Assembly: GCF_020400825.1 (NCBI RefSeq)
Contig: NZ_JAINVH010000005.1
Location: forward strand, 124,001-188,000
DNA: 64,000 nt
DNA from: Streptomyces sp. HPF1205
GTDB taxonomy: Bacteria > Actinomycetota > Actinomycetes > Streptomycetales > Streptomycetaceae
Direction of reading: 5' to 3'
Each line of letters starts with the position of its first letter. Position 1 is the stretch's first letter. Both the position numbers and the translations under genes were made by a program. Under the pieces are notes generated by a model. That model was not told where the DNA came from. It was given only the letters and a program-made list of their open reading frames with translations, and ran no database searches. This document shows, in pieces, positions 1 through 64,000 of the stretch.

Positions 1-80
1 ACGGCACCTTCCAGTACACGTTCCTCAAGGCGACCGCCGTGAAGCCGGGGGCCGGGGAGTCCGGCGGACCTCAGCGGTAG
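1..80 (+). CDS. 3' end of an unidentified gene cut by the window edge
   Basis: An open frame enters from the left edge and stops at TAG 78-80, giving about 25 residues (GTFQYTFLKATAVKPG and a short tail). It converges on the monooxygenase and overlaps its stop codon by about 10 bases. The fragment is too short to identify, and with this GC content it could be chance. Confidence 0.4.
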   Translation, partial: GTFQYTFLKATAVKPGAGESGGPQR

Positions 81-1264
81 TTCAGCTCGGACAGTTCGCG
101 GGCGATCCGGTGGCGGAAGGCCGGCACCCGGCCCAGGACCGGCAGCACCGCGTTGCGGGCGGTGCGGGCCGGTCCCGGCGCCATCGTCGCCATGCGGGTG
201 AGCCGGTCGGTGAAGGCCACCACCCGCTTGGCGACCGGCCGCCGCAGGGGTCCGTACGACTCGGGACGGCCCTCGGCGATGGCCCGGCCGAGGGCGTAGG
301 CGTCCTGGATGCCGACGTTCATGCCCTGGCCGCCCGCCGGGCTGTGCACGTGCGCCGCGTCACCGGCCAGCAGCAGGCGCCCGGCCTGGTAGGAGTCGGC
401 GACGCGGTGGTGGACCCGGAACCGGGAGCTCCACACCACCGAGTCCACCCGGCCCTGGCCGGGCAGCCGGGTGTCGAACAGTCGCTGCATGTAGTGGCGG
501 TCGGGCTCGGACGGCACGGTGGCGGGGTCCGCCGCCGCCACGACGCGGATCCGGTCGTCGGGCAGCGGGGCCACGACGACCATCCCGTCGGGGTGCAGGT
601 TGAGCGACACCTCGGCGCGGCCGGGCAGCCAGTCCATGCGCAGGTCGGCCAGGACGAAGGACGCCTCGTAGGCGCTGCCGGTGAAGCCGACGCCGGCCGC
701 CTCGCGTACGACGCTGTGCATGCCGTCGGTGCCGATCGCGTACTTGGCCCGCAGCGTGGCGCCGTCCGCGGTGGTGAGGGTGACGCCGTCCGGGTCCTGC
801 ACGACCCCCGTGACCTCGTACGGCCGGTGGACGTCGCCGCCGAGCTCCCGCAGCCGCTCCCGCAGCACGGCCTCGGTGTCGCACTGCGGGACCATCAGGA
901 CGTACGGGTGCGGGGTCGGCAGCTTCTCGAAGGACAGGCGGACCAGCGCGCGGCTGCCCTCGCGCAGGGCGAAGCGGTCCAACCGCAGGCCCTGTTCGAG
1001 CAGGGGCTTCGAGACGCCGAGACTGTCCATGACCTCCAGGGTGCGGGCGTGGATGACGGCGGCCCGCGAGGTGTTGGCGCCCTCGGCGAGCTTGTCGAGC
1101 AGCACGAAGTCCACCCCGGCCTCGGCGAGCGTGACGGCCAGCGCGAGGCCGGTGGGGCCCGCGCCGACGATGGCCACGGTGCACTCGGCGGGAAGATCGG
1201 GGACGGCGGGGAGGGCATCAAGGGCGGGGAGGGCGGCGAGGTCGTGGGCGGGGCGAGCGGTCAT
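71..1264 (-). CDS. FAD-dependent monooxygenase (PHBH fold, class A flavoprotein)
   Basis: This 397-residue flavoprotein probably hydroxylates an aromatic or polyketide-like substrate using NAD(P)H and O2. The N-terminal dinucleotide-binding motif VGAGPTGLALA (from about residue 30) is followed by an acidic residue ending the second strand. A GDAAHVHSPAGGQGMN segment near residue 290 is the FAD ribityl-binding GD motif. I start it at ATG 1264, preceded by GGAGGA; longer upstream frames run into the divergent regulator and its operators. It is divergently paired with a TetR gene across a palindrome-rich gap, so repression by that regulator, perhaps relieved by the enzyme's substrate, is likely. 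The substrate cannot be told from sequence; resistance or catabolic roles both fit. Confidence 0.9.
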   Translation of the reverse strand: MTARPAHDLAALPALDALPAVPDLPAECTVAIVGAGPTGLALAVTLAEAGVDFVLLDKLAEGANTSRAAVIHARTLEVMDSLGVSKPLLEQGLRLDRFALREGSRALVRLSFEKLPTPHPYVLMVPQCDTEAVLRERLRELGGDVHRPYEVTGVVQDPDGVTLTTADGATLRAKYAIGTDGMHSVVREAAGVGFTGSAYEASFVLADLRMDWLPGRAEVSLNLHPDGMVVVAPLPDDRIRVVAAADPATVPSEPDRHYMQRLFDTRLPGQGRVDSVVWSSRFRVHHRVADSYQAGRLLLAGDAAHVHSPAGGQGMNVGIQDAYALGRAIAEGRPESYGPLRRPVAKRVVAFTDRLTRMATMAPGPARTARNAVLPVLGRVPAFRHRIARELSELNYR

Positions 1265-1283
1265 GGCGGTCTCCTCCGTTAGG

Positions 1284-1355
1284 GGCCAACGCGTGTTGGC
1301 CAACGCTCGTTGACTATCGTGCGCCGTGCGCGCTGGTGTGTCAACGGTTGTTGGC
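1284..1355. promoter_or_regulatory. TetR operator cluster between the monooxygenase and its regulator
   Basis: Three related palindromes lie in the divergent gap. GGCCAAC-4nt-GTTGGCC sits at 1284-1301. GCCAAC-4nt-GTTGAC at 1299-1314 shares bases with it. Its mirror image GTCAAC-4nt-GTTGGC sits at 1340-1355. The half-site GTTGGC recurs just before the TetR start. Spacing and symmetry suit cooperative binding by a TetR dimer that controls both genes. Confidence 0.75.
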
Positions 1356-1369
1356 CTACAGTTGTTGGC

Positions 1370-1996
1370 ATGAAGGCCGACCCCATGGACCGCCCCGCCG
1401 GAGACCCCACCGGAAGCCCGACCGGACACCCGGCCGCCGACCGGCCCCGCCGTACCGCGGAGGCCACGAAGGCGGCCATCCTCGGCGCCGCGCGCACCCG
1501 GTTCGCCCGGCAGGGCTACGAGCGCACCACCATCCGCGGTGTCGCGGCCGACGCGGGCATCGACGCCTCGATGGTCATGCGGTATTTCGGCAGCAAGGAG
1601 CAGCTCTTCGACGCCGCTCTCGACGTCGACCTCAACCTGCCCGACCTGCGCGGCGTCCCCGCCGACCGGCTGCCCGCCCTGCTCGTCCGGCACTTCCTGT
1701 CCCGCTGGGAGGGCGAGCCGCCCGACGAGGCCCTCGCCGTCCTGCTGCGCTCGGCGGTCACCAACGACCAGGCCGCCGCCCGGATGCGGGACATCTTCGC
1801 CCGGCAGGTCGCCCCCGCGCTCGGCGCCGTGATGTCCGGCCCCGACGCCCCGGCCCGGGCCGCCCTCGTCGCCGCGCAGCTCCTGGGCCTGCTGCTGTCC
1901 CGCAACCTCGTGCGCTTCCCGGCCGCGGCCGGCCTGACCCCGGACGAGATCGAGCGGCTCTACGCGCCCGCGCTCGCGGCCGTCCTGACCGGCTGA
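1370..1996 (+). CDS. TetR/AcrR family transcriptional regulator
   Basis: The 208-residue protein has a TetR-type N-terminal helix-turn-helix at about residues 30-75, with the typical order ILGAARTRFARQGYERTT, then GVAADAGID, then MVMRYFGSKEQLFDAAL. The C-terminal ligand-binding half is variable, as usual for the family, and resembles the TetR_C domain of streptomycete repressors. ATG 1370 is chosen because it leaves the operators outside the coding region; the upstream in-frame start at 1310 would lie inside them. It probably represses itself and the divergent monooxygenase. The last 21 bases, including the stop, are duplicated immediately downstream. Confidence 0.92.
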   Translation: MKADPMDRPAGDPTGSPTGHPAADRPRRTAEATKAAILGAARTRFARQGYERTTIRGVAADAGIDASMVMRYFGSKEQLFDAALDVDLNLPDLRGVPADRLPALLVRHFLSRWEGEPPDEALAVLLRSAVTNDQAAARMRDIFARQVAPALGAVMSGPDAPARAALVAAQLLGLLLSRNLVRFPAAAGLTPDEIERLYAPALAAVLTG

Positions 1997-2017
1997 GCGG
2001 CCGTCCTGACCGGCTGA
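1976..2017 (+). repeat. Perfect 21-bp tandem duplication over the tetR stop codon
   Basis: The 21 bases at 1976-1996, which encode the last residues and the TGA of the TetR gene, are repeated exactly at 1997-2017. The second copy is untranslated. The simplest explanation is a recent slippage event without effect on the protein. Confidence 0.85.
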
Positions 2018-2093
2018 CGGGACGCGGTCCGGCGGCCGGCCGGAACAGCCGCGGCCACCGGAGAACCCGGGCCCGGCCCGGAACCGCCCGCGT

Positions 2094-3137
2094 TCAGCTC
2101 CGAGGAGCCGGGCGGGCGCCGCGGCCGGTGGCCGCGAAGTCGTAGACGACCTGGGTGAGGGACTGGGAGACCTCCCACAGGCGGACGGCGGTCGGACGGT
2201 CGCGGGCGTTGTCCTTGGGGACGAGGACGGCCGGCGAGCCGCGCATGCCCGAGCGGCTGCCCGGGCCGAGGAAGACGCCGCCGGGGAGGTCGGGCAGGGC
2301 CGCCGCGCACAGCAGGGGGACGGCGCCCTGGGCGGGGCTGACGGCGACGAGTGTGTTGGGGACGGTCATCAGCAGGCGGACCGGGGCGGACCGGCCGGTG
2401 AGGGTGAGGGAGGTGGCGGCGAAGCCGGGGTGGGCGGCGTACGCCCGCAGGGGCAGCCCCGCGGCGGCGGCCCGCCGGTCGAGCTCGGCGGTGAACAGCA
2501 GGTTCGCGAGCTTGGAGGTCCCGTACGCGCGCAGCCTGCGGTACCGCCGCCGTGACTGCAGGTCGTGGAAGTCCAGCCGCCCCAGGGAGTGCAGGTCGCT
2601 GCTGACGGTGACCACCCGCGCCGCGGTGGCCGCGGCCAGCGCGGGCATCAGCCGCCCGGTCAGCGCGAAGTGCCCGAGGTGGTTCGTGCCGAACTGCGAC
2701 TCGAAGCCGTCGGCCGTGGTCCGGTACGGCGGCGCCATGATCCCCGCGTTGTTGACCAGCACGTCCAGCGCCGGATAGGCGTCGAGGAAGCCGTCGGCGA
2801 ACCGGCGTACGGACGCCAGGTCCGCGAGGTCGAGCCGCCGCACCTCCACCCGGGACCGCGGTGCCGCCTGCATGATCGAGGCGGCCGCCGCCTTGCCCCG
2901 CGCCGGGCTGCGTACCGCGAGCACCACGTCGGCCCCGGCCCTGGCCAGTTCCCTGGCCGTGCACAGGCCGAGCCCGGTGTTCGCCCCGGTGACCACCGCC
3001 AGCCGCCCGGTCATGTCGGGCATCCGGTGCGCGCCCCAGCCTTCCGGCACGGCGAAGCGCGTGCTGAAGGGCGCGGCTTCCATGCCGGCGGCGCCGGAGG
3101 GGCCGGCGGGGTCGCCGGCGGGATTGTCGGACGGCAT
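2094..3137 (-). CDS. Short-chain dehydrogenase/reductase (retinol dehydrogenase-like)
   Basis: This is a 347-residue NAD(P)-dependent SDR. The cofactor motif TGANTGLG lies near residue 50, followed by NNAGIM, a VSSDLHS strand carrying the catalytic Ser, and YGTSK with the catalytic Tyr and Lys. It is longer than a classical SDR (about 250 residues) and resembles the retinol dehydrogenase/protochlorophyllide reductase-like group. A Gly/Ala/Pro-rich N-terminal stretch of about 40 residues precedes the Rossmann core, so an internal start is possible. I use ATG 3137. It stands alone on this strand; no pathway is evident from neighbours. Confidence 0.88.
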   Translation of the reverse strand: MPSDNPAGDPAGPSGAAGMEAAPFSTRFAVPEGWGAHRMPDMTGRLAVVTGANTGLGLCTARELARAGADVVLAVRSPARGKAAAASIMQAAPRSRVEVRRLDLADLASVRRFADGFLDAYPALDVLVNNAGIMAPPYRTTADGFESQFGTNHLGHFALTGRLMPALAAATAARVVTVSSDLHSLGRLDFHDLQSRRRYRRLRAYGTSKLANLLFTAELDRRAAAAGLPLRAYAAHPGFAATSLTLTGRSAPVRLLMTVPNTLVAVSPAQGAVPLLCAAALPDLPGGVFLGPGSRSGMRGSPAVLVPKDNARDRPTAVRLWEVSQSLTQVVYDFAATGRGARPAPRS

Positions 3138-3343
3138 GTCGGCCTCTCGTGTACGTGTCCGGTGGGGCGTGGCCCGGGGCCACGCCTTCGGTGGCCGGGA
3201 AGCGCGCTGAGCAGTCGTGCACGGCTGACGAGCTGACGAGTTGTCCTGATCCTCACGGTCGCCCACCGGCTGAGGCGGTGTCAAGGAACGTCCGGCGGCA
3301 CTGCGACAGGGCGACGACAAAGGTCTGTCGGCATTGCCCCGCC

Positions 3344-3856
3344 TCAGCAACTCCAGCGGGGCGTCGGCTCGGCGACCGACCGGACGCCGGACGCGTCCTC
3401 GTACTCCAGCCGCCAGAAGAAGGCGGGCGCGCGCAGCCACGGCAGCGAGCTCGCGGGGTCGAGCCGTACGCAGTGCCGCATGTACGCGTGGACCCCGACC
3501 GTGGCGGTCCGGCCCGGCGCGAGGCCGTCCAGTTCGCACCACAGGTCGGCCGGTGAACCCGGGCCGAGCCGCCCCAGGCAGCGCCCGTCGGGGGAACCCG
3601 CCGGGTCGCCCTCGGCGCCGTCGTCGATCAGCACCCGCACCCGCCGGGCCGCGGCCGTACCGGTGTTGGCGACGGTGAGCACGAAGTCGGCGTTCCGACC
3701 CGCCCGGGCGCGCGCGTCGAGCGGGGTGACCCGCGCGCTGAGGACGGCGGGGGTGCCCGCGGCCGGCGGGCCGCCCGGCAGTGATCCCGGCGCGAGCCCC
3801 GGCAGCAGGCCCAGGCAGCACAGCAGGCGCGGGAGGGTGCGGACGGGGAGGTTCAT
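3344..3856 (-). CDS. Small secreted protein, unknown function
   Basis: The 170-residue product begins MNLPVRTLPRLLCCLGLLPG, a Sec-type signal peptide, with possible cleavage after an Ala-rich stretch near residue 35. The mature part reads like a single immunoglobulin-like beta-sandwich (VLTVANTGTAAARRVRVLID, then Gly- and Trp-containing strands), reminiscent of DUF11/CARDB-type extracellular modules. Four Cys residues in the mature part could form disulfides. It is divergent from a LysR gene 135 bp away, which may regulate it. I do not recognise a family with confidence. Confidence 0.75.
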   Translation of the reverse strand: MNLPVRTLPRLLCCLGLLPGLAPGSLPGGPPAAGTPAVLSARVTPLDARARAGRNADFVLTVANTGTAAARRVRVLIDDGAEGDPAGSPDGRCLGRLGPGSPADLWCELDGLAPGRTATVGVHAYMRHCVRLDPASSLPWLRAPAFFWRLEYEDASGVRSVAEPTPRWSC

Positions 3857-3991
3857 GGCGGGCGCCGCCTTCCGGGTGACTGCCGGACCGGGGTCCTTGA
3901 AGGGTGCCGCGCCGCACGGCCCGCCACGGCGTGACGCGGCGGTGCCGCACCGCCAAAAGCACCCGCATGCCCGGTTCCGTACGATCGCCGG

Positions 3992-4951
3992 GTGGAACTG
4001 CGCCAGCTCAGGTACTTCGTGACCGTCGCCGAGGAGCTGCACTTCGGGCGGGCCGCGGAGCGGCTGCACATCGTGCAGTCGGCGGTCAGCCAGCAGGTGC
4101 GGCGCCTGGAGCGGGAACTGGGCACGGACCTGTTCGACCGGTCCCCGCGCCACGTCCGCCTCACCCCGGCCGGCACCCGCTTCCTGCCCGAGGCGCGGGC
4201 CGTGCTCGCGGCCGAGGACCGGGCCCGCGCGGCGGTCGCGGAGTTCGCCGGCGCCCGGACCCGTACGCTGCGGCTGGGCACCAGCACCGGCCTGGGCAGC
4301 CACCTCGACCGCGTCCTGGACGCCTTCACCGCCCTCGCCCCGGACGTGGCGGTGGAACTCGTCTCGGCCGCCACCCGCGACCGTCTCGCGCAGGTCGCCT
4401 CGGGCGCGCTGGACGCGGCCTTCGTACGGGGCAGGGCGCGCCGCGAGCCGTCCTCTCCCGGGACCGGGTCCGAGCCCGGCGGCCCCGGTTCCGACCTCGA
4501 CCTCGGCGTCGATGTCGAGGGTGTGCGCGTCCTGCCGCTGTGGCCGGACCCGCTGGTCGCCGTCCTGCCCGCACGCCATCCCCTGGCGGTGGGGCCGGAC
4601 GTGGAACTGCGCGATCTGGCCGCGCTGCCGCTGCGCCTGGTCGCCCGGCGGGTCAACCCGCCGCTGGTCGACCTGGTGGTGAACGCGTGCCATGACGCCG
4701 GGTTCGAGCCCGTGCCCGGGCTGTCCGGCGGCTCGCTGCACGACAGCCTGGCCGCGATCGGCGCGGGCACCGCCGTGTGGACGGTCGTCTACGCCTCGCA
4801 GGCCGACCGGCTCAACGTCCCCCGGGTCGCCTTCCTGCCCCTGCGCGGCGCGGGCCTGGCGCTGACCACCGGCCTCGCGGTGGCCCGCGGCGGAACGTCC
4901 CCGGCGGTACGCGCGCTGCTGCGCGCCTGCCGGGCCGCCGCCGACCGCTGA
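3992..4951 (+). CDS. LysR family transcriptional regulator
   Basis: The 319-residue protein starts at GTG 3992 with ELRQLRYFVTVAEELHFGRA, the standard LysR winged helix-turn-helix, followed by SAVSQQVRRLERELG and the linker helix. Residues from about 90 form a periplasmic-binding-protein-like effector domain. An insertion of roughly 25 residues (about 150-172, Pro/Gly/Ser-rich) interrupts that domain. It is divergent from the secreted-protein gene and lies upstream of a tautomerase gene, so either could be a target. The ligand is unknown. Confidence 0.9.
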   Translation: MELRQLRYFVTVAEELHFGRAAERLHIVQSAVSQQVRRLERELGTDLFDRSPRHVRLTPAGTRFLPEARAVLAAEDRARAAVAEFAGARTRTLRLGTSTGLGSHLDRVLDAFTALAPDVAVELVSAATRDRLAQVASGALDAAFVRGRARREPSSPGTGSEPGGPGSDLDLGVDVEGVRVLPLWPDPLVAVLPARHPLAVGPDVELRDLAALPLRLVARRVNPPLVDLVVNACHDAGFEPVPGLSGGSLHDSLAAIGAGTAVWTVVYASQADRLNVPRVAFLPLRGAGLALTTGLAVARGGTSPAVRALLRACRAAADR

Positions 4952-5099
4952 CTTCTTCCCGCCGCGGCCATCTCGATCCGTGATCGCTGCCCTCGCGGAC
5001 TGCTTCTTGGTCCGGGCCGCCGCGCGCGGTGGACTGTGAACGCAACCCCACGGCGGGCCGGAAGGACCGGAGGAACCGCCGCTGACAAGGGAGTTCGTC

Positions 5100-5282
5100 A
5101 TGCCGATCGTGACCGTCCAGCAGGGTCCGCGCACCGTCGAGCTGAAGCGGGAGCTGGTCCGCAGGATCACCGACGCCTTCGTGGACGCCTACCGGATCCC
5201 GGCCGAGACCGTGCAGGTCTGGATCCACGAGGTCCCCGCCGACAGCTGGGGCGCGGCCGGCACACTCGTGGCCGACAAGTAG
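5100..5282 (+). CDS. 4-oxalocrotonate tautomerase family protein
   Basis: This 60-residue protein has the size and start (MPIVTVQQGPR) of the 4-OT family. Pro2, which becomes the N-terminal catalytic base after Met removal, is present, and the helix LKRELVRRITDAFVDAY and strand VQVWIHEVP follow the family pattern. Such proteins interconvert enol and keto forms of unsaturated acids and work as hexamers. It follows the LysR gene by 148 bp and is closed by a strong hairpin, so it is probably monocistronic. The substrate is unknown. Confidence 0.88.
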   Translation: MPIVTVQQGPRTVELKRELVRRITDAFVDAYRIPAETVQVWIHEVPADSWGAAGTLVADK

Positions 5283-5305
5283 CCGGTGGCCGCCGGCGGC
5301 GCGAA

Positions 5306-5347
5306 GCCGCCCTGCCGGGGCGCGCGGGGGCGCGCCGGCAGGGCGGC
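5306..5347. terminator. GC-rich hairpin terminator after the tautomerase gene
   Basis: GCCGCCCTGCC at 5306-5316 pairs with GGCAGGGCGGC at 5337-5347, and an inner GGCGCGC/GCGCGCC stem continues it after a two-base bulge. No T-run follows, as is common in streptomycetes. It probably ends the tautomerase transcript and may also serve the convergent MFS gene. Confidence 0.7.
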
Positions 5348-5473
5348 TGTGGCGGGGGCCGGTGGCGGCCGGGTGTCCCGTCCCCACGATGACCCGGCTT
5401 CCGGCCCCCATGGCCCCGGGGCCGCTTCCGCTCGGAGCGGCACCGGGGCGTACCGGGGCAGGAGGGACGGCCG

Positions 5474-7015
5474 TCACATGTGGACGGGCTGCACGCCCTC
5501 CTCGGCGGGCTGGACGCGGCCCCTGCGGTACATCGCCAGGGCCAGCAGCGCGCCGACCGCGAAGAAGGCGGCCGACCACCAGTAGGCGGTGGAGTAGCTG
5601 TGCAGTTGGGCCTGCGCCACGACCCCGGGGGAGGGGCGCCTGCCGGACAGGTAGTGGGTGGCGGCGCTCGCGGCCAGCGTGTTCAGCAGCGCGGTGCCGA
5701 TCGAACCGCCCACCTGCTGCATGGTGTTCACCGCTGCCGAGGCCACGCCCGCGTCGTCCGCGCCGATCCCGTCGGTGGCCACGCTCATCGCGGCCGGCAT
5801 CACCAGGCCCAGGCCGAAGCCGATGACGATCAGCGGCGGCAGCACGTCGGCGGCGTAGGTGCTGTGCAGACCGAGCGCGGTCAGCCAGGCCATGCCACCG
5901 GCGGCCATGGCCATGCCCAGGGGCACGATCGGCTTCGGGCCGAGCCTGGGCAGCAGCCAGTTGGTGACGAGCTGGGCGGCGACCATCAGCGCGCCGATCA
6001 TCGGCAGGAAGCCCAGACCGGTGCTGACCGGGTTGTAGTGCAGCGAGAGCTGCAGGTAGTAGGTCAGGAAGAGGAAGACGCCGAACATCCCGGCGCCGGA
6101 GATCGCCAGTATGGCGAACGAGGCGCCGCGGTTGCGGTCGAGCAGCACGCGCAGCGGCAGGAGCGGGTGCGCGGCGCGGGTCTGCCACCAGCCGAAGGCG
6201 GCCACCAGAGCCACGCCGCCGAGCAGGAAGCCCCAGGTCATCGGGGAGCCCCAGTGGTGGGTCTCGGCGTTGGAGAATCCGTAGACCACGCCGAACAGGC
6301 CGGTGGTGACCAGCACGGTGCCCGGCAGGTCCAGCTTGGGCCGCTCGGCCGGGACGCCCCTGCGCAGGAAGACCAGGCCGCCGGCGAAGGCCACGACGGC
6401 GAAGACCAGGTTGACGTAGAGGGTCCAGCGCCAGCTCAGGTGCTCGGTGAGCACGCCGCCGAGCAGCAGGCCGATGCCGCCGCCCGCGCCCGCGATGGCG
6501 CCGTAGATGCCGAACGCCTTGGCGCGCTCCTTGGCGTCGGTGAAGGTCACGTTGAGCAGGGACAGCGCGGCCGGTGCGAGCAGCGCGCCGAACAGGCCCT
6601 GCAGGGCGCGGCCGGAGACCAGCACCTCGAAGTTCTGCGCGGCGCCGGCCAGCGCGGAGGCGCCCGCGAAGCCCACGACGCCGACCAGGAACACGATCTT
6701 GCGGCCGATCAGGTCCGCCAGCCGCCCGCCGAGCAGCAGCAGGCTGCCGAAGGCGAGGGAGTACGCGGTGACGATCCACTGCCGGTTGCCGTCGCTGAAG
6801 CCGAGGGCGTGCTGGGCGGAGGGGAGGGCGATGTTCACGACGGTCGCGTCGAGGACGACCATCAGCTGGGCTATGGCGATGACGCCGAGCACCCACCAGC
6901 GGTGACCGGGCTTCTCGGCGCCGGCGGCCGGTTCGCTCCGCCCGGGCCGGGCGGCCGGCAGATCGGGCGCGGTGCGGGCCTCGCCGACCCGCTGCCCGGT
7001 GGTGGACTGAGACAT
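5474..7015 (-). CDS. MFS multidrug exporter, DHA2 (14-helix) family
   Basis: The 513-residue membrane protein is a proton-driven exporter. The start region reads WWVLGVIAIAQLMVVLDATVVNIALPSAQ, the motif typical of DHA2/EmrB-QacA transporters, followed by the inter-helix motif GGRLADLIGRK and an antiporter-like GxxxGPxxGG variant (GGGIGLLLGG). Fourteen hydrophobic segments can be counted. ATG 7015 has AGGAG about nine bases upstream. The promoter carries two CGAAAC palindromes of a kind used by TetR repressors, but no such regulator lies next to it. Export of an antibiotic or toxic metabolite is likely; the substrate is unknown. Confidence 0.92.
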   Translation of the reverse strand: MSQSTTGQRVGEARTAPDLPAARPGRSEPAAGAEKPGHRWWVLGVIAIAQLMVVLDATVVNIALPSAQHALGFSDGNRQWIVTAYSLAFGSLLLLGGRLADLIGRKIVFLVGVVGFAGASALAGAAQNFEVLVSGRALQGLFGALLAPAALSLLNVTFTDAKERAKAFGIYGAIAGAGGGIGLLLGGVLTEHLSWRWTLYVNLVFAVVAFAGGLVFLRRGVPAERPKLDLPGTVLVTTGLFGVVYGFSNAETHHWGSPMTWGFLLGGVALVAAFGWWQTRAAHPLLPLRVLLDRNRGASFAILAISGAGMFGVFLFLTYYLQLSLHYNPVSTGLGFLPMIGALMVAAQLVTNWLLPRLGPKPIVPLGMAMAAGGMAWLTALGLHSTYAADVLPPLIVIGFGLGLVMPAAMSVATDGIGADDAGVASAAVNTMQQVGGSIGTALLNTLAASAATHYLSGRRPSPGVVAQAQLHSYSTAYWWSAAFFAVGALLALAMYRRGRVQPAEEGVQPVHM

Positions 7016-7064
7016 GGGACGCGCTCCTGGGGTGGGACGGGGTACGTGTGCTGCCGTCAATGAA

Positions 7065-7124
7065 CGAAACGGTTTCGTACTCCACTGACGGTAGGGGCTC
7101 CCGTATCGAAACGCAAACGTTTCG
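7065..7124. promoter_or_regulatory. Two CGAAAC/GTTTCG palindromes upstream of the MFS gene
   Basis: CGAAAC-G-GTTTCG lies at 7065-7077 and CGAAACG-CAAA-CGTTTCG at 7107-7124, both perfect in their arms. Their centres are about 45 bp apart. They sit 50-110 bp upstream of the exporter start, where a repressor would block transcription. The neighbouring genes include no obvious partner regulator. Confidence 0.7.
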
Positions 7125-7212
7125 CTGGGTGCCGGGGTGTGCGTCTCCTCACACCCCGGCCGACCCGCCGGACCAGTGCTCCCGGCTGCTGCTTTCCCGG
7201 CGGCCGGGCGGC

Positions 7213-7872
7213 TCAGGAGTCCGCGCGGCCGGTGACCGCCACGGCCACGCCGAGGCCGATCATCGCCAGGCCCCCCGTACCGCCCACCGCCGACAGGCGG
7301 CGGGGGGACTTCGCGAACCAGGAGCGGGCGGCCGACGCGCCCACCGCCCACATGCTGTCGCAGGCCAGCGCGATCACCGTGAACACCAGCGCCAGCAGCA
7401 GCATCTGCTCGTGCACCCGCCCCGCCCCGCGGTCCACGAACTGCGGCAGCACGGCCGCGAAGAACACCATCGTCTTGGGGTTGGTCACGCCGACCACGAA
7501 CCCCTCCCACAGCACCCGCAGATCACGCGGCCCTTCGCGGTCCGCCGCCCCGCCGTCCCCCGCCGGCACCTCGCCCAGGCCCAGTTCGCTCCGGTGCCGC
7601 CACGCCCTCACCCCGAGGAACACCAGATACGCCGCGCCCGCCAGCTTCAGCGCCACGAACACCGCCACCGAGCGCGCGACCACCTCGCCGAGCCCCACCG
7701 ACACCAGCGCGGCCAGCACGTAGGCGCCGGCCGCGTTGCCCACTACGCTGCCCAGCGCGACCCGGCGCCCGTGCGCCAGCGCCCGGCCCAGTACGAACAG
7801 CACACTCGGGCCGGGAATCAGCACCAGCACGAGTGACATCGCCGCGAACCCCAGCACCCGGTCGACGGACAT
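7213..7872 (-). CDS. LysE/RhtB family amino-acid exporter
   Basis: The protein (219 residues from ATG 7872, or 222 from an upstream GTG at 7881) has the LysE family start: a first helix followed by LVLIPGPSVLFVLGRAL with the conserved PGP, then VGNAAGAYV and five to six membrane spans. VTNPKTMVFFAAVLPQFV is the conserved NPK segment. These proteins export amino acids, homoserine lactones or related small metabolites. ATG 7872 is preferred because GGTGGAG precedes it. It is transcribed in the same direction as the MFS gene but separated from it by the palindromic region. Confidence 0.9.
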   Translation of the reverse strand: MSVDRVLGFAAMSLVLVLIPGPSVLFVLGRALAHGRRVALGSVVGNAAGAYVLAALVSVGLGEVVARSVAVFVALKLAGAAYLVFLGVRAWRHRSELGLGEVPAGDGGAADREGPRDLRVLWEGFVVGVTNPKTMVFFAAVLPQFVDRGAGRVHEQMLLLALVFTVIALACDSMWAVGASAARSWFAKSPRRLSAVGGTGGLAMIGLGVAVAVTGRADS

Positions 7873-8038
7873 GCGCTCCACCCTTCTTCCCCACCCGGTC
7901 CCGACGTGCCGGCGAGCGTATCCCCGGCCCGCGGGCCGGCGCCGCCGAATATCCGGGCGGCCGTCCGCCTACGGCGCCACGCGCACGTGCCGGTCCGAGG
8001 AGAGGCGGGGTACGGGCGTCAGGGAAGCGGGGCCGGTC

Positions 8039-8917
8039 TCAGGGGAGCAGGCCCGCGCGGCGGGCCGCGACGACGGCTTCGAGGCGGGTGTGCGCGCCGA
8101 GCTTGCGCATCGCCGAGCGCAGATAGCTCTTGACCGTCTCCGGGCGCAGCCGCAGCCGGGTCGCGGCCGCGGAATTGGTGGCGCCGGAGGCGATCGCCGA
8201 CAGCACGTCGAGTTCGCGCGGGGTCAGATGGGCCGGCGCGGGGGAGTGGACGGGCGGGCGGGGCGCGTCGTGCTTGGGCGCCGCCGCGGCGGCCAGCCGG
8301 GCACAGGCGGTCAGCAACTCCTGCCGCAGGTGCGCGTCGGGAATACGGGTGGCCAGCGTGCGCAGTTCCGCGTGCGTCTCGCGGACCTCCTCCCAGGCCC
8401 GGGGGTCCGCCGTGAGCGGCTGCTGGGCGTAGGACAGCAGCCGGTGCGCCTCGTCGCGCACGGCCAGCGCCTGCTCCAGTTCGCGGGCGGCGTCCAGGGC
8501 CACGGTCAGCGGGCGGTCGCCCAGCGAGTACGGCACCCGCAGCGCCCCGTACAGCACTCCGCGCACCCGGCGGTGGACCACGATCGGGACCGCGAGCACC
8601 GACCGCAGGCCCTCGCACGCGACCGCGGGGTCGTACTCGTGGCTGATCACCCGCGAGGAGGCGTAGTCGGTGACCGAGTACGGCCGGGCCATCGCCATGG
8701 TCTTGCCGCCCAGCCCGTTACCGGTCGTGATGGCGAGCCCCCGCAGCGACTCGGTGGCCGTCCCCGACAGCTCGGTGATCCTGAACTGCCGCGCGGGGTG
8801 GCCGAGATCGCTCGGCAGCAGGCCGCCGAAGGCCACCGGGAGCAACCCTGACCTGCGCATCCGCAGCAGAGCCGCCCGCATCTCGATGGCATCGCCGCGC
8901 GCGCCGTCCACCACCAC
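8039..8917 (-). CDS. GAF-LuxR family transcriptional regulator
   Basis: The 292-residue protein has a GAF-like sensor at about residues 50-160 ([21 protein letters not shown], then [21 protein letters not shown]) and a C-terminal LuxR-type helix-turn-helix at about 230-290 ([20 protein letters not shown], then [20 protein letters not shown]). Three consecutive GTG codons could serve as start; AGGAGG lies just upstream, and the middle or last GTG has the better spacing. It is divergent from the two acyl-CoA ligase genes with about 80 bp between them and probably activates them in response to a ligand bound by the GAF domain, by analogy with similar regulators of aromatic-acid operons. Confidence 0.88.
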
Positions 8918-9000
8918 ACCTCCTCACCCCCGTCCGGGGGTAGTGAGACCCAGGTCACTCCCGCACGATGCTACTCAGAGTCCGTCGAGGAGGAGGACAC

Positions 9001-10683
9001 ATGGCGGGATCGGACGCGACCGGGGCATTCCGGGCCGCCCGGGACTTCCTGCTGGCGCACCGGGAGGACTACGCCGCCGCCAGGGACGGGTTCCGCTGGC
9101 CGCGGCCCGAGGCCTTCAACTGGGCGCTCGACTGGTTCGACGTCATCGCCTCGGACCCCGCGACCGCGGAGCGCGCCGCCCTGTGGATCGTCGAGGAGGA
9201 CGGCACCGAGGCCAGGACCTCCTTCCGGGAGATGGCCGAGCGCTCCTCCCGGGTGGCGAACGCCCTGCGCGCGCACGGCGTGGCGGCCGGCGACCGGGTG
9301 CTGGTGATGCTGGGCAACCAGACCGAGCTGTGGGAGACCGCGCTGGCGGCGATGAAGCTGCGGGCCGTCATGGTGCCCGCGACCCCGCTGCTCGGCCCGG
9401 CCGACCTGCGCGACCGCATCGAGCGCGGCGGGGTCGGCCACGTGGTCGCGCGGTCCGCCGACGCGGAGAAGTTCGCCGAGGTGCCCGGGACGTACACGCG
9501 CGTCGCGGTCGGCGAGCCGGTGCCGGGCTGGCTGCCGTACGCGGACCTCCACGGCGCGGGACCCGTCTTCACCCCCGACGGCGTCACCGGCGCGAACGAT
9601 CCGCTGATGCTGTACTTCACCTCCGGCACCACCGCGAAGCCCAAGCTGGTCGAGCACACCCACACCTCGTACCCCGTCGGGCACCTGGCCACCATGTACT
9701 GGATCGGGCTGCGCCCCGGCGACGTCCACCTCAACATCTCCTCGCCCGGCTGGGCCAAGCACGCCTGGTCGAGCCTGTTCGCGCCGTGGAACGCCGAGGC
9801 GACCGTCTTCGTGCACAACTACACCCGGTTCGACCCGGCCCGGCTGATGACCGAGATGGACCGCTGCGGGGTGACGAGCTTCTGCGCCCCGCCGACCGTG
9901 TGGCGGATGCTCATCCAGGCCGACCTCGGCGCCCTGCGCACGCCGCCGCGCGAGGCCGTCGCGGCGGGGGAGCCGCTCAACCCCGAGGTCATCGAGCACG
10001 TCAAGCGCGTATGGGGAGTGCTGATCCGGGACGGCTTCGGACAGACCGAGACCGCGGTCCAGGTCGCCAACACCCCCGGCCAACTGGTCAAGGCCGGCTC
10101 CATGGGCCGCCCGACCCCCGGCTACACGGTCACCCTGCTCGACCCGGTCAGCGGCCTGCCCGCCGACGAGGGCGAGATCTGCCTCGACCTCGCCGAGCGC
10201 CCGGTCGGCCTGATGAGCGGGTACGCGGGCACACCGGAGCTCACCGAGGAGGCCATGGGCGGCGGCTACTACCGCACCGGCGACATCGGCCGCCGCGACG
10301 CCGACGGCTACATCACCTACGTGGGCCGCAGCGACGACGTGTTCAAGTCCTCGGACTACAAGATCTCGCCGTTCGAGCTGGAGAGCGCGCTGCTGGAGCA
10401 CGAGGCCGTCGCCGAGGCCGCGGTGGTGCCCGCGCCCGACGAGCTGCGGCTGGCGGTCCCCAAGGCGTACGTGGTGCTCGCCGAGGGCTGGCCGCCCGAC
10501 GGCGGGACCGCCAAGGCGATCTTCGCGCACTCGCGCGCGCTGCTCGCCCCGTACAAGCGGATCCGGCGGCTGGAGTTCGCCGAGCTGCCCAAGACGGTGT
10601 CCGGGAAGATCCGCCGGATCGAACTGCGCGAGAAGACCATGCACGACGGAAGCGCGGAATTCCACGAGGAGGACTACCGGTGA
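9001..10683 (+). CDS. AMP-dependent acyl-CoA synthetase (MACS/benzoate-CoA ligase-like)
   Basis: The 560-residue ligase activates a carboxylic acid to its CoA thioester through an acyl-adenylate. [17 protein letters not shown] near residue 210 is the phosphate-binding loop, DGFGQTET near 345 the A5 motif, and [11 protein letters not shown] near 425 the hinge/ribose-binding Asp. KTVSGKIRR at the C-terminus carries the catalytic Lys. The N-terminus ([12 protein letters not shown]) resembles the medium-chain/aryl CoA ligase group more than long-chain FadD. ATG 9001 follows GAGGAGGAC. Its stop overlaps the next ligase (GTGA), so the two are translationally coupled. Confidence 0.9.
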
Positions 10684-12488
10684 CCTCGGAGACCTCGGAC
10701 ATACGCCGCGGCGCGCCGGGCCGGATACCGGCCCGGCGCCCCGCACCCTCGTACGCGCACGGAACCGGGAGCACCGCCTTGCTCGGCGACACCATCGGCC
10801 GCAACCTCGACCGCGCCATCGCCGCACACGCGGATCGGGAGGCACTGGTCGACGTGCCCGGCGGGCGCCGGTGGACCTACGAGCAGTTCGGGCGGGCGGT
10901 CGACGAGGTCGCGCTGGGCCTGGCGGCCCACGGGGTGGGCAAGGGCGACCGGGTCGGCATCTGGGCGGTCAACTGCCCCGAGTGGGTGTTCGTCCAGTAC
11001 GCCACCGCCCGGCTCGGCGCGATCATGGTCAACATCAACCCCGCCTACCGGCTGCACGAACTCGCCTTCGTCCTCGACCAGTCCGGCATCGAGGTGCTGA
11101 TCGCCTCCACCGAGTACCGCGGCAGCGACTACCGCGCGATGGCCGCGGCCGTCCGCCCCGAGTGCCCGCGGCTGCGCGAGGTGCTCCACATCGGCGACCC
11201 GGAGTGGGACCGCCTGATCGCCGACGGCGCCGGCATGGAGGACGGCTACCTGGCCGCCCGCGAGGCCGAGCTGAGCTGCGACGAGCCGGTCAACATCCAG
11301 TACACCTCCGGCACCACCGGGTTCCCCAAGGGCGCCACCCTCTCCCACCACAACATCCTCAACAACGGCTACTTCGTGGGCGGCACCGTCGGCTACACCG
11401 AGCAGGACCGGATCTGCCTGCCGGTGCCCTTCTACCACTGCTTCGGCATGGTCATGGGCAACCTCGGCGCCACCTCGCACGGCGCCTGCATCGTCATCCC
11501 CGCCCCGTCCTTCGACCCGGCGGCCACCTTGCGCGCGGTCGAACGGGAGCGCTGCACCTCGCTGTACGGGGTGCCCACCATGTTCATCGCCGAGCTCAAC
11601 CTGCCCGACTTCGCCTCCTACGACCTCAGCTCGCTGCGCACCGGCATCATGGCCGGCTCGCCGTGCCCGGTGGAGGTGATGAAGCGGGTCATGGCCGAGA
11701 TGCACATGGCCGAGGTGTCCATCGCGTACGGGATGACCGAGACGTCCCCGGTGTCCACCCAGACCCGGCGCGACGACGACCTGGAACACCGCACGGAGAC
11801 CGTCGGCCGGGTGCTGCCGCACCTGGAGGTGAAGGTCGTGGACCCTACGACAGGCGTCACCGTGGACCGCGGCACCGCGGGTGAACTGTGCACCCGCGGC
11901 TACTCGGTGATGCTGGGCTACTGGGACGAGCCGGAACGCACCGCGGAAGTCGTCGACGCCGGCCGCTGGATGCACACCGGCGACCTGGCCGTGATGCGCG
12001 ACGACGGTTACCTCGCCATCGTCGGCCGCATCAAGGACGTGATCCTCAGGGGCGGCGAGAACGTGTACCCCAGGGAGATAGAGGAGTTCCTCCACACCCA
12101 CCCCAAGGTCGCCGACATACAGGTGGTGGGCGTGCCCGACGACCACTACGGCGAGGAGATCCTGGCCTGCGTCATCCCCCGGGACCCGGCCGACCCGCCC
12201 ACCCTGGAGGAACTGACCGCCTTCTGCCGGGACCGGCTCGCGCACTTCAAGGTCCCACGCCACCTGCGGATCACGGACGCCTTCCCGATGACGGTCAGCG
12301 GCAAGGTCCGCAAGGTGGAACTGCGCGCGCAGTTCGAGGCCGGGCGGTCCGGGGCGGACGGGACGGCGGACACGAGGGCCGCGAACGCGAGGGACGCGGA
12401 CGCCGGCGCTGTGGACGCCGGCGCTGTGGCGGCCGGGGCTGTGGCGGCCGGGGCAGCGAACGCCGGGGCCGCGGAGGTCAGCGGTTGA
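10680..12488 (+). CDS. Long-/medium-chain fatty acid CoA ligase (FadD-like)
   Basis: This is a 602-residue AMP-forming ligase starting at GTG 10680 in a GTGA overlap with the preceding ligase. Motifs in order are [16 protein letters not shown] (P-loop), [39 protein letters not shown] and [13 protein letters not shown] with the catalytic Lys. The C-terminal 50 residues are a low-complexity Ala/Gly/Asp tail of imperfect DAGAVAAG repeats, not part of the usual fold. Its last 11 bases overlap the convergent zinc-ribbon gene. Two ligases under one GAF-LuxR regulator suggest a pathway for exogenous acids, but no beta-oxidation or ring-cleavage gene is adjacent. Confidence 0.92.
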
Positions 12489-13215
12489 GGACCGGACCGG
12501 ACCGGATCAGTTCGTCGGCGGCGTCGTTGACCGGCTGCGGGGTGCCGGTGAGGTCCATGACGAACAGCGGCACGCACAACTGGTCGGCGCGCAGTCGGGC
12601 GTCGTGGGCGTACCCCGCCAGCGAGAAGAAGGCGCCGGTCGCGTCCTCGCTGGCGCAGTTGAGCCACAGGCACTCCACGTCCCGCAGCGGGGTGGGCCGC
12701 GTGGTGGGGTCCACCTGCGCGACCATGCCGTCGCCGCGCAGGTCGATGCCCGAGGCCGTGCGGTCCCCGGCCAGCCGCACACCCGCGAAGCCCAGCCACT
12801 TCAGGTACTGGGCGGCGGCGGTCAGCGCGTCGCGCGCGGTGCGGATCGTGACCGGCCGGAAAGGCGGGCGGGACGTCGGCGGGGGCGGCGCCTGCCCGGT
12901 CGGTACGGGCGCCCTGTCGTGGGCCACCGGCACCGGCTCCCCTCCGTCGACGGCGTCGCCCTGCACCGGCAGCCGCACCAGCGCGCCGCAGGAGCAGTCG
13001 AACTCCGGCTGCGGCCAGTCGTCGTCGCGGCCGCAGTCCGGGCAGCGCAACCGCACCCAGGAATCCTCCCAGGAGCGGTGCCGCACCTCCACCGGCAGCC
13101 CGCCGAGCAGCACCGGCGGCGACAGTGGCGTGCCGCAGGCGCACGGAAAGGTCGGGGCCGTGTAGCGATGTTCCCGGCCGCAGGCCGGACAGCGCACCAG
13201 CACGCTCTCTGCCAT
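12478..13215 (-). CDS. Double zinc-ribbon protein with degenerate Mrr/nuclease-like C-terminus
   Basis: The 245-residue protein starts with two treble-clef or ribbon units: CPACG with CACG (about residues 9-25), then CPDCG with CSCG (about 53-70). A Pro-rich linker leads to a C-terminal domain (about 110-240) with the order of a restriction-endonuclease-like fold: [43 protein letters not shown]. The second strand carries QVD where Mrr-type enzymes have a catalytic QxK, so cleavage activity is doubtful. It stands between the acyl-CoA ligase and the RiPP cluster and has no obvious partner. The fold assignment is inference. Confidence 0.7.
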
Positions 13216-13863
13216 GGCTCGAACCCCCGGTCGGCGGTGGCACCGTGTCACTGAAGTGTCAGGTGAATATTCGTCCCCTCCATAGTGCAGGAAGTTCGCG
13301 GCCCTGTGACCGGACCCGGACACTCCGTGACGCGCGCCACGCTGACGGAGCCTCAGAAACCCTGGTGCGGAGGGATGTTGAATCACTCCTGAGGGTGAAC
13401 CGCCCGGCGGTACGGCGGCGGGCGCCCGGCACCCGCAGACGGGCCGGGCACGGGTGCTCCGGGGTACGCGCGGGGGTGCGCGCAGGGGTGCGCCGGGAAA
13501 TCGGCCGGCGCCCGGCCGCATAACCCGGGTCGGCCGAGGGAAAAGTCCGCTCCCGGTCGCCCGGCGGAAAATCGACATTCACACCGCCGTAATCCTGCGA
13601 AGTATGTCCGATTGATCTGCGCTGTACCGGAGCCGGTCCGTCCGGTGTGTCCCGTTTGCGGATCCGTGATCACGTTTGCGGGCATGTCGATCCGGCAATT
13701 CCGGGATCCCGGCGAAAGGGCGCGCCATTGCTCTGGACAAGGTAAAGCGCGCGCCGTACTGTCGTTCGTGATCGCCGATTGGTGAGGTCTTGACCAGGCC
13801 TTTCACCGAGCCCGGTGCACCGTCGCCGCGCTGTCGGCCGTTCATTACGGGGCAACGGGGACG
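13216..13863. other. 648-bp intergenic region upstream of the SARP gene
   Basis: No supportable gene was seen. The stretch is less GC-rich than its surroundings. It must contain the promoter of the zinc-ribbon gene at the left and of the SARP gene at the right. Its most distinctive element is the CGTTTGCGG direct repeat at 13653-13681. Confidence 0.6.
13653..13681 (+). promoter_or_regulatory. Direct repeat CGTTTGCGG, 20 bp apart, upstream of the SARP gene
   Basis: CGTTTGCGG occurs at 13653-13661 and again at 13673-13681, an exact 20-bp period, with GTGATCAC between them. It lies about 190 bp upstream of the SARP start. SARP and AfsR-type regulators bind direct repeats near this spacing, so this may be a regulatory site, but the distance from the start makes it uncertain. 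Confidence 0.4.
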
Positions 13864-15267
13864 GTGGAGTGGGTGGTGTGGACCAATGCGCTCACAGACA
13901 GTTCGCACGACGCCGACAATGCCGGGCTGACCTCGGCAGATGCCGATGAGCAGGCCCTTGGCGGCAGGCGCACCAGGTTCACCGTCCTGGGCATGCTGAC
14001 CCTGGCCGACGGGCGGGACTGCGTGGTGCTGCAGCCCTCCCGGCCGGCCGCGCTGCTTGCGGCATTGCTGCTCCGGGCGAATTCCGTGGTATCGGCCGAT
14101 TTCCTGCAGCGCGTCATCTGGGGCGACGGTACGCCGGCCCAGGCGAAATCCGCATTGCATAGCTGCGTCCTGCGTCTTCGGCGGTTGTTCGGTAAATACG
14201 GGGTGGCGGGCAATGCGATCGAGGCAGTGCCCGGCGGTTACCGGCTGACCGCGGACGCGCGGACGCTCGACCTGGTCGAGTTCCGGGAACTCCTGGACCG
14301 TGCCTATTCCGCGCCGGGCACCGAGCCGGAAAAGGAACTCGCCCTGCTGCGGGCCGCCCTCGCGCTCTGGCAGCCCCCGCTGCTGGCGAATGTGCCCTCC
14401 GAACTGCTGCACCGCGACGAGGTGCCGCGCCTGCACGAGGAATGGCGGCGGGCCATCCACCGCGTCTTCGACCTCGAACTCGCCCGCGGCCGCCACCGCG
14501 AGGCGCTCGCCGAGATCTGGCCCGCCGCCCGCGCCCACCCGCTCGACGAGCGGTTCACCGAGCAGCTCATGGAGGCCCTGCACCGCACCGGCCGCCGCGC
14601 GGAGGCCCTCGCGGAATACCGCAGGTTCAAGGCGCTGCTGGCCGAACAGCTCGGTGTCGACCCCGGCCCGGCCCTGCAGCGTCTGGAACTGGCCATCCTG
14701 CGGGGCGAGGCGGACCCCGGCCCGGGCGCGGACCCGCCGCGACCAGCCGCCCGGAGCTCTTCGCGCGGCTCCCCCGGCCGGACGCGGCCCCCGGCGCCCG
14801 GCGGCGGGGACCTCGCGCCGCCGCCCGCCGGCCCGGCGTCCGCGACCGCCGGCGCCGGGCCCGGATCCGTATCCGCCCAGGACCCCGGCGAATGCGGTCC
14901 AGGGCCCGGTCCCGGTTACGGCCCCGGGCCCGAGTCCGACCCCGGCCCGCGTCCCTGCCCCGAATCCCGTCAGGCCTACGCGGGCGGTACGGGCAGTACG
15001 GGCGGCGCAGGTGGTACGGGCGGTCCCGCCGACCCGGCCGCCGACGCGGCACTCCTGCCCGGCGAGGGCGTCCTCGACCGCCTGGTCGGCGCCGGCCTGC
15101 TCGAAGAGGGTCCCCGCGGCCACTACCGCATGCACGAACTGCTGCGGGTGTTCACCCGTGCCGCCGCGGCCGAGGGCGTCGGCGCCCGCACGGCGGCGCC
15201 CCCCGCCCGCACCCCTACCCCGACCCCCCGGCCCGGCGCCGTGGAACTGCACCCGACGGAGGCGTGA
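13864..15267 (+). CDS. SARP family pathway activator with an NB-ARC remnant
   Basis: The 467-residue regulator has the Streptomyces antibiotic regulatory protein layout: an OmpR-type winged helix at about residues 35-130 (FTVLGMLTL, SALHSCVLRLRRLFG, VPGGYRLTADA) and a bacterial transcriptional activation domain at about 137-285 (LDLVEFRELLDRA through EYRRFKALLAEQLGVDPGPAL). A Pro/Gly-rich stretch of about 100 residues follows. Near residue 400 a short block, LDRLVGAGLLEEGPRGHYRM, matches the winged-helix end of the NB-ARC module of AfsR-like regulators, although no nucleotide-binding motif remains. GTG 13864, 13873 and 13876 are alternative starts. It heads the RiPP operon and ends 2 nt before the next start, so it probably activates this cluster. 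Confidence 0.9.
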   Translation: MEWVVWTNALTDSSHDADNAGLTSADADEQALGGRRTRFTVLGMLTLADGRDCVVLQPSRPAALLAALLLRANSVVSADFLQRVIWGDGTPAQAKSALHSCVLRLRRLFGKYGVAGNAIEAVPGGYRLTADARTLDLVEFRELLDRAYSAPGTEPEKELALLRAALALWQPPLLANVPSELLHRDEVPRLHEEWRRAIHRVFDLELARGRHREALAEIWPAARAHPLDERFTEQLMEALHRTGRRAEALAEYRRFKALLAEQLGVDPGPALQRLELAILRGEADPGPGADPPRPAARSSSRGSPGRTRPPAPGGGDLAPPPAGPASATAGAGPGSVSAQDPGECGPGPGPGYGPGPESDPGPRPCPESRQAYAGGTGSTGGAGGTGGPADPAADAALLPGEGVLDRLVGAGLLEEGPRGHYRMHELLRVFTRAAAAEGVGARTAAPPARTPTPTPRPGAVELHPTEA

Positions 15268-15269
15268 GC

Positions 15270-17846
15270 GTGACTGATCTGGTGTCACCGGCCGAGCAGC
15301 AGGCCGACTCGGGGCCGGGGGCCGACCACGCCCCCGGCGACGCCGCGCGGCAGCAGGCGCGGGCCTACGAACGGATCGCCGGGACCCGCCCCCGTATCCG
15401 CCGCGACGTCCTCTACACGCAGACGCCCACCGGCGTGCACTTCCACAACGCGCGGGGCGGCTTCAGCGTGGTGATGCCCTCGGCGTACCGCTTCGCGCAG
15501 CTCATCGTGCCGCACCTGACCGGTGAGCACACCGTGGCCGACCTGTGCGCGGGGCTCGGCGACAAGCAGCGCGCGATGGTCACCCGTCTCGTCGGCACTC
15601 TCTACGCGCGTGGCTTCGCGCGCGACGCCGTGCCGCCCGCGCCCGGCGCGCCCGCCCCCGAGCCGGCCGTCGCCCGCCGCTTCGCCCCCCAGATCGACTA
15701 CGTCGACCACTACGCGGACGACGCCGCCGCCCGCTTCCTGCGCTTCCGCACCACCCGGGTGGCCGTCCTCGGGGAGGGCCCGCTCGCCCGCTGGGCGGCG
15801 CTGTCGCTGGTGCGCAACGGCTGCGCGACCGTCGCGGTACCGGCCGCCCTCGACGCCCCCGGCAACGGCTTCGCCGAACTCGCCGCCGAGGCGCGGGCGC
15901 TGAACGACGAGGACTGCCCGGTCGGCCTGCGCCTCCTCGACGCCCCCACCGCTCCCGGCGGATACGGCTGGGCCGAACTCGACGGCTACGACGTCGTCCT
16001 GGTCACCGGCGAGCACGCTGCCGCCCAGACCGCGGCACTCGCCCACGGCGTTCCCGAGGGCAGGATGCTCGTGCCCGCGTGGGGGTTCGGCGGCTCGGTC
16101 GTCGTCGGCCCGCTCATGCGGCACGGCTCGACCGGCTGCTGGACCTGCGCGGCACTGCGGCTGGGCGCCAACGCCGACCCGGCGCACGCCGCCGACCTGT
16201 GGAGTTCCCTGGCCACGGGCGGCCCGGGCGGCCCGGGCGGCACACGCGGGGGAGGCGGCACGGACACGTCCCGCGCCCCGCGCGGGCCGCTCGCCGCGAT
16301 GGTCGGCAACCTGCTCGGCTACGAGGTGTTCCGCCTCACCACCGGGGCGCTGACCCCCGAGACCGACGGCCGGCTCGTCGTCCAGGACCTCGACTCGCTC
16401 GACACGGTCGCCGAGCCGCTGCTCGCGCACCCCCGCTGTCCGCACTGCGGTGGCCGGGACGACGCCCCGGCCACCGCGGTGGTCCCGCTCGCCCGGCTCG
16501 GCTCGGGTACGGAAGGCTTCGGCTCCGGTACGGAAGGCTCCGGGTCCGGCGCCGACGGCCCTGGCTCCGGTACGGGCGCCCGCAAGTCCGCTGCAGAAGG
16601 CCCCCGGCCCGGTACCGACGCCCCCGGCTCCTCTCCGGCCGACCCCGAGGCGGCGTCCGCCGACCCCGAGGCCGCGTCGGCCGGACCCGCCGAGGAGGAC
16701 CTCGCCCGGGCCGCCCTCGCGGAGATCACCGACCGGTCCGTCCTCGTCCAGCCCGCCTCGGGGGTCTTCCGGCGGTTCGCCGACGAGACGTGGGCGCAGA
16801 CACCGCTCAAGGTGAGCACCGTCGAGCTCAGCACGGGCCACGGGGGCACCCGGCGGATCACCGCCTTCGACGTCCATCACGTGGCGGGGGCCCGGCTGCG
16901 CGCCCTCCACCGGGCCGCGGAGGTCTACGCCGAGCACGTGGTGCCGCTGCCCGTACCGCTCACCGCCGCCGACTCCGGGACGGCCGGGCGCAAGAAGGCC
17001 GGGGTGGAGGTGCTGAGCGTCGCCGGCGGCGTGAGCGACGCCCCCGTGACCGCCTGGCACCTCGCCACCTCGCTGCTGGACGGCGGGAGCGTCCTCGTAC
17101 CGGCGGCCGCCCTGCGCCCCTTCGGCCCGGCCAACCGCGACCGCCTGGTGGAGCCCACCGCCGCGGGAACCGGCGCGGGCGGCACGCCGGCCGAGGCCAC
17201 CGCGCGCGCGGTGCTGACCGCGCTCGCCCACGACACCCTGCGCCACGCCCTGCACGGGCGGGTACGGGTGGCGGCCGTCGACCCCGCGGGGCTGGAAGCC
17301 GCGGGCGACCCCGAACTCACCTTCCTCGTCCGCTGCGCCGCCAACCTCGGCGTCGCCCTGGAGATCCTCGACATCGGCGCCCCGGAGCAGCGGCCCGCCC
17401 CCGTCGTCCTGGCGCGCGCGGCCGATCCCGCCACGGGCGACTGGCACTGGTCGGCCGCCGCCGGGCACCGCTGGCGCGATGCCGCCCTCGAAGCCGTCCG
17501 CGACCTCCTCGGGGCCCACCAAGTCGCCCAGGACCCCCAGGCACCCGGCGGCTTCGATCCCGGCGACCCCTTCCTGAAGGACCTCGCCCCGGCCGCGCTG
17601 ACGCCCACCGCCGAGGTCCCGGTGACGGCGCTGCTGCCGGACGCGGGGGTGAAGCGGGCCCCGCTCCCCGCGACGGGTTCCGCGCGGCCCGCTCCCGCCG
17701 GATTCTGGCCCGGCCTCGCCGAGCGGCTGCGGGCCGCAGGACGGGACGTACTCGCCGCGCCCGTGGCCGCGCCCGACCTGGCCGCCGGGCGGCTGTACGT
17801 GACGCGGGTCCTGCTCACCGAGGGCGGCGCGGCCGATGTCCACTGA
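15270..17846 (+). CDS. Cyclodehydratase partner: F-protein (RRE plus ocin-ThiF-like)
   Basis: The 858-residue protein probably binds the precursor leader and delivers it to the YcaO enzymes. Residues of about 45-115 (VLYTQTPTGVHFHNARGG, then a VADLCAGLGD helix) look like a PqqD-type RiPP recognition element. From about 160, RVAVLGEGPLARWAALSLV is an E1/ThiF-like Rossmann segment. CWTC near 290 and CPHC near 390 suggest one structural zinc. A Gly/Ser/Glu-rich linker (about 410-475) precedes a region (about 485-565) that reads like the opening of a YcaO domain (SGVFRRFADE, RLRALHRAAEVYAEHV) but lacks its catalytic glutamates. GTG 15270 is chosen because GGAGG lies 7 nt upstream. It overlaps the next gene by 11 bp. 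Confidence 0.85.
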   Translation: MTDLVSPAEQQADSGPGADHAPGDAARQQARAYERIAGTRPRIRRDVLYTQTPTGVHFHNARGGFSVVMPSAYRFAQLIVPHLTGEHTVADLCAGLGDKQRAMVTRLVGTLYARGFARDAVPPAPGAPAPEPAVARRFAPQIDYVDHYADDAAARFLRFRTTRVAVLGEGPLARWAALSLVRNGCATVAVPAALDAPGNGFAELAAEARALNDEDCPVGLRLLDAPTAPGGYGWAELDGYDVVLVTGEHAAAQTAALAHGVPEGRMLVPAWGFGGSVVVGPLMRHGSTGCWTCAALRLGANADPAHAADLWSSLATGGPGGPGGTRGGGGTDTSRAPRGPLAAMVGNLLGYEVFRLTTGALTPETDGRLVVQDLDSLDTVAEPLLAHPRCPHCGGRDDAPATAVVPLARLGSGTEGFGSGTEGSGSGADGPGSGTGARKSAAEGPRPGTDAPGSSPADPEAASADPEAASAGPAEEDLARAALAEITDRSVLVQPASGVFRRFADETWAQTPLKVSTVELSTGHGGTRRITAFDVHHVAGARLRALHRAAEVYAEHVVPLPVPLTAADSGTAGRKKAGVEVLSVAGGVSDAPVTAWHLATSLLDGGSVLVPAAALRPFGPANRDRLVEPTAAGTGAGGTPAEATARAVLTALAHDTLRHALHGRVRVAAVDPAGLEAAGDPELTFLVRCAANLGVALEILDIGAPEQRPAPVVLARAADPATGDWHWSAAAGHRWRDAALEAVRDLLGAHQVAQDPQAPGGFDPGDPFLKDLAPAALTPTAEVPVTALLPDAGVKRAPLPATGSARPAPAGFWPGLAERLRAAGRDVLAAPVAAPDLAAGRLYVTRVLLTEGGAADVH

Positions 17847-19884
17847 GCTGCGCGACCGGCCCCCGGCCGCCGCCGCGGTCGCGGACCCGCCGGCGCCCGG
17901 ACTCGCCGCCGCCGTCGAGTCGGCCCTCGCCTCGGCCCTCGCCGGTCTCACCGCCCGGCCGCCGCGGGCCGCGGGCGGACCCGGGACCGTACCCCCGGGC
18001 ACGGATCCGGTGGTCGGGTCGCCGGGCACGGACCTGGTGGTCGGGTCGCCCGGCACGGACTTGGTGGTCGCGTCGCTCGGCCTGCGGGACGAGCTGGCGG
18101 CCGGACCCGACGCGCGGCCCGCCGGGGTCCACGTCTACGGCCACCACGTCCTCGTCGGCCCCTTCGGGTCCGGCGGGCGGCCCGCCTGCGCCCGCTGCCT
18201 GGTGCGGCGCTGGCAGGCGGTGCGCACCCGGGCCCTGCGCGAGGCGCTCGAACGCGGCGCGGCGACGGCCCCGGCGGGCGTCCCGCCCTGGGCGGTCCCT
18301 TTCGTCACCGACGCGCTGGCCGCCGTCATCGCCGCTCAGCGCGCCGCCGAGCGCGCGCCGGCCGAGGAGGGGCCCGCCACCGGCAGCCGCTTCCCGTACG
18401 CCTTTCTCGTCGACGCGGAGACCCTGGCCGTCACCAGGTTCGCCGTCGTGCCCGACGCGGAATGCCCGGCGTGCGGCGACCTGCCGGCCGACAGCGCGAC
18501 GAACGCCCGAGTGCTCCTGGAGAGTTCACCCAAGCGCGAGCCCGGTGGCTTCCGGTCGCGGCCCGCCGACGACTACGACGTGCCTCTGGAGGCCTTCGTC
18601 AACCCGGCGGCCGGGATGCTGGGGCCGTCCGTGGTGCCGGACCTGGTGTCGGGCTCCACGTCGTCCGCGGTGGGCTCGTTCTTCCTGCGCTCGGGCGACT
18701 ACCTGCGGGAGTGCTTCTGGGGTGGCCACACCCCGCGCTACCGGTCGAGCGTGCGGGTCGGGCTGCTGGAGGGGCTGGAGCGGTTCGCCGGGATGCGGCC
18801 GCGGGGGCGGCGCACCACGGTCACGGCGGCGTACGACGACATCCGGGACCAGGCGCTCGACCCGCGCGAATGCGGGCTGTACCCGCGGGAGTTCCACCTG
18901 GCCGAGCCCGGCGTACGCCCCTTCGACCCCGCCCGCCCGATCCCGTGGGTCCGGGGCTGGTCCCTGCGCGACGAGCGGCCCCTGCTCGTACCGGAGATCA
19001 TCGCCTACTACCATGCCCCCGGCGGCCTGGCGAACCGCTTCGTCCAGGAGAGCTCCAACGGCTGCGCCTCCGGCGGCACCCTCGCCGAAGCCGTCTACTT
19101 CGGCCTGATGGAGGTCATCGAGCGCGACGCCTTCCTGCTCGCCTGGTACGGGCGGGCGCCCCTGGTCGAGATCGACGCGACGGCGAGCCGGCGCCCCGGC
19201 ACGCGCGCGATGATCGACCGGCTGGCGATGTACGGCTACCGGGCCCGCTTCTTCGACACGCGCGTCACCTTCCCCGTCCCCGTGGTCACCGCCGTCGCCG
19301 AGCGCGAGGACGGCGGCCTCGGCCGCCTCTGCTTCGGCGCGGGCGCGAGCCTCGACCCGGAGGCCGCCCTGGAAGCCGGGCTGTGCGAGATCGCCACCGA
19401 CGCGGTCAACCTGCGCCGCAGGACGGTACGGGACCTGCCCCGGCTGCGCGCGATGGCCGCGGACTTCTCCCGGGTGAGCGTCCTGCACGACCACCCGCTG
19501 CTGTACGGGCTGCCCGAGATGGCCGGGTACGCCGACTTCCTGCTGCGCCAGGACCGGCCGCCGCTGCTGACCCCGGCCGCCCTGGCGCGCGACACGGTCC
19601 GGCCCGGTGGCGACACGCGCGACGACGTCGTGGCCTGCGTGCGGGCGGTCACCCGGGCCGGCTTCGACGTGATCGTCGTCGACCAGACCACGCCCGAGCA
19701 GCGGCGGCTCGGGTTCCACACCGCCGGGGTGATCGTGCCCGGCCTGCTGCCCATCGACTTCGGCTGGTCCCGGCAGCGGGCCCCGCACATGCCCCGCACC
19801 CGCCGCGCCCTGGCCGAGGCGGGGCTGCGGCCCGGCGAACTGGGCCCGGCCGACCTCAACCCGGCCCCGCACCCGTTCCCGTAG
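17836..19884 (+). CDS. YcaO azoline-forming cyclodehydratase, copy 1
   Basis: The 682-residue ATP-dependent enzyme is expected to convert Cys (and perhaps Ser/Thr) of the core into azolines. Nucleotide and Mg-binding signatures are intact: LLEGLERFAG near 311, NGCASGGTLAEAVYFGLMEV near 408 and IERDAF near 428. It ends in APHPFP, the Pro-rich tail typical of azoline-forming YcaO proteins. An N-terminal domain has CARC near 118 and CPAC near 211, probably a zinc site. A 27-bp unit (GTDxVVxSP) is repeated three times at 17998-18078 near the N-terminus. It overlaps the F-protein gene. It is paralogous to the second YcaO of the cluster. Confidence 0.9.
   Translation: MSTELRDRPPAAAAVADPPAPGLAAAVESALASALAGLTARPPRAAGGPGTVPPGTDPVVGSPGTDLVVGSPGTDLVVASLGLRDELAAGPDARPAGVHVYGHHVLVGPFGSGGRPACARCLVRRWQAVRTRALREALERGAATAPAGVPPWAVPFVTDALAAVIAAQRAAERAPAEEGPATGSRFPYAFLVDAETLAVTRFAVVPDAECPACGDLPADSATNARVLLESSPKREPGGFRSRPADDYDVPLEAFVNPAAGMLGPSVVPDLVSGSTSSAVGSFFLRSGDYLRECFWGGHTPRYRSSVRVGLLEGLERFAGMRPRGRRTTVTAAYDDIRDQALDPRECGLYPREFHLAEPGVRPFDPARPIPWVRGWSLRDERPLLVPEIIAYYHAPGGLANRFVQESSNGCASGGTLAEAVYFGLMEVIERDAFLLAWYGRAPLVEIDATASRRPGTRAMIDRLAMYGYRARFFDTRVTFPVPVVTAVAEREDGGLGRLCFGAGASLDPEAALEAGLCEIATDAVNLRRRTVRDLPRLRAMAADFSRVSVLHDHPLLYGLPEMAGYADFLLRQDRPPLLTPAALARDTVRPGGDTRDDVVACVRAVTRAGFDVIVVDQTTPEQRRLGFHTAGVIVPGLLPIDFGWSRQRAPHMPRTRRALAEAGLRPGELGPADLNPAPHPFP
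17998..18078 (+). repeat. Three tandem 27-bp in-frame units in YcaO copy 1
   Basis: Units at 17998-18024, 18025-18051 and 18052-18078 differ at only a few positions and each encodes nine residues (GTDPVVGSP, GTDLVVGSP, GTDLVVASL). They lie in the poorly conserved N-terminal extension and do not disturb the catalytic domain. Confidence 0.85.
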
Positions 19885-20062
19885 CTCCCGCGCACGACCG
19901 GCACGACCGGCACGACCACGCCCCGCGGCCGGCCGGCAACCACCCGCCCCGCCCGGGCCACCCGCGCACCCGGCCCGACACGACCCAGCCCGACCCAACA
20001 CGACACGACCCGACACGACGAACCGAGCACCGCGGCAGACACGAGCGGAAGAAAGGACCACC
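19885..20062. other. 178-bp gap with CGACACGACC-like simple repeats
   Basis: This is the largest gap inside the biosynthetic operon. It opens with three CGGCACGA(C) units and later contains several ACACGACCC-type units (about 19978-20020). No hairpin terminator or clear promoter was seen. It could hold an internal promoter or only be slippage-prone filler. Confidence 0.55.
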
Positions 20063-21664
20063 GTGGGATTCGCCCATGACTACGCGACCGCCATCGTCCG
20101 GCGGGGCCGGTATCCCATGGAGCCCGCCGACTGGGTGCCCGACTGGGCCGACCGGCCGCGCAAGGGCAAGCACTTCCCGGCGGCCGACGCCTTCCCGCTG
20201 CCTGCCGACCCGGCGCCCGACCCGGCGGCCACCGTGCAGCGCGGGCTGCACGGACCGGAGGGGACGGGATCCTTCACGCTGCCGCTGCTGGCCGCGATGC
20301 TGCGCGACTCGTACGGGCTGGTCGGCCGCAGGCTCGCGGTGCAGGCCAACTCCGACCTCGGCACGCTCCCGATGTACACCCAGGCCAACTGGTCGCGCGG
20401 CACCGCCTCCGGCGGCGGTCTGTACCCGGTCGGCGTCCACTGGGTCACCGGCCCCGGCGGCCCGCTCACCCCGGGCGTCCACTACTACGACACCCGCCAC
20501 CACGAACTGCGCCGCCTGCTCGTCGGCGACGTCACCCCCGAGGTCCGCGCGGCCGTCGGCGAACCCGCCCGCGGCCACCGGCAGTTCCTCGTCCTCGGCG
20601 TCCGCTTCTGGCAGAACGCTTTCAAGTACAACAGCTTCGCCTACCACGTCGTGACCATGGACACCGGAGCCCTGCTGCAGACCTGGCGCCTGTGGGCCCG
20701 CGCGCACGGCCTGCCGCTGGGCCCCGTGCTGTGGTTCGACGAGCCGCGCCTGGGCCGGCTGCTCGGCCTCACGCCCGAGGAGGAGGGCGTGTTCGCCGTG
20801 GTGCCGCTGCGGTGGGAGGCGGACCGGCCGGAGGAGCCCGGGACCGGGGAAGCGCCCGCGGCGGGCCGCGAGGCGGTCCGGGTGCGGCACCGCGACCAGG
20901 AGCGGTCCTCTCGGGTCGTGGCCTTCGGGACGGTGACGGCGATGCACGCGGCCACGCTGGAAGGAGCCGCCGAGCGGCCCGCGCCCCAGGCACTGGCGAA
21001 GGTCCTGGCCGAGCCCGCGGACCCCGGGGGCGAGCGGACGCCGCTGCCCCCGGCGGAACCGCTGCACGCCGCCGTACGGGACGCGCTGCGGGCGCGGCGC
21101 AGCAGCTTCGGCCGGTTCCAGGCGGCACTGCCGCTGCCGGCGGCGGGGCTGTCCACCGTCCTCGCCGCCGCCGACGCCGCCGGCTCGCTCGGCAGCGACA
21201 CCGAGACGCCCGGCGCCGCGCCGCTGACCCGGCTGTACGTGTTCGTCAACCATGTCGCCGCCGTGGACCAGGGCGTGTACCTCTACGACCGCGCCGACCG
21301 CTCGCTGCGGCTGCTGCGCGCGGGCGCGCCGGGAGCGTTCCTGCAGCGCAACTACTTCCTGGCGAACTACAACCTGGAGCAGGCCGCCGCGGTGATCGTG
21401 CCCGCCGCCCGTACCCACGCCGTGCTCGACGCGGTCGGAGACCGCGGCTACCGCCTGGTGAACGCCGTCGTCGGCGGCATCTCGCAGGCCGTCTACACCG
21501 CCTGCGCCGCGGCCGGCCTGGCCTGCGGTGTCGCGCTCGGCTTCGACGCCGTCTCGTACACCGAGGAGCTGGGGCTGGCCGAGACGGGCGAGATCCCGCT
21601 GCTGACCATGATGATCGGCCACGAAGGGCCGCGCCCGGCCGACTTCCGCCACGAGATCGTGTGA
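20063..21664 (+). CDS. SagB-type azoline dehydrogenase with two nitroreductase-like halves
   Basis: The 533-residue protein should oxidise azolines to aromatic azoles with FMN. The first half has RGTASGGGLYPVGVHWV near 113-128, the SagB signature, followed by YHVVTMDTGALLQTWRLWA. The second half repeats the pattern (RARRSSFGRF near 350, YLYDRADRSLRLL, VNAVVGGISQAVYTACAAAG). Tandem nitroreductase halves are a known layout for this family and could form an internal pseudo-dimer. GTG 20063 follows AGAAAGGA. It is separated from the first YcaO by 178 bp and followed after 10 bp by the dehydratase gene. Confidence 0.88.
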   Translation: MGFAHDYATAIVRRGRYPMEPADWVPDWADRPRKGKHFPAADAFPLPADPAPDPAATVQRGLHGPEGTGSFTLPLLAAMLRDSYGLVGRRLAVQANSDLGTLPMYTQANWSRGTASGGGLYPVGVHWVTGPGGPLTPGVHYYDTRHHELRRLLVGDVTPEVRAAVGEPARGHRQFLVLGVRFWQNAFKYNSFAYHVVTMDTGALLQTWRLWARAHGLPLGPVLWFDEPRLGRLLGLTPEEEGVFAVVPLRWEADRPEEPGTGEAPAAGREAVRVRHRDQERSSRVVAFGTVTAMHAATLEGAAERPAPQALAKVLAEPADPGGERTPLPPAEPLHAAVRDALRARRSSFGRFQAALPLPAAGLSTVLAAADAAGSLGSDTETPGAAPLTRLYVFVNHVAAVDQGVYLYDRADRSLRLLRAGAPGAFLQRNYFLANYNLEQAAAVIVPAARTHAVLDAVGDRGYRLVNAVVGGISQAVYTACAAAGLACGVALGFDAVSYTEELGLAETGEIPLLTMMIGHEGPRPADFRHEIV

Positions 21665-21674
21665 GGGGGCCGCG

Positions 21675-24600
21675 ATGGCAGAGCTGAGCACACGCCCGGC
21701 CGCGACCGCGCGGACGCCCGGCGTTTCCGGCACCGCGACCGCCCGGCCGCCCGCCGGGGACCTGCACCGCCGGTTCATGCTGCGGGTGGGCGGGCTGCCG
21801 GTCGAGGCCGTGCACCGGCTGCGGGCGCCGGAGGCGCGGGAGTGGGCCGACCGGGTCCTGGCCGCGCGCGAGCGGGTCGAGGCCCTGGGCGCGGAGCTGA
21901 GCGACCCGCTGGCCGTCCTGGTCAAGGCGACGGCGGACGACCGCGAGCGCAGAGCCGTCCTCGCCCTGCGGCGCGAGGTGTTCAACGGCCGCCTGCCCCG
22001 CGACCCGGGCGCGGTCCGGGAGGTGGCCGCCCGGGCCGGCGGGGCGACCGGCGACCTGCTCACCGGCTGGCTGGACGCGCGGCTGCGGCTCGCCGGACTG
22101 CTGGACGAGGGCGGCCCGCTGATGGACCGGGCACTGGCCCGCACCCGGGGCGAGCTGCGGCGGCTGGCCCGGGAGGAGCGGCTGCGGCTCGGACTGGTCC
22201 TGGCCTCGCCGACCCTGGACGCCCGGATCGACGCGTTCGCGGCCGGCGGCGCGGACGGCGCCGGGCCCGTCCGCGTACCCGACAAGCGGACCCGCAGGAA
22301 GGAACGGTCACTGCTGGCGTACCTGTACCGCACGGCCTGCAAGACCAGCCCCTTCAGCACTTTCACCGCGGTCTCGGCGGGCCGGTTCGTGACCGTCCCC
22401 GCCGCCCGTGACGCGCCCGCATCCCTTGGCGAGCCCGCCGCCTGTGACGCGCCCGCATCCCTTGGCGAGCCCGCCGCCTGTGACGCGCCCGCATCCCTTG
22501 GCGAGCCCGCCGCCCGTGACGCGCCCGCATCCCTCGGCGAGCCCGCCGCCCGTGACGCGCCCGCTGCCCGTGACGCGCCCGCATCACTTGACGCGGCTGC
22601 CGGGCCGCCGCCGGGTTCCCCGGCCGGTACGACCGTCCGCCTGGGCGGCCGGTGGGCCGGCCACCCCCGCCTCAACGTCGTCGTCCTGGCCCGGATCGCC
22701 GAACTCGTCGCGGCCGACCCCGCACGCCGGGCCGACCTGCCCGTGGCGCTCTCGGCCGGATGGGACCTGGACGAGGACCGGGTGCGCTACGTGCGCCGGT
22801 CGGTCACCGCCGGCGACGACAGCGCGGCCGTGAGCTTCGACGCGGCCCACGACCGGCTGTTCTTCCTGCGCCGCAGCGGCACGCTCGAAGGGATGCTGAG
22901 CCGGTTCAAGGACGGCGGCCCGATGCGGTACGGGGAGCTGGAGGCGTGGCTGGCGGAGCGCACCGGGGCGAGCGCCGAGGAAGCGGCGCGCTACCCCGCG
23001 ACCCTGCTCGACCTGGGCATCCTGCAGATGACCGGCCTGGACACCGACGTGCACACCCCCGATCCGCTGCGGGCGTTCCAGGCCTCGCTGCGCGCGCTGG
23101 AGCGCCCCTGGGCCGACGCGGCGGCCGACCGGATGGAGGACGCCGCGCGCCGGGTCGCCGCGTACGCCCGCGCGGACGCCGCCGGCCGCCGCACCCTCCT
23201 GGCCGGGCTGCGCCAGGACCTCCTGGCTCTCCAGCGAGAGTTGGGCGCCTCGGCGCCGTCGCTTCCGCAGACGCTGCTGTACGAGGACGTGACCGAGGAC
23301 GGTGTCACCGCCGCCCTGGAACCGTGGACACGGCTGGCGGCGGAGCCCCTGCGCGCGCTCACCGGCATCCTGCCGGCGTTCGACGTCGCGCTGCCGCAGC
23401 GGCTCACCCTCAAGGGCTTCTTCCTCGCCCGCTACGGCCGCGGCGGCCGGTGCGACGACCTGCTCCGGCTCGTGCACGACTTCCACGAGGACATCTTCAC
23501 CCAGTACCTGACCTTCACCTCCGGCAAGCCGCGGTGGGCGGCGGACGGCAGCCACGCGCCGGAGGAGAACTGGCTGGGCATGCCCGAGGTCACCGCGCTC
23601 GACCGGGCCCGCGCGGAGTTCACCCGCCGGATGCGCGAGCTGTGGGCCCGGCACCCGGAGGGCGGCGCGGAACTGCGGATCGACGAGGACACCGTGGCCG
23701 CCGTCACCGCCGAACTCGCCCCGGTGCGAGCCCACTTCGCCCCGCATAGCCACTTCGTCCAGCTCGCCGCCCGCGAGGACGACCCGCTGGTCGTGCTCAA
23801 CAACTCCTACGGCGGCCTGAGTTTCCCCTTCACCCGCTTCACCCACTGCTTCGACCCCGCCCTGGGCCGCGGCGACGGCGACGACCTCACCGGCGACCTG
23901 CGCGCCGCCCTGCGTTCCTGGCAGCCGCCGGGCGCGGTCTTCGCCGAGATCACCGCCGGGTCCGCGACCACCAACCTCAACCTGCACGGCCGCCTGACCG
24001 ACTACGAGATCGTCTGCCCGGGCGAGACCAGCACCGCGCCCGCGCCGGCCCGTATCGACCTGGACGACCTGTACGCCGAGCACGACCCGGGTGCCGACCG
24101 CCTGGTGCTGCGTTCCCGCCGCCTGGAACGCGAGGTGATCCCCCTCTACCTCGGGTACCTCGTCCCCATGGTGCTGCCCGAGGTCCCGCGCACCTTGCTG
24201 CTGTTCTCGCCGACCTCCCGCGCCAAGCCGCAGATGTGGCGCGGTGTGCCCGAGGGGCCCGCCACCGACGGCGTGACCGTGCGGCCCCGCGTCCGCTACC
24301 GCAGCCTGGTCGTGCACCGGCGCCGCTGGACCGCCGCCCCCGGCGCCACGCCCGTGCGCGAACCCGGCATGGACGACGCCGCCTTCTACCTGGCCTGGCA
24401 GCAATGGCGGCGGCGCCACGGGCTGCCGGACCGGGTCTTCGCGACCGTCCACGGCGGCGACGGCGACGGCGGCGAGACGGAGTTCGCCGGCGCCAAGCCG
24501 AGTTACGTCGACTTCGACAGCCCCCTGTCGCTGCTCGCCCTCGACGCGCTCACCGCCGCGGGTCCCGCCCGCACCGTCTTCGAGGAGATGCTGCCCGCCG

Positions 24601-24815
24601 AGAGCGAACTGCACGTCCACTCCGCCCGCGGCCGGCACGTCGCCGAACTGGCCGTCGAGATCGTGCCCGCGCCCGCACCCGCGCCCGAGGCCGCCCCCGC
24701 ACCCGCGCCCCAGGCCGCGCCGGCGGCCGGCCACGCCGCCCCCGGTTCCGAGCGCGCCCCCGGCCCGCACGGCGCCCCCGGCCCCGTACCCGGAAGGCAG
24801 GACACACCCGCATGA
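21675..24815 (+). CDS. Split lanthipeptide-type dehydratase, glutamylation protein
   Basis: The 1046-residue protein matches the N-terminal, tRNA-Glu-dependent glutamylation part of class I LanB enzymes, which activates core Ser/Thr for dehydration. The order LHRRFMLRVGGLP, KTSPFSTFTAVSAGRF (about 221-236), LTLKGFFLARYG, LVVLNNSYGGLSFPFTRF and VHSARGRHVAELAVEI follows the Lant_dehydr_N family of thiopeptide and goadsporin clusters. The elimination domain is absent here and supplied by the next gene, whose ATG overlaps this stop. Residues of about 246-305 are a 36-bp tandem-repeat expansion between conserved blocks. The C-terminal 50 residues are low-complexity Pro/Ala. ATG 21675 has GAGGGGG upstream. 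Confidence 0.9.
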   Translation: MAELSTRPAATARTPGVSGTATARPPAGDLHRRFMLRVGGLPVEAVHRLRAPEAREWADRVLAARERVEALGAELSDPLAVLVKATADDRERRAVLALRREVFNGRLPRDPGAVREVAARAGGATGDLLTGWLDARLRLAGLLDEGGPLMDRALARTRGELRRLAREERLRLGLVLASPTLDARIDAFAAGGADGAGPVRVPDKRTRRKERSLLAYLYRTACKTSPFSTFTAVSAGRFVTVPAARDAPASLGEPAACDAPASLGEPAACDAPASLGEPAARDAPASLGEPAARDAPAARDAPASLDAAAGPPPGSPAGTTVRLGGRWAGHPRLNVVVLARIAELVAADPARRADLPVALSAGWDLDEDRVRYVRRSVTAGDDSAAVSFDAAHDRLFFLRRSGTLEGMLSRFKDGGPMRYGELEAWLAERTGASAEEAARYPATLLDLGILQMTGLDTDVHTPDPLRAFQASLRALERPWADAAADRMEDAARRVAAYARADAAGRRTLLAGLRQDLLALQRELGASAPSLPQTLLYEDVTEDGVTAALEPWTRLAAEPLRALTGILPAFDVALPQRLTLKGFFLARYGRGGRCDDLLRLVHDFHEDIFTQYLTFTSGKPRWAADGSHAPEENWLGMPEVTALDRARAEFTRRMRELWARHPEGGAELRIDEDTVAAVTAELAPVRAHFAPHSHFVQLAAREDDPLVVLNNSYGGLSFPFTRFTHCFDPALGRGDGDDLTGDLRAALRSWQPPGAVFAEITAGSATTNLNLHGRLTDYEIVCPGETSTAPAPARIDLDDLYAEHDPGADRLVLRSRRLEREVIPLYLGYLVPMVLPEVPRTLLLFSPTSRAKPQMWRGVPEGPATDGVTVRPRVRYRSLVVHRRRWTAAPGATPVREPGMDDAAFYLAWQQWRRRHGLPDRVFATVHGGDGDGGETEFAGAKPSYVDFDSPLSLLALDALTAAGPARTVFEEMLPAESELHVHSARGRHVAELAVEIVPAPAPAPEAAPAPAPQAAPAAGHAAPGSERAPGPHGAPGPVPGRQDTPA
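22410..22590 (+). repeat. 36-bp tandem repeat inside the dehydratase gene
   Basis: Full units start at 22410, 22446, 22482 and 22518, an 18-bp half unit at 22554 and a partial unit at 22572. Each full unit encodes DAPASLGEPAAC or the same with final R. The near identity of copies indicates recent expansion by slippage or unequal exchange. All units keep the frame. Confidence 0.92.
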
Positions 24816-25894
24816 CCGACCCGACCTCCCGCCCGGACGCCAGGCCCGGGCCGGGCACGCCGGACGAGCCCGGCCACTGGCAGGCGTACCACGTCTTCTA
24901 CGCCGCCAGCACCCGCCCGTTCCTGCTCGAATGCGTCCGCCCGCTGGTCGCGGAGCTCAGCCGGGACGGCCTCCTCAGCGGCTGGTTCTTCATCAACTAC
25001 TGGCTGGAGGGCCCGCACATCCGCCTCCGGCTGCGCCCGGCCGCACCCGCGGCCGCCGCACAGGTGCGCGAGCGGGCCACGGCCGCCGTCGAGGCGTTCC
25101 TGCGCCGCAGACCCGCCCTGTACGAGGTCAAGGGCGGCTTCCTGGCAGACCTGTACAACACGCTGTTCGAGCTGGAGTACCCCGGCGGCGAGCGGGAACC
25201 GTACGTGGACGAGAACGGCCACATGCGGCTGCGCCCCAACAACTCCTTCAGCCAGGAGCCGTACGAGCCGGAGTACGGCAAGTACGGCGGGCCCGCCGGG
25301 GTCGAGCTGGCCGAATGGCATTTCCAGCGGTCCAGCGAACTGGTCATGGACGCGGCGGCGACGATGAACCTGCACCTGCGCACGGTGCTGCTCGGCGTCG
25401 CCGCCCAGCTGATGATGACCATGGCCGGCTGCCTGGTGCCCGAACAAGAGGCGCTGCTGCGCTTCCTCGACCGGTACCACGAGTACTGGAACGCGGCCTT
25501 CGCGGGCACCAACTTCACCGCCCGCGACGGCTACGACCGGGCGTACCGCAGCATGGACGCGGCCCTGACCCGCCGCTTCTCCGACATCCGTGAGGCGGTC
25601 GCCGCCCCCGCGCCGGACCGCCTGCCCGGCTTCCTGCGCGGCTGGGCCGAGCACTGCCTCGACCTGCGCGACCGGGTGAGCGAGGCGGCCCGGCGCGGCG
25701 ACCTGGTCTTCCGTTCGTGGGACGGGACGCGTGACCTGACCGTCCGCGAGCCGGGCGAGGCGCTGCCCATGCTGCTGTCGCCCTATATGCACATGACCAA
25801 CAACCGCCTGTCGGTGAGCGTCCGCGACGAGGCCTACCTGTCCTACGTCCTCGCCCGCGCGCTGCGCGAGCCGCAGCCCTCGGCGGCGCCATGA
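24812..25894 (+). CDS. Standalone SpaB_C-type protein: probable glutamate elimination lyase
   Basis: The 360-residue protein belongs to the thiopeptide-type biosynthesis family (TIGR03891/SpaB_C), which includes both glutamate-elimination enzymes and pyridine-forming cycloaddition enzymes. It keeps features of the eliminating kind: GPHIRLRLR near 66-74, corresponding to the catalytic Arg pair of LanB lyases, YEPEYGKYGG near 145-155 and HMTNNRL near 326-332 with the conserved His. It would remove glutamate from the glutamylated Ser/Thr to leave Dha/Dhb. It is coupled on both sides by ATGA overlaps, so it is made together with the glutamylation protein. Elimination is more likely than cycloaddition, but this is inference from motifs. 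Confidence 0.82.
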   Translation: MTDPTSRPDARPGPGTPDEPGHWQAYHVFYAASTRPFLLECVRPLVAELSRDGLLSGWFFINYWLEGPHIRLRLRPAAPAAAAQVRERATAAVEAFLRRRPALYEVKGGFLADLYNTLFELEYPGGEREPYVDENGHMRLRPNNSFSQEPYEPEYGKYGGPAGVELAEWHFQRSSELVMDAAATMNLHLRTVLLGVAAQLMMTMAGCLVPEQEALLRFLDRYHEYWNAAFAGTNFTARDGYDRAYRSMDAALTRRFSDIREAVAAPAPDRLPGFLRGWAEHCLDLRDRVSEAARRGDLVFRSWDGTRDLTVREPGEALPMLLSPYMHMTNNRLSVSVRDEAYLSYVLARALREPQPSAAP

Positions 25895-28353
25895 GCACCC
25901 CTGGCGGCGCCATGAGCACCCCCGGCGCGTTCCTCGCCCTGCGCCCCAGAGTGCGGCCCGACCTCGTGGTCACCCCGCGCCTGATGCGAGGTCCCACCCC
26001 CGTCCACCTCATCAGGCACCCCGCCACCGGCGCCCGCATGGAAGTCGGCGCCAAGGAGCACTTCCTGATCACCCGGCTGGACGGGACCCGCTCCCTGGCC
26101 GACCTCGGCACCCAGTACGCGGCCGCCTTCGGCTCCCGTCTGGGCGAAGCCCAATGGCAGCAATTGCTGCGGCTGCTGTCGGTACGGGGGCTGCTGGCGG
26201 GCGGACCCGAACCCGCCGCCATGGAGCCGGCCGGCGATCGGCGACCCGGTGCCAAAGGCGGCGGATGGCTGTCCGGGCGCACCCGCATGGTGGCGGACGC
26301 CCCCGCCCTCATGGACCGGCTGCACGCGGCCACCGCGTTCGCCCGCCACAAGGCGGTGGCCGCCGCCCTTGCGGCGCTGTGCGCGGCGCTGCTGGCGGCG
26401 GAGGGTGTGCGGTTCGGGGAACTTGCCGACGACACCCGGAGGTTGTGGCACGAGCCCGTCACGCTGTGCGCCGCGGGCGTCGTGCTGTGGGTCAGTCTCG
26501 GGCTGCACGAACTGGCCCATGGCCTGGTGGCGCGGACGTACGGGTTGCGGGTCGGCGAGATCGGCCTGCGGCGGTGGGCCGGCGTCATGACGTATCTCTA
26601 CTGCGAGGTGGAGGACGTGCCGTTCCTTGGGCGGCGACGGCGGCAGGTCGCGATCGCGCTGGCGGGCGCGGCGGCGAACCTGGTCTTCCTGCTGCCGTTC
26701 TGGGGCGTGCGGGCGCTGCTGCCGGACTCCGCCCAGGCCGCCCCCTTCTTCGGCGGCCTGATCCTGCCGGGCACGGCCATGGCCCTGTTCAACCTGGTGC
26801 CGCTGCCCCCGCTCGACGGCTACAAGGCGCTCGGCTACGCCCTGGGTACCCTCCGCCTGGCGTCGGAGAGCCGCACGTACACCAAGGTCGTGCTTGCCGC
26901 CGCCGTCCTGCGCCGCCCAGGCGCCGGACGGCGGGCCGCCGCGTACCCCGTCCGCGTCCGCTGGGTGTACGGCGGCTACGCCGTCCTGTGCGCCCTGCTG
27001 GCCGCCGCTGCCCTCGCCGGGGCGGGCCTCGCCGCACGGGCGGCCCTCCCCGGCGGCTGGCGGGCGTTCAGCGCGTTCCTCCCCGTGGCACTTGTGGCGG
27101 TCGCTGCCGTCCTGCGCCTGCTGGGCCTGCGTTTCGCCGCCAAGCGGCCGCAGCCGCCGCCCCGGCCGGTCGCGGACGGCCCGGCCCGCGACGGCGCCCC
27201 GCCCCCGGAGGACGGCCCGGCCCGCACTCCCGAACCCCCCTCGGAGGAGACCCGCTCCATGACCACACCCCACCGGCCGTCGCGGCCGGCCGTCGTGCTC
27301 GACGGCGTGAGCAAGAGATACGGCGAGGTGCGCGCCCTGGAAGGGGTGTCGTTCAGCGTCGGCGAGGGGGAGTTCTTCGGGATCCTCGGGCCGAACGGGG
27401 CCGGGAAGACGACGCTGGTCGAGATCGTGGAGGGCATGCGGCGGGCGGACGCGGGCACGGTCGCCGTGCTGGGCCGGTCGCCCTGGCCGCGCGACCTCGC
27501 GCTGCTGCGCCGTGTCGGCGTCCAGACCCAGGCGTCGGCCTTCTTCACCCGGCTCACCGCGGGGGAGCACCTGGAGACCGTCGCCGCCCTGCACGGCCTG
27601 GGCCGGGCCGCGGCCGGGCGGGCCCTGGAGGAGGTCGGCCTCGGCGACAAGGCGTCCAGCAGGGTGGACGATCTGTCCGGCGGACAGCGGCAGCGGCTCG
27701 CGCTGGCCACCGCCCTGGTGCACGAACCCGAGCTGATCTTCCTGGACGAACCCACGGCCGCCCTCGACCCGGAGGCGCGCCGCTCGCTGTGGGCCGTCCT
27801 CAAAAGGCTGCGCACCCAGGGCCGGACGATCGTCTGCACCACGCACTACCTGGACGAGGCCGAGGCGCTCTGCGACCGGGTGGCGATCATCGCCGGCGGC
27901 AGGCTGGCCGCACTGGACACCCCGGCGGCGCTGGTACGGTCCCTGGCCGCGCCCGCCCGGCTGCTCCTCCCGGCCGGCCGCATGACACCCGAGCAGGCGC
28001 GGGCCGTAGAGGACGTGGACCGGGTGCTGACCGAAGACGGCGACATGGTCATCGAGACCAGGGCCGCCAACCGGGTGCTGGTCGCGCTCGCCGCCTATGT
28101 CGACGTGGCCGAGATCAGGACCCGAACCGCCACCTTGGAGGACGCCTACCTGCGGCTGATCGCACGCGCGGAGGCGGGAACGGACGAGGGAACGGAGCCG
28201 GGAACGGAGCCGGAGGCCGCCGCCAAAGCGCCGGGAGCCGGACCCGCCGCCTCCGCCGCCGCCCCAACCGGACCCGCCGCCGCGGAAGCCACGGGACCCG
28301 CGGCCGGGATGACCTCCGCCACCGCGACCGGGACGGAGCACAGCAGCCGATGA
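25891..28353 (+). CDS. Fusion: winged-helix/RRE-like, M50 site-2 protease and ABC ATPase
   Basis: One uninterrupted 820-residue frame joins three modules. Residues of about 15-105 (VHLIRHPATGARMEVGAKEH, then a LADLGTQYAAAFG helix) look like the PqqD-type N-terminus of peptide zinc metalloproteases. Residues of about 140-430 hold about six membrane spans with HELAH near 206 and NLVPLPPLDGYK near 298-309, the two active-site motifs of M50 proteases. Residues of about 458-760 form an ABC ATPase (Walker A GPNGAGKTT near 499, LSGGQRQRLA near 595, IFLDEP near 615). The ATPase could also be made alone from ATG 27259, which has GGAGGAG about nine bases upstream. The start is duplicated (ATG 25891 and 25912). 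Likely roles are leader removal and export with the next gene. Confidence 0.85.
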   Translation: MSTPGGAMSTPGAFLALRPRVRPDLVVTPRLMRGPTPVHLIRHPATGARMEVGAKEHFLITRLDGTRSLADLGTQYAAAFGSRLGEAQWQQLLRLLSVRGLLAGGPEPAAMEPAGDRRPGAKGGGWLSGRTRMVADAPALMDRLHAATAFARHKAVAAALAALCAALLAAEGVRFGELADDTRRLWHEPVTLCAAGVVLWVSLGLHELAHGLVARTYGLRVGEIGLRRWAGVMTYLYCEVEDVPFLGRRRRQVAIALAGAAANLVFLLPFWGVRALLPDSAQAAPFFGGLILPGTAMALFNLVPLPPLDGYKALGYALGTLRLASESRTYTKVVLAAAVLRRPGAGRRAAAYPVRVRWVYGGYAVLCALLAAAALAGAGLAARAALPGGWRAFSAFLPVALVAVAAVLRLLGLRFAAKRPQPPPRPVADGPARDGAPPPEDGPARTPEPPSEETRSMTTPHRPSRPAVVLDGVSKRYGEVRALEGVSFSVGEGEFFGILGPNGAGKTTLVEIVEGMRRADAGTVAVLGRSPWPRDLALLRRVGVQTQASAFFTRLTAGEHLETVAALHGLGRAAAGRALEEVGLGDKASSRVDDLSGGQRQRLALATALVHEPELIFLDEPTAALDPEARRSLWAVLKRLRTQGRTIVCTTHYLDEAEALCDRVAIIAGGRLAALDTPAALVRSLAAPARLLLPAGRMTPEQARAVEDVDRVLTEDGDMVIETRAANRVLVALAAYVDVAEIRTRTATLEDAYLRLIARAEAGTDEGTEPGTEPEAAAKAPGAGPAASAAAPTGPAAAEATGPAAGMTSATATGTEHSSR

Positions 28354-29105
28354 CCACCGCCTACGGAGCGCTCACCAGGGCCGCGTACCTGGCCTCGGTG
28401 CGCGACCGGACGACCGTCTTCTTCACCTTCGCCTTCCCACTGGTCTTCCTGCTGGTGTTCGGCCTGCTCTTCCGCGGCCAGTCCGTCGACGGCGGCCTGC
28501 CCTACATCAACTACGTGGCGCCCGGCGTACTGTCGTGGGGCGTCGGCAACGCGGCGCTGTTCGGGCCGGCGTTCGCCATGATGCACTGGCGGCGCGACGA
28601 CATCCTGCGGCTGGTGTGGCGCACCCCGACGCCGCTGCCCACCGTCCTGGCCTCGCGGTTCGCCGTCGCCGTGGGGGTGGGGCTGGCCCAGGCGGTGCTG
28701 TTCACGGCGGTCGCGCTGCTGCCGGTGTTCGGGCTGCACCTGCCGGGGACGTGGCCGCTGGCACTGCCGCTGCTCGTCCTGGGCGTCGCGGCCTTCCTCG
28801 CGATGGGGCTGGTCGTGGGCAGCCTCGCCGACACCCCGGAGGCGGTCGCGGCGATCGCCAACTGCGTCATGGTGCCGATGGCGTTCCTGTCCGGCTCCTT
28901 CTACCCGTCCGACCTGCTGCCCGGCTGGATCCGCACCCTGTCGTGGGTGCTGCCGCTGCGCTACCTCGACCACGGCCTCACCGACGTCCTGGCCGGGCGC
29001 CACGACCTCGGCCGGCTCGGCCTGGACTGCCTGGGCCTGGCCGCCTTCACCGCGCTCTTCGGGCTCCTCGCGACCCGGACCTTCCGCTGGAGCAACCGGA
29101 CATGA
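28350..29105 (+). CDS. ABC-2 type transporter permease
   Basis: The 251-residue protein has six membrane segments and the ABC-2 pattern: DRTTVFFTFAFPLVFLLVFG at the first helix, YVAPGVLSWGVGNAALFG at the second, and MVPMAFLSGSFYP plus LPLRYLDHGLTDV towards the end. It starts in an ATGA overlap with the ATPase fusion and would pair with that ATPase to export the mature peptide and give self-protection. No other immunity gene is recognisable in the cluster. Confidence 0.9.
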   Translation: MTTAYGALTRAAYLASVRDRTTVFFTFAFPLVFLLVFGLLFRGQSVDGGLPYINYVAPGVLSWGVGNAALFGPAFAMMHWRRDDILRLVWRTPTPLPTVLASRFAVAVGVGLAQAVLFTAVALLPVFGLHLPGTWPLALPLLVLGVAAFLAMGLVVGSLADTPEAVAAIANCVMVPMAFLSGSFYPSDLLPGWIRTLSWVLPLRYLDHGLTDVLAGRHDLGRLGLDCLGLAAFTALFGLLATRTFRWSNRT

Positions 29106-31069
29106 CGACTCCCGCCCTCACGCAGACGCCGCACCCGCGCCAGGAACGGCCGGCGGCCGGGCCGCTGGACGCCGCCGGGCGCGACCTGGAGGCCCGGCTC
29201 GCCGCCCGGACGGCGGGCAGCGGACTGCCCGCGCCCGCGGTCGCCGTGCTCGGCGGACGCGACCTCCTGCGGCCCGAGGAGGAACCCCTCGCCGCCCGCC
29301 GGGCCGCGGCGGCCGTCCACCTCACCCCTGACGCGGTGCTGATCGGCCCCTGGGGCGGACGGGACCGCGAGGCGGACACGGCCTGCGGCTGCTGCCTGGC
29401 CGTCCGCTGGCAGCGGCTGCGCACCCGCACCGAACGCGAGGCACTGGAGACCGGGCTCGCCGTCACCGCGGCCGGCGCCTGGCCGCTGCTGCCCGACTGG
29501 ACGGTGGACGCGGTCGGGGGGCTCTACGCATGGGCGTTCGGCGGCGGGCCGCGGACTCCCGAGCGCGGCGGCGATCCGGCGGGACCGGCCCTCGTCACCC
29601 GCTACGACCTGGAGACCGGCCACGTCCGCACGGTGCCGCTGCTCGCCGAGCCGCTGTGCGACCGCCACCCCCGCGACCCCGGCGGGACGCCCCCGCCGCG
29701 GCTCGTGCCGCGGCCCAAGCCCGCCGCCGACCGCCACCGGCTGCGCGCCCCGGCCGGATACGCCCTGCCCACCGACGCGCTGGCGAACCCGGTGTGCGGC
29801 GTGCTCGGCGCCGGTACCTGGAACGACGTGACCTCGCCGACCACCGCCCCCGTCGCGGGCAGCGTCTTCATGCGCGGCTACGCCGGGCTCACCGACGTCA
29901 CCTGGAGCGGCCAGGCCAACTCCTTCGCCGCCAGTCGCGACCTGGCCTTCCTGGAGGGGCTGGAACGCTACGCCGGCACCCACAGGCGCGACCGCGAGCC
30001 GCTGATCGTGGAGTCGTACGACACCCTCGGCGACGCGGCGCTCGACCCGCGGACCTGCGGGATGTACGCGGAGGAGACCTACCGCCGGGACCCGGTGCTC
30101 GCGCCCTTCGACCCGTCGCGCCCGATCCCCTGGGTGCGCGGCCACTCGCTGCGCGACGACCGCCCGGTGCTGGTGCCGGCCCGGCTGGCGTACTACAGCG
30201 CCGGCACCCACGCCGACAACTTCGTCTTCGAGTGCTCCAACGGCTGCGCGATCGGGAGCTGCCTGGAGGAGGCGGTGCTGTTCGGCCTGCTCGAACTGGT
30301 CGAGCGCGACGCCTTCCTGCTCGGCTGGTACGGCGACGCGCGGCTCACCGAGATCGACCTGGCCTCCTGCGGCAGCCCGGTGGCGCGCGCGATGACCGAC
30401 CGGGCCGCCCTGTGCGGCTACGACGTCCACGTCTACGACAACCGGATCGACCTGCCCGTCCCGGTCGTCACCGGGCTCGCGGTGCGCCGCGACGGCGGCC
30501 CGGGCACGCTGGCCTTCGCCGCCGGAGCCGCCTTCGACCCGGAGACGGCCGTGGAGTCCGCGGTCTCGGAGATCCTCACCTACCTGCCGCACCTGCCCCG
30601 GCAGGTCGCCGAGCGGCCGGCCGAACTGGCCGCGATGGCCGAGGACTTCACGCTGGTGCGGCGGCTGCCCGACCACGCGGCGCTGTTCGGGCTGCCCCGC
30701 ATGAAGGCCCATGTGCGCGGCTACCTGGAGCCGGCCGCCGTCCGTCCCCTCGCCGAGGTGTACGCGAGCTGGCAGCGGCAGCGGCCGCGCGGCCTGGACC
30801 TGCGGGAGGACGTGCTGTGGCTGCGGGACGTCCTGACCGGGGCCGGTTTCGACGTGATCGTGGTGGACCAGACGACGCCCGAGCAGCGGCGGCTGGGGCT
30901 GCGTACGGTGTGCACCCTCGTCCCCGGGCTGCTGCCGATCGACTTCGGGTGGACCCGGCAGCGGGCGCTGACCATGCCGCGGCTGCGCACGGCCTTCCGG
31001 CGGGCCGGACTGCGGCCCGACGACCTGCGGGAGGAGGAGGTCCGGCGGGTGCCGCACCCCTTCCCGTGA
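29102..31069 (+). CDS. YcaO azoline-forming cyclodehydratase, copy 2
   Basis: This 655-residue paralogue of the first YcaO shares long near-identical blocks, for example FDPSRPIPWVRGHSLRDDRP, GFDVIVVDQTTPEQRRLG and PGLLPIDFGWTRQRA. Catalytic signatures are intact: FLEGLERYAG near 284, NGCAIG near 380 and ERDAFLLGWYG near 401. It ends VPHPFP. The N-terminal Cys pair CGCC near 94 is kept, but the second pair of copy 1 is replaced by CDRH. Two apparently active YcaO enzymes in one cluster may divide work between Cys and Ser/Thr or between core positions. It overlaps the permease stop (ATGA). Confidence 0.9.
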   Translation: MTTPALTQTPHPRQERPAAGPLDAAGRDLEARLAARTAGSGLPAPAVAVLGGRDLLRPEEEPLAARRAAAAVHLTPDAVLIGPWGGRDREADTACGCCLAVRWQRLRTRTEREALETGLAVTAAGAWPLLPDWTVDAVGGLYAWAFGGGPRTPERGGDPAGPALVTRYDLETGHVRTVPLLAEPLCDRHPRDPGGTPPPRLVPRPKPAADRHRLRAPAGYALPTDALANPVCGVLGAGTWNDVTSPTTAPVAGSVFMRGYAGLTDVTWSGQANSFAASRDLAFLEGLERYAGTHRRDREPLIVESYDTLGDAALDPRTCGMYAEETYRRDPVLAPFDPSRPIPWVRGHSLRDDRPVLVPARLAYYSAGTHADNFVFECSNGCAIGSCLEEAVLFGLLELVERDAFLLGWYGDARLTEIDLASCGSPVARAMTDRAALCGYDVHVYDNRIDLPVPVVTGLAVRRDGGPGTLAFAAGAAFDPETAVESAVSEILTYLPHLPRQVAERPAELAAMAEDFTLVRRLPDHAALFGLPRMKAHVRGYLEPAAVRPLAEVYASWQRQRPRGLDLREDVLWLRDVLTGAGFDVIVVDQTTPEQRRLGLRTVCTLVPGLLPIDFGWTRQRALTMPRLRTAFRRAGLRPDDLREEEVRRVPHPFP

Positions 31070-31101
31070 GGGCGCGGATCCCCGCGACGGCCGCGGGCTT
31101 G

Positions 31102-31131
31102 CGTGCGGGCCGCGGGGTCGCGGCCCGCACG
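31102..31131. terminator. Bidirectional hairpin between YcaO copy 2 and the precursor gene
   Basis: CGTGCGGGCCGCG at 31102-31114 pairs perfectly with CGCGGCCCGCACG at 31119-31131 around a GGGT loop: 13 base pairs. It lies between two convergent genes and should end both transcripts. Confidence 0.82.
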
Positions 31132-31176
31132 GCCCGGCTCCTCGCCGGCCGTGCGGACCACGGCACGCGCCGCGAA

Positions 31177-31362
31177 TCAGGCGGTGCAGCTCGTGGTGCT
31201 GGTGGTGCTGGAGCAGGTGCTGGTGGACGAGCAGCTGGTCGAGGAGCCGAGCATGACCTCGCTGGCGTCGGAGTAGTCGGTGATCTCGAAGGTCTCCGAC
31301 TCCAGCTCCAGGATCTCCTGGGCGAGCGAGGCGAGCGGCGCGTCCATCTTGATGTCAGCCAT
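31177..31362 (-). CDS. RiPP precursor peptide with Ser/Thr/Cys-only core
   Basis: The 61-residue peptide has an acidic leader of about 39 residues (ILELESETFEITDYSDASEV near 17-36, then MLG) like those of thiazolylpeptide-type precursors (TIGR03892-like). The presumed core after Gly39 has 22 residues: 10 Ser, 8 Thr, 3 Cys (44, 50, 59) and a final Ala. Every core residue but the last can be cyclised or dehydrated. AAAGGAG lies 8 nt before ATG 31362. It faces the biosynthetic operon and is separated from it by a strong terminator. Its own promoter has SARP-like repeats, so precursor and enzymes can be made at different levels. The exact cleavage point is inferred. Confidence 0.9.
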   Translation of the reverse strand: MADIKMDAPLASLAQEILELESETFEITDYSDASEVMLGSSTSCSSTSTCSSTTSTTSCTA

Positions 31363-31416
31363 GGTGACACTCCTTTGCGACGGCGGGAGCGGTCCCGGCC
31401 CGGGGCCGCCGGACTC

Positions 31417-31473
31417 TTTCTACGCGCGTCCGCTGTCACTTCCGCCTGCCGATCGCTGGCATGTCGCTGTCAC
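31417..31473 (-). promoter_or_regulatory. Precursor promoter with SARP-like repeats
   Basis: Reading the minus strand, GTGACAGCG (31473-31465), ATGCCAGCG (31462-31454) and GTGACAGCG (31439-31431) occur at steps of 11 and 23 bp. The last copy ends exactly 8 nt before TAGAAA (31422-31417), a possible -10. SARP activators are known to bind direct repeats with about 11-bp period, the promoter-proximal one 8 bp from the -10 and replacing a normal -35. No good -35 hexamer is visible. Confidence 0.65.
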
Positions 31474-31517
31474 GCGGCCGGAACCTTCGGCCACAACCGT
31501 TCGGGACGGAGCGCTCC

Positions 31518-32966
31518 TTGACCGGCACCACACCGCAGACATCCGCCACGCCCGCGGCCCCCGGGAGCCCGGGCGCCGCGGCCGTCCCCGCCACCCCTGC
31601 GGCCCCCGCGATTCCCGCGGCTCCCGCGACCCCAGCGGCTCCCGCGACCCCGGCCACGCCCGCGGCCCCCGCGATTCCTGCGGAGGCGGAGGCCCTGCTG
31701 CCGTCCGTCGCCGCGTTCTACCTGGACCTGCACCGGCACCCGGAGCTGTCGGGGCGGGAGGCGCGCACCGCCGCCCGGTTCGCGGGATGGCTCACCGCCG
31801 CCGGTTACGACGTCGAGTCCCGCATCGGCGGCCACGGGGTCGCCGGTGTGCTGCGCAACGGCCCCGGGCCCGTGGTCCTGCTGCGCGCAGAGCTCGACGC
31901 GCTACCGGTCGAGGAGGACACGGGAGCGCCGTACGCGAGCACCGTGCCGGGCGTGATGCACGCCTGCGGGCACGACGCCCACCTGGCGTGCGCGGCCGGG
32001 GCGGCGTCGCTGCTGGCCGGTGCGCGGGAGCGGTGGCGGGGGACGGTGGTGGTCGTCGGGCAGCCCGCCGAGGAGACGCTGAGCGGGGCGGAGGCCATGC
32101 TGGCCGGCGGGCTGTACGAGCGGGTGCCCGTGCCGGACGTCGTACTGGCCCAGCACACCGTGCCGCTGCCCGCCGGAATGGTCGCGCACGCGGACGGGCC
32201 ACTGCTCGCCGCCAGTGCCACGGCGGAGGTCGTCCTGCACGGGCGCGGCGGCCACGCCTCGGCCCCGCACCTCACCGTGGACCCGGTGGTGACCGCCGCG
32301 GCGACCGTCCTGCGCCTGCAGACGGTCGCGTCCCGGGAGACCGCCCCGGGCGAGCCGCTGGTCCTCACCGTGAGCGCGCTCAGGGCGGGCGGCGCCGGCA
32401 ACACCATCCCCGACGCGGCGACCCTGGAGGTCACCGTCCGGGCGTTCTCCGCCAGGGCCGTGGACCGCGCGCTGGCCGCCGTACGCCGGATCGCGCGCGC
32501 CGAGTCCGCCGCCTCGGGCGCGGAACGCGAGCCGGAGGTCCGCGTCCTGTCGCGGTCGGGGGTCACCGTCAACGACCCGGAGGTGACGCAAGCGGTGCGC
32601 CGGGCCCACCAGGAGGCGTTCGGCGCGCCACGGGTGGGCCCCTGGCAGCCGTCGATGGCCACGGAGGACTTCCCGCTGTTCGGCGACGCCGGCGCGGGCG
32701 TGCACGGCGTCACCGGCATACGTACCGGCTACTGGATGCTCGGCTCGGTCGGCCCGCGGCAATGGGCGCGGGCGGGCCGGGGGGAGGGCGACGGAAGGGG
32801 CGCGGGCCGGGAGGAGGGCGACGGGGCGGACCGCCTCCTCGCCGCGCCGCCCGGCAACCACTCCCCGCGTTTCCTGCCCCATGTGCGGCTGACCCTCGGC
32901 ACCGGCGTGACCGCGCTCGCGGTGGCCGCCCGGGCGCACCTCGCGGGCCCGGCGGGGGCCGGTTAG
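31518..32966 (+). CDS. M20 family amidohydrolase/peptidase
   Basis: The protein (482 residues from TTG 31518, 501 from ATG 31461) belongs to the M20D zinc amidohydrolases that cleave N-acyl amino acids or peptides. Motifs are FYLDLHRHPELSGREARTA, LLRAELDALPVEEDTGAPYA, HACGHDAHLA with the metal-binding Asp and His, GQPAEE with the catalytic Glu, and GRGGHASAPH in the dimerisation domain. About 50 residues of Pro/Ala/Thr repeats (PAAPATPAAP) precede the catalytic domain. TTG is preferred because GGAG lies 6 nt upstream, whereas ATG 31461 has none and lies in the precursor promoter. It may tailor the RiPP, but its position just outside the cluster leaves this open. Confidence 0.85.
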   Translation: MTGTTPQTSATPAAPGSPGAAAVPATPAAPAIPAAPATPAAPATPATPAAPAIPAEAEALLPSVAAFYLDLHRHPELSGREARTAARFAGWLTAAGYDVESRIGGHGVAGVLRNGPGPVVLLRAELDALPVEEDTGAPYASTVPGVMHACGHDAHLACAAGAASLLAGARERWRGTVVVVGQPAEETLSGAEAMLAGGLYERVPVPDVVLAQHTVPLPAGMVAHADGPLLAASATAEVVLHGRGGHASAPHLTVDPVVTAAATVLRLQTVASRETAPGEPLVLTVSALRAGGAGNTIPDAATLEVTVRAFSARAVDRALAAVRRIARAESAASGAEREPEVRVLSRSGVTVNDPEVTQAVRRAHQEAFGAPRVGPWQPSMATEDFPLFGDAGAGVHGVTGIRTGYWMLGSVGPRQWARAGRGEGDGRGAGREEGDGADRLLAAPPGNHSPRFLPHVRLTLGTGVTALAVAARAHLAGPAGAG

Positions 32967-33028
32967 GGTCGCCTCGCGGTCGCCCTCCGCGGTGGAGGGC
33001 CGAAGCACGCAGCCACCGTGGGGGCCCG

Positions 33029-33277
33029 ATGAGACTGAAGCTGGAGTTCACGACCGAGCCGTTCGACCTGGACGAGCCGCCGCCGCACGCCCGGGTGGCG
33101 CGGGAACTGGTGGAGGGCACGCTGGAGGCGGTCGACGTCGGGCCCTTCGGCAACACCGCGGAGGGGTCGGCGGACGCCGTGATCGCGGCGGTCGGCGAGC
33201 TGCTGCGGCGCACCCTCGCGGCCGGGGCCACCAGGGTGACCCTTCAGGTCAACGCGCTCGGCGGGGACGCCGAATGA
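33029..33277 (+). CDS. Small protein, possibly MTH1187/thiamine-binding-like
   Basis: The 82-residue protein alternates strands and helices: RLKLEFTTEPF, then HARVARELVEGTLEAVDVGP, FGNTAEGSADAVIAAVGELL and GATRVTLQVNAL. The GNTAEG turn and the final strand recall the MTH1187/YkoF ferredoxin-like family, but the match is weak. It overlaps the next gene by ATGA and so probably works with that DNA-binding-type protein. Function unknown. Confidence 0.7.
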   Translation: MRLKLEFTTEPFDLDEPPPHARVARELVEGTLEAVDVGPFGNTAEGSADAVIAAVGELLRRTLAAGATRVTLQVNALGGDAE

Positions 33278-33663
33278 CCGCCGCCCACCCCTTCGCCGAG
33301 GCCGTCAAGCCGCTGGTGGACGCCATGGGCGCGGAGATGGTGCCGCCCGCCGAGGCCCGGGCCGACGACGTGGTCCTCCAGTGGGAGGGGCGGCCCGTGG
33401 TCGCCGTGCGCCTTCCCCACCTGGCCGACTCCCTGGACCACCTGCTGGCCGACCTCGAACGCCGCCACGGCCCGCTCGCGCGACTCGGCCGCAAGGAGAA
33501 GCAGAACGTGGTGCGCGTCCTGGAGGAGCGCGGCGCCTTCACCGTCCGCCATGGCGTCGAGACCGCCGCGGCCGCCCTCGGCGTCAGCCGCTTCACCGTC
33601 TACAACTACCTCAACCGGGAGAACGCCCAGCGCGCTCAGGACCCGCCGCGCGAGGGCTCCTGA
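33274..33663 (+). CDS. Helix-turn-helix protein (HTH_22/DauR-like C-terminus)
   Basis: The 129-residue protein ends in LGRKEKQNVVRVLEERGAFT followed by VETAAAALGVSRFTVYNYLN, the helix-turn-helix of YheO/DauR-type regulators. The N-terminal 75 residues are not a PAS domain of that family and are unrecognised. It is translationally coupled to the preceding 82-residue protein. Regulation of nearby purine genes is possible but unsupported. Confidence 0.75.
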   Translation: MTAAHPFAEAVKPLVDAMGAEMVPPAEARADDVVLQWEGRPVVAVRLPHLADSLDHLLADLERRHGPLARLGRKEKQNVVRVLEERGAFTVRHGVETAAAALGVSRFTVYNYLNRENAQRAQDPPREGS

Positions 33664-33710
33664 CCGCTCCCGCGCGCCTTTCCGCCTCGCGCGCAGGGCG
33701 GCCCCGCCGC

Positions 33711-34184
33711 TCACGGCAGCCGGCCGCCGCCCGCCTCCACAAGCGCGGCGAGCCTGCCGAGCGCCATGAGCGTCCCCGTCTCGTTGTCCGCCGGCGGCAC
33801 GCCGTCGGGGACGCCCTCGTGGACGACGAGGACCCGCGTGCCGCCGCCGTCCGCGGCCAGTGCGGTGGTCATCGTCATCGTCCCCCGGAGCCCGGGGTCC
33901 TCCGTCTCGAACTCCAGCTCCTCGACGACCTTCTCGCCGGGCACGAGCTCGGTGAAGCGGCCGTGGTACGTGTCGCTGTGCGCGCCCGTCTTCCCCGCCG
34001 CGTCCGGCGCCTCGTACGTCAAGGTGACGCGGAACGCGCCGCCCACCCGGGCGTCGAACTCGTGCACATGGGCGCTCATGCCGTCCGGCACCCGCCAGCG
34101 CGCGACGGACTCGGGGTCCAGCAGGGCGCGGTAGACGGCGGCGGGCGGCGCGCCGACGTGCCGCGAGGTCCGGGTCGTGTACAT
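33711..34184 (-). CDS. SRPBCC (AHSA1-like) domain protein
   Basis: The 157-residue protein has the START-like pattern of AHSA1 proteins: TTRTSRHVGAPPAAVYRALL at the N-terminus, ARWRVPDGMSAHVHEFDARV, GGAFRVTLTYEAP and a long C-terminal helix (TGTLMALGRLAALVEAGGG). These proteins bind hydrophobic ligands in a helix-grip cavity. It is divergent from uraD across 88 bp that include the uraD operator, so its transcription may be affected by the same regulator. Its role is unknown. Confidence 0.85.
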   Translation of the reverse strand: MYTTRTSRHVGAPPAAVYRALLDPESVARWRVPDGMSAHVHEFDARVGGAFRVTLTYEAPDAAGKTGAHSDTYHGRFTELVPGEKVVEELEFETEDPGLRGTMTMTTALAADGGGTRVLVVHEGVPDGVPPADNETGTLMALGRLAALVEAGGGRLP

Positions 34185-34226
34185 GCGCCCACACTAATCC
34201 GGGGTCACCGCCCCCACGGCAGCTTT

Positions 34227-34266
34227 TCAACAAACTGTTGACGCCCGTCGCGGCGCCTTCTACGTT
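34227..34266 (+). promoter_or_regulatory. uraD promoter with overlapping palindrome; leaderless start
   Basis: TTGACG (34238-34243) and TACGTT (34261-34266) are spaced by 17 bp. The palindrome TCAACA-AAC-TGTTGA (34227-34241) covers the -35, placing a repressor directly on it. GTG 34273 lies six bases after the -10, about where transcription should begin, so the message would be leaderless. Confidence 0.65.
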
Positions 34267-34272
34267 GCGAGG

Positions 34273-34785
34273 GTGACCTCCAGCTTTCCGCCGGGTCTGT
34301 TCCGGCTCAACCGGGCCGGCGGCGCCGCGGCCACCGGTCTGCTGCGCGAGGTGTGCGCCAGCACGCGGTGGGCCGCCGCGGTGGCGCGGGGCCGGCCGTA
34401 CGCCCGTCTCGGTGACCTGCTCGCGGCCGGCGACACCGCCCTGGCGGCGCTCACCCCCGCGGACCTGGCCGAGGCGCTGGCCGGCCATCCGCCGATCGGC
34501 CGCCCCCAGGACGGCGACGCGGTCTCGGCGCGGGAGCAGAGCGGGGTGCGCGACACCGAGCGCGAGGAGTTGCTGCGGCTGAACCTGGCGTACCAGGAGG
34601 TCCACGGGCACGTGTTCCTGATCTGCGCCACCGGGCGCACCGGCGAGCAGATGCTGGCCGCGCTGAAGGAGCGGATCGGCAACGACGCGGACACCGAGCG
34701 GGAGATCGTCCGCACCGAACTGGGAAGGATCAACCGCATCCGGCTGACCCGGCTCGCGCGGACCCCGCAGGAGGACCCGTCATGA
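34273..34785 (+). CDS. uraD: OHCU decarboxylase
   Basis: The 170-residue enzyme converts 2-oxo-4-hydroxy-4-carboxy-5-ureidoimidazoline to S-allantoin, the last step of urate oxidation. Family signatures are HPPIG (about 74-78, with the catalytic His), SAREQSGV and NLAYQEVHGHVFLICATGRT, followed by GEQMLAAL. The C-terminal helix lacks further domains, as in bacterial single-domain UraD. It is first in the operon uraD-uraH-uaZ-deaminase and overlaps uraH by ATGA. The start is GTG 34273, probably leaderless. Confidence 0.93.
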   Translation: MTSSFPPGLFRLNRAGGAAATGLLREVCASTRWAAAVARGRPYARLGDLLAAGDTALAALTPADLAEALAGHPPIGRPQDGDAVSAREQSGVRDTEREELLRLNLAYQEVHGHVFLICATGRTGEQMLAALKERIGNDADTEREIVRTELGRINRIRLTRLARTPQEDPS

Positions 34786-35195
34786 CCGCCGCCCCGACCG
34801 GCTCGGCCCCGACCGGCTCCGCCCGGGCCGCGGGCGCGGGTTCGGTCTCCACCCACGTCCTGGACACCAGCGCCGGCCGCCCCGCCGAGGGTGTCGCCGT
34901 GGAACTGTCCGTACGGCCGGGCCCCGACGCCGCCTGGACGCCGCACGCCGTGTCCAGGACGGACGGGGACGGGCGCTGCGCGGACTTCCCGGCGCTGCCG
35001 GCCGGCACGGCCCACGCGCGGCTGGACTTCGCCGTCGAGCCGTACCTCGCCGCGGGCCGCACCGGCCATGGCGCGGAGGGCGGCGGGGCCTTCTTCCCGC
35101 AGGTGGCGGTGGTCTTCGCCGTCCGGCCCGGCGAGCACCACCACGTACCGCTGCTGCTCAGCCCGTTCGGCTACTCGGTGTACAGAGGGAGCTAG
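34782..35195 (+). CDS. uraH: 5-hydroxyisourate hydrolase
   Basis: The 137-residue transthyretin-like enzyme hydrolyses 5-hydroxyisourate to OHCU. After a Ser/Ala-rich N-terminal extension of about 20 residues come VSTHVLDTSAGRPAEGVAVE with the active-site His, SRTDGDGRC, FFPQVAVVF and the C-terminal YSVYRGS. The YRGS tail distinguishes the enzyme from vertebrate transthyretin. It sits between uraD and urate oxidase in the same operon, which matches the reaction order. Confidence 0.95.
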   Translation: MTAAPTGSAPTGSARAAGAGSVSTHVLDTSAGRPAEGVAVELSVRPGPDAAWTPHAVSRTDGDGRCADFPALPAGTAHARLDFAVEPYLAAGRTGHGAEGGGAFFPQVAVVFAVRPGEHHHVPLLLSPFGYSVYRGS

Positions 35196-35199
35196 CACG

Positions 35200-36192
35200 A
35201 TGACAGCCTCTTCCGATTCCGATCCCGATTCCGCTCCCGGCCCTGGCCCCGGCCCCTCGGACGCCCCCGCCGGCCGCCCGGCGTACCTCGGGCAGAACCA
35301 GTACGGCAAGGCCGAGACCCGTGTCGTACGGGTCGTCCGCGACGGCGCCACCCACCACGTCCGGGACCTGAACGTCTCGGTCGCCCTGTCCGGCGACATG
35401 GACGAGGTGCACTACAGCGGGGACAACGCCAAGGTCCTGCCGACCGACACGGCCAAGAACACCGTCTTCGCCTTCGCCAGGGAGTACGGCACGGCGTCCC
35501 CCGAGGCGTTCGCCGTCCACCTCGCCCGCCACTTCGTCACCAGCCAGGAGGCCATCCACCGGGCCCGGATAAGGATCGAGGAGTACGCCTGGGAGCGCGT
35601 CCTGCCCGACGGCGACGGCGACGGTGACGACGAGGCCCCCGACCGGCCCCGGCACTCGTTCGTCCGGGCCGGACGCGAGACCCGCACCACCGAGGTCGCC
35701 TTCGACGGACGGGCGTGGCGGGTGATCTCCGGCCTGAAGGACCTGGTCGTGATGAACACCACCGACTCGCAGTTCCGCGGCTTCACCAAGGACCGCTACA
35801 CCACCTTGCGGGAGACCGGCGACCGCGTGCTGGCCACCGAGGTCACCGCCCGCTGGCGCTACGGCTGGACCGCCGGCGAGCGGCCCGCCCCCGACTGGGA
35901 CGCCTCGTACGAGCGGATACGCGGCCACCTGCTGGCGGCGTTCGCCGGGACGTACTCGCTGTCGCTCCAGCAGACGCTGTACGCGATGGGCGCCCGGGTG
36001 GTCGAGCACCGCCCCGAGGTGGAGGAGGTGCGGCTCTCGCTGCCCAACAAGCACCACTTCCTGGTGGACCTCGAACCGTTCGGACTGAACAACGACAACG
36101 AGGTGTACTTCGCCGCGGACCGCCCGTACGGCCTCATCGAGGGCACCGTGCTGCGCGCGGGGGCCGAGGCCGGCATCCCGGTGACGGACTGA
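35200..36192 (+). CDS. uaZ: Urate oxidase (uricase)
   Basis: The 330-residue cofactor-free oxidase converts urate and O2 to 5-hydroxyisourate and H2O2. After about 28 low-complexity residues the first T-fold domain starts at YLGQNQYGKAETRVVRV. TDTAKNTVFAFARE holds the conserved active-site Lys and Thr, and VMNTTDSQFRGFTKDRYTTL, SLQQTLYAMG and LPNKHHFLVDLEPFG follow the uricase order. A short acidic insert (DGDGDGDDEAPD) lies near residue 145. It follows uraH by 4 bp with GAGGGAG upstream. Confidence 0.95.
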   Translation: MTASSDSDPDSAPGPGPGPSDAPAGRPAYLGQNQYGKAETRVVRVVRDGATHHVRDLNVSVALSGDMDEVHYSGDNAKVLPTDTAKNTVFAFAREYGTASPEAFAVHLARHFVTSQEAIHRARIRIEEYAWERVLPDGDGDGDDEAPDRPRHSFVRAGRETRTTEVAFDGRAWRVISGLKDLVVMNTTDSQFRGFTKDRYTTLRETGDRVLATEVTARWRYGWTAGERPAPDWDASYERIRGHLLAAFAGTYSLSLQQTLYAMGARVVEHRPEVEEVRLSLPNKHHFLVDLEPFGLNNDNEVYFAADRPYGLIEGTVLRAGAEAGIPVTD

Positions 36193-36205
36193 GGAGGCGC
36201 CCGGC

Positions 36206-37600
36206 ATGACCGAGCACACCGCGCACGTCCCTCCCCGGCGTCTCGTCATCGAGAACGCCGCCGTGGCCACCGTGGACGCCGCGGGCACCGAGCACGCCCG
36301 CGGCCACGTGGTCGTCGCCGGCGGCCTGATCGAGTCGGTGGGCGCGGGGCCCGCCCCCGCCGGCCTGACCGGCGTGGCCCGCCGGATCGACGGCACCGGC
36401 CACCTGGTCACCCCCGGCCTGGTCAACACCCACCACCACTTCTACCAGTGGCTCACCCGGGGCCTGGCGCAGAACAGCAACCTGTTCGACTGGCTGGTGG
36501 AGCTGTACCCGACGTGGGCCAGGATCGACGAGCCGATGGTGTACGCGGCCGCCTCCGCCTCGCTGGCCATGATGGTCCGCGGCGGCGTCACCACCGCGAT
36601 GGACCACCACTACGTGTTCCCGCGCGGCTCCGGCGACCTGCTGGGCGCCGAGATCCGGGCCGCCGCCGAGCTGGGAGTGCGCTTCACCGCCGCCCGCGGC
36701 TCGATGGACCGCGGCACGTCCGACGGCGGGCTCCCGCCGGACTTCGCGGTGGAGACCACGCAGGAGGCGCTGCTCGCCACCGAGCGGGCCATCGACACCC
36801 ACCACGACCCGTCCTTCGCCTCGATGCTGCGGATCGCCGCCGCGCCCTGCTCGCCCTTCTCGGTGTCCACCGAACTCCTGCGGGAGTCCGCCGTGCTGGC
36901 CCGCCGCAAGGGAGTGCGGCTGCACACCCACGGCAGCGAGACGGTGCAGGAGGAGGAGTTCTGCCACGAGCTGTTCGGCATGGGACCGACCGACTACTTC
37001 GAGTCCACCGGCTGGCTCGGCGACGACGTGTGGATGGCGCACTGCGTCCACATGAACGACTCCGACATCGCCGCCTTCGCCCGCACCGGAACGGGCGTCG
37101 CGCACTGCCCGTCGTCCAACGCCCGGCTCGCCGCCGGGATCGCCCGGGTCCCCGACATGCTCGCCGCGGGCGTCCCGGTCGGGCTCGGCGTGGACGGCAC
37201 CGCCTCCAACGAGTCCGGCGAACTGCACACCGAGCTGCGCAACGCCCTGCTGGTGGGCCGCCTCGGCGGCGGCGAGAAGGCGCTCACCGCCCGCCAGGCG
37301 CTGCGCCTGGGGACGTACGGCGGCGCGCGGGTGCTGGGCCGCGCGCACGAGACCGGCTCCCTCGAACCCGGCAAGCTCGCCGACCTCGTGCTGTGGCGGC
37401 TGGACGGCCTCGGCCACTCGTCGATCGCCGATCCGGTGGCCGCGCTGGTCCTCGGCGCCCCCGCCCCCGTCACCTTGTCCCTGGTGGGCGGGGAACCGGT
37501 GGTCGAGAACGGCCGGCTCACCCGGGGCGACGAGGACGCGATCGCCCGGCTGGCCCGCGCGCAGAGCCGGCGGCTGGCCCGGCTCGCGGGCCTGGACTGA
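36206..37600 (+). CDS. 8-oxoguanine/guanine deaminase (amidohydrolase)
   Basis: The 464-residue zinc amidohydrolase fits the 8-oxoguanine deaminase group, which releases urate from 8-oxoguanine. PGLVNTHHHFYQWLTRG near 72-88 gives the first metal-binding His pair. HTHGSE, WMAHCVHMN and GLGVDGTASNE supply the later metal and catalytic residues. It follows uricase by 13 bp and ends the operon, so its product would feed straight into urate breakdown. Guanine or another aminopurine as substrate cannot be excluded. Confidence 0.88.
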   Translation: MTEHTAHVPPRRLVIENAAVATVDAAGTEHARGHVVVAGGLIESVGAGPAPAGLTGVARRIDGTGHLVTPGLVNTHHHFYQWLTRGLAQNSNLFDWLVELYPTWARIDEPMVYAAASASLAMMVRGGVTTAMDHHYVFPRGSGDLLGAEIRAAAELGVRFTAARGSMDRGTSDGGLPPDFAVETTQEALLATERAIDTHHDPSFASMLRIAAAPCSPFSVSTELLRESAVLARRKGVRLHTHGSETVQEEEFCHELFGMGPTDYFESTGWLGDDVWMAHCVHMNDSDIAAFARTGTGVAHCPSSNARLAAGIARVPDMLAAGVPVGLGVDGTASNESGELHTELRNALLVGRLGGGEKALTARQALRLGTYGGARVLGRAHETGSLEPGKLADLVLWRLDGLGHSSIADPVAALVLGAPAPVTLSLVGGEPVVENGRLTRGDEDAIARLARAQSRRLARLAGLD

Positions 37601-37607
37601 CGGGCGG

Positions 37608-37642
37608 CCGGCCCGGACCCGGTGGGCGGGTGCGCGGGCCGG
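37608..37642. terminator. Hairpin between the deaminase and malate synthase genes
   Basis: CCGGCCCG (37608-37615) pairs with CGGGCCGG (37635-37642), and ACCCG with CGGGT inside, around a GTGGG loop. It lies between convergent genes and probably serves both. Confidence 0.75.
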
Positions 37643-37651
37643 AACGGGGCG

Positions 37652-39271
37652 TCAGTCGGTCAACTGCTCGTAGGCGGGCAGCGTCAGGAACTCCACGTAG
37701 TCCGCGTCGAGGGCGGTGCGCAGCAGCAGTTCGTACGCCTCGGTCCACTTGCCGGCGGCGAAGACGTCCTCGCCGACCTCGTCGCGGATGGCGACCAGTT
37801 CGTCGGCGGCCACCTGGCGGACCAGTTCCGGAGTGGCCTTCTCGCCGCCTTCGAAGACCACGCCGGCGTCGGTCCACTGCCAGATCTGGGAGCGGGAGAT
37901 CTCCGCGGTCGCCGCGTCCTCCATCAGGTTGAAGATGGCCACGGCGCCGTGGCCGCGCAGCCAGGCCTCGATGTAGCGGATACCGACCCGGACGGCGCCG
38001 CGCAGGCCCTCGAAGGTCGGGCGGGCGTCCAGCGAGGCGATGTCGATGAGCTGCTCCGCCGTGACGTGGACGTCCTCGCGCAGCCGGTCCTTCTGGTGCG
38101 GGCGCTCGCCGAGCACCGCGTCGAAGGAGGCGCGGGCGATCGGCACCAGGTCGGGGTGCGCCACCCACGACCCGTCGAAGCCGTCGGCGGCCTCCCGGTC
38201 CTTGTCCGCCTTGACCTTCTGGAACGCCAGCTCGTTGACCTGCGGGTCGCGCCGGGAGGGGATGAAGGCCGCCATGCCGCCGATCGCGTGCGCCCCGCGC
38301 TTGTGGCAGGTGCGCACGAGCAGTTCGGTGTACGCGCGCATGAACGGCGCCGTCATGGTCACCGCGTTGCGGTCCGGCAGCACGAACCGCGCGCCCGCGT
38401 CACGGAAGTTCTTGACGATCGAGAACAGGTAGTCCCAGCGGCCGGCGTTGAGCCCGGAGGCGTGCTCGCGCAGCTCGTAGAGGATCTCCTCCATCTCGTA
38501 CGCGGCGGTGATCGTCTCGATCAGTACGGTGGCCCGGACGCTGCCCCGCGGCACGCCCAGCCGGTCCTGGGCGAAGACGAACACGTCGTTCCACAGCCGC
38601 GCCTCCAGGTGCGACTCGGTCTTGGGCAGGTAGAAGTACGGGCCCTTGCCGAGGTCGAGCAGCCTGCGGGCGTTGTGGAAGAAGTACAGGCCGAAGTCGA
38701 CCAGGCCGCCGGGGATCCGCTCGCCGTCCACGGTCAGGTGGCGCTCGTCCAGGTGCCAGCCGCGCGGCCGCATCACGACCGTGGCCAGCTCGGCCGCGTC
38801 CTTCAGGGCGTACGTCCTGCCCTCGGGGGAGGTGAAGTCGATGCGCCGCTCGTAGGCGTCGATCAGGTTGATCTGGCCGCCGATGACGTTCTCCCAGGTG
38901 GGTGAGGAGGCGTCCTCGAAATCGGCGAGCCAGACCCTGGCGCCGGAGTTGAGCGCGTTGACCGTCATCTTGCGGTCGGTGGGCCCGGTGATCTCCACCC
39001 GGCGGTCCTCCAGCGCGGCCGGGGCCGGCGCCACGCGCCAGTCGCCCTCGCGGATGTGCGCGGTGTGCGGCAGGAAGTCCAGCGTCGCGGTGCGGGCGAT
39101 TTCGGCCCGCCGCTCGTGGCGGCGCGCCAGCAGCTCGTCGCGGCGGGGGGTGAAGCGGCGGTGCAGTTCGGCCAGGAAGGCCAGCGCCTGCGGGGTGAGC
39201 ACCTCCTCGGAGCGGGGGACGGGCCCGGCGGCCCGGCTGACGACGGCCGGGGACGGCGCGCTTGCGGACAT
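37652..39271 (-). CDS. aceB: Malate synthase A
   Basis: The 539-residue enzyme condenses glyoxylate with acetyl-CoA to malate. Conserved segments include [31 protein letters not shown] with the catalytic Arg, [20 protein letters not shown], and [25 protein letters not shown] lies near the C-terminus. Length and motifs fit the AceB (A-type) family. In this setting it uses glyoxylate released from allantoin/ureidoglycolate rather than from isocitrate. Its promoter holds an AllR-like site between -35 and -10. ATG 39271 has GAGGAG seven bases upstream. Confidence 0.95.
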
Positions 39272-39373
39272 GGCTGTCACTCCTCGACGGGGATGCTGCC
39301 GGGCGCCCGCCGCGGCCACTGGGCGGCACGGATGCCGCCGCGCGGGCGCGAAACGGCCGCATCTGCATGGTGG

Positions 39374-39402
39374 AGCATAGTTTTCGCAGTGCGGAACTTC
39401 AA
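39374..39402 (-). promoter_or_regulatory. aceB promoter with an operator in the spacer
   Basis: On the minus strand TTGAAG (39402-39397) and TATGCT (39379-39374) are 17 bp apart. The spacer contains TTCCGCACTGCGAA, an imperfect palindrome (39396-39383). A related sequence lies upstream of allB at 43709-43722. This placement suits repression by the IclR-family regulator encoded nearby. Confidence 0.7.
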
Positions 39403-40040
39403 CGTTTTGTGGCACGCTGCGCCGCCGCCGCGAGGAGCCGCAGATCGGCGGGAGTGTCGATGTCGGCGGGGTCGCCCACGTCCCCGCACTCCACCAGGAC
39501 CGTCTGCTCGGCGTGCTCGCGCAGATAGGTGCGCGCCCCCCGGTCCTCGCCCGCGCTGCCCGCGACCCCCGCCCAGCGGCTCGCCCCGACCAGCACCGGA
39601 TGGCCGCGCCGCCCGTCGTACATCGCCGACACCAGCGCGGACACCAGGTCGTCGCCCGCGCGGGCCGCGGCAAGGACCCGCGCGACGGTCCGCGCGCCCA
39701 CGCCGGGCTGGTCGACCAGGCTGATCACCGTCGCCTCCGGCCGCCGCGCGGCGCCCGCGAGCGACGCCAGCCCGGCCCGCAGCGAGGAGCCCATGCCGCT
39801 CTCCCAGCTCGGGTTGTCCACCAGCACGCAGCCCGTCAGGTCCGCCCGCGCGCGCACCTCGTCGGCCGCCGCGCCCAGCACCACGTGCACCGGACCGCAG
39901 CCCCCCGCGCGCAGCATGCGCACCGCGTGCTCGACCAGCGGGCGCCCGCCGAACGGCAGCAACGCCTTCGGCCTGCCCCCCAATCGCCGCCCCCCGCCGG
40001 CCGCCAGCAGCAGCCCGGCCACCTCGCCCTGGGTCTCCAT
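39399..40040 (-). CDS. MobA-like nucleotidyltransferase
   Basis: The 213-residue protein has the NTP-transferase start [20 protein letters not shown] (residues about 8-27) with the nucleotide-binding [11 protein letters not shown] loop, [18 protein letters not shown] and a VDQPGV metal-binding segment. It fits the MocA/MobA group that attaches CMP or GMP to molybdenum cofactor. A link to xanthine dehydrogenase, which makes urate, would explain its place beside purine genes, but no xanthine dehydrogenase is in the window. ATG 40040 lies directly after AGGAGGG. Its 3' end overlaps the aceB promoter. Confidence 0.85.
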
Positions 40041-40235
40041 CCCTCCTGCATACCGCGAGTGCGGCGCGGGGGGAACGACCCGGTGCGCGGCGCGCGGCCC
40101 GACCGCCGCCGGGCACTGCCGGGAGGGCGGATTCCGGTATCGTCGGGCCGTGTCGCGGCAGGCGCGGTACGGGTGGGTGCGGGCGGGGTTCCGCGGTACG
40201 GGCGTACGGCGGTTCCAGGTGACGAACGGGGACTG

Positions 40236-42215
40236 ATGGGCGTGTCGCACACCGGTCCGGTCTCGCGGGGACCGGCTTTCGAGCCGCTCTCCGAGGGCGA
40301 TCCGGCCGTGGTGTCCGGCCACCGGATCGGCGCGCGGCTCGGCGACGGCGCGCTGGGCCGCGTCTACTACGCCCACGCGCCCGGCGGTCAGCCGGTCGCG
40401 CTCACCGTCATCGGCTCCCGCTCGGCCGCGGAACCCGGCTTCGCCGCCCGCTTCCACCGGGACGCACAGGCCGCCGGGCGGGTGCGCAGCCCCTGGGCGG
40501 TGACCGTCACCGGAAGCGGCAAGGAGGGGGACCGGTTCTGGATCGCGAGCACTTACGTGCCCTCGGTCTCCCTGCGCGCCGCCGTCGCCGCCGCGGGCCC
40601 GCTGCCGACCGGCGCCGTCCTGCGGCTGGTCGCCGGGATCGCCCGCGCCCTGCGCGACATCCACCACGCCGGCGTCGTCCACGGCGACCTGCGCCCCTCC
40701 CAGGTGCTGCTCGCCGCCGACGGTCCCCGCCTGAAGGACTACGGCATCGCCCGCCCGCCGGGGACGGCCGGCGGGCTGACCACGACGGCCCCCGAGGCGC
40801 CGACGCCCGAGCCGGAGCCGCGCCCGGTGCCGGCCGACGGGACCGGGCTGGACGGCGCCGGAGCCGACGTCAGGCCCGACGCCGACGCCGGCCCCGAAGC
40901 GGACGGCAGGACCGGGGCAGGCGGCCGCGTCGTGCCCGGTGGCCGCGTCGTGCCCGGTGGCGACGCCGAACAGCCGCCCGGCTCGCCCGTCTTCCTGGCG
41001 CCGGAGCAGGCCGCGGGCCGGCCCGCCGTTCCCGCCACCGACGTCTTCGCGCTCGGGCAACTCGCCGCCTACGCCTCCATCGGCGCCGCGCCCTTCGGGG
41101 ACGGCCCGGCGCACACCGTGGCGGCCCGGGTCCGGCAGGGCGAGCCGGACCTGTCGGAACTGCCCGGCGAACTGCGGGAGATCGTCACGCGCTGCCTGAT
41201 CAAGGATCCCGCGCTGCGGCCCTCGCCCGCGCAGATCGTGGCCATGTGCGGCCAGGCGGCTCCCGAGTCCACGCGCCCGCGCACCGACCCGTGGCTGCCG
41301 CCGGCCCTGATGGCCGCGATCCTCGCGGCGACGCCGACCGCCACGCCTCCGCCGCCCGCCGTGCCCGCCCCGTCCGTCGCCCTCCCGCCGCCGGCCGTGC
41401 CCGCGCCGGGAGCGGCCCCCGTATCGCCGCCCGCGCCGCCCCCGCACCCGCCCGCGCCCGTATGGCACCCTCAGCACTGGCCGCGCCTGCAGCAGATGCA
41501 CATGCACATCCCGCTGCCGCCGCGCCGCACCCGCAGGGCGACCGGCGCGTTCGCCGCCGTGACGGGGCTCGCGGTCGCGGTGACGGCCGGCGTGGCGCTC
41601 GCGGGCGGTTTCGACGGCGGCGGGCGGGACGCGAGCGGCGTGCGGCCGGCCACGGCGGCCGGGAGCGCCACGGTCACCGGCCCCGCGTCACCGGGCGGTT
41701 CGGCCGGCGGCACGGCGACAGGACCGGCCGCCGGGGCCGGCGGGCCGGACGGAGCCGTGACCGACATCCCGCCGACGGCCGGTGCGGTGCCTCCGGTCGG
41801 CCCCGGGAGCCCGGCCGGCGTCTCGTACCTGGGAGTCACGGTGCCCGCCGGCTACAGCGTGAGCGTCGAGCCGGACCGGCTGCACTTGCTGCTCGGCGCC
41901 CTTGACGGCACCTTCGGGTACACCGACCAGGCCGACGCCTTCGTCTCGGACGGCCACCGCGGCACGCTGTCGCTGCTGGCCCCCGGCCTGCCGGGCACAC
42001 TTGCCGCGTGCCGGGACGGGGGCGGCGCGCAGGTCACCGGCGTGCCCAGGCGAGCGGTGACCGGCGGAACGCGGATGTGCGTGCGCTCGGCGGACGGTAC
42101 GACCTCCTTGGTGGCGTTCCGTCAGCTCAGTCAGCCGGGGGCGCCGCACCCGTACGCGACCGTGGACGTGACGGTCTGGCGGGGCGTGGGGCGCGGGGCC
42201 GAGAGCGATCAGTGA
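40236..42215 (+). CDS. Membrane-anchored Ser/Thr kinase homologue, predicted pseudokinase
   Basis: The 659-residue protein has an N-terminal Hanks-type kinase fold (about residues 25-350), a Pro-rich region, one membrane helix near 440 (VTGLAVAVTAGVALAGG) and an extracellular C-terminal domain of about 110 residues. The Gly loop GDGALGRV is present, but the beta-3 Lys is Thr57 (VALTVI), HRDLKPxN reads HGDLRPSQ (149-156) and DFG is DYG (168). Loss of the Lys and the catalytic-loop Asn argues against normal ATP phosphotransfer. An insertion of about 65 low-complexity residues sits in the activation segment. No neighbour indicates its partner. Confidence 0.88.
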   Translation: MGVSHTGPVSRGPAFEPLSEGDPAVVSGHRIGARLGDGALGRVYYAHAPGGQPVALTVIGSRSAAEPGFAARFHRDAQAAGRVRSPWAVTVTGSGKEGDRFWIASTYVPSVSLRAAVAAAGPLPTGAVLRLVAGIARALRDIHHAGVVHGDLRPSQVLLAADGPRLKDYGIARPPGTAGGLTTTAPEAPTPEPEPRPVPADGTGLDGAGADVRPDADAGPEADGRTGAGGRVVPGGRVVPGGDAEQPPGSPVFLAPEQAAGRPAVPATDVFALGQLAAYASIGAAPFGDGPAHTVAARVRQGEPDLSELPGELREIVTRCLIKDPALRPSPAQIVAMCGQAAPESTRPRTDPWLPPALMAAILAATPTATPPPPAVPAPSVALPPPAVPAPGAAPVSPPAPPPHPPAPVWHPQHWPRLQQMHMHIPLPPRRTRRATGAFAAVTGLAVAVTAGVALAGGFDGGGRDASGVRPATAAGSATVTGPASPGGSAGGTATGPAAGAGGPDGAVTDIPPTAGAVPPVGPGSPAGVSYLGVTVPAGYSVSVEPDRLHLLLGALDGTFGYTDQADAFVSDGHRGTLSLLAPGLPGTLAACRDGGGAQVTGVPRRAVTGGTRMCVRSADGTTSLVAFRQLSQPGAPHPYATVDVTVWRGVGRGAESDQ

Positions 42216-42415
42216 GGGTCCTTGATCCCCCTGAGGAATCCCCCTGAAGAATCCCCAGGAAGTCGCCCCCGGCGTCGTCCCGGCACCGGATTGAGCGCAA
42301 TTTTCTACGAGCCTGTGGCGCCCGCGCACGGAAGCGCGTTTACTGATCGCCCCCGGGGTCACTCGAACGATGTAGCTCCAGGGTGCGCGAATGCAGGGCG
42401 AGGCGGGAGTACGTG

Positions 42416-42772
42416 GTGGGGGAGACACAGGTGCTCGACGACGACCGCAGCGGTGCCGCCGCTCGGACGGCGGGGGACGCGGTGCCGAGGACGCCGGCGG
42501 CGGGAGCGCGGCTCGCGTCGGCGGTGGCCCGGCTGGAGGCCGAACTGGCGGCCTACCGGTCCCGGTTACCCGACCGCGCGGTGGCCGAGGACGAACTGGG
42601 CGCGCTTCGCCGCCTGGCGCTGGCCGCCGAGGCGTCGCACTCGCTCATCGACACCGAACGGGTGCGGCGCTCCCTGCTGCTGGTCGTCGCCGCCCTCGGC
42701 TCGGTCAGCGCGCTGGCCGAGCCGCTCGCCGCGGTGCGCGACGCGGTGGAGGTGCTGGTGCCGCTGGAGTGA
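42416..42772 (+). CDS. Small DUF5955-like protein with a TTA codon
   Basis: The protein (118 residues from GTG 42416; GTG 42413 and an upstream start at 42383 are alternatives) is helical and resembles a streptomycete family of unknown function (DUF5955-like): ARLEAELAAYRSRLPDRAVA, EDELGALRRLAL, then VRRSLLLVVAALGSVSALAE. GGGAG lies six bases before GTG 42416. The Leu of SRLPD is encoded by TTA (42566-42568), the only TTA codon I found in a called gene, so translation should depend on the rare bldA tRNA. Confidence 0.75.
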   Translation: MGETQVLDDDRSGAAARTAGDAVPRTPAAGARLASAVARLEAELAAYRSRLPDRAVAEDELGALRRLALAAEASHSLIDTERVRRSLLLVVAALGSVSALAEPLAAVRDAVEVLVPLE

Positions 42773-42810
42773 GCGCGGGGGCGGACCGTCGGGCGCGGGG
42801 CCGGCGCGGC

Positions 42811-42880
42811 CCGCTCACGGCTCCGCCGGCCCGCTCACGGCTCCGCCGGCCCACTCACGGCTCCGCCGGCCCGCTCACGG
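42811..42880 (+). repeat. 20-bp tandem repeat at the 3' end of allR
   Basis: A 20-bp unit beginning CCGCTCACGGCTCCGCCGGC starts at 42811, 42831 and 42851 (one base changed), with a partial unit at 42871. The last copy supplies the TCA that is the allR stop on the minus strand. The array could form hairpins and act as a terminator between two convergent genes. Confidence 0.88.
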
Positions 42881-43642
42881 TCCCGTCCGCGGCGCGGTCA
42901 GGGCCCTGGACAGGGCGAGGGCCACCTCCTGCAGCACCGGGACGATCGTGCCGGTGGCCGCCTCGGTGACCCGCCCCGCCGGGCCCGAGATCGAGATGGC
43001 CGCCGCCGTGGGGGAGTCCGGCACGGACACCGCCAGGCAGCGCACACCCACCTCCTGCTCGCCGTCGTCGGCCGCGTAGCCGCGGGCCCGGATCCGCGCC
43101 AGCTCCTCCAGGAGCGCGTCGGGGTCGGTGATGGTGCGCCCGGTGGCGGCCGGCATCCCGGTACGCTCCAGCAGCGCCCGTACCTCGCCCGGCGGCAGCC
43201 CGGCCAGCAGCGCCTTGCCCACACCCGTGGAGTGCGGCAGCACCCGGCGGCCGACCTCGGTGAACATCCGCATGGAGTGCCGGGAGGGCACCTGCGCCAC
43301 GTACACCACGTCGTCCCCGTCGAGGAGCGCCATGTTCGCGGTCTCGCCGGTCGCGTCGACGAGCCGCGCGAGGTGCGGGCGGGCCCAGGTGCCCAGCAGC
43401 CGGGAGGCGCTCTCGCCGAGCCGGATCAGCCGGGGGCCCAGCGCGTACCGCCGGTTGGGCTGCTGTCGGACGTAGCCGCAGGACAGGAGCGTGCGCATCA
43501 GCCGGTGGATGGTCGGCACCGGCAGCCCGCTGCCGGCCGACAGCTCGCTCAGCCCCACCTCGCCGCCGGCGTCCGCCATCCGTTCCAGCAGGTCGAAGGC
43601 GCGCTCCAGTGACTGGACGCCCCCGGCTCGGTCACCGGACAC
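42875..43642 (-). CDS. allR: IclR family repressor, AllR-like
   Basis: The 255-residue protein has an N-terminal winged helix ([20 protein letters not shown], then [20 protein letters not shown]) and a C-terminal effector-binding domain ([48 protein letters not shown]). It is divergent from allantoinase. In Streptomyces coelicolor an IclR-type regulator named AllR next to the allantoinase gene controls allantoin catabolism and a malate synthase, with glyoxylate-type effectors. Position and shared operator motifs support the same role here. Start GTG 43642 follows AGGGGG. Confidence 0.88.
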
Positions 43643-43708
43643 CCGCGTTTCCCCCTGTCACGACCCGTCGTGCGGCCCCGCGGAACGCCACAGCCGCGGA
43701 ACACGCTT

Positions 43709-43783
43709 TTCGCTTCGTGGAATCCTACCGCTCTTGACGCCCCGCCGGGCCCTGTCCACCATGGCCTTCAACAAGGCGTTGAA
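43709..43783 (+). promoter_or_regulatory. Operator motifs in the allR-allB gap
   Basis: TTCGCTTCGTGGAA (43709-43722) matches the aceB spacer element (TTCGCAGTGCGGAA) at 10 of 14 positions. TTCAACAAGGCGTTGAA (43767-43783) is a perfect inverted repeat and resembles the uraD palindrome (TTCAACAAACTGTTGA). TTGACG at 43734 could be a -35. Both elements lie before the allB start. Confidence 0.6.
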
Positions 43784-43820
43784 CCGCGGGGACGGGCCAG
43801 GGAAGCCGGAGGGCGCGACG

Positions 43821-45188
43821 GTGACGGACCAGGTGCTGCGCTCGACCCGTGTCGTCACCCCCGACGGCGAGCGGCCCGCCGCGGTCGCCGTCGCCGGGGG
43901 CACGATCGAGGCGGTGCTGCCGTACGACGCGCCCGTCCCGGCCTGCGCGCGGCTGACCGACCTCGGCGAGGACGTCCTGCTGCCCGGCCTGGTCGACACC
44001 CACGTCCACGTCAACGACCCCGGGCGCGCCGAGTGGGAGGGCTTCGCCACGGCCACCGCGGCGGCGGCCGCCGGCGGCGTCACCACCCTCGTCGACATGC
44101 CGCTCAACAGCGTCCCGCCGACCACCACCACCGCCCACCTGGAGACCAAGCGGGCGGCGGCGCGCGGCCGGGTGCACACCGACGTCGGCTTCTGGGGCGG
44201 TGCGGTGCCGGGCAACCTGGAGGACCTGCGGCCGCTGCACGACGCGGGTGTCTTCGGCTTCAAGTGCTTCCTGCTGCACTCCGGGGTGGACGAGTTCCCG
44301 CACCTGACCCCAGCCGAGGTCGAGGCGGCCATGGCCGAACTCGCCGCGTTCGGCGGCCTGCTGATCGTCCACGCCGAGGACCCGGTGCTGATCGACGGCG
44401 CCCCGCGGCGCGGCGGCCCGAAGTACGCCGACTTCCTCGCCTCGCGCCCGGCCGCCGCTGAGGACACCGCCATCGCCGCCCTGATCGCCTCGGCCGCCCG
44501 GCTCGGCGCCCGGGTGCACATCCTGCACCTGTCGTCGGCGGGCGCCCTCCCGCTGATCAGGCGGGCCCGGCGGGAGGGGGTCCGCGTCACCGCCGAGACC
44601 TGCCCGCACTTCCTCACCCTCACCGCCGAGGAGATCCCGGACGGGGCCACGGAGTTCAAGTGCTGCCCGCCGATCCGGGAGGCCGCCAACCGGGAACCGC
44701 TGTGGCGGGCGCTGGCCGACGGCACCCTGCAGAGCGTGGTCTCCGACCACTCGCCGTCCACCGCCGACCTCAAGCGCAAGGACACCGGGGACTTCGCCGA
44801 CGCCTGGGGCGGCATCTCGTCGCTGCAACTGGGCCTGCCCGCGGTGTGGACCGAGGCGCGCCGGCGCGGCCACACCCTGGCCGACGTGGCCCGCTGGATG
44901 TCGGCGGGACCGGCCCGGCTGGCCGGCCTGGACCGCAAGGGCGCCATCGCCGAGGGCCGGGACGCCGACTTCGCGGTGCTCGCGCCCGAGGAGACCTTCA
45001 CCGTCGATCCGGCGCGGCTGCACCACCGCAATCCGCTGACGGCCTACGCGGGCCGCACCCTTCGCGGGGTGGTGCGCGCCACCTACCTGCGCGGCCGCCT
45101 GGTGGCCGAGAACGGCGTCCTGGCGCCGGAACCCGCCGGCCGGCTCCTGGAACGGCCGGCCGGCGGGAGCGGGCCGCACGGCCGGTGA
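43821..45188 (+). CDS. allB: Allantoinase
   Basis: The 455-residue cyclic amidohydrolase opens allantoin to allantoate. [20 protein letters not shown] near 54-73 gives the first metal-binding His pair. [13 protein letters not shown] holds the Lys that is carboxylated to bridge the metals, ILHLSSAG and TAETCPHFL give further His residues, and VVSDHSPST the catalytic Asp. The FKCF block separates it from dihydropyrimidinase. GTG 43821 has GGAGGG eight bases upstream and keeps the operators outside the gene. It is divergent from allR. No allantoate-degrading gene is in the window. Confidence 0.95.
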
Positions 45189-45227
45189 GCGCTCGCGCGC
45201 CACCGCGCCGGGCGGGACTCCGGGCGT

Positions 45228-45252
45228 GCCCGCGGGCCCCCGAGCCGCGGGC
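45228..45252. terminator. Hairpin between allB and the beta-glucosidase gene
   Basis: GCCCGCGG (45228-45235) pairs with CCGCGGGC (45245-45252) around a nine-base loop. It lies between convergent genes and probably acts on both transcripts. Confidence 0.65.
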
Positions 45253-45263
45253 CCGGGGCCGGA

Positions 45264-46619
45264 TCAGGCCGCGGGCCGCACCCGGCGGCGGTGGGCGGCG
45301 GCGAGCTCCGCGTACCGGCGACCGCTGCTCTTGACGGTGCGCCTCTGGGTCCGGTAGTCCACGTGCACCAGGCCGAACCGCTTGTCGTAGCCGTACGCCC
45401 ACTCGAAGTTGTCCAGCAGCGACCAGGCGAAATAGCCGGCCAGCGGCACACCCCGCGCGGCCGCCCGGGCGCACGCGGCCAGGTGCTCCTCCAGGTACCC
45501 GACCCGCTCGGGGTCGTCCACCCGGCCGTCCTCGCCCACCACGTCGTCGAACGCGGAGCCGTTCTCGGTGACCATGATGCGCCGGGCGCCGTACTCCTCG
45601 GTGAGCCGGACCAGCAGCTTCTCCAGGCCGGCCGCGTGGATCTCCCAGTCCATGGCGGTGCGCCGCACACCGGGCAGGCGGACCGCCCTGGCGTACGGGG
45701 CCGGTCCCGCCGGGTCGTCGGCGACGACCTGCCGGAAGTAGTAGTTCAGGCCCAGCCAGTCCAGCGGCGCCGCGATGGCCTCCAGGTCGCCGTCCCTGAC
45801 CGGCAGGTCCACCCCGTACAGTTCCACCATGTCCTGCGGGTAGCCGCGCCCGTGGATCGGGTCCAGCCACCAGCGGTTGGTGTGCCCGTCGGCGCGCCGG
45901 GCCGCCGCGACGTCCGCCTCGCCGCCGGTGGCCGGCTCGCACGGGCTGAGGTTGTTGACGATGCCGATCCGCAGGTCGCCGTGGGCCGCGCGCAGCGCCC
46001 GCACGGCCAGCCCGTGCCCGACGTGCAGGTGGTACGAGGCCCGGACGGCGGCCGTCAGGTCGGTCCAGCCCGGCGCCATGGTGCCCTCCAGGTGGCCGAT
46101 CCACGCCGAGCACAGCGGCTCGTTGAGCGTGGCCCAGTCCTTGACCCGGTCGCCCAGCGCGCCCGCCACCACGGCCGCGTACTCGCCGAACCGCTCGGCC
46201 GTCTCCCGCTCCGGCCAGCCGCCCCGGTCCTGCTGGGCCTGCGGCAGGTCCCAGTGGTAGAGCGTCGCGTTGGGGGTGATGCCCGCCTCCAGCAGGGCGT
46301 CGACCAGGCGGTCGTAGAAGGCCAGCCCGGCCGCGTTCACCGCGCCTGAGCCTTCGGGGAGGATCCGCGGCCAGGCGACGGAGAAGCGGTAGGCGTCCAG
46401 GCCCAGGGCCTTCATCAGCTCCAGGTCCTCGGGCCAGCGGTGGTAGTGGTCGCAGGCGACGTCACCGGTGTCGCCGCCCGCGACCTTGCCGGGGGTGTGG
46501 GAGAAGGTGTCCCAGATGGACGGGGCCCGGCCGTCCTCGTCCACCGCGCCCTCGATCTGGTAGGCGGCGGTGGCCGCGCCCCAGACGAAATCGGCGGGCA
46601 GCGCGCTCAGGTCGTTCAC
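45264..46619 (-). CDS. GH1 family beta-glucosidase
   Basis: The 451-residue enzyme cleaves beta-glucosides such as cellobiose in the cytoplasm; no signal peptide is seen. Family 1 landmarks are [20 protein letters not shown] at the N-terminus, [14 protein letters not shown] with the acid/base Glu near 167, and [10 protein letters not shown] with the nucleophile Glu near 355. It is last in an ABC importer operon that runs leftward from the divergent ROK gene, so imported oligosaccharides are probably hydrolysed by it. The start GTG 46619 follows AAAGGCG. The exact sugar cannot be read from sequence. Confidence 0.93.
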
Positions 46620-46638
46620 AAGTCGCCTTTCGGTGGGG

Positions 46639-47508
46639 TCACTTGACGGCGCCGGCGGTCAGCCCGGCGACGAGGTAACGCTGGAGGAGCAGGAATCCGG
46701 CGACCACCGGCACGCTCACCACGAGCGAGGCGGCCATGACCTGGTTCCAGTACACGTCGTTCTGGGTGGCGTACTCCCGCAGGCCCACCGCCAGGGTGCG
46801 GCTGCCGGAGTTCGTCATGACGGAGGCGAAGAGCACCTCGCCCCAGGCGGTCATGAAGGCGTACACGCACACGGCGACGATGCCCGGGACGGCCGCCGGC
46901 ACCACGACCCGCAGCAGCGCGCCCAACGGACCGCAGCCGTCCACCTTCGCGGCCTCGTCGAGGTCGCGCGGGATCGAGTCGAAGTAGCCGGCCAGCATCC
47001 AGATGGAGAAGGGCAGCGAGAAGGTGAGGTAGGTGATGATCAGGCCCAGCCGGCTGCCGTTGAGGGTGATCCCGGTGCTGTTGCCGATGTTGACGAAGAT
47101 CAGGTACAGCGGCAGCAGGAACAGGATGCCGGGGAACATCTGGGTCGACAGCACCGTCACCGTGAAGACCTTGCGGCCCGGGAAGCGGTACCTGCTGACC
47201 GCGTAGGCGGCGAAGACCGCCACCGCCACCGAGAACACCGTGGCGGTCACCGACACGATCAGCGAGTTCATGAAGTAGTGCGCCAGCGGGACGGTCCGCC
47301 AGATGTCGACGTACGGCCGGACGGTGAGGCGGTGCGGTACCCACTGGAAGGACCCCTGCACGTCGGACAGGCTCTTCAGGGAGGAGCTGAGCATCACGTA
47401 GACCGGCGTGAGCGCGAAGACCAGAAGCAGCGTCAGCACGATCCGCCGGGTCCACAGGAAGGACGCCGGCTTCGCCATGGGCGAGCGCCGCTCGGTGGAC
47501 CTAGGCAT
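46639..47508 (-). CDS. Carbohydrate ABC transporter permease (MalG-type)
   Basis: The inner-membrane subunit of 289 residues (six helices) carries the coupling motif [20 protein letters not shown] with the EAA loop and [20 protein letters not shown] at the last helix. It starts at ATG 47508 with GGGGAG six bases upstream; ATG 47514 is an in-frame alternative but has no spacing to that site. It overlaps the other permease by 8 bp and precedes the beta-glucosidase by 19 bp. The ATPase for this importer is not encoded here; streptomycete sugar importers often share MsiK. Confidence 0.92.
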
Positions 47509-48505
47509 CGGCATCTCCCCGCCTCATCGAGGTCAGCAGCAGGTAGACCGCCGTCACCACCAGCAGGAACAGCAGCAGGAGCACGGACATCGCCGACCCC
47601 GAGCCGAAGTTCCAGGTGACGAACGACGACTGGTAGATGTGAATGGAGATCAGGTCAGCCTGGCGCGGCGGCGACTGGCCGAACATCACGTACGGCGTGT
47701 TGAAGTCGTTGAACGTCCACAGGAACAGCACCAGCACGAGCACCTGGTTCACCGGCCGCAGCGCCGGCAGGGTGATCCTCCTGAGCTGCTGCCAGACGCC
47801 GGCGCCGTCCATGGCGGCGGCCTCGTACAGCTCGCGCGGGATGTTCTGCAGTCCGGCCATCAGCGACAGGAAGGCGAACGGCCAGGACTTCCAGACCGAT
47901 ACGATCACCATGGCCCAGAAGCTGTTGTCGCCGATCAGCCAGAACGACTTGCCCGAGGTGACGTGCAACTGGTCGTGCAGGACGTGGTTCACCAGGCCGG
48001 TGTCCTGCTGGAACATGAACACCCAGGTGATCAGCGCCGCGTAGGCGGGCAGCGCGTACGGCACCAGGAAGACCGCCCGCAGGACGCCGCGGCCGCGGAA
48101 GTCGTCCTGCAGCAGGACCGCCGCGGCGATCCCCAGCAGCCAGGAGAGGGCGACCGACAGCAGGGAGTAGGCCAGGGTCACCCAGAACGAGTGCAGCAGC
48201 GCCTGGCCGATCGGCTGGTGGAACCGCACCGCGGCGCGGTAGTTGCCCAGGCCGGCCCAGGGGGCGCCGCTCCAGCGGCGGATCCAGAACAGCGTGAGGT
48301 TCTTGAAGCTGATGACGACGCCGAAGACCATCGGCACGATGTGGATCAGCGACTCCGCCAGCAGGGCGGGCAGCAGGAGAAGATACGGCAGGCCGCCTTT
48401 GCGGACGCGTTCGACGAGACGCGGCCGGAGCCGGCGCCCGGCGGCGGCGGTGCCGCGGCCGGGGCCGGCTTCGGGTGTGCGCCTGGGAGGGGCGGTGGCA
48501 GTCAT
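47501..48505 (-). CDS. Carbohydrate ABC transporter permease (MalF-type)
   Basis: The 334-residue protein has a basic N-terminal tail and six membrane spans (LPYLLLLPALLAESLIHIVP at the first). The EAA coupling loop is YEAAAMDGAGVWQQLRRITL near 240-259. It lies between the binding-protein gene and the MalG-type permease and overlaps the latter, so the two should be made in equal amounts and form a heterodimeric channel. Confidence 0.93.
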   Translation of the reverse strand: MTATAPPRRTPEAGPGRGTAAAGRRLRPRLVERVRKGGLPYLLLLPALLAESLIHIVPMVFGVVISFKNLTLFWIRRWSGAPWAGLGNYRAAVRFHQPIGQALLHSFWVTLAYSLLSVALSWLLGIAAAVLLQDDFRGRGVLRAVFLVPYALPAYAALITWVFMFQQDTGLVNHVLHDQLHVTSGKSFWLIGDNSFWAMVIVSVWKSWPFAFLSLMAGLQNIPRELYEAAAMDGAGVWQQLRRITLPALRPVNQVLVLVLFLWTFNDFNTPYVMFGQSPPRQADLISIHIYQSSFVTWNFGSGSAMSVLLLLFLLVVTAVYLLLTSMRRGDADA

Positions 48506-48521
48506 GGGAAGGGGCCGTTCC

Positions 48522-49856
48522 TCAGGACGGGGGCATTTGCTGCTGCGCCTTGTCCAGCGCGGCCTTGACGGTGTCGTCCGTGACGTCCTTGCCCGCCGCC
48601 GCGTCGGCGAACAGACCCTTGACGGCAGGGCCGACGAGGTTCTCGAACTGGCTCTCGTCGGCCACCTGCGGCAGCGGCGCGGCCGAGGTGGTCAGCACCT
48701 TCGCCAGCACCTTCAGGTCCGGCGTCTGGAACGCGGGGTCGGACTGCGCCTCCCGGACCGGCGGGATGGAGCCGTACTTCCCGTTGAGGATCTTCTGCTC
48801 GGGCGTGCTGGTGAGGAACTTCACGAGCTGGACGGCGGCGTCCTTGTGCTTGGTGCCGTTGAAGACACCGACATTGATACCGGCCACCATCGACGTCACG
48901 GCGGCGTCCCCGGTCGGGTTCGCGACCAGCGTCGGCACCGGCACCACGCCGTACTGGTCCTGCGTCATCCCGTGCGCCTTGATGGAGCTCGCGGCGGACT
49001 GCCACATCATCATCGCGGCCTTGCCGGTCGCGAAGTCGGTGATGGTCTGGTTCTGCTGGTACTCCGCGTCGCCCTTGGCGGCGATCCCGTCCTTGGCGAT
49101 GAAGTCGACGTAACTCTTGACCGCGGCCACGTTCGCCGGTGTGTCGAAGGTCGGCCTGCCCGAGGCGTCGAACCAGCCGGAGCCGCGCTGCTTGGCCAGC
49201 ACGAAGGCGTGGTGGATGTTCTCCGCGCCGTTGCTGCCCTCGACCGCGAGGCCGTAGTGGCCGTCCTTGGTCAGCTTCTTGCCGTCGGCGACCAGCTCGT
49301 CCCATGTCTTCGGCGGGTTCGCGATCCCGGCGTCCGCGAACATCTTCTTGTTGTAGTAGAGGCCGTAGGCCATCGAGTACAGCGGGACAGCGGCGGGGTC
49401 CTTGCCGGCCGCGCCCGCGGCGGCGATCGCGGCCGGGGCGAACCTGTCCTTGCCGCCGATCCGGCCGAAAGCGGCGTCGTCCCACGGCATGAGCGCCCCG
49501 GTGGCCTGGAGGGAGGCCGACCAGGTGTTGCCGATGTTGAGCACGTCGGGGCCCTGGCCGGAGGTGGCGGCCGCCAGGATCCGGTTGAGCAGGTCGGCCC
49601 AGCCGATCACCTCCAGCTTGACCTTGATCCCGGTCGCCCGGGTGAACTTGTCCAGTTCCGGGGTGAGCACCTGCTTGTCGTTGTCCAGGCTGGTGCCCTG
49701 GTTCGACGCCCAGTACGTGATGGTGGTGCCCTTGGCACCGCTGCCGCCGCCGCTGTTGTCGCTGCCACTGCCGCCGCCGCAGCCGGCGACCGTCAGACCG
49801 AGCGCGGCCACGAGGGCGGTGGCCGCGAGAAGTCTGCTGGATGTGGAATTGCGCAT
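48522..49856 (-). CDS. Sugar-binding lipoprotein of an ABC importer
   Basis: The 444-residue extracellular protein has a lipoprotein signal with lipobox LTVAGC (Cys about residue 26) followed by a Gly/Ser linker. The mature part is a family 1 solute-binding protein: ITYWASNQGTS, GQGPDVLNIGNTWSASLQ, YNKKMFADAGIANPPKTWDE, GKAAMMMWQSAASS. It is the first gene of the importer operon, transcribed away from the ROK regulator. GAGAGGGAA precedes ATG 49856. The ligand is probably a beta-linked glucoside, judged only from the beta-glucosidase at the end of the operon. Confidence 0.93.
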   Translation of the reverse strand: MRNSTSSRLLAATALVAALGLTVAGCGGGSGSDNSGGGSGAKGTTITYWASNQGTSLDNDKQVLTPELDKFTRATGIKVKLEVIGWADLLNRILAAATSGQGPDVLNIGNTWSASLQATGALMPWDDAAFGRIGGKDRFAPAAIAAAGAAGKDPAAVPLYSMAYGLYYNKKMFADAGIANPPKTWDELVADGKKLTKDGHYGLAVEGSNGAENIHHAFVLAKQRGSGWFDASGRPTFDTPANVAAVKSYVDFIAKDGIAAKGDAEYQQNQTITDFATGKAAMMMWQSAASSIKAHGMTQDQYGVVPVPTLVANPTGDAAVTSMVAGINVGVFNGTKHKDAAVQLVKFLTSTPEQKILNGKYGSIPPVREAQSDPAFQTPDLKVLAKVLTTSAAPLPQVADESQFENLVGPAVKGLFADAAAGKDVTDDTVKAALDKAQQQMPPS

Positions 49857-49948
49857 GCCGGTTCCCTCTCAGGGGTGGGATCAACTGGGACCGCTGTGGT
49901 GTGCCGCCTCGCCTGGGGACGCTTCAGGAAGTGAACAGGCGACCGCGC

Positions 49949-49969
49949 TTAATTCAGGCCGTGATTTAA
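49949..49969. promoter_or_regulatory. ROK operator candidate
   Basis: A 21-bp imperfect palindrome opens TTAATTCA and closes TGATTTAA around a GGCCG centre. It lies in the divergent gap between the sugar-binding-protein gene and the ROK gene and is unusually AT-rich for this chromosome, so it stands out as an operator. Confidence 0.65.
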
Positions 49970-50042
49970 CTTGTGAGAAAAGGTGGCGTCAAGACCTTGC
50001 GCAGCGCTAGATTCGCCGCGGGCGGACCAAGAGGGAGCAACG

Positions 50043-51347
50043 ATGGCTGAGCGGGTCAAGCGGACCGTGCGTGACCTGCGGCGCGGCAACCGCGCCTCGC
50101 TTCTGCGGCACTTGTATTTCGAGGGCCCGCTCAGCCGTCAGGAGCTGGGCCGGGACACCGGGTTGAGCGCCGGGTCGATCAGCAACGTGGTCGGCGAGCT
50201 CATCGCCGACGGCATGGTCGAGGAGGCCGGCGCGGTCGAGTCCGACGGCGGCCGCCCGCGCATCCTGCTCCGGGTCGCGGCCCGTCACGGGTACGTGATC
50301 GGGGTCGACGTCGGCGAGACCCGGGTGCGGGTCGAGCTGTTCGACCTGGCCCTGGCCGAGCGCGCCTCGGCCGACCTGCCGCTGTCCGACAGCGGCCACG
50401 ACGTCGACCACGTGGTCCGCCTCGCCCTCGACGGCATCGGCTCGGTGGTCCGCGAGGCCGGCGTCGACGAGAGCGAGGTGCTGGGCGTCGGCATCGGCGT
50501 GCCCGGCATCGTGGAGCAGGGCGACCCGGAGGAGTCCGCCCCCGGCCGGGGCGACGGCGTGGTCGTGCACGGCCAGACCATCGGCTGGGACGCGGTGCCG
50601 CTCGGCCGCCTGCTGCGGGCCGGCACCTGCCTGCCGCTGTACATCGACAACGGCGCCAAGACCCTCGGCCAGGCCGAGATGTGGTTCGGCGGCGGCCGCG
50701 GCGCCCGCAACGTCGTCATCGCCCTCCTCGGCTCCGGTGTCGGCGCGGCCGTGGTCGCCGACGGGCAGCCGTACCGCGGCTCCACCAGCAGCGCCGGCGA
50801 GTGGGGGCACACCACCTTGGCGGTCGGCGGCCGGCTGTGCCGCTGCGGGTCGCGCGGCTGCCTGGAGGCGTACGTCGGCGCCGAGGCGCTGCTGGACCGC
50901 TGGGACGGCGCGCCCGAGGGGGCCAGCGAGGAGTCCGCGCTGGCCGCGCTGCTCGCCGCGGCCGACGACGACCCCGCCGCCCGTGACCTGCTCGCCGAGG
51001 CCGCGCGGTTCCTGGGTGCGGGCATCGCCGACCTGATCAACCTGTTCAACCCGCAGCGCATCGTGATCGGCGGCTGGGCGGGACTGCTGCTGGGCCCCCG
51101 CCTGCTGCCGGAGGTCCGCCGGGTCGCCGCCGAGTACGCGCTGCGCCACCCCTGCGCCCAGACCTCCATCGAACTGGGCCGGCTCGGCGCCGACGCGGTC
51201 ACCGTGGGCGCCGCCACCCTCCCGCTGGCCCACTTCCTGGACACGGGCGGCGAGCGCGCGCCACGGGTGCCGGCCCCCGCGCCCGATGGTGACGTTCCCG
51301 ACAATCCGGACGGCCTGCGGAACCGGATCGCCCGAACGGTACGTTGA
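50043..51347 (+). CDS. ROK family transcriptional repressor of the sugar operon
   Basis: The 434-residue protein joins an N-terminal winged helix (NRASLLRHLYFEGPLSRQEL, then SAGSISNVVGELIADGMVEE) to a sugar-kinase-like ROK domain. The latter keeps IGVDVGETRVRVE, GVGIGVPGIV, the HTTLAVGG segment and CRCGSRGCLEAY, the zinc-binding ROK signature. ROK repressors release DNA on binding a sugar or sugar phosphate. It is divergent from the importer/beta-glucosidase operon and has a 21-bp palindrome in the gap. GGGAGCAACG precedes ATG 50043. Confidence 0.93.
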   Translation: MAERVKRTVRDLRRGNRASLLRHLYFEGPLSRQELGRDTGLSAGSISNVVGELIADGMVEEAGAVESDGGRPRILLRVAARHGYVIGVDVGETRVRVELFDLALAERASADLPLSDSGHDVDHVVRLALDGIGSVVREAGVDESEVLGVGIGVPGIVEQGDPEESAPGRGDGVVVHGQTIGWDAVPLGRLLRAGTCLPLYIDNGAKTLGQAEMWFGGGRGARNVVIALLGSGVGAAVVADGQPYRGSTSSAGEWGHTTLAVGGRLCRCGSRGCLEAYVGAEALLDRWDGAPEGASEESALAALLAAADDDPAARDLLAEAARFLGAGIADLINLFNPQRIVIGGWAGLLLGPRLLPEVRRVAAEYALRHPCAQTSIELGRLGADAVTVGAATLPLAHFLDTGGERAPRVPAPAPDGDVPDNPDGLRNRIARTVR

Positions 51348-51440
51348 CGGGGCGGTGCGTGGCCCGGCCCGGGCCGCGTACCGTCTTTCGTACCCGAGCG
51401 CTCGACGCTCCGAGAGCACGACCTTCCGAGGAGTCCCGCG

Positions 51441-52262
51441 GTGACCCTGCAGCAGCAGATCGTCGGCAACGCCATGCAGATGGCCGTCTGTACCCTCCAG
51501 CCGGGCCAGACGGTGTACTGCGAGGCCGGCAAGTTCCTGTTCAAGACCTCGAACGTGACCATGGAGACCCGGCTCGGCGGCGCCCCCCGCTCCGGCGGTG
51601 TCGGCCAGCAGGGCGGCGGCGCGGGCGGGGGCATGGGCGGCTTCCTGCGCCAGGCGATGGGCACCGCGATGCAGGTCGGCCAGCGCGCCCTGGCCGGCGA
51701 GTCGCTGGCCTTCCAGTACTTCACCTGCACCGGCGGCGAGGGCACGGTCGGCTTCGCCGGGGTGCTGCCCGGCGAGATGCGTGCCCTGGAACTGACCGGA
51801 TCGCGTGCCTGGTTCGCCGAGAAGGACGCCTTCGTCGCGGCGGAGGACACCGTGCAGTTCGGCATCGCCTTCGCCGGCGGCCGGCAGGGCATGAGCGGCG
51901 GCGAGGGCTTCATCCTGGAGAAGTTCACCGGCCACGGCACCGTGATCATCGCCGGCGCGGGCAACTTCATCGACCTCAACCCGGCGGAGTTCGGCGGCCG
52001 GATCGAGGTCGACACCGGCTGCATCGTGGCTTTCGAGGAGGGCATCCAGTACGGCGTGCAGCGCATCGGCGGTCTCAACCGCCAGGGCATCATGAACGCC
52101 GTCTTCGGCGGCGAGGGCCTGTCGCTGGCCACCCTGGAGGGCAACGGACAGGTGATCCTGCAGTCGATGACCATCGAGGGTCTGTCCAACGCGCTCCAGA
52201 AGCACCAGGGCGGCGACAAACAAGGCCCGACCGGTGGCCTGTTCTCCTCCGGCATGGGGTAA
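51441..52262 (+). CDS. AIM24 family protein
   Basis: The 273-residue protein matches the AIM24/TIGR00266 beta-helix family: TLQPGQTVYCEAGKFLFKTS near 19-38, a Gly-rich flexible insert (about 54-68), then repeated strand units such as GGEGFILEKFTGHGTVIIAG and GRIEVDTGCIVAFEEGIQYG. Such proteins are common in actinobacteria, where their role is unknown; the yeast member affects mitochondrial inner-membrane organisation. GAGGAG precedes GTG 51441. No operon partner is seen. Confidence 0.9.
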   Translation: MTLQQQIVGNAMQMAVCTLQPGQTVYCEAGKFLFKTSNVTMETRLGGAPRSGGVGQQGGGAGGGMGGFLRQAMGTAMQVGQRALAGESLAFQYFTCTGGEGTVGFAGVLPGEMRALELTGSRAWFAEKDAFVAAEDTVQFGIAFAGGRQGMSGGEGFILEKFTGHGTVIIAGAGNFIDLNPAEFGGRIEVDTGCIVAFEEGIQYGVQRIGGLNRQGIMNAVFGGEGLSLATLEGNGQVILQSMTIEGLSNALQKHQGGDKQGPTGGLFSSGMG

Positions 52263-52339
52263 GGATGCTCCAGCCCGGGGCGGACCCGGGCCGGCGGTTC
52301 CCCCGCGCCTCCCACGCCACGGGACTCATGCTCCTCTCA

Positions 52340-52357
52340 TGTCACGGTGCGGTGACA
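52340..52357 (+). promoter_or_regulatory. Palindrome TGTCAC-6nt-GTGACA upstream of the aldolase-like gene
   Basis: Perfect 6-bp arms (52340-52345 and 52352-52357) flank GGTGCG. It lies about 130 bp upstream of GTG 52485 and has the size of a dimeric repressor site. The regulator is unknown. Confidence 0.45.
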
Positions 52358-52484
52358 GCTCCGGCGTACCGGACCGTTACCGCCTGGCACCGCGGGTAGC
52401 GTGCTGATCCCGTGCACCGTTGATCGCATCGGCGGGCGGCGCACGACCCGCGCGCAGGACCGACCGGAAGGTGGGCGCACCGCC

Positions 52485-53108
52485 GTGTACCGCTGGGAGA
52501 TCACCCGGGCCGCACTGGCCCAGCGGGTATTCGCCACCATCCGCACGCAGAGCTACGACCAGGCGGCGGCCACCGCCGACACCCTGCTGTCGGCCGGGCT
52601 GACCACCCTGGAGATCTCGCTCACCACGCCGTTCGCCCTGGAGGCGGTCACCACCCTGGTCCGCGAGGTGGGCGACGACGCGGTGATCGGCGCCGGAACC
52701 GTACTCGACGGCGTCTCCGCGCGGCTGGCCATCGAGGCCGGGGCGCGGTTCCTGCTCTCGCCCAATCTCGACGAGCAGGTGCTGCGCACCGGCCACCGCT
52801 ACGGCGTCCCCGTCTTCCCCGGCGTCGCCACCCCGACCGAGGCCGTGCGCGCCATGGAGCTGGGGGCGGACGCGCTGACCCTCTACCCGGCCACCGCGTA
52901 CACCCCCGGCTGGGTCGCCGACGTCAAGGCGATAATCCCGCAGGCCGCGATGCTGCCCATGGGCGGCATCACGCTGTCCGCCGCAGCCGACTGGGTCGCC
53001 GCGGGCGCCGTCGCGGTGGGCATGGGCTCCGCGCTCACCGACGGCGACCGGGAAACCGTCACCAAGCGGCTCACCGAACTCCTGGACCGGCTTGCGGACA
53101 GCGACTGA
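52485..53108 (+). CDS. KDPG/KHG aldolase-like protein lacking the Schiff-base lysine
   Basis: The 207-residue protein has the class I KDPG aldolase TIM-barrel pattern: GLTTLEISLTTPFALEAVTT with the catalytic-type Glu, VIGAGTVLDG, ARFLLSPNLDEQVLR, GVPVFPGVATPTEAVRAMEL and LPMGGITLSAAADWVAAGAV. Where active enzymes have a Lys before the F/Y-P-A turn (as in LKFFPA), this protein has Thr132 (LTLYPA). Schiff-base chemistry there is therefore not possible, and another reaction or a binding role must be considered. GTG 52485 follows GGAAGG by about 12 nt, a weak site. Confidence 0.82.
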   Translation: MYRWEITRAALAQRVFATIRTQSYDQAAATADTLLSAGLTTLEISLTTPFALEAVTTLVREVGDDAVIGAGTVLDGVSARLAIEAGARFLLSPNLDEQVLRTGHRYGVPVFPGVATPTEAVRAMELGADALTLYPATAYTPGWVADVKAIIPQAAMLPMGGITLSAAADWVAAGAVAVGMGSALTDGDRETVTKRLTELLDRLADSD

Positions 53109-53335
53109 ACGCGCAGCGGCCGGACGGCCGGACGGGCCCGGGGCGTCGGCCCGCCGTGAAGCCCCGGCATCCACCGGCCGCCGGTGGCCGTCCGGCCGGT
53201 CCGGCGCGTGGTCGGCGCGTGTCGGCGCGGGTCCGGGCGCCCAATAGACTGCGGGCCGGGGGATCGCACCCTCGCAGCCCCCCGAAGTCCCCCCAAGTCC
53301 CCTCGAAGTCCCCTCGAAGACCCCGCGGAGGAACC

Positions 53336-54568
53336 GTGATCGTGGCCGTCCCCGGCTCGAAGTCCGTGACAGCCCGAGCGCTCTTCCTCGCGGCGGCCGC
53401 CAAGGGCACCACCGTTCTGCGCGACCCCCTGCTCTCGGACGACACCGACGGCTTCGCGCAGGCCCTGCACACCCTCGGCTACACCGTCGAGCGGACCGCG
53501 GACACCTGGACGATCGAGGGCCGCCCCGAAGGGCCCGCGCACCGCCACGCCGAGGTCTACTGCCGCGACGCCGCCACCGCCGCCCGCTTCCTGCCCGCCC
53601 TGGCCGCCGCCGGCACCGGCACCTTCCGCTTCGACGCCTCGGAGCAGATGCGCGCCCGCCCGGTCGGCCCGCTCGGCGAGGCGCTGCGCGCGCTGGGCGT
53701 CGACCTGACCTACGAGGGTGCGCCGGGCCACCTGCCCCTGACGGTCCGGGCGAACCGCATCCAAGGCGGCGCGATCGACCTCGACGCGGGCCTGTCCTCG
53801 CAGTTCCTCACCGCGCTGCTGCTGGCCGGCCCGCTGACCGCCGAGGGCCTGCGGATCCGCGTCACGGGCATCGTCTCCGTGCCCTACGTCGAGATCACCC
53901 TCGCGATGATGCGCCGCTTCGGGGCGCAGGTGTTCCGCGACGGCGACACCTTCACCGTGCCGCCGGGCGGCTACACCGCCACCGACTACCCGATCGAACC
54001 CGACGCCTCCACCGCGAGCTACTTCTTCGCCGCGGCCGCCCTCACCGGGCGCACCGCCACCGTCCCGGGCCTGGGCGCGGGGGCGTTGCAGGGCGACCTC
54101 GCGTTCGTCGACGTGCTGCGCCGCATGGGCGCCGAGGTGACGACGACCGGGGAGTCCACCACGGTGACCGGCACCGGCCGCCTGTCGGGCGTCACCGTGA
54201 ACATGCGCGACATCTCCGACACGATGCCGACGCTGGCGGCCATCGCCCCCTTCGCCGACGGCCCCGTCCGCATCGAGGACGTCTACAACACCCGCGTCAA
54301 GGAGTGCGACCGCCTGGAGGCATGCGCGGCGAACCTCCGCCGCCAGGGCATCCGTGTCGAGACCGGCCGCGACTGGATCGAGGTCCACCCCGGCACCCCG
54401 GCCCCCGTGGAGATCGCCTGCCACCGCGACCACCGCATCGCGATGAGCTTCTCCGTCGCCGCCCTGCGCACTCCGGGGACGACCCTGGACGACCCGTCGT
54501 GCGTCAAGAAGACCTTCCCCGGCTTCCACGAGTTCTTCGCCGGCGTACGGGCGCGCTGGGGGGTCTGA
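53336..54568 (+). CDS. aroA: EPSP synthase homologue (3-phosphoshikimate 1-carboxyvinyltransferase)
   Basis: The 410-residue protein carries the full EPSP-synthase set: PGSKSVTARALFLAAAAKG with the substrate-binding Lys and Ser, SDDTDGF, LSSQFLTALLLAGPL, PIEPDASTASYFFAAAAL, DISDTMPTLAAIAPFADGPV, RVKECDRLEACA and CHRDHRIAMSFSVAAL. It would join shikimate-3-phosphate and phosphoenolpyruvate. Whether it is the housekeeping copy or a second one cannot be told here; no other shikimate gene is near. GTG 53336 has GGAGGAA just upstream. About 50 bases of CCCCTCGAAGTC-type repeats precede it. Confidence 0.9.
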   Translation: MIVAVPGSKSVTARALFLAAAAKGTTVLRDPLLSDDTDGFAQALHTLGYTVERTADTWTIEGRPEGPAHRHAEVYCRDAATAARFLPALAAAGTGTFRFDASEQMRARPVGPLGEALRALGVDLTYEGAPGHLPLTVRANRIQGGAIDLDAGLSSQFLTALLLAGPLTAEGLRIRVTGIVSVPYVEITLAMMRRFGAQVFRDGDTFTVPPGGYTATDYPIEPDASTASYFFAAAALTGRTATVPGLGAGALQGDLAFVDVLRRMGAEVTTTGESTTVTGTGRLSGVTVNMRDISDTMPTLAAIAPFADGPVRIEDVYNTRVKECDRLEACAANLRRQGIRVETGRDWIEVHPGTPAPVEIACHRDHRIAMSFSVAALRTPGTTLDDPSCVKKTFPGFHEFFAGVRARWGV

Positions 54569-54682
54569 CCGGGTGAGCCGCGGCGCGCGACGGAGTGACA
54601 TCGGGCGCGCCGCATCGTTTCGCCCGGTTCGTCCGGTCCTAGGGTGACGCCCGTTCACCTTCCCGGACGTGAGAGGGACCCC

Positions 54683-55036
54683 GTGCGCTTCCGTCACACC
54701 GCCGTCGCCGCCGCGTGCGCGCTCGCCGCCGTACTCGTCCTGCCCGGATCCGCGCGCGCCGCGGACGGCACGTTCTCCTACTCCTGGACCGGTCTCGACG
54801 GCACCCCGCACACCTCGGCGCTCACCGACCCGCCGAGCCATGTGTGCCTCACCCTCCCCGAGGTCGCCGACCCCAGTGCGAGCGGACCGGCCGACACGCC
54901 CCGCAACGACACCGGGGCCACGGCGACCGTCTTCACCGACCCCGACTGCCAGGGCGCGTACTTCACCCTGCGGCCGGACGGCGGCCACGCCTCGGCCCGG
55001 CTGAAGCTCCGCTCGGTGGTCTTCTCCGAGTCCTGA
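54683..55036 (+). CDS. Small secreted protein
   Basis: The 117-residue product starts at GTG 54683 with RFRHTAVAAACALAAVLVLP, a Sec signal peptide with a likely cleavage after SARAAD. The mature part of about 85 residues has two Cys residues (SHVCLTL and DPDCQGA) that could form one disulfide, and a compact pattern of strands. It resembles other short streptomycete exported proteins without known function. GAGAGGGA precedes the start. Confidence 0.8.
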   Translation: MRFRHTAVAAACALAAVLVLPGSARAADGTFSYSWTGLDGTPHTSALTDPPSHVCLTLPEVADPSASGPADTPRNDTGATATVFTDPDCQGAYFTLRPDGGHASARLKLRSVVFSES

Positions 55037-55053
55037 CGGGGCATACGGGGCGG

Positions 55054-55842
55054 CTACGGGGCGCCGAGCGGCGCGACGACCGGTTCGCGCTCCAGCGTGA
55101 TCCCGAAGTGCTCGCGGTAGGCGGCCAGCACCTCGCCGCCGTCGCGCAGGTCGTACTCCTCGCGCCGCTCGTCCTCGGTCAGCACCAGCTTCCGCCCGCT
55201 GAGCGTCACCCGGCCCCGCCCGGTGAGGAGGGAGCACACGAGCGACTGCCTGAAGTGCGACTTCGGCGAGGTCCGCTGCCACCAGCAGGTCGCCTCGAAG
55301 TCGGACAGCCGCCGCGGCCTGGTATCCAGGAGGTACTGCGGCCGGCCGTCCCTGAGCACCCGCAGGTCGCCCTCGGCGGTCTCATCCAGCCGGAACACCC
55401 CACCCGGATCGCGCTGGTCGGCACGCGAATCCAGGCGCAGCGGGTAGTGCGCGTGGCGGCCGAACCCCACGTCCGCCAGCCACGGCCCACTGCCGTCCGC
55501 CGCCTCCACCCGCAGGGCCAGGTGGTCGTACGGCGGCCCCGGCCGCCCGCCGTCGCCGTACACCCGCGCCGCCAGCAGCGTCACCCGGTACCCCAGGGCG
55601 CCGAGCAGTTCGGCGAAGGCGCCGTTGAGCTCGTAGCAGAAGCCGCCGCGGCCGCCGATGATCTTCTCGGCGAGCGCGGAGGCGTCCAGGGCGATGTCCT
55701 GACCGAGGTGGATCGACAGGTTCTCGAACGGTACGGCGAGCTGGTGGCGCAGGTGCAGGTCGCGCAGCGCGGCCGCGTCGGCGGCGGCGGGCCGTGCGGC
55801 CCCTGTGCGGTCGAGGTAGGCGTCGACGAGGTGAGAGTCCAT
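55054..55842 (-). CDS. nat: Arylamine N-acetyltransferase
   Basis: The 262-residue enzyme transfers acetyl from acetyl-CoA to arylamines or, in biosynthetic relatives, releases amides. The Cys-His-Asp triad is visible: RGGFCYELNGAFAELLGALG near 64-83, YDHLALRVE near 105 and WLADVGFG near 121. Its N-terminal helix bundle (LVDAYLDRTG, HLRHQLAVPFENLSIHLG) is normal. It converges on the small secreted-protein gene with 17 bp between stops. Its substrate is unknown. Confidence 0.93.
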   Translation of the reverse strand: MDSHLVDAYLDRTGAARPAAADAAALRDLHLRHQLAVPFENLSIHLGQDIALDASALAEKIIGGRGGFCYELNGAFAELLGALGYRVTLLAARVYGDGGRPGPPYDHLALRVEAADGSGPWLADVGFGRHAHYPLRLDSRADQRDPGGVFRLDETAEGDLRVLRDGRPQYLLDTRPRRLSDFEATCWWQRTSPKSHFRQSLVCSLLTGRGRVTLSGRKLVLTEDERREEYDLRDGGEVLAAYREHFGITLEREPVVAPLGAP

Positions 55843-56255
55843 GCCTCTCTTTATCGCCGACCGGCGGGCCCGCTGTCATCGGTCCCCGGTCCGGTACCGG
55901 TCCTGGTCCGCAAGTCCCCCTCCCGGCCGGCCGCGAGCGGGGGGCGAATCCGTCCCGGGTCCCTTTCGCCGGAGGCGATTCGATGCCGCGGAAGGCGCCC
56001 GGTGAACGGCGTTCCCGTCGCCTGCCCGGTGCGTCCCCGGCGCCGTGGGAAAAAGCCCCGCCCGCGCGCCCGGACAAGCCCCCGGCACGGCCCGCGGGGC
56101 CGCCTGTGCCCGCCCCGCGCCGCGCCGCCCTCCGTCCCCGTGGACGCGGTCCCGCCGGCCCCGCACGCGCCCGCACCGGCCCGCCACGCGAACGCCTTGA
56201 CCTGGGCTTTCGAGTACCGCGCGGCTACTCTCGCCCGCATCGGGAAGGGGGCCGG
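55843..56255. other. 413-bp region without a supportable gene
   Basis: The stretch between the divergent acetyltransferase and methyltransferase genes is Pro/Arg-coding-like in all frames, but no frame has a convincing start or family match. Promoters for both genes must lie here; I could not single out -10/-35 elements. Confidence 0.5.
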
Positions 56256-57032
56256 ATGGACCGGAGCATCCGCACGGTGGACGACGTGCTCAAGCTGCTG
56301 GACGGGTTGTTCGTGCCCGGGGCCGACCGCTGGACGGCGGCCGCGGGCGCGTGGTGGGACGGGTTCTACGCCGACCGGGACCGGCCCGTGCCCTTCTTCG
56401 TCCGCAAGCCCGACGAGAGCCTGGTGTCGTACCTGGACCGGGGCCTGGTCCCGCGCGGCGGCCGGGCGCTCGACCTCGGCTGCGGGCCCGGCCGCAACGC
56501 CCTCCACCTGGCTTCGCTCGGCTTCCGGGTCGACGGCGTGGACCTGTCCCCGGCGGCCGTCGCGTGGGCCCGCGAACAGGCCCGCGACGGCGCTCCCGGT
56601 ATCGCCGACCGGATCCGCTTCGACTGCGGGGACGCCTTCGGCCCGCAGGGCGCGGAGCTGACGGGGCCCTACGACCTGGTCGTGGACTCCGGCTGCTTCC
56701 ACCACCTGCCGCCGCACCGCCGGATCAGCTATCTGGCGCTCCTGGAACGGGTCCTCGCCCCCGGTGGCCGTTACGCGCTCACCTGCTTCGCGGCCGGCGC
56801 CATGGGATCCGAGCGGTCCGACGCCGACTTCTACCGCGACACCGCGGGCAGCTCCGGTGGCCGCCGCCTCGACGGCGGTCTCGCCTACACCCCGGAGTCC
56901 CTGCGCCGGATCTTCGCCGGCCTCACCGAGGTCGAACTGCGCCGGATGCGCGACGAGCCGCCGCACTCCCCGTACTTCGGCGAACCCTTCCTGTGGACGG
57001 CCCTGTTCCGTCGGCCGCTCACCCCTTCGTGA
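56256..57032 (+). CDS. SAM-dependent class I methyltransferase
   Basis: The 258-residue protein has the Rossmann methyltransferase order: GRALDLGCGPGRNALHLASLG near 68-88 binds SAM, VDGVDLSPAAV supplies the ribose-binding Asp, FDCGDAF the next acidic loop and YDLVVDSGCFHHLPPH motif post I. It resembles thiopurine S-methyltransferase/UbiE-like small-molecule enzymes. ATG 56256 follows GAAGGGGG. No biosynthetic partner is adjacent, so its substrate is open. Confidence 0.88.
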   Translation: MDRSIRTVDDVLKLLDGLFVPGADRWTAAAGAWWDGFYADRDRPVPFFVRKPDESLVSYLDRGLVPRGGRALDLGCGPGRNALHLASLGFRVDGVDLSPAAVAWAREQARDGAPGIADRIRFDCGDAFGPQGAELTGPYDLVVDSGCFHHLPPHRRISYLALLERVLAPGGRYALTCFAAGAMGSERSDADFYRDTAGSSGGRRLDGGLAYTPESLRRIFAGLTEVELRRMRDEPPHSPYFGEPFLWTALFRRPLTPS

Positions 57033-57116
57033 CCGGCGCCGTGAGGCGGAGCGTCCCGCCCGGGCCCGGTCGGGGCCGCAACCCGTGGGTCGGGGCGCAA
57101 CCCGTGCGCGGCCCGG

Positions 57117-58139
57117 TCACGCGAGCACTTCCCGTACCCCCGCGGTGAGCGCCACCTCGTCCACCCGCACCGGCCGCCGCTCCCGCAGGGAGATCTCGCA
57201 CGCCTCGGCCACGAGCATGGCCCGCAGCCCCTCCCGGCCCTCGCAGGGGTTGGGCTGCGCGCCTTGGACGACGCGCAGGAACGCGGCGAGCTCGGCCCGG
57301 TAGGCGGCGGCGAAACGGTCGAGGGAGCCCGGCCAGGGCGCCCGCCGCGGTTGCGCTTCGGCCTCCAGCGGCGTCAGCGGAGTGCGCGACCCCAGCCCGA
57401 CGGCGAACTGGTCCTGGGTGCCGGCCAGCTCCATGCGCACGTCGTAACCCGCCGCGTGGTACCGGGTGGCCGTCGCCGTGGCCAGTACCCCGCTGTCCAG
57501 GGTGAGCACGGCCGCCGCGGTGTCGGCGTCGCCCGCGTCGAGCAGGACCGCCGAGCCGACGTTCGCGCCGAGCGCGTGGACCTCGGCGATCTCCTCGCCG
57601 GTCACCCAGCGCAGCGCGTCGAAGTCGTGGATGAGGCAGTCGCGGTACAGCCCGCCGGAGAGCGGTACGGAGGCCGGCGGCGGGGGAGCGGGATCGGAGC
57701 CGACCATGCGGACGGTGTGCAGGCGGCCCGCCCCGCCCTCGCGCAGCACCCGGCGGGCGGCCCCGTACCCCTCGTCGAAGCGGCGCTGGAAACCGACCTG
57801 CAGCAGGCCGCCCGCGCCGGCGACGGCGGCGAGCGCGGCGACCGCGGCCGCCAGGTCCAGCGCGGGCGGCGTCTCGCAGAACGCCGGGATCCCCAGCCGG
57901 GCCGCCTTGGCGACCAGGCCCGGGTGCGCGGCGGTGGCCGAGGCGATCACCACCGCGTCGGGGCGGCTGCGGAACAAGGCGTCCACGGATGTGGCGGCGG
58001 CCCCGTGCGCGACCGCCACCTTCCGCGCCCGTACCGGATCGGCGTCCGCCACGACCAGCGAGGCGACGTCGTCGTGCACGGCCAGCGTCGCGGCGTGGAA
58101 GGCCCCGATCCGGCCGGCGCCGATGATTCCGATCCGCAT
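57117..58139 (-). CDS. Gfo/Idh/MocA family oxidoreductase with ETP in place of EKP
   Basis: The 340-residue protein is an NAD(P)-dependent sugar or inositol dehydrogenase homologue. IGIIGAGRIGAFHAATLAVH is the cofactor-binding start, VVIASATAAHPGLV the second Rossmann segment, and YRDCLIHDFDALRWVTGE the DxxxH-type active-site helix. The conserved EKP triplet reads CETPPALD near residue 88, so the Lys normally engaged in catalysis is replaced by Thr. It is divergent from a ribose-type ABC importer operon with a ROK kinase, which suggests a shared sugar or cyclitol. Altered catalysis or an unusual substrate is possible. Confidence 0.88.
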   Translation of the reverse strand: MRIGIIGAGRIGAFHAATLAVHDDVASLVVADADPVRARKVAVAHGAAATSVDALFRSRPDAVVIASATAAHPGLVAKAARLGIPAFCETPPALDLAAAVAALAAVAGAGGLLQVGFQRRFDEGYGAARRVLREGGAGRLHTVRMVGSDPAPPPPASVPLSGGLYRDCLIHDFDALRWVTGEEIAEVHALGANVGSAVLLDAGDADTAAAVLTLDSGVLATATATRYHAAGYDVRMELAGTQDQFAVGLGSRTPLTPLEAEAQPRRAPWPGSLDRFAAAYRAELAAFLRVVQGAQPNPCEGREGLRAMLVAEACEISLRERRPVRVDEVALTAGVREVLA

Positions 58140-58473
58140 GCCTGCTCCTGCCCCTTCGCCGGGAGGTGACGCGACGGGCGCGCTCTCCCAACCTCCCGCG
58201 CGGCCCGCCACCGTGTCAAAGAATGTCCGGACATACGGACGTCCCGTCATTCTGCCCTGCCGAGGCGTGGTGCGGGCGCCTTCCCGGGGCGCGATGCCGG
58301 CGCCTTCCCGAGGCGTCCGCCGGGCACCCTCACCGCTCCCGCGGCCGGCGGGACCGGTGAGGGGGTGCTCGACCCCTTGACGGATACTTGGGGCCGCCGG
58401 GAAGGTCACTCGCAGCATCAGGCAGCACACCGTTCCCGGACGCAACACGAACAGCACGGAAAGGCGGGGCCAC
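58140..58473. promoter_or_regulatory. Divergent promoter region of the oxidoreductase and sugar importer
   Basis: This 334-bp gap has no gene. TGTCCGGACA (58224-58233) is a perfect palindrome and is followed at once by GGACGTCC (58237-58244), another one. Together they look like an operator. Two copies of GGCGCCTTCCCG lie near 58275 and 58299. The regulator is not encoded next to it. Confidence 0.55.
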
Positions 58474-59526
58474 GTGGCGAGGGCAGCAGCGAGCAGATCC
58501 GGTGGTGGCGGACCATGGGGCACGCGCGGGTTCGGCCGCGTACTCGGCGCACTGCTCGCGGCCGTGCTCGGCGCGGCCTTCCTGGCCGGCTGCAGCAGCA
58601 CAGGCGGCAAGCGGGCCGAGGACCGGGCCAAGCGGCTCGCGGCCAACGGCTCCGCGGTGAACACCCCGCACTGGACCTTCGCGATGGTCACCCACTCCGG
58701 CGCCGGCGACACCTTCTGGGACATCGTGCAGAGCGGCGCCAAGCAGGCCGCGGCCAAGGACAACATCAAGTTCGTGTACTCCAACAGCGACCAGGGCGAC
58801 CGGCAGGCGCAACTGGTGCAGGCCGCCATCGACCAGCACGTGGACGGCCTGATCGTCACGCTCGCCAAACCCGACGCCATGAAGGCCGCGGTCGCCCGCG
58901 CCGAGAAGGCCGGCATCCCGGTCATCACCATCAACTCCGGCTCCGAGCAGTCCAAGGAGTTCGGCGCGCTGAGTCACATCGGCCAGGACGAGTCGATCGC
59001 CGGCAAGGCCGTCGGCGACGAGCTGAACAAGCGCGGCAGGAAGCACGTGCTGTGCGTGCTCCACGAGCAGGGCAACGTCGGCCACGAGCAGCGCTGCGCC
59101 GGAGTGAAGTCCACCTTCACCGGCACCACGGACAAGCTCTACGTCAACGGCACCAACATGCCGTCCGTCGAGTCCGACATCCAGGCCAAGCTCCAGGCCG
59201 ACAAGTCCATCGACGCCGTCGTCACCCTCGGCGCGCCCTTCGCCGACACCGCCGTCAAGGCCAAGCGGCAGGCGGGCTCGGGCGCCGAGATCGACACCTT
59301 CGACCTCAACGGCCAGGTCGCGACCTCCCTGAAGGACGGCCGCCTGGGCTTCGCCGTCGACCAGCAGCCCTACCTGCAGGGGTACGAGGCGGTCGACCTG
59401 CTGTGGCTCTACCGCTACAACGGCGACGCCCTGGGTGGCGGCCAGCCGGTCCTCACCGGGCCGCAGATCGTCACCAAGGACGACGCCGACGCCCTGCTGT
59501 CGTACACCGACCGGGGGACCCGATGA
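58474..59526 (+). CDS. Ribose-type sugar-binding lipoprotein
   Basis: The 350-residue protein has a basic N-terminus, a hydrophobic segment and lipobox FLAGCSS (Cys about 41). The mature part is a periplasmic-binding-protein type 1 fold (RbsB-like): [50 protein letters not shown], then [11 protein letters not shown] and [20 protein letters not shown]. It captures a sugar for the importer encoded next, with which it overlaps by ATGA. GTG 58474 is used; a shorter N-terminus is possible. Confidence 0.92.
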
Positions 59527-60566
59527 GCGCCCTCACCGCCCCGGGCGCCCCCGACGAGCGGCTGGCCCCGCGGTCCCTGGCCGCGCGGCTGCTGGGCCGG
59601 CCGGAACTCGGCGCGGTCGTCGGCGCCGCGGCCGTCTTCGTCTTCTTCTCCTTCTTCGCCGACTCCTTCCTCCAGGCGTCCAGCTTCGGCACGGTGCTGT
59701 ACACCTCCTCGACCATCGGAATCATGGCCGTCCCGGTGGCACTGCTGATGATCGGCGGCGAGTTCGACCTGTCGGCCGGCGTGATGGTGACCACTTCGGC
59801 GCTGATCTCCTCGATGTTCAGCTACCAGATGACGGCGAACACCTGGGTGGGCGTCGGCGTCTCGCTGCTGGTCACCCTCGCGCTCGGCGCCTTCAACGGC
59901 GTCCTGCTGGTGCGCACCGGACTGCCCAGCTTCATCATCACGCTGGGCACCTTCCTGATGCTCTCCGGACTCAACCTGGGCCTGACCAAACTGATCAGCG
60001 GCACGGTGTCCACCAAGCACATCGGCGACATGCAGGGCTTCCCGGCGTGCCGCGACCTGTTCGCCTCGCACTGGACGGTCGGCTCGGCCGACCTCCAGGT
60101 CACCATCCTGTGGTGGATCGGCCTGGTCGTGGTCGCCACCTGGGTGCTGCTGCGCACCAGGGCCGGCAACTGGATCTTCGCGGCCGGCGGCAACGCGGAG
60201 GCGGCCCGCGCCGTCGGCGTCCCGGTGGCCCGCACCAAGGTCGGCCTCTACATGGCGGTCGCCTTCTGCGCCTGGATATCCGGACAGCACCTGCTGTTCT
60301 CGTTCGACACCGTCCAGTCCGGCGAGGGCGTCGGCAACGAGTTCCTCTACATCATCGCCGCGGTGATCGGCGGCTGCCTGATGACCGGCGGCTACGGCAG
60401 CGCCATCGGCGCCGCGGTCGGCGCGTTCATCTTCGGCATGACCAGCAACGGCATCGTGTACGCGCAGTGGAACCCCGACTGGTTCAAGTTCTTCCTGGGC
60501 GCGATGCTGCTGCTCGCCACCCTGCTCAACGCATTCGTACGGCACCGGGCGGAGGCCGGCCGATGA
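59523..60566 (+). CDS. Ribose-type ABC transporter permease
   Basis: The 347-residue membrane protein follows the RbsC/BPD_transp_2 pattern: [60 protein letters not shown] with the ATPase-coupling segment, and [20 protein letters not shown]. It has eight to ten hydrophobic spans and would act as a homodimer. It is coupled to both neighbours by ATGA overlaps. Confidence 0.94.
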
Positions 60567-61399
60567 CCAGCACCGACCGCGTCCCGCTCGTCGCCCTCAC
60601 CGACGTGTCGAAGTCCTACGGGAACGTCCGCGCGCTGCGGGGCGTCTCACTGGAAGTGCACGCCGGAGAGATCACCTGCGTCCTGGGCGACAACGGAGCG
60701 GGCAAGTCCACCCTCATCAAGATCATCGCGGGGGTGCACCCGCACGACTCCGGCACGTACACCGTCGACGGCACGCAGGTACGGCACGCCTCGCCGCGCG
60801 AGGCCCTCGACCGCGGCATCGCCACGGTCTACCAGGACCTGGCCGTGGTGCCGCTGATGCCGGTGTGGCGCAACTTCTTCCTCGGCTCCGAACCGACCAG
60901 GGGCCGCGGCCCGCTGCGCCGCCTCGACGTGGCCACGATGCGCGCCACCACCCGCGAGGCGCTGCTGCGGATGGGCATCGACCTGCGTGACGTCGACCAG
61001 CCGATCGGCACCCTGTCCGGCGGCGAGCGGCAGTGCGTGGCCATCGCCCGCGCCGTGCACTTCGGCGCCAAGGTGCTGGTGCTCGACGAGCCGACGGCCG
61101 CGCTCGGCGTCAAGCAGTCCGGGATGGTGCTGCGCTACGTGGCAGCCGCCCGCGACGCCGGCCTCGGCGTCGTGCTGATCACGCACAACCCGCACCACGC
61201 CCATCTGGTCGGCGACCGTTTCGTGATGCTCAAACGCGGCACCATGGCGGGCAGCCACCTGAAGAAGGACATTACGCTGGACGCGCTGACCCGGGAAATG
61301 GCCGGGGGCAGCGAGCTGGACGAACTGACCCATGAGCTGAGCCGCACACCGGCCGCCACCGGACCCGTGGCCGCCACCGACCCGGAGAACTCCGCTTGA
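60563..61399 (+). CDS. Sugar ABC transporter ATP-binding protein
   Basis: The 278-residue ATPase has Walker [10 protein letters not shown] near 41, Q-loop VYQDLAVVP, signature [20 protein letters not shown] near 151 and Walker [13 protein letters not shown] near 171. Unlike classical RbsA it has a single nucleotide-binding domain, so it must dimerise, as in FrcA-type systems. It lies between the permease and the ROK kinase genes with overlaps on both sides. Confidence 0.93.
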
Positions 61400-62556
61400 G
61401 TGCCAATCGTGAACGTGTGTACCGCGGCAGCGGCGCCGCCCGGGCCACGGTGTGGCGAAACTTCAACGTCGCCGCGGCCACCGACAGGCGCGAGCGCCGC
61501 TCGCACCTGAGCGCGCCGCGCGTGCCCACCGTCGGCATCGACATCGGCGGCACCAAGGTGATGGCCGGGGTCGTCGACGCCGACGGCAACATCCTGGAGC
61601 AGCTGCGCACCGAGACGCCCGACAAGTCCAAGAGCCCCAAGGTCGTCGAGGACACCATCGTCGAACTCGTGCTTGACCTGTCCGAGCGGCACGACGTGCA
61701 CGCGGTCGGCATCGGCGCCGCCGGCTGGGTGGACGCCGACCGCTCCAGGGTGCTGTTCGCGCCGCACCTGGCCTGGCGGGACGAGCCGCTGCGCGACCGG
61801 CTGGCCGAGCGGCTGCTGGTCCCGGTCATGGTCGACAACGACGCGAACACCGCCGCCTGGGCCGAGTGGCGCTTCGGCGCGGCCCGCGGCGAGCCCGACC
61901 TGGTGATGATCACCCTCGGCACCGGCATCGGCGGCGCCATCCTGGAGGACGGCCGGGTCAAGCGGGGCCGCTACGGGGTGGCGGGCGAGTTCGGCCACAT
62001 GCAGGTGGTGCCCGGCGGCCACCGCTGCCCCTGCGGCAACCGCGGCTGCTGGGAGCAGTACAGCTCGGGCAACGCCCTGGTGCGCGAGGCACGCGAACTG
62101 GCCGCCGCCGACTCCCCGGTCGCGTACGGGATCATCGAACGGGTCGGCGGCAACGTCCGCGAGATCACCGGCCCGATGATCACCGAGCTGGCCCGGCAGG
62201 GCGACGCGATGTGCGTCGAGCTGTTCCAGGACATCGGCCAGTGGCTCGGCGTCGGCATCGCCAACCTGGCAGCCGCCCTCGACCCGAGCTGCTTCGTCAT
62301 CGGGGGCGGCGTCAGCGCCGCGGACGACCTGCTGATCACCCCGGCCAGGGACGCCTTCCGGCGCACCCTCACCGGCCGCGGCTACCGGCCCGAGGCGCGG
62401 ATCGTCAAGGCCGAACTGGGCCCCGAGGCCGGCATGGTGGGCGCCGCGGACCTGGCCCGGCTGGTCGCCCGCCGGTTCCGCCGCGCCAACCGCCGCCGCG
62501 TCGAGCGGTACGAGCGCTACGGCTGGGCCTACGGCCGGCAGGCGGCCGGCCAGTGA
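61396..62556 (+). CDS. ROK family sugar kinase (glucokinase-like)
   Basis: The 386-residue kinase would phosphorylate the imported sugar. [20 protein letters not shown] (about 45-64) is the phosphate-binding start, GIGAAGWVD and [13 protein letters not shown] hold the catalytic Asp, [14 protein letters not shown] the ATP-binding loop and [15 protein letters not shown] the zinc-binding ROK motif with its Cys residues. About 44 unstructured residues precede the kinase and contain no helix-turn-helix, so it is an enzyme rather than a repressor. The start is TTG 61396 in a TTGA overlap; a later start is possible. Confidence 0.92.
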
Positions 62557-63299
62557 CGACCACACCGGAGCGCACGCGGCGCGAACCGGTCCCGTCCGGC
62601 CGCCCGGCCGACCCCGTCACCGGGGACCGCGGCGCCCGGGACGGCGATCCGGGCGCCGGATCGCCGCCCTCCGGCCCCGGGGGCGGCGGGGGCGAGCGCG
62701 GCGGCGGGGGCGACGGCTCCGGCGACGGCGGCACCGTACGGGACGAGCCCCTCCCGCCCCGCAACCCGCCGCGCTGGGTGCGCTGGGTCGTGGTACCGCT
62801 GCTGATCCTGGTCCCGCTGGTCTACGTGGTGATCTCCGCCGACCAGAGCAGGGACGGCGGCGCCGAGGCCGAACAGGAAGCGGCCCAGAAGGAGTTGGCC
62901 CACGACGTCCCCAACAGCCTGCTGCGCCGCATCTACCAGGTGCCCATCCCCAACGGCACGGTCGGCGACGCCTACATGGAGCGCAACGCCTGGGACCACA
63001 GCGAGTTCTACTGCCAGTTCACCACCAACGCGGGCGGCCTGGACACCTGGCTCGCCCAGGTCGGCACGAGCCGCAGCGCGCTGGCCGACGGCAAGGGCGC
63101 CGTCACCCCGGGCGAGGCGAGGACGGCCGGCTGGACCTTCGCCCCCGGACGCCACTGGGCGGGCATCAGCCTGCACCAGGTCGGCGACAAACCCGACCAC
63201 GACATCACCGTCGACCTGACCAACCCCGACGCGCCGACCGTGTACGTGGTGTCGACCGTCAACTTCCAGCACGGCTTCCACGGCTTCGGGGGCGGCTAG
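62553..63299 (+). CDS. Membrane-anchored protein of unknown function
   Basis: The 248-residue protein starts at GTG 62553 (overlap with the kinase stop). About 75 Gly/Pro/Arg-rich residues precede one membrane helix (WVVVPLLILVPLVYVVI near 76-92). The extracellular C-terminus has no recognised domain: RIYQVPIPNGTVGDAYMERN, FYCQFTTNAGGLDTWLAQVG, then HWAGISLHQVGDKPDHDITV and TVYVVSTVNFQHG. Coupling to the kinase gene suggests co-expression with the importer, but no function follows. Confidence 0.82.
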   Translation: MTTTPERTRREPVPSGRPADPVTGDRGARDGDPGAGSPPSGPGGGGGERGGGGDGSGDGGTVRDEPLPPRNPPRWVRWVVVPLLILVPLVYVVISADQSRDGGAEAEQEAAQKELAHDVPNSLLRRIYQVPIPNGTVGDAYMERNAWDHSEFYCQFTTNAGGLDTWLAQVGTSRSALADGKGAVTPGEARTAGWTFAPGRHWAGISLHQVGDKPDHDITVDLTNPDAPTVYVVSTVNFQHGFHGFGGG

Positions 63300-63332
63300 G
63301 GCCCCCGCCGGTTCACTCGATAGCGTGAGGCG

Positions 63333-64000
63333 ATGAGCGAGGCGACCGAAGAGACCGGGTACGAGGACACCTACGACGACCTGCTGCTGCCGCCGCTGCA
63401 GTACCGGTTCGACGGCCCGGACGACGCCCCCGTGATCGTGCTGGGCCCGGCGCTGGGCGCCACCTGGCACATGTGGGACCGCCAGTTGCCGGTGCTCGGC
63501 GGCAACTGGCGGCTGCTGCGCTACGAGCTGCCCGGCCACGGCGGCGCCCCGGCCGAGCCCGCCTCCTCGGTCGACGACCTGGCCCGGCGGCTGCTGGCGG
63601 TGCTCGACGACGAGGGCATCGACACCTTCGGGTACGCCGGCTGCGAACTGGGGGCCGCCATCGGCGCCCGGCTGGCCCTGCTGCGGCCCGACCGGGTCGC
63701 CGCCCTCGCCCTGGTGTCGGCCGCCGCCCGCTACTCCACCGCCGACAGCTGGCGGCAGCGGGCGGTGGTGATCCGGGCGGGCGGCCTGGAGCGCACCGCG
63801 ACCGCCACGCCCGGGCGCTGGTTCACCGAGGCGTTCCTGGCCACCCAGCCGGCGATCACCGAGTGGGCGGTGCAGATGGTCCGCACCACCGACGCGGCCT
63901 GCTACGTCGCCGCCTGCGAGGCACTGGCCGCCTTCGACATCCGCGACGCGCTGGGCGGCATCACCGTGCCCACCCTGGTCGTCGCGGGCGCCGACGACAC
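63333..64000 (+). CDS. Alpha/beta hydrolase, 3-oxoadipate enol-lactonase-like, truncated by window end
   Basis: The frame opens at ATG 63333 and is still open at the right edge (222 residues seen). APVIVLGPALGATWHMWDRQ, RLLRYELPGHGGAPAEPAS and VPTLVVAGADD follow the PcaD-like alpha/beta hydrolase pattern. The nucleophile elbow reads GYAGCELGAA, with Cys104 where most members have Ser (GxSxG). A Cys nucleophile is normal in dienelactone hydrolases but unusual in this group. A downstream fusion or pathway lies outside the window. Confidence 0.85.
   Translation, partial: MSEATEETGYEDTYDDLLLPPLQYRFDGPDDAPVIVLGPALGATWHMWDRQLPVLGGNWRLLRYELPGHGGAPAEPASSVDDLARRLLAVLDDEGIDTFGYAGCELGAAIGARLALLRPDRVAALALVSAAARYSTADSWRQRAVVIRAGGLERTATATPGRWFTEAFLATQPAITEWAVQMVRTTDAACYVAACEALAAFDIRDALGGITVPTLVVAGADD

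Follow-up and report, generated by a model that had tools for sequence, protein, structure and literature searches.

A widespread actinomycete RiPP cluster with two YcaO enzymes and a nearly invariant Ser/Thr/Cys core, predicted to make a linear azole- and dehydroamino-acid-rich peptide

The 64,000-nucleotide stretch of DNA analysed here (the window) belongs to a high-GC actinomycete draft genome (G000; 8.4 Mb in 187 contigs, 99.3% complete) and carries, between positions 13864 and 32966, a RiPP cluster whose genes all lie on the plus strand except that of the precursor, with a conserved M20 hydrolase at the far end (Table 1). Domain and profile matches bear out the complete gene set of the preliminary description, from the SARP and F-protein through two YcaO enzymes, SagB and a split LanB to a peptidase-transporter and a precursor. 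Two of these parts have to be redrawn: the protease-transporter is present as an M50/ABC protein, but the ABC permease is a gene of its own, and the F-protein, correctly recognised by its ocin-ThiF/TIGR03882 match, additionally contains a degenerate YcaO-like domain that had gone unmentioned. In its combination of M50 and ABC domains the peptidase-exporter is GodB-like; a predicted leader-binding domain, with the PqqD-like fold of a RiPP recognition element (RRE), stands at its start. Among the cluster proteins put through Pfam, none showed a GodH-like N-acetyltransferase domain. A tRNA-Gly called by ARAGORN at 19888-19968 on the minus strand, between YcaO A and SagB, is probably spurious, since 22 related loci gave two ARAGORN matches and neither lay at that place. 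Outside the cluster, two adjoining plus-strand genes at 8968-12488, AMP/CoA ligase-like by eye, are shared at high identity within the genus only.

Table 1 Genes of the cluster, with positions in the window
Feature	Position	Strand	Evidence
SARP-type regulator, start uncertain	13864..15267	+	BTAD 124.7 bits, Trans_reg_C 31.3 bits
F-protein, ocin-ThiF-like, predicted leader binding, degenerate YcaO-like C-terminal domain	15270..17846	+	TIGR03882 56.2 bits (above cut-off), TIGR03693 partial, PF02624 48.5 bits
YcaO A, cyclodehydratase, F/C-type N-terminal domain	17836..19884	+	TIGR03604 306 bits (cut-off 219), TIGR03882 108 bits
SagB, two-half FMN dehydrogenase	20063..21664	+	TIGR03605 121 bits in two stretches; PF00881
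LanB-N, predicted glutamylation protein	21675..24815	+	PF04738 123 bits
LanB-C, elimination-type SpaB_C protein	24812..25894	+	PF14028 157 bits; NF045556 107 bits (cut-off 325); motif, tree
RRE-M50 peptidase-ABC ATPase fusion	25891..28353	+	M50 and ABC domains
ABC-2 permease, separate gene	28350..29105	+	PF01061 88 bits
YcaO B, second cyclodehydratase	29102..31069	+	TIGR03604 337 bits (cut-off 219); relatives LynD, TruD, MusD
Precursor peptide, 61 aa, predicted core after LG at about residue 40	31177..31362	-	NF033400, TIGR03892 over cut-off
M20 amidohydrolase/peptidase, divergent from precursor, start uncertain	31461..32966	+	PF01546 97 bits, TIGR01891 252 bits

The precursor gene, with an AAAGGAG seven bases upstream of its ATG, encodes a peptide that scores above cut-off in two curated models of thiazolylpeptide precursors (NF033400, 45.1 versus 30 bits; TIGR03892, 42.5 versus 25 bits) and is in this respect of the type found in thiopeptides (pyritides). 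Its unmodified core, SSTSCSSTSTCSSTTSTTSCTA, has a computed mass of 2076.78 Da, which each azole would lower by 20.03 and each Dha or Dhb by 18.01.

The cluster is a common family in actinomycetes, not the rarity that the preliminary description implied. Across 297 genomes of the bacterial family, LanB-C was matched in 118 at E <= 1e-8 and in 73 at E <= 1e-60, seven of the latter (G127, G135, G193, G217, G222, G287 and G288) lying outside the set of loci compared below; a genome collection yielded 172 stretches with encoded relatives, of which the 80 retained come from Actinacidiphila, Kitasatospora, Streptomyces, Streptantibioticus, one MAG and Micromonospora chokoriensis. When seven genomes of three genera were compared, the cluster block was common across genera and its flanks were shared only within a genus, apart from paralogue matches at 29-39%, so that the grouping of these genes is not due to chance; no gene beyond the block was shared across genera. 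The gene caller of this comparison missed the SARP, which other searches found. In 142 loci, LanB-N, LanB-C and the M50-ABC protein were each matched 142 times, SagB 139, the permease 137, the F-protein 132, the M20 hydrolase 129 and the SARP 95 times, many of the absences reflecting cut loci; the M20 gene thus belongs to the cluster too, which does not end at 31473 as first described. Because the queries for YcaO A and B cross-match, YcaO copies were recounted as separate places, of which 128 loci have two, 12 have one and two have none; 13 of the 14 loci with fewer than two are pieces shorter than 15 kb, the other being L169.

Across this family, hardly any variation is seen in the core, STSCSSTSTCSSTTSTTSC(T/S)A. 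In all 59 loci counted (the window, L032-L088 and L116) it is made up of 20 Ser, Thr or Cys residues followed by one Ala; the 51 DNA versions translate into only seven peptides, and exchanges occur solely at positions 1, 4, 10, 14 and 20, always among Ser, Thr and Cys; this count is exclusive of L091, a cut piece in which no precursor was seen, of the sister loci L089, L090 and L092, which have other cores, and of more distant loci. The named loci, 20 of which are identical in DNA to unnamed ones, gave 74 precursors in 72 of 80 loci, and 73 of them keep the same composition, with 64 DNA versions, nine peptides and exchanges at positions 1, 2, 4 and 20; in the remaining one, Ser12 is replaced by Ala. 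Six of the eight named loci in which the precursor was not found are pieces of at most 14.1 kb, and the other two, L169 and L202, are of full length, are without the M20 gene and gave no precursor even on a second look; none was seen in L097 either. Exchange among Ser, Thr and Cys only is the pattern that heterocyclised sites would allow.

Whether such a core could end up in a pyridine macrocycle depends first on LanB-C, for which the preliminary description had proposed an elimination function. With 107 bits, the protein falls far below the cut-off of the curated pyridine-synthase model NF045556 (325 bits), which four true synthases pass with 400-434 bits, and within the range of elimination partners (57-130 bits; 36-37 bits for those of the berninamycin type). 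It contains IRLRLR and HMTNNRL, the latter corresponding to HMTCNRL in MibB; the motif HxxxNR is found in 24 of 25 elimination partners and once among 18 synthases, at another place. Moreover, in a tree of 61 rows, where partner and synthase labels were mostly set by profile score (L101, L102, L115 and L117 being labelled directly by NF045556 scoring), LanB-C groups with its relatives in a clade of their own (100/99), outside that of the 18 pyridine synthases (100/99), and hence they do not fall among the cycloaddition enzymes. A PDB profile search and a fold search did rank synthases first, but assignment as a pyridine synthase was rejected on cut-off, partner scores, motif and tree; by these sequence measures, LanB-C is of the elimination type. 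Its closest named relative, 85% identical, is from Actinacidiphila acididurans. Two further relatives, about 52% identical and without other cluster enzymes in the surrounding DNA examined (L093:7361-8422, minus strand; L094:11474-12529, plus strand), have Arg in place of the His of the HMTNNRL segment (YLRMTNNRL) and are possibly a re-used, elimination-dead paralogue. A candidate fused LanB in L097, a 1421-aa open frame, was dismissed, Pfam detecting only the C-terminal domain in that frame.

LanB-C is also, as the preliminary description had stated, the only detectable protein of its kind in the draft genome: PF14028, NF045556 and TIGR03891 each return it alone, and an alignment of eight pyridine synthases, berninamycin type included, found no distant synthase gene either, matching nothing but LanB-C in G000, G115, G103, G033, G235 and G174. 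Run over nine whole genomes, the same alignment recovered synthases in G092, G216 and G264, which were themselves among its eight members, the independent control match being G264:C5 (110 bits). Since NF045556 had given no flag to the berninamycin-type synthase among the L106 frames tested, a separate profile was built from 18 synthases without that type; it detects the berninamycin-type synthases of L100 (68 bits) and L106 (48 bits), neither of which is part of it, and finds LanB-C alone in the window and one protein per locus in 68 family loci, the window included. Searches of this kind address relatives of known synthases and cannot exclude an unrelated ring-forming enzyme. In L117, L118, L119 and L120, which are separate cases, the probable pyridine synthase is encoded some 5-6 kb away from the elimination protein, next to M50-ABC-like matches (NF045556 432 bits, for L117 only).

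A thiopeptide pathway, in which LanB-C would catalyse the [4+2] cycloaddition as well as the elimination, or a divergent enzyme encoded elsewhere would close a pyridine macrocycle, is consistent with the thiopeptide-type precursor, the thiopeptide-like F-protein and the fold and PDB rankings of LanB-C; divergent synthases do exist, as LazC is described as only weakly similar to known ones (PMC7210931). The low synthase score, elimination motif and tree position of LanB-C argue against it, however, as do the lack of a second such protein in G000, five relatives and 68 loci and of any additional gene common across genera, and we regard it as highly improbable. With YcaO, SagB and split-LanB proteins encoded and no pyridine synthase found in the genome, the cluster is likely to convert a thiopeptide-type precursor into a linear peptide of the goadsporin kind, rich in azoles and dehydroamino acids. 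This combination of a thiopeptide-type leader with goadsporin-type chemistry, already proposed in the preliminary description, is the best reading of the precursor models, gene set and elimination-type LanB-C, the linearity of the product being a prediction.

Gene content, the type of LanB-C, the single detectable SpaB_C protein and core conservation are read directly from the sequence; all of the reactions, the site of leader cleavage and the linearity of the product are proposed by analogy with goadsporin, thiomuracin and lactazole. In the suggested pathway, the SARP would turn the cluster on and the F-protein would bind the leader (ETFEITDYSDASEV); YcaO A and B would form azolines on the Ser/Thr/Cys core, which SagB would oxidise. 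LanB-N, with Glu-tRNA as donor, would glutamylate the leftover Ser and Thr residues, from which LanB-C would eliminate glutamate to give Dha and Dhb. The RRE-M50-ABC protein and the permease may then cleave the leader and export the product, and the M20 hydrolase may trim or deacylate it; lacking a cycloaddition enzyme, the pathway would form no pyridine macrocycle.

Clusters that pair LanB with YcaO but have no cycloaddition enzyme are already known from goadsporin and the coryneazolisins, as described in PMC4603692. The goadsporin cluster of Streptomyces sp. TP-A0584 encodes a homologous enzyme set with one cyclodehydratase and a final N-acetylation (PMC5303826). Shared with it, on that paper's account, are the YcaO cyclodehydratase, the FMN dehydrogenase, the split LanB (GodF/GodG), the peptidase-ABC protein (GodB) and the predicted linear azole/Dha peptide, as well as the goadsporin-type lack of a cycloaddition enzyme; unlike it, the present cluster has two YcaO enzymes, an ocin-ThiF F-protein, a SARP, an M20 hydrolase, a thiazolylpeptide-type precursor and a Ser/Thr/Cys-only core, and no acetyltransferase (PMC5303826). 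The coryneazolisins of Corynebacterium, compared by description, were predicted to be non-macrocyclic from two YcaO (D) proteins, LanB-like dehydratases and the lack of a [4+2] enzyme, and likewise have one conserved precursor; they differ in having one discrete and one C-fused D protein and a core with an Ile between two Ser/Thr/Cys runs (PMC4603692). Here, both YcaO enzymes have an N-terminal TIGR03882 domain, and the core has no Ile. Thiopeptides of the thiomuracin, lactazole and berninamycin types share the leader type (with an EISDY segment as in L098/L099), F-protein, YcaO, SagB and split LanB, whereas the present cluster has no detectable pyridine synthase, a peptidase-exporter fused to a predicted RRE and YcaO enzymes of a separate clade. 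Dehydrazoles (carnazolamide) also combine azoles and dehydroamino acids on one linear peptide, but are described with DUF4135-type dehydration in place of the tRNA-dependent split LanB predicted here (PMC10676384). The cluster stands out for its duplicated YcaO enzymes, for an all-Ser/Thr/Cys core that is nearly unchanged, for an exporter that begins with an RRE-like domain and for the constant presence of the M20 gene.

YcaO A and B both retain the ExxE, SNG, ExxERDAF and terminal PHPFP segments, which we take to be the catalytic segments of YcaO enzymes, and LynD and MusD show matching ExxE, SNG and ExxERD; the YcaO-like part of the F-protein has lost these segments, ExxE and ExxERDAF among them. 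In the YcaO tree, a clade (100/98) that excludes the sampled thiopeptide YcaOs and the berninamycin/L214 type unites A and B with the single YcaO found in one-YcaO relatives, and this single YcaO groups with A (97/94 for the group, 87/85 for the join); on this sequence evidence, A and B are old duplicates within the family. The sister clusters L089, L090 and L092 have two YcaO enzymes and shorter cores, with M50 and ABC matched separately; L233-L236 also have two, with mostly Thr-rich cores, and the distant relatives L095, L096 and L229-L232, from other families, have one, with one to three Cys-rich precursors (example core SSSSCSCSSCSSCSTSSCCSCSTSTSSCG). The two enzymes may divide the work, one serving mainly Cys and the other Ser/Thr, a tentative proposal that is compatible with a linear product. 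The ancestry of the duplicates and the grouping of the single YcaO with A agree with it, as does the Thr share of Ser/Thr/Cys residues, which is 8-18% in 13 one-YcaO cores from six loci and 17-38% in 16 two-YcaO rows (L092 precursors and the fourth one of L234 not counted). The ranges overlap, however (L090, 17-18%), and the contrast stems from about one evolutionary change, so that it amounts to a hint; moreover, Thr and Cys replace each other at corresponding positions in one-YcaO cores as well, and one YcaO may therefore serve both. How YcaO and LanB enzymes share Ser/Thr sites is called unknown in PMC10676384, and natural one-YcaO and two-YcaO relatives offer material for asking this.

Literature searches of open-licence papers, with the core string included, found no paper on this cluster. 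In genome papers on Streptomyces albidoflavus, a region labelled 'thiopeptide, LAP' appears whose match to the unrelated fluostatins is only 4% (PMC11678301, PMC10745817); we infer this region to be the present cluster because L174, from that species, holds part of the window type. Such regions would then belong to a single family whose core hardly varies. A core so constant predicts one compound for many species, and a single heterologous expression would be widely informative. More speculatively, and rather doubtfully as a whole, the product could be an old shared actinomycete peptide, nearly all of whose residues become azoles or dehydro-residues, kept unchanged in more than 100 loci for a common purpose, as a signal or developmental factor and not a diversifying antibiotic, with the duplicated YcaOs splitting the Cys and Ser/Thr sites of its Ser/Thr/Cys-only core.

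That the product is already known, as spongiicolazolicins A and B of Streptomyces sp. CWH03, is suggested by the window-type cluster of this strain (L182, core STSCSSTSTCSSTTSTTSCSA), from whose precursor tails of 29 and 28 residues could also be cut. CWH03 (Streptomyces pacificus), however, has a second, goadsporin-like locus (L214:9506-19543) with YcaO, SagB, M50, LanB-N and LanB-C matches, separate from L182, whose two precursors have 29 and 28 residues after the same SA/GN site and match the A and B forms as reported (PMC8838263); the described structure, in which Dha/Dhb, azole and an unmodified residue together form blocks (PMC11583998), also suits L214 better. An origin of the spongiicolazolicins in the window-type cluster is thus unlikely, and L214 is their probable locus. 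They resemble the product predicted here in being linear azole peptides (PMC8838263) with YcaO, SagB, M50 and split-LanB matches at that locus, and differ in the single YcaO of L214, 32% identical to YcaO A, and in the residues other than Ser, Thr and Cys found throughout the L214 core.
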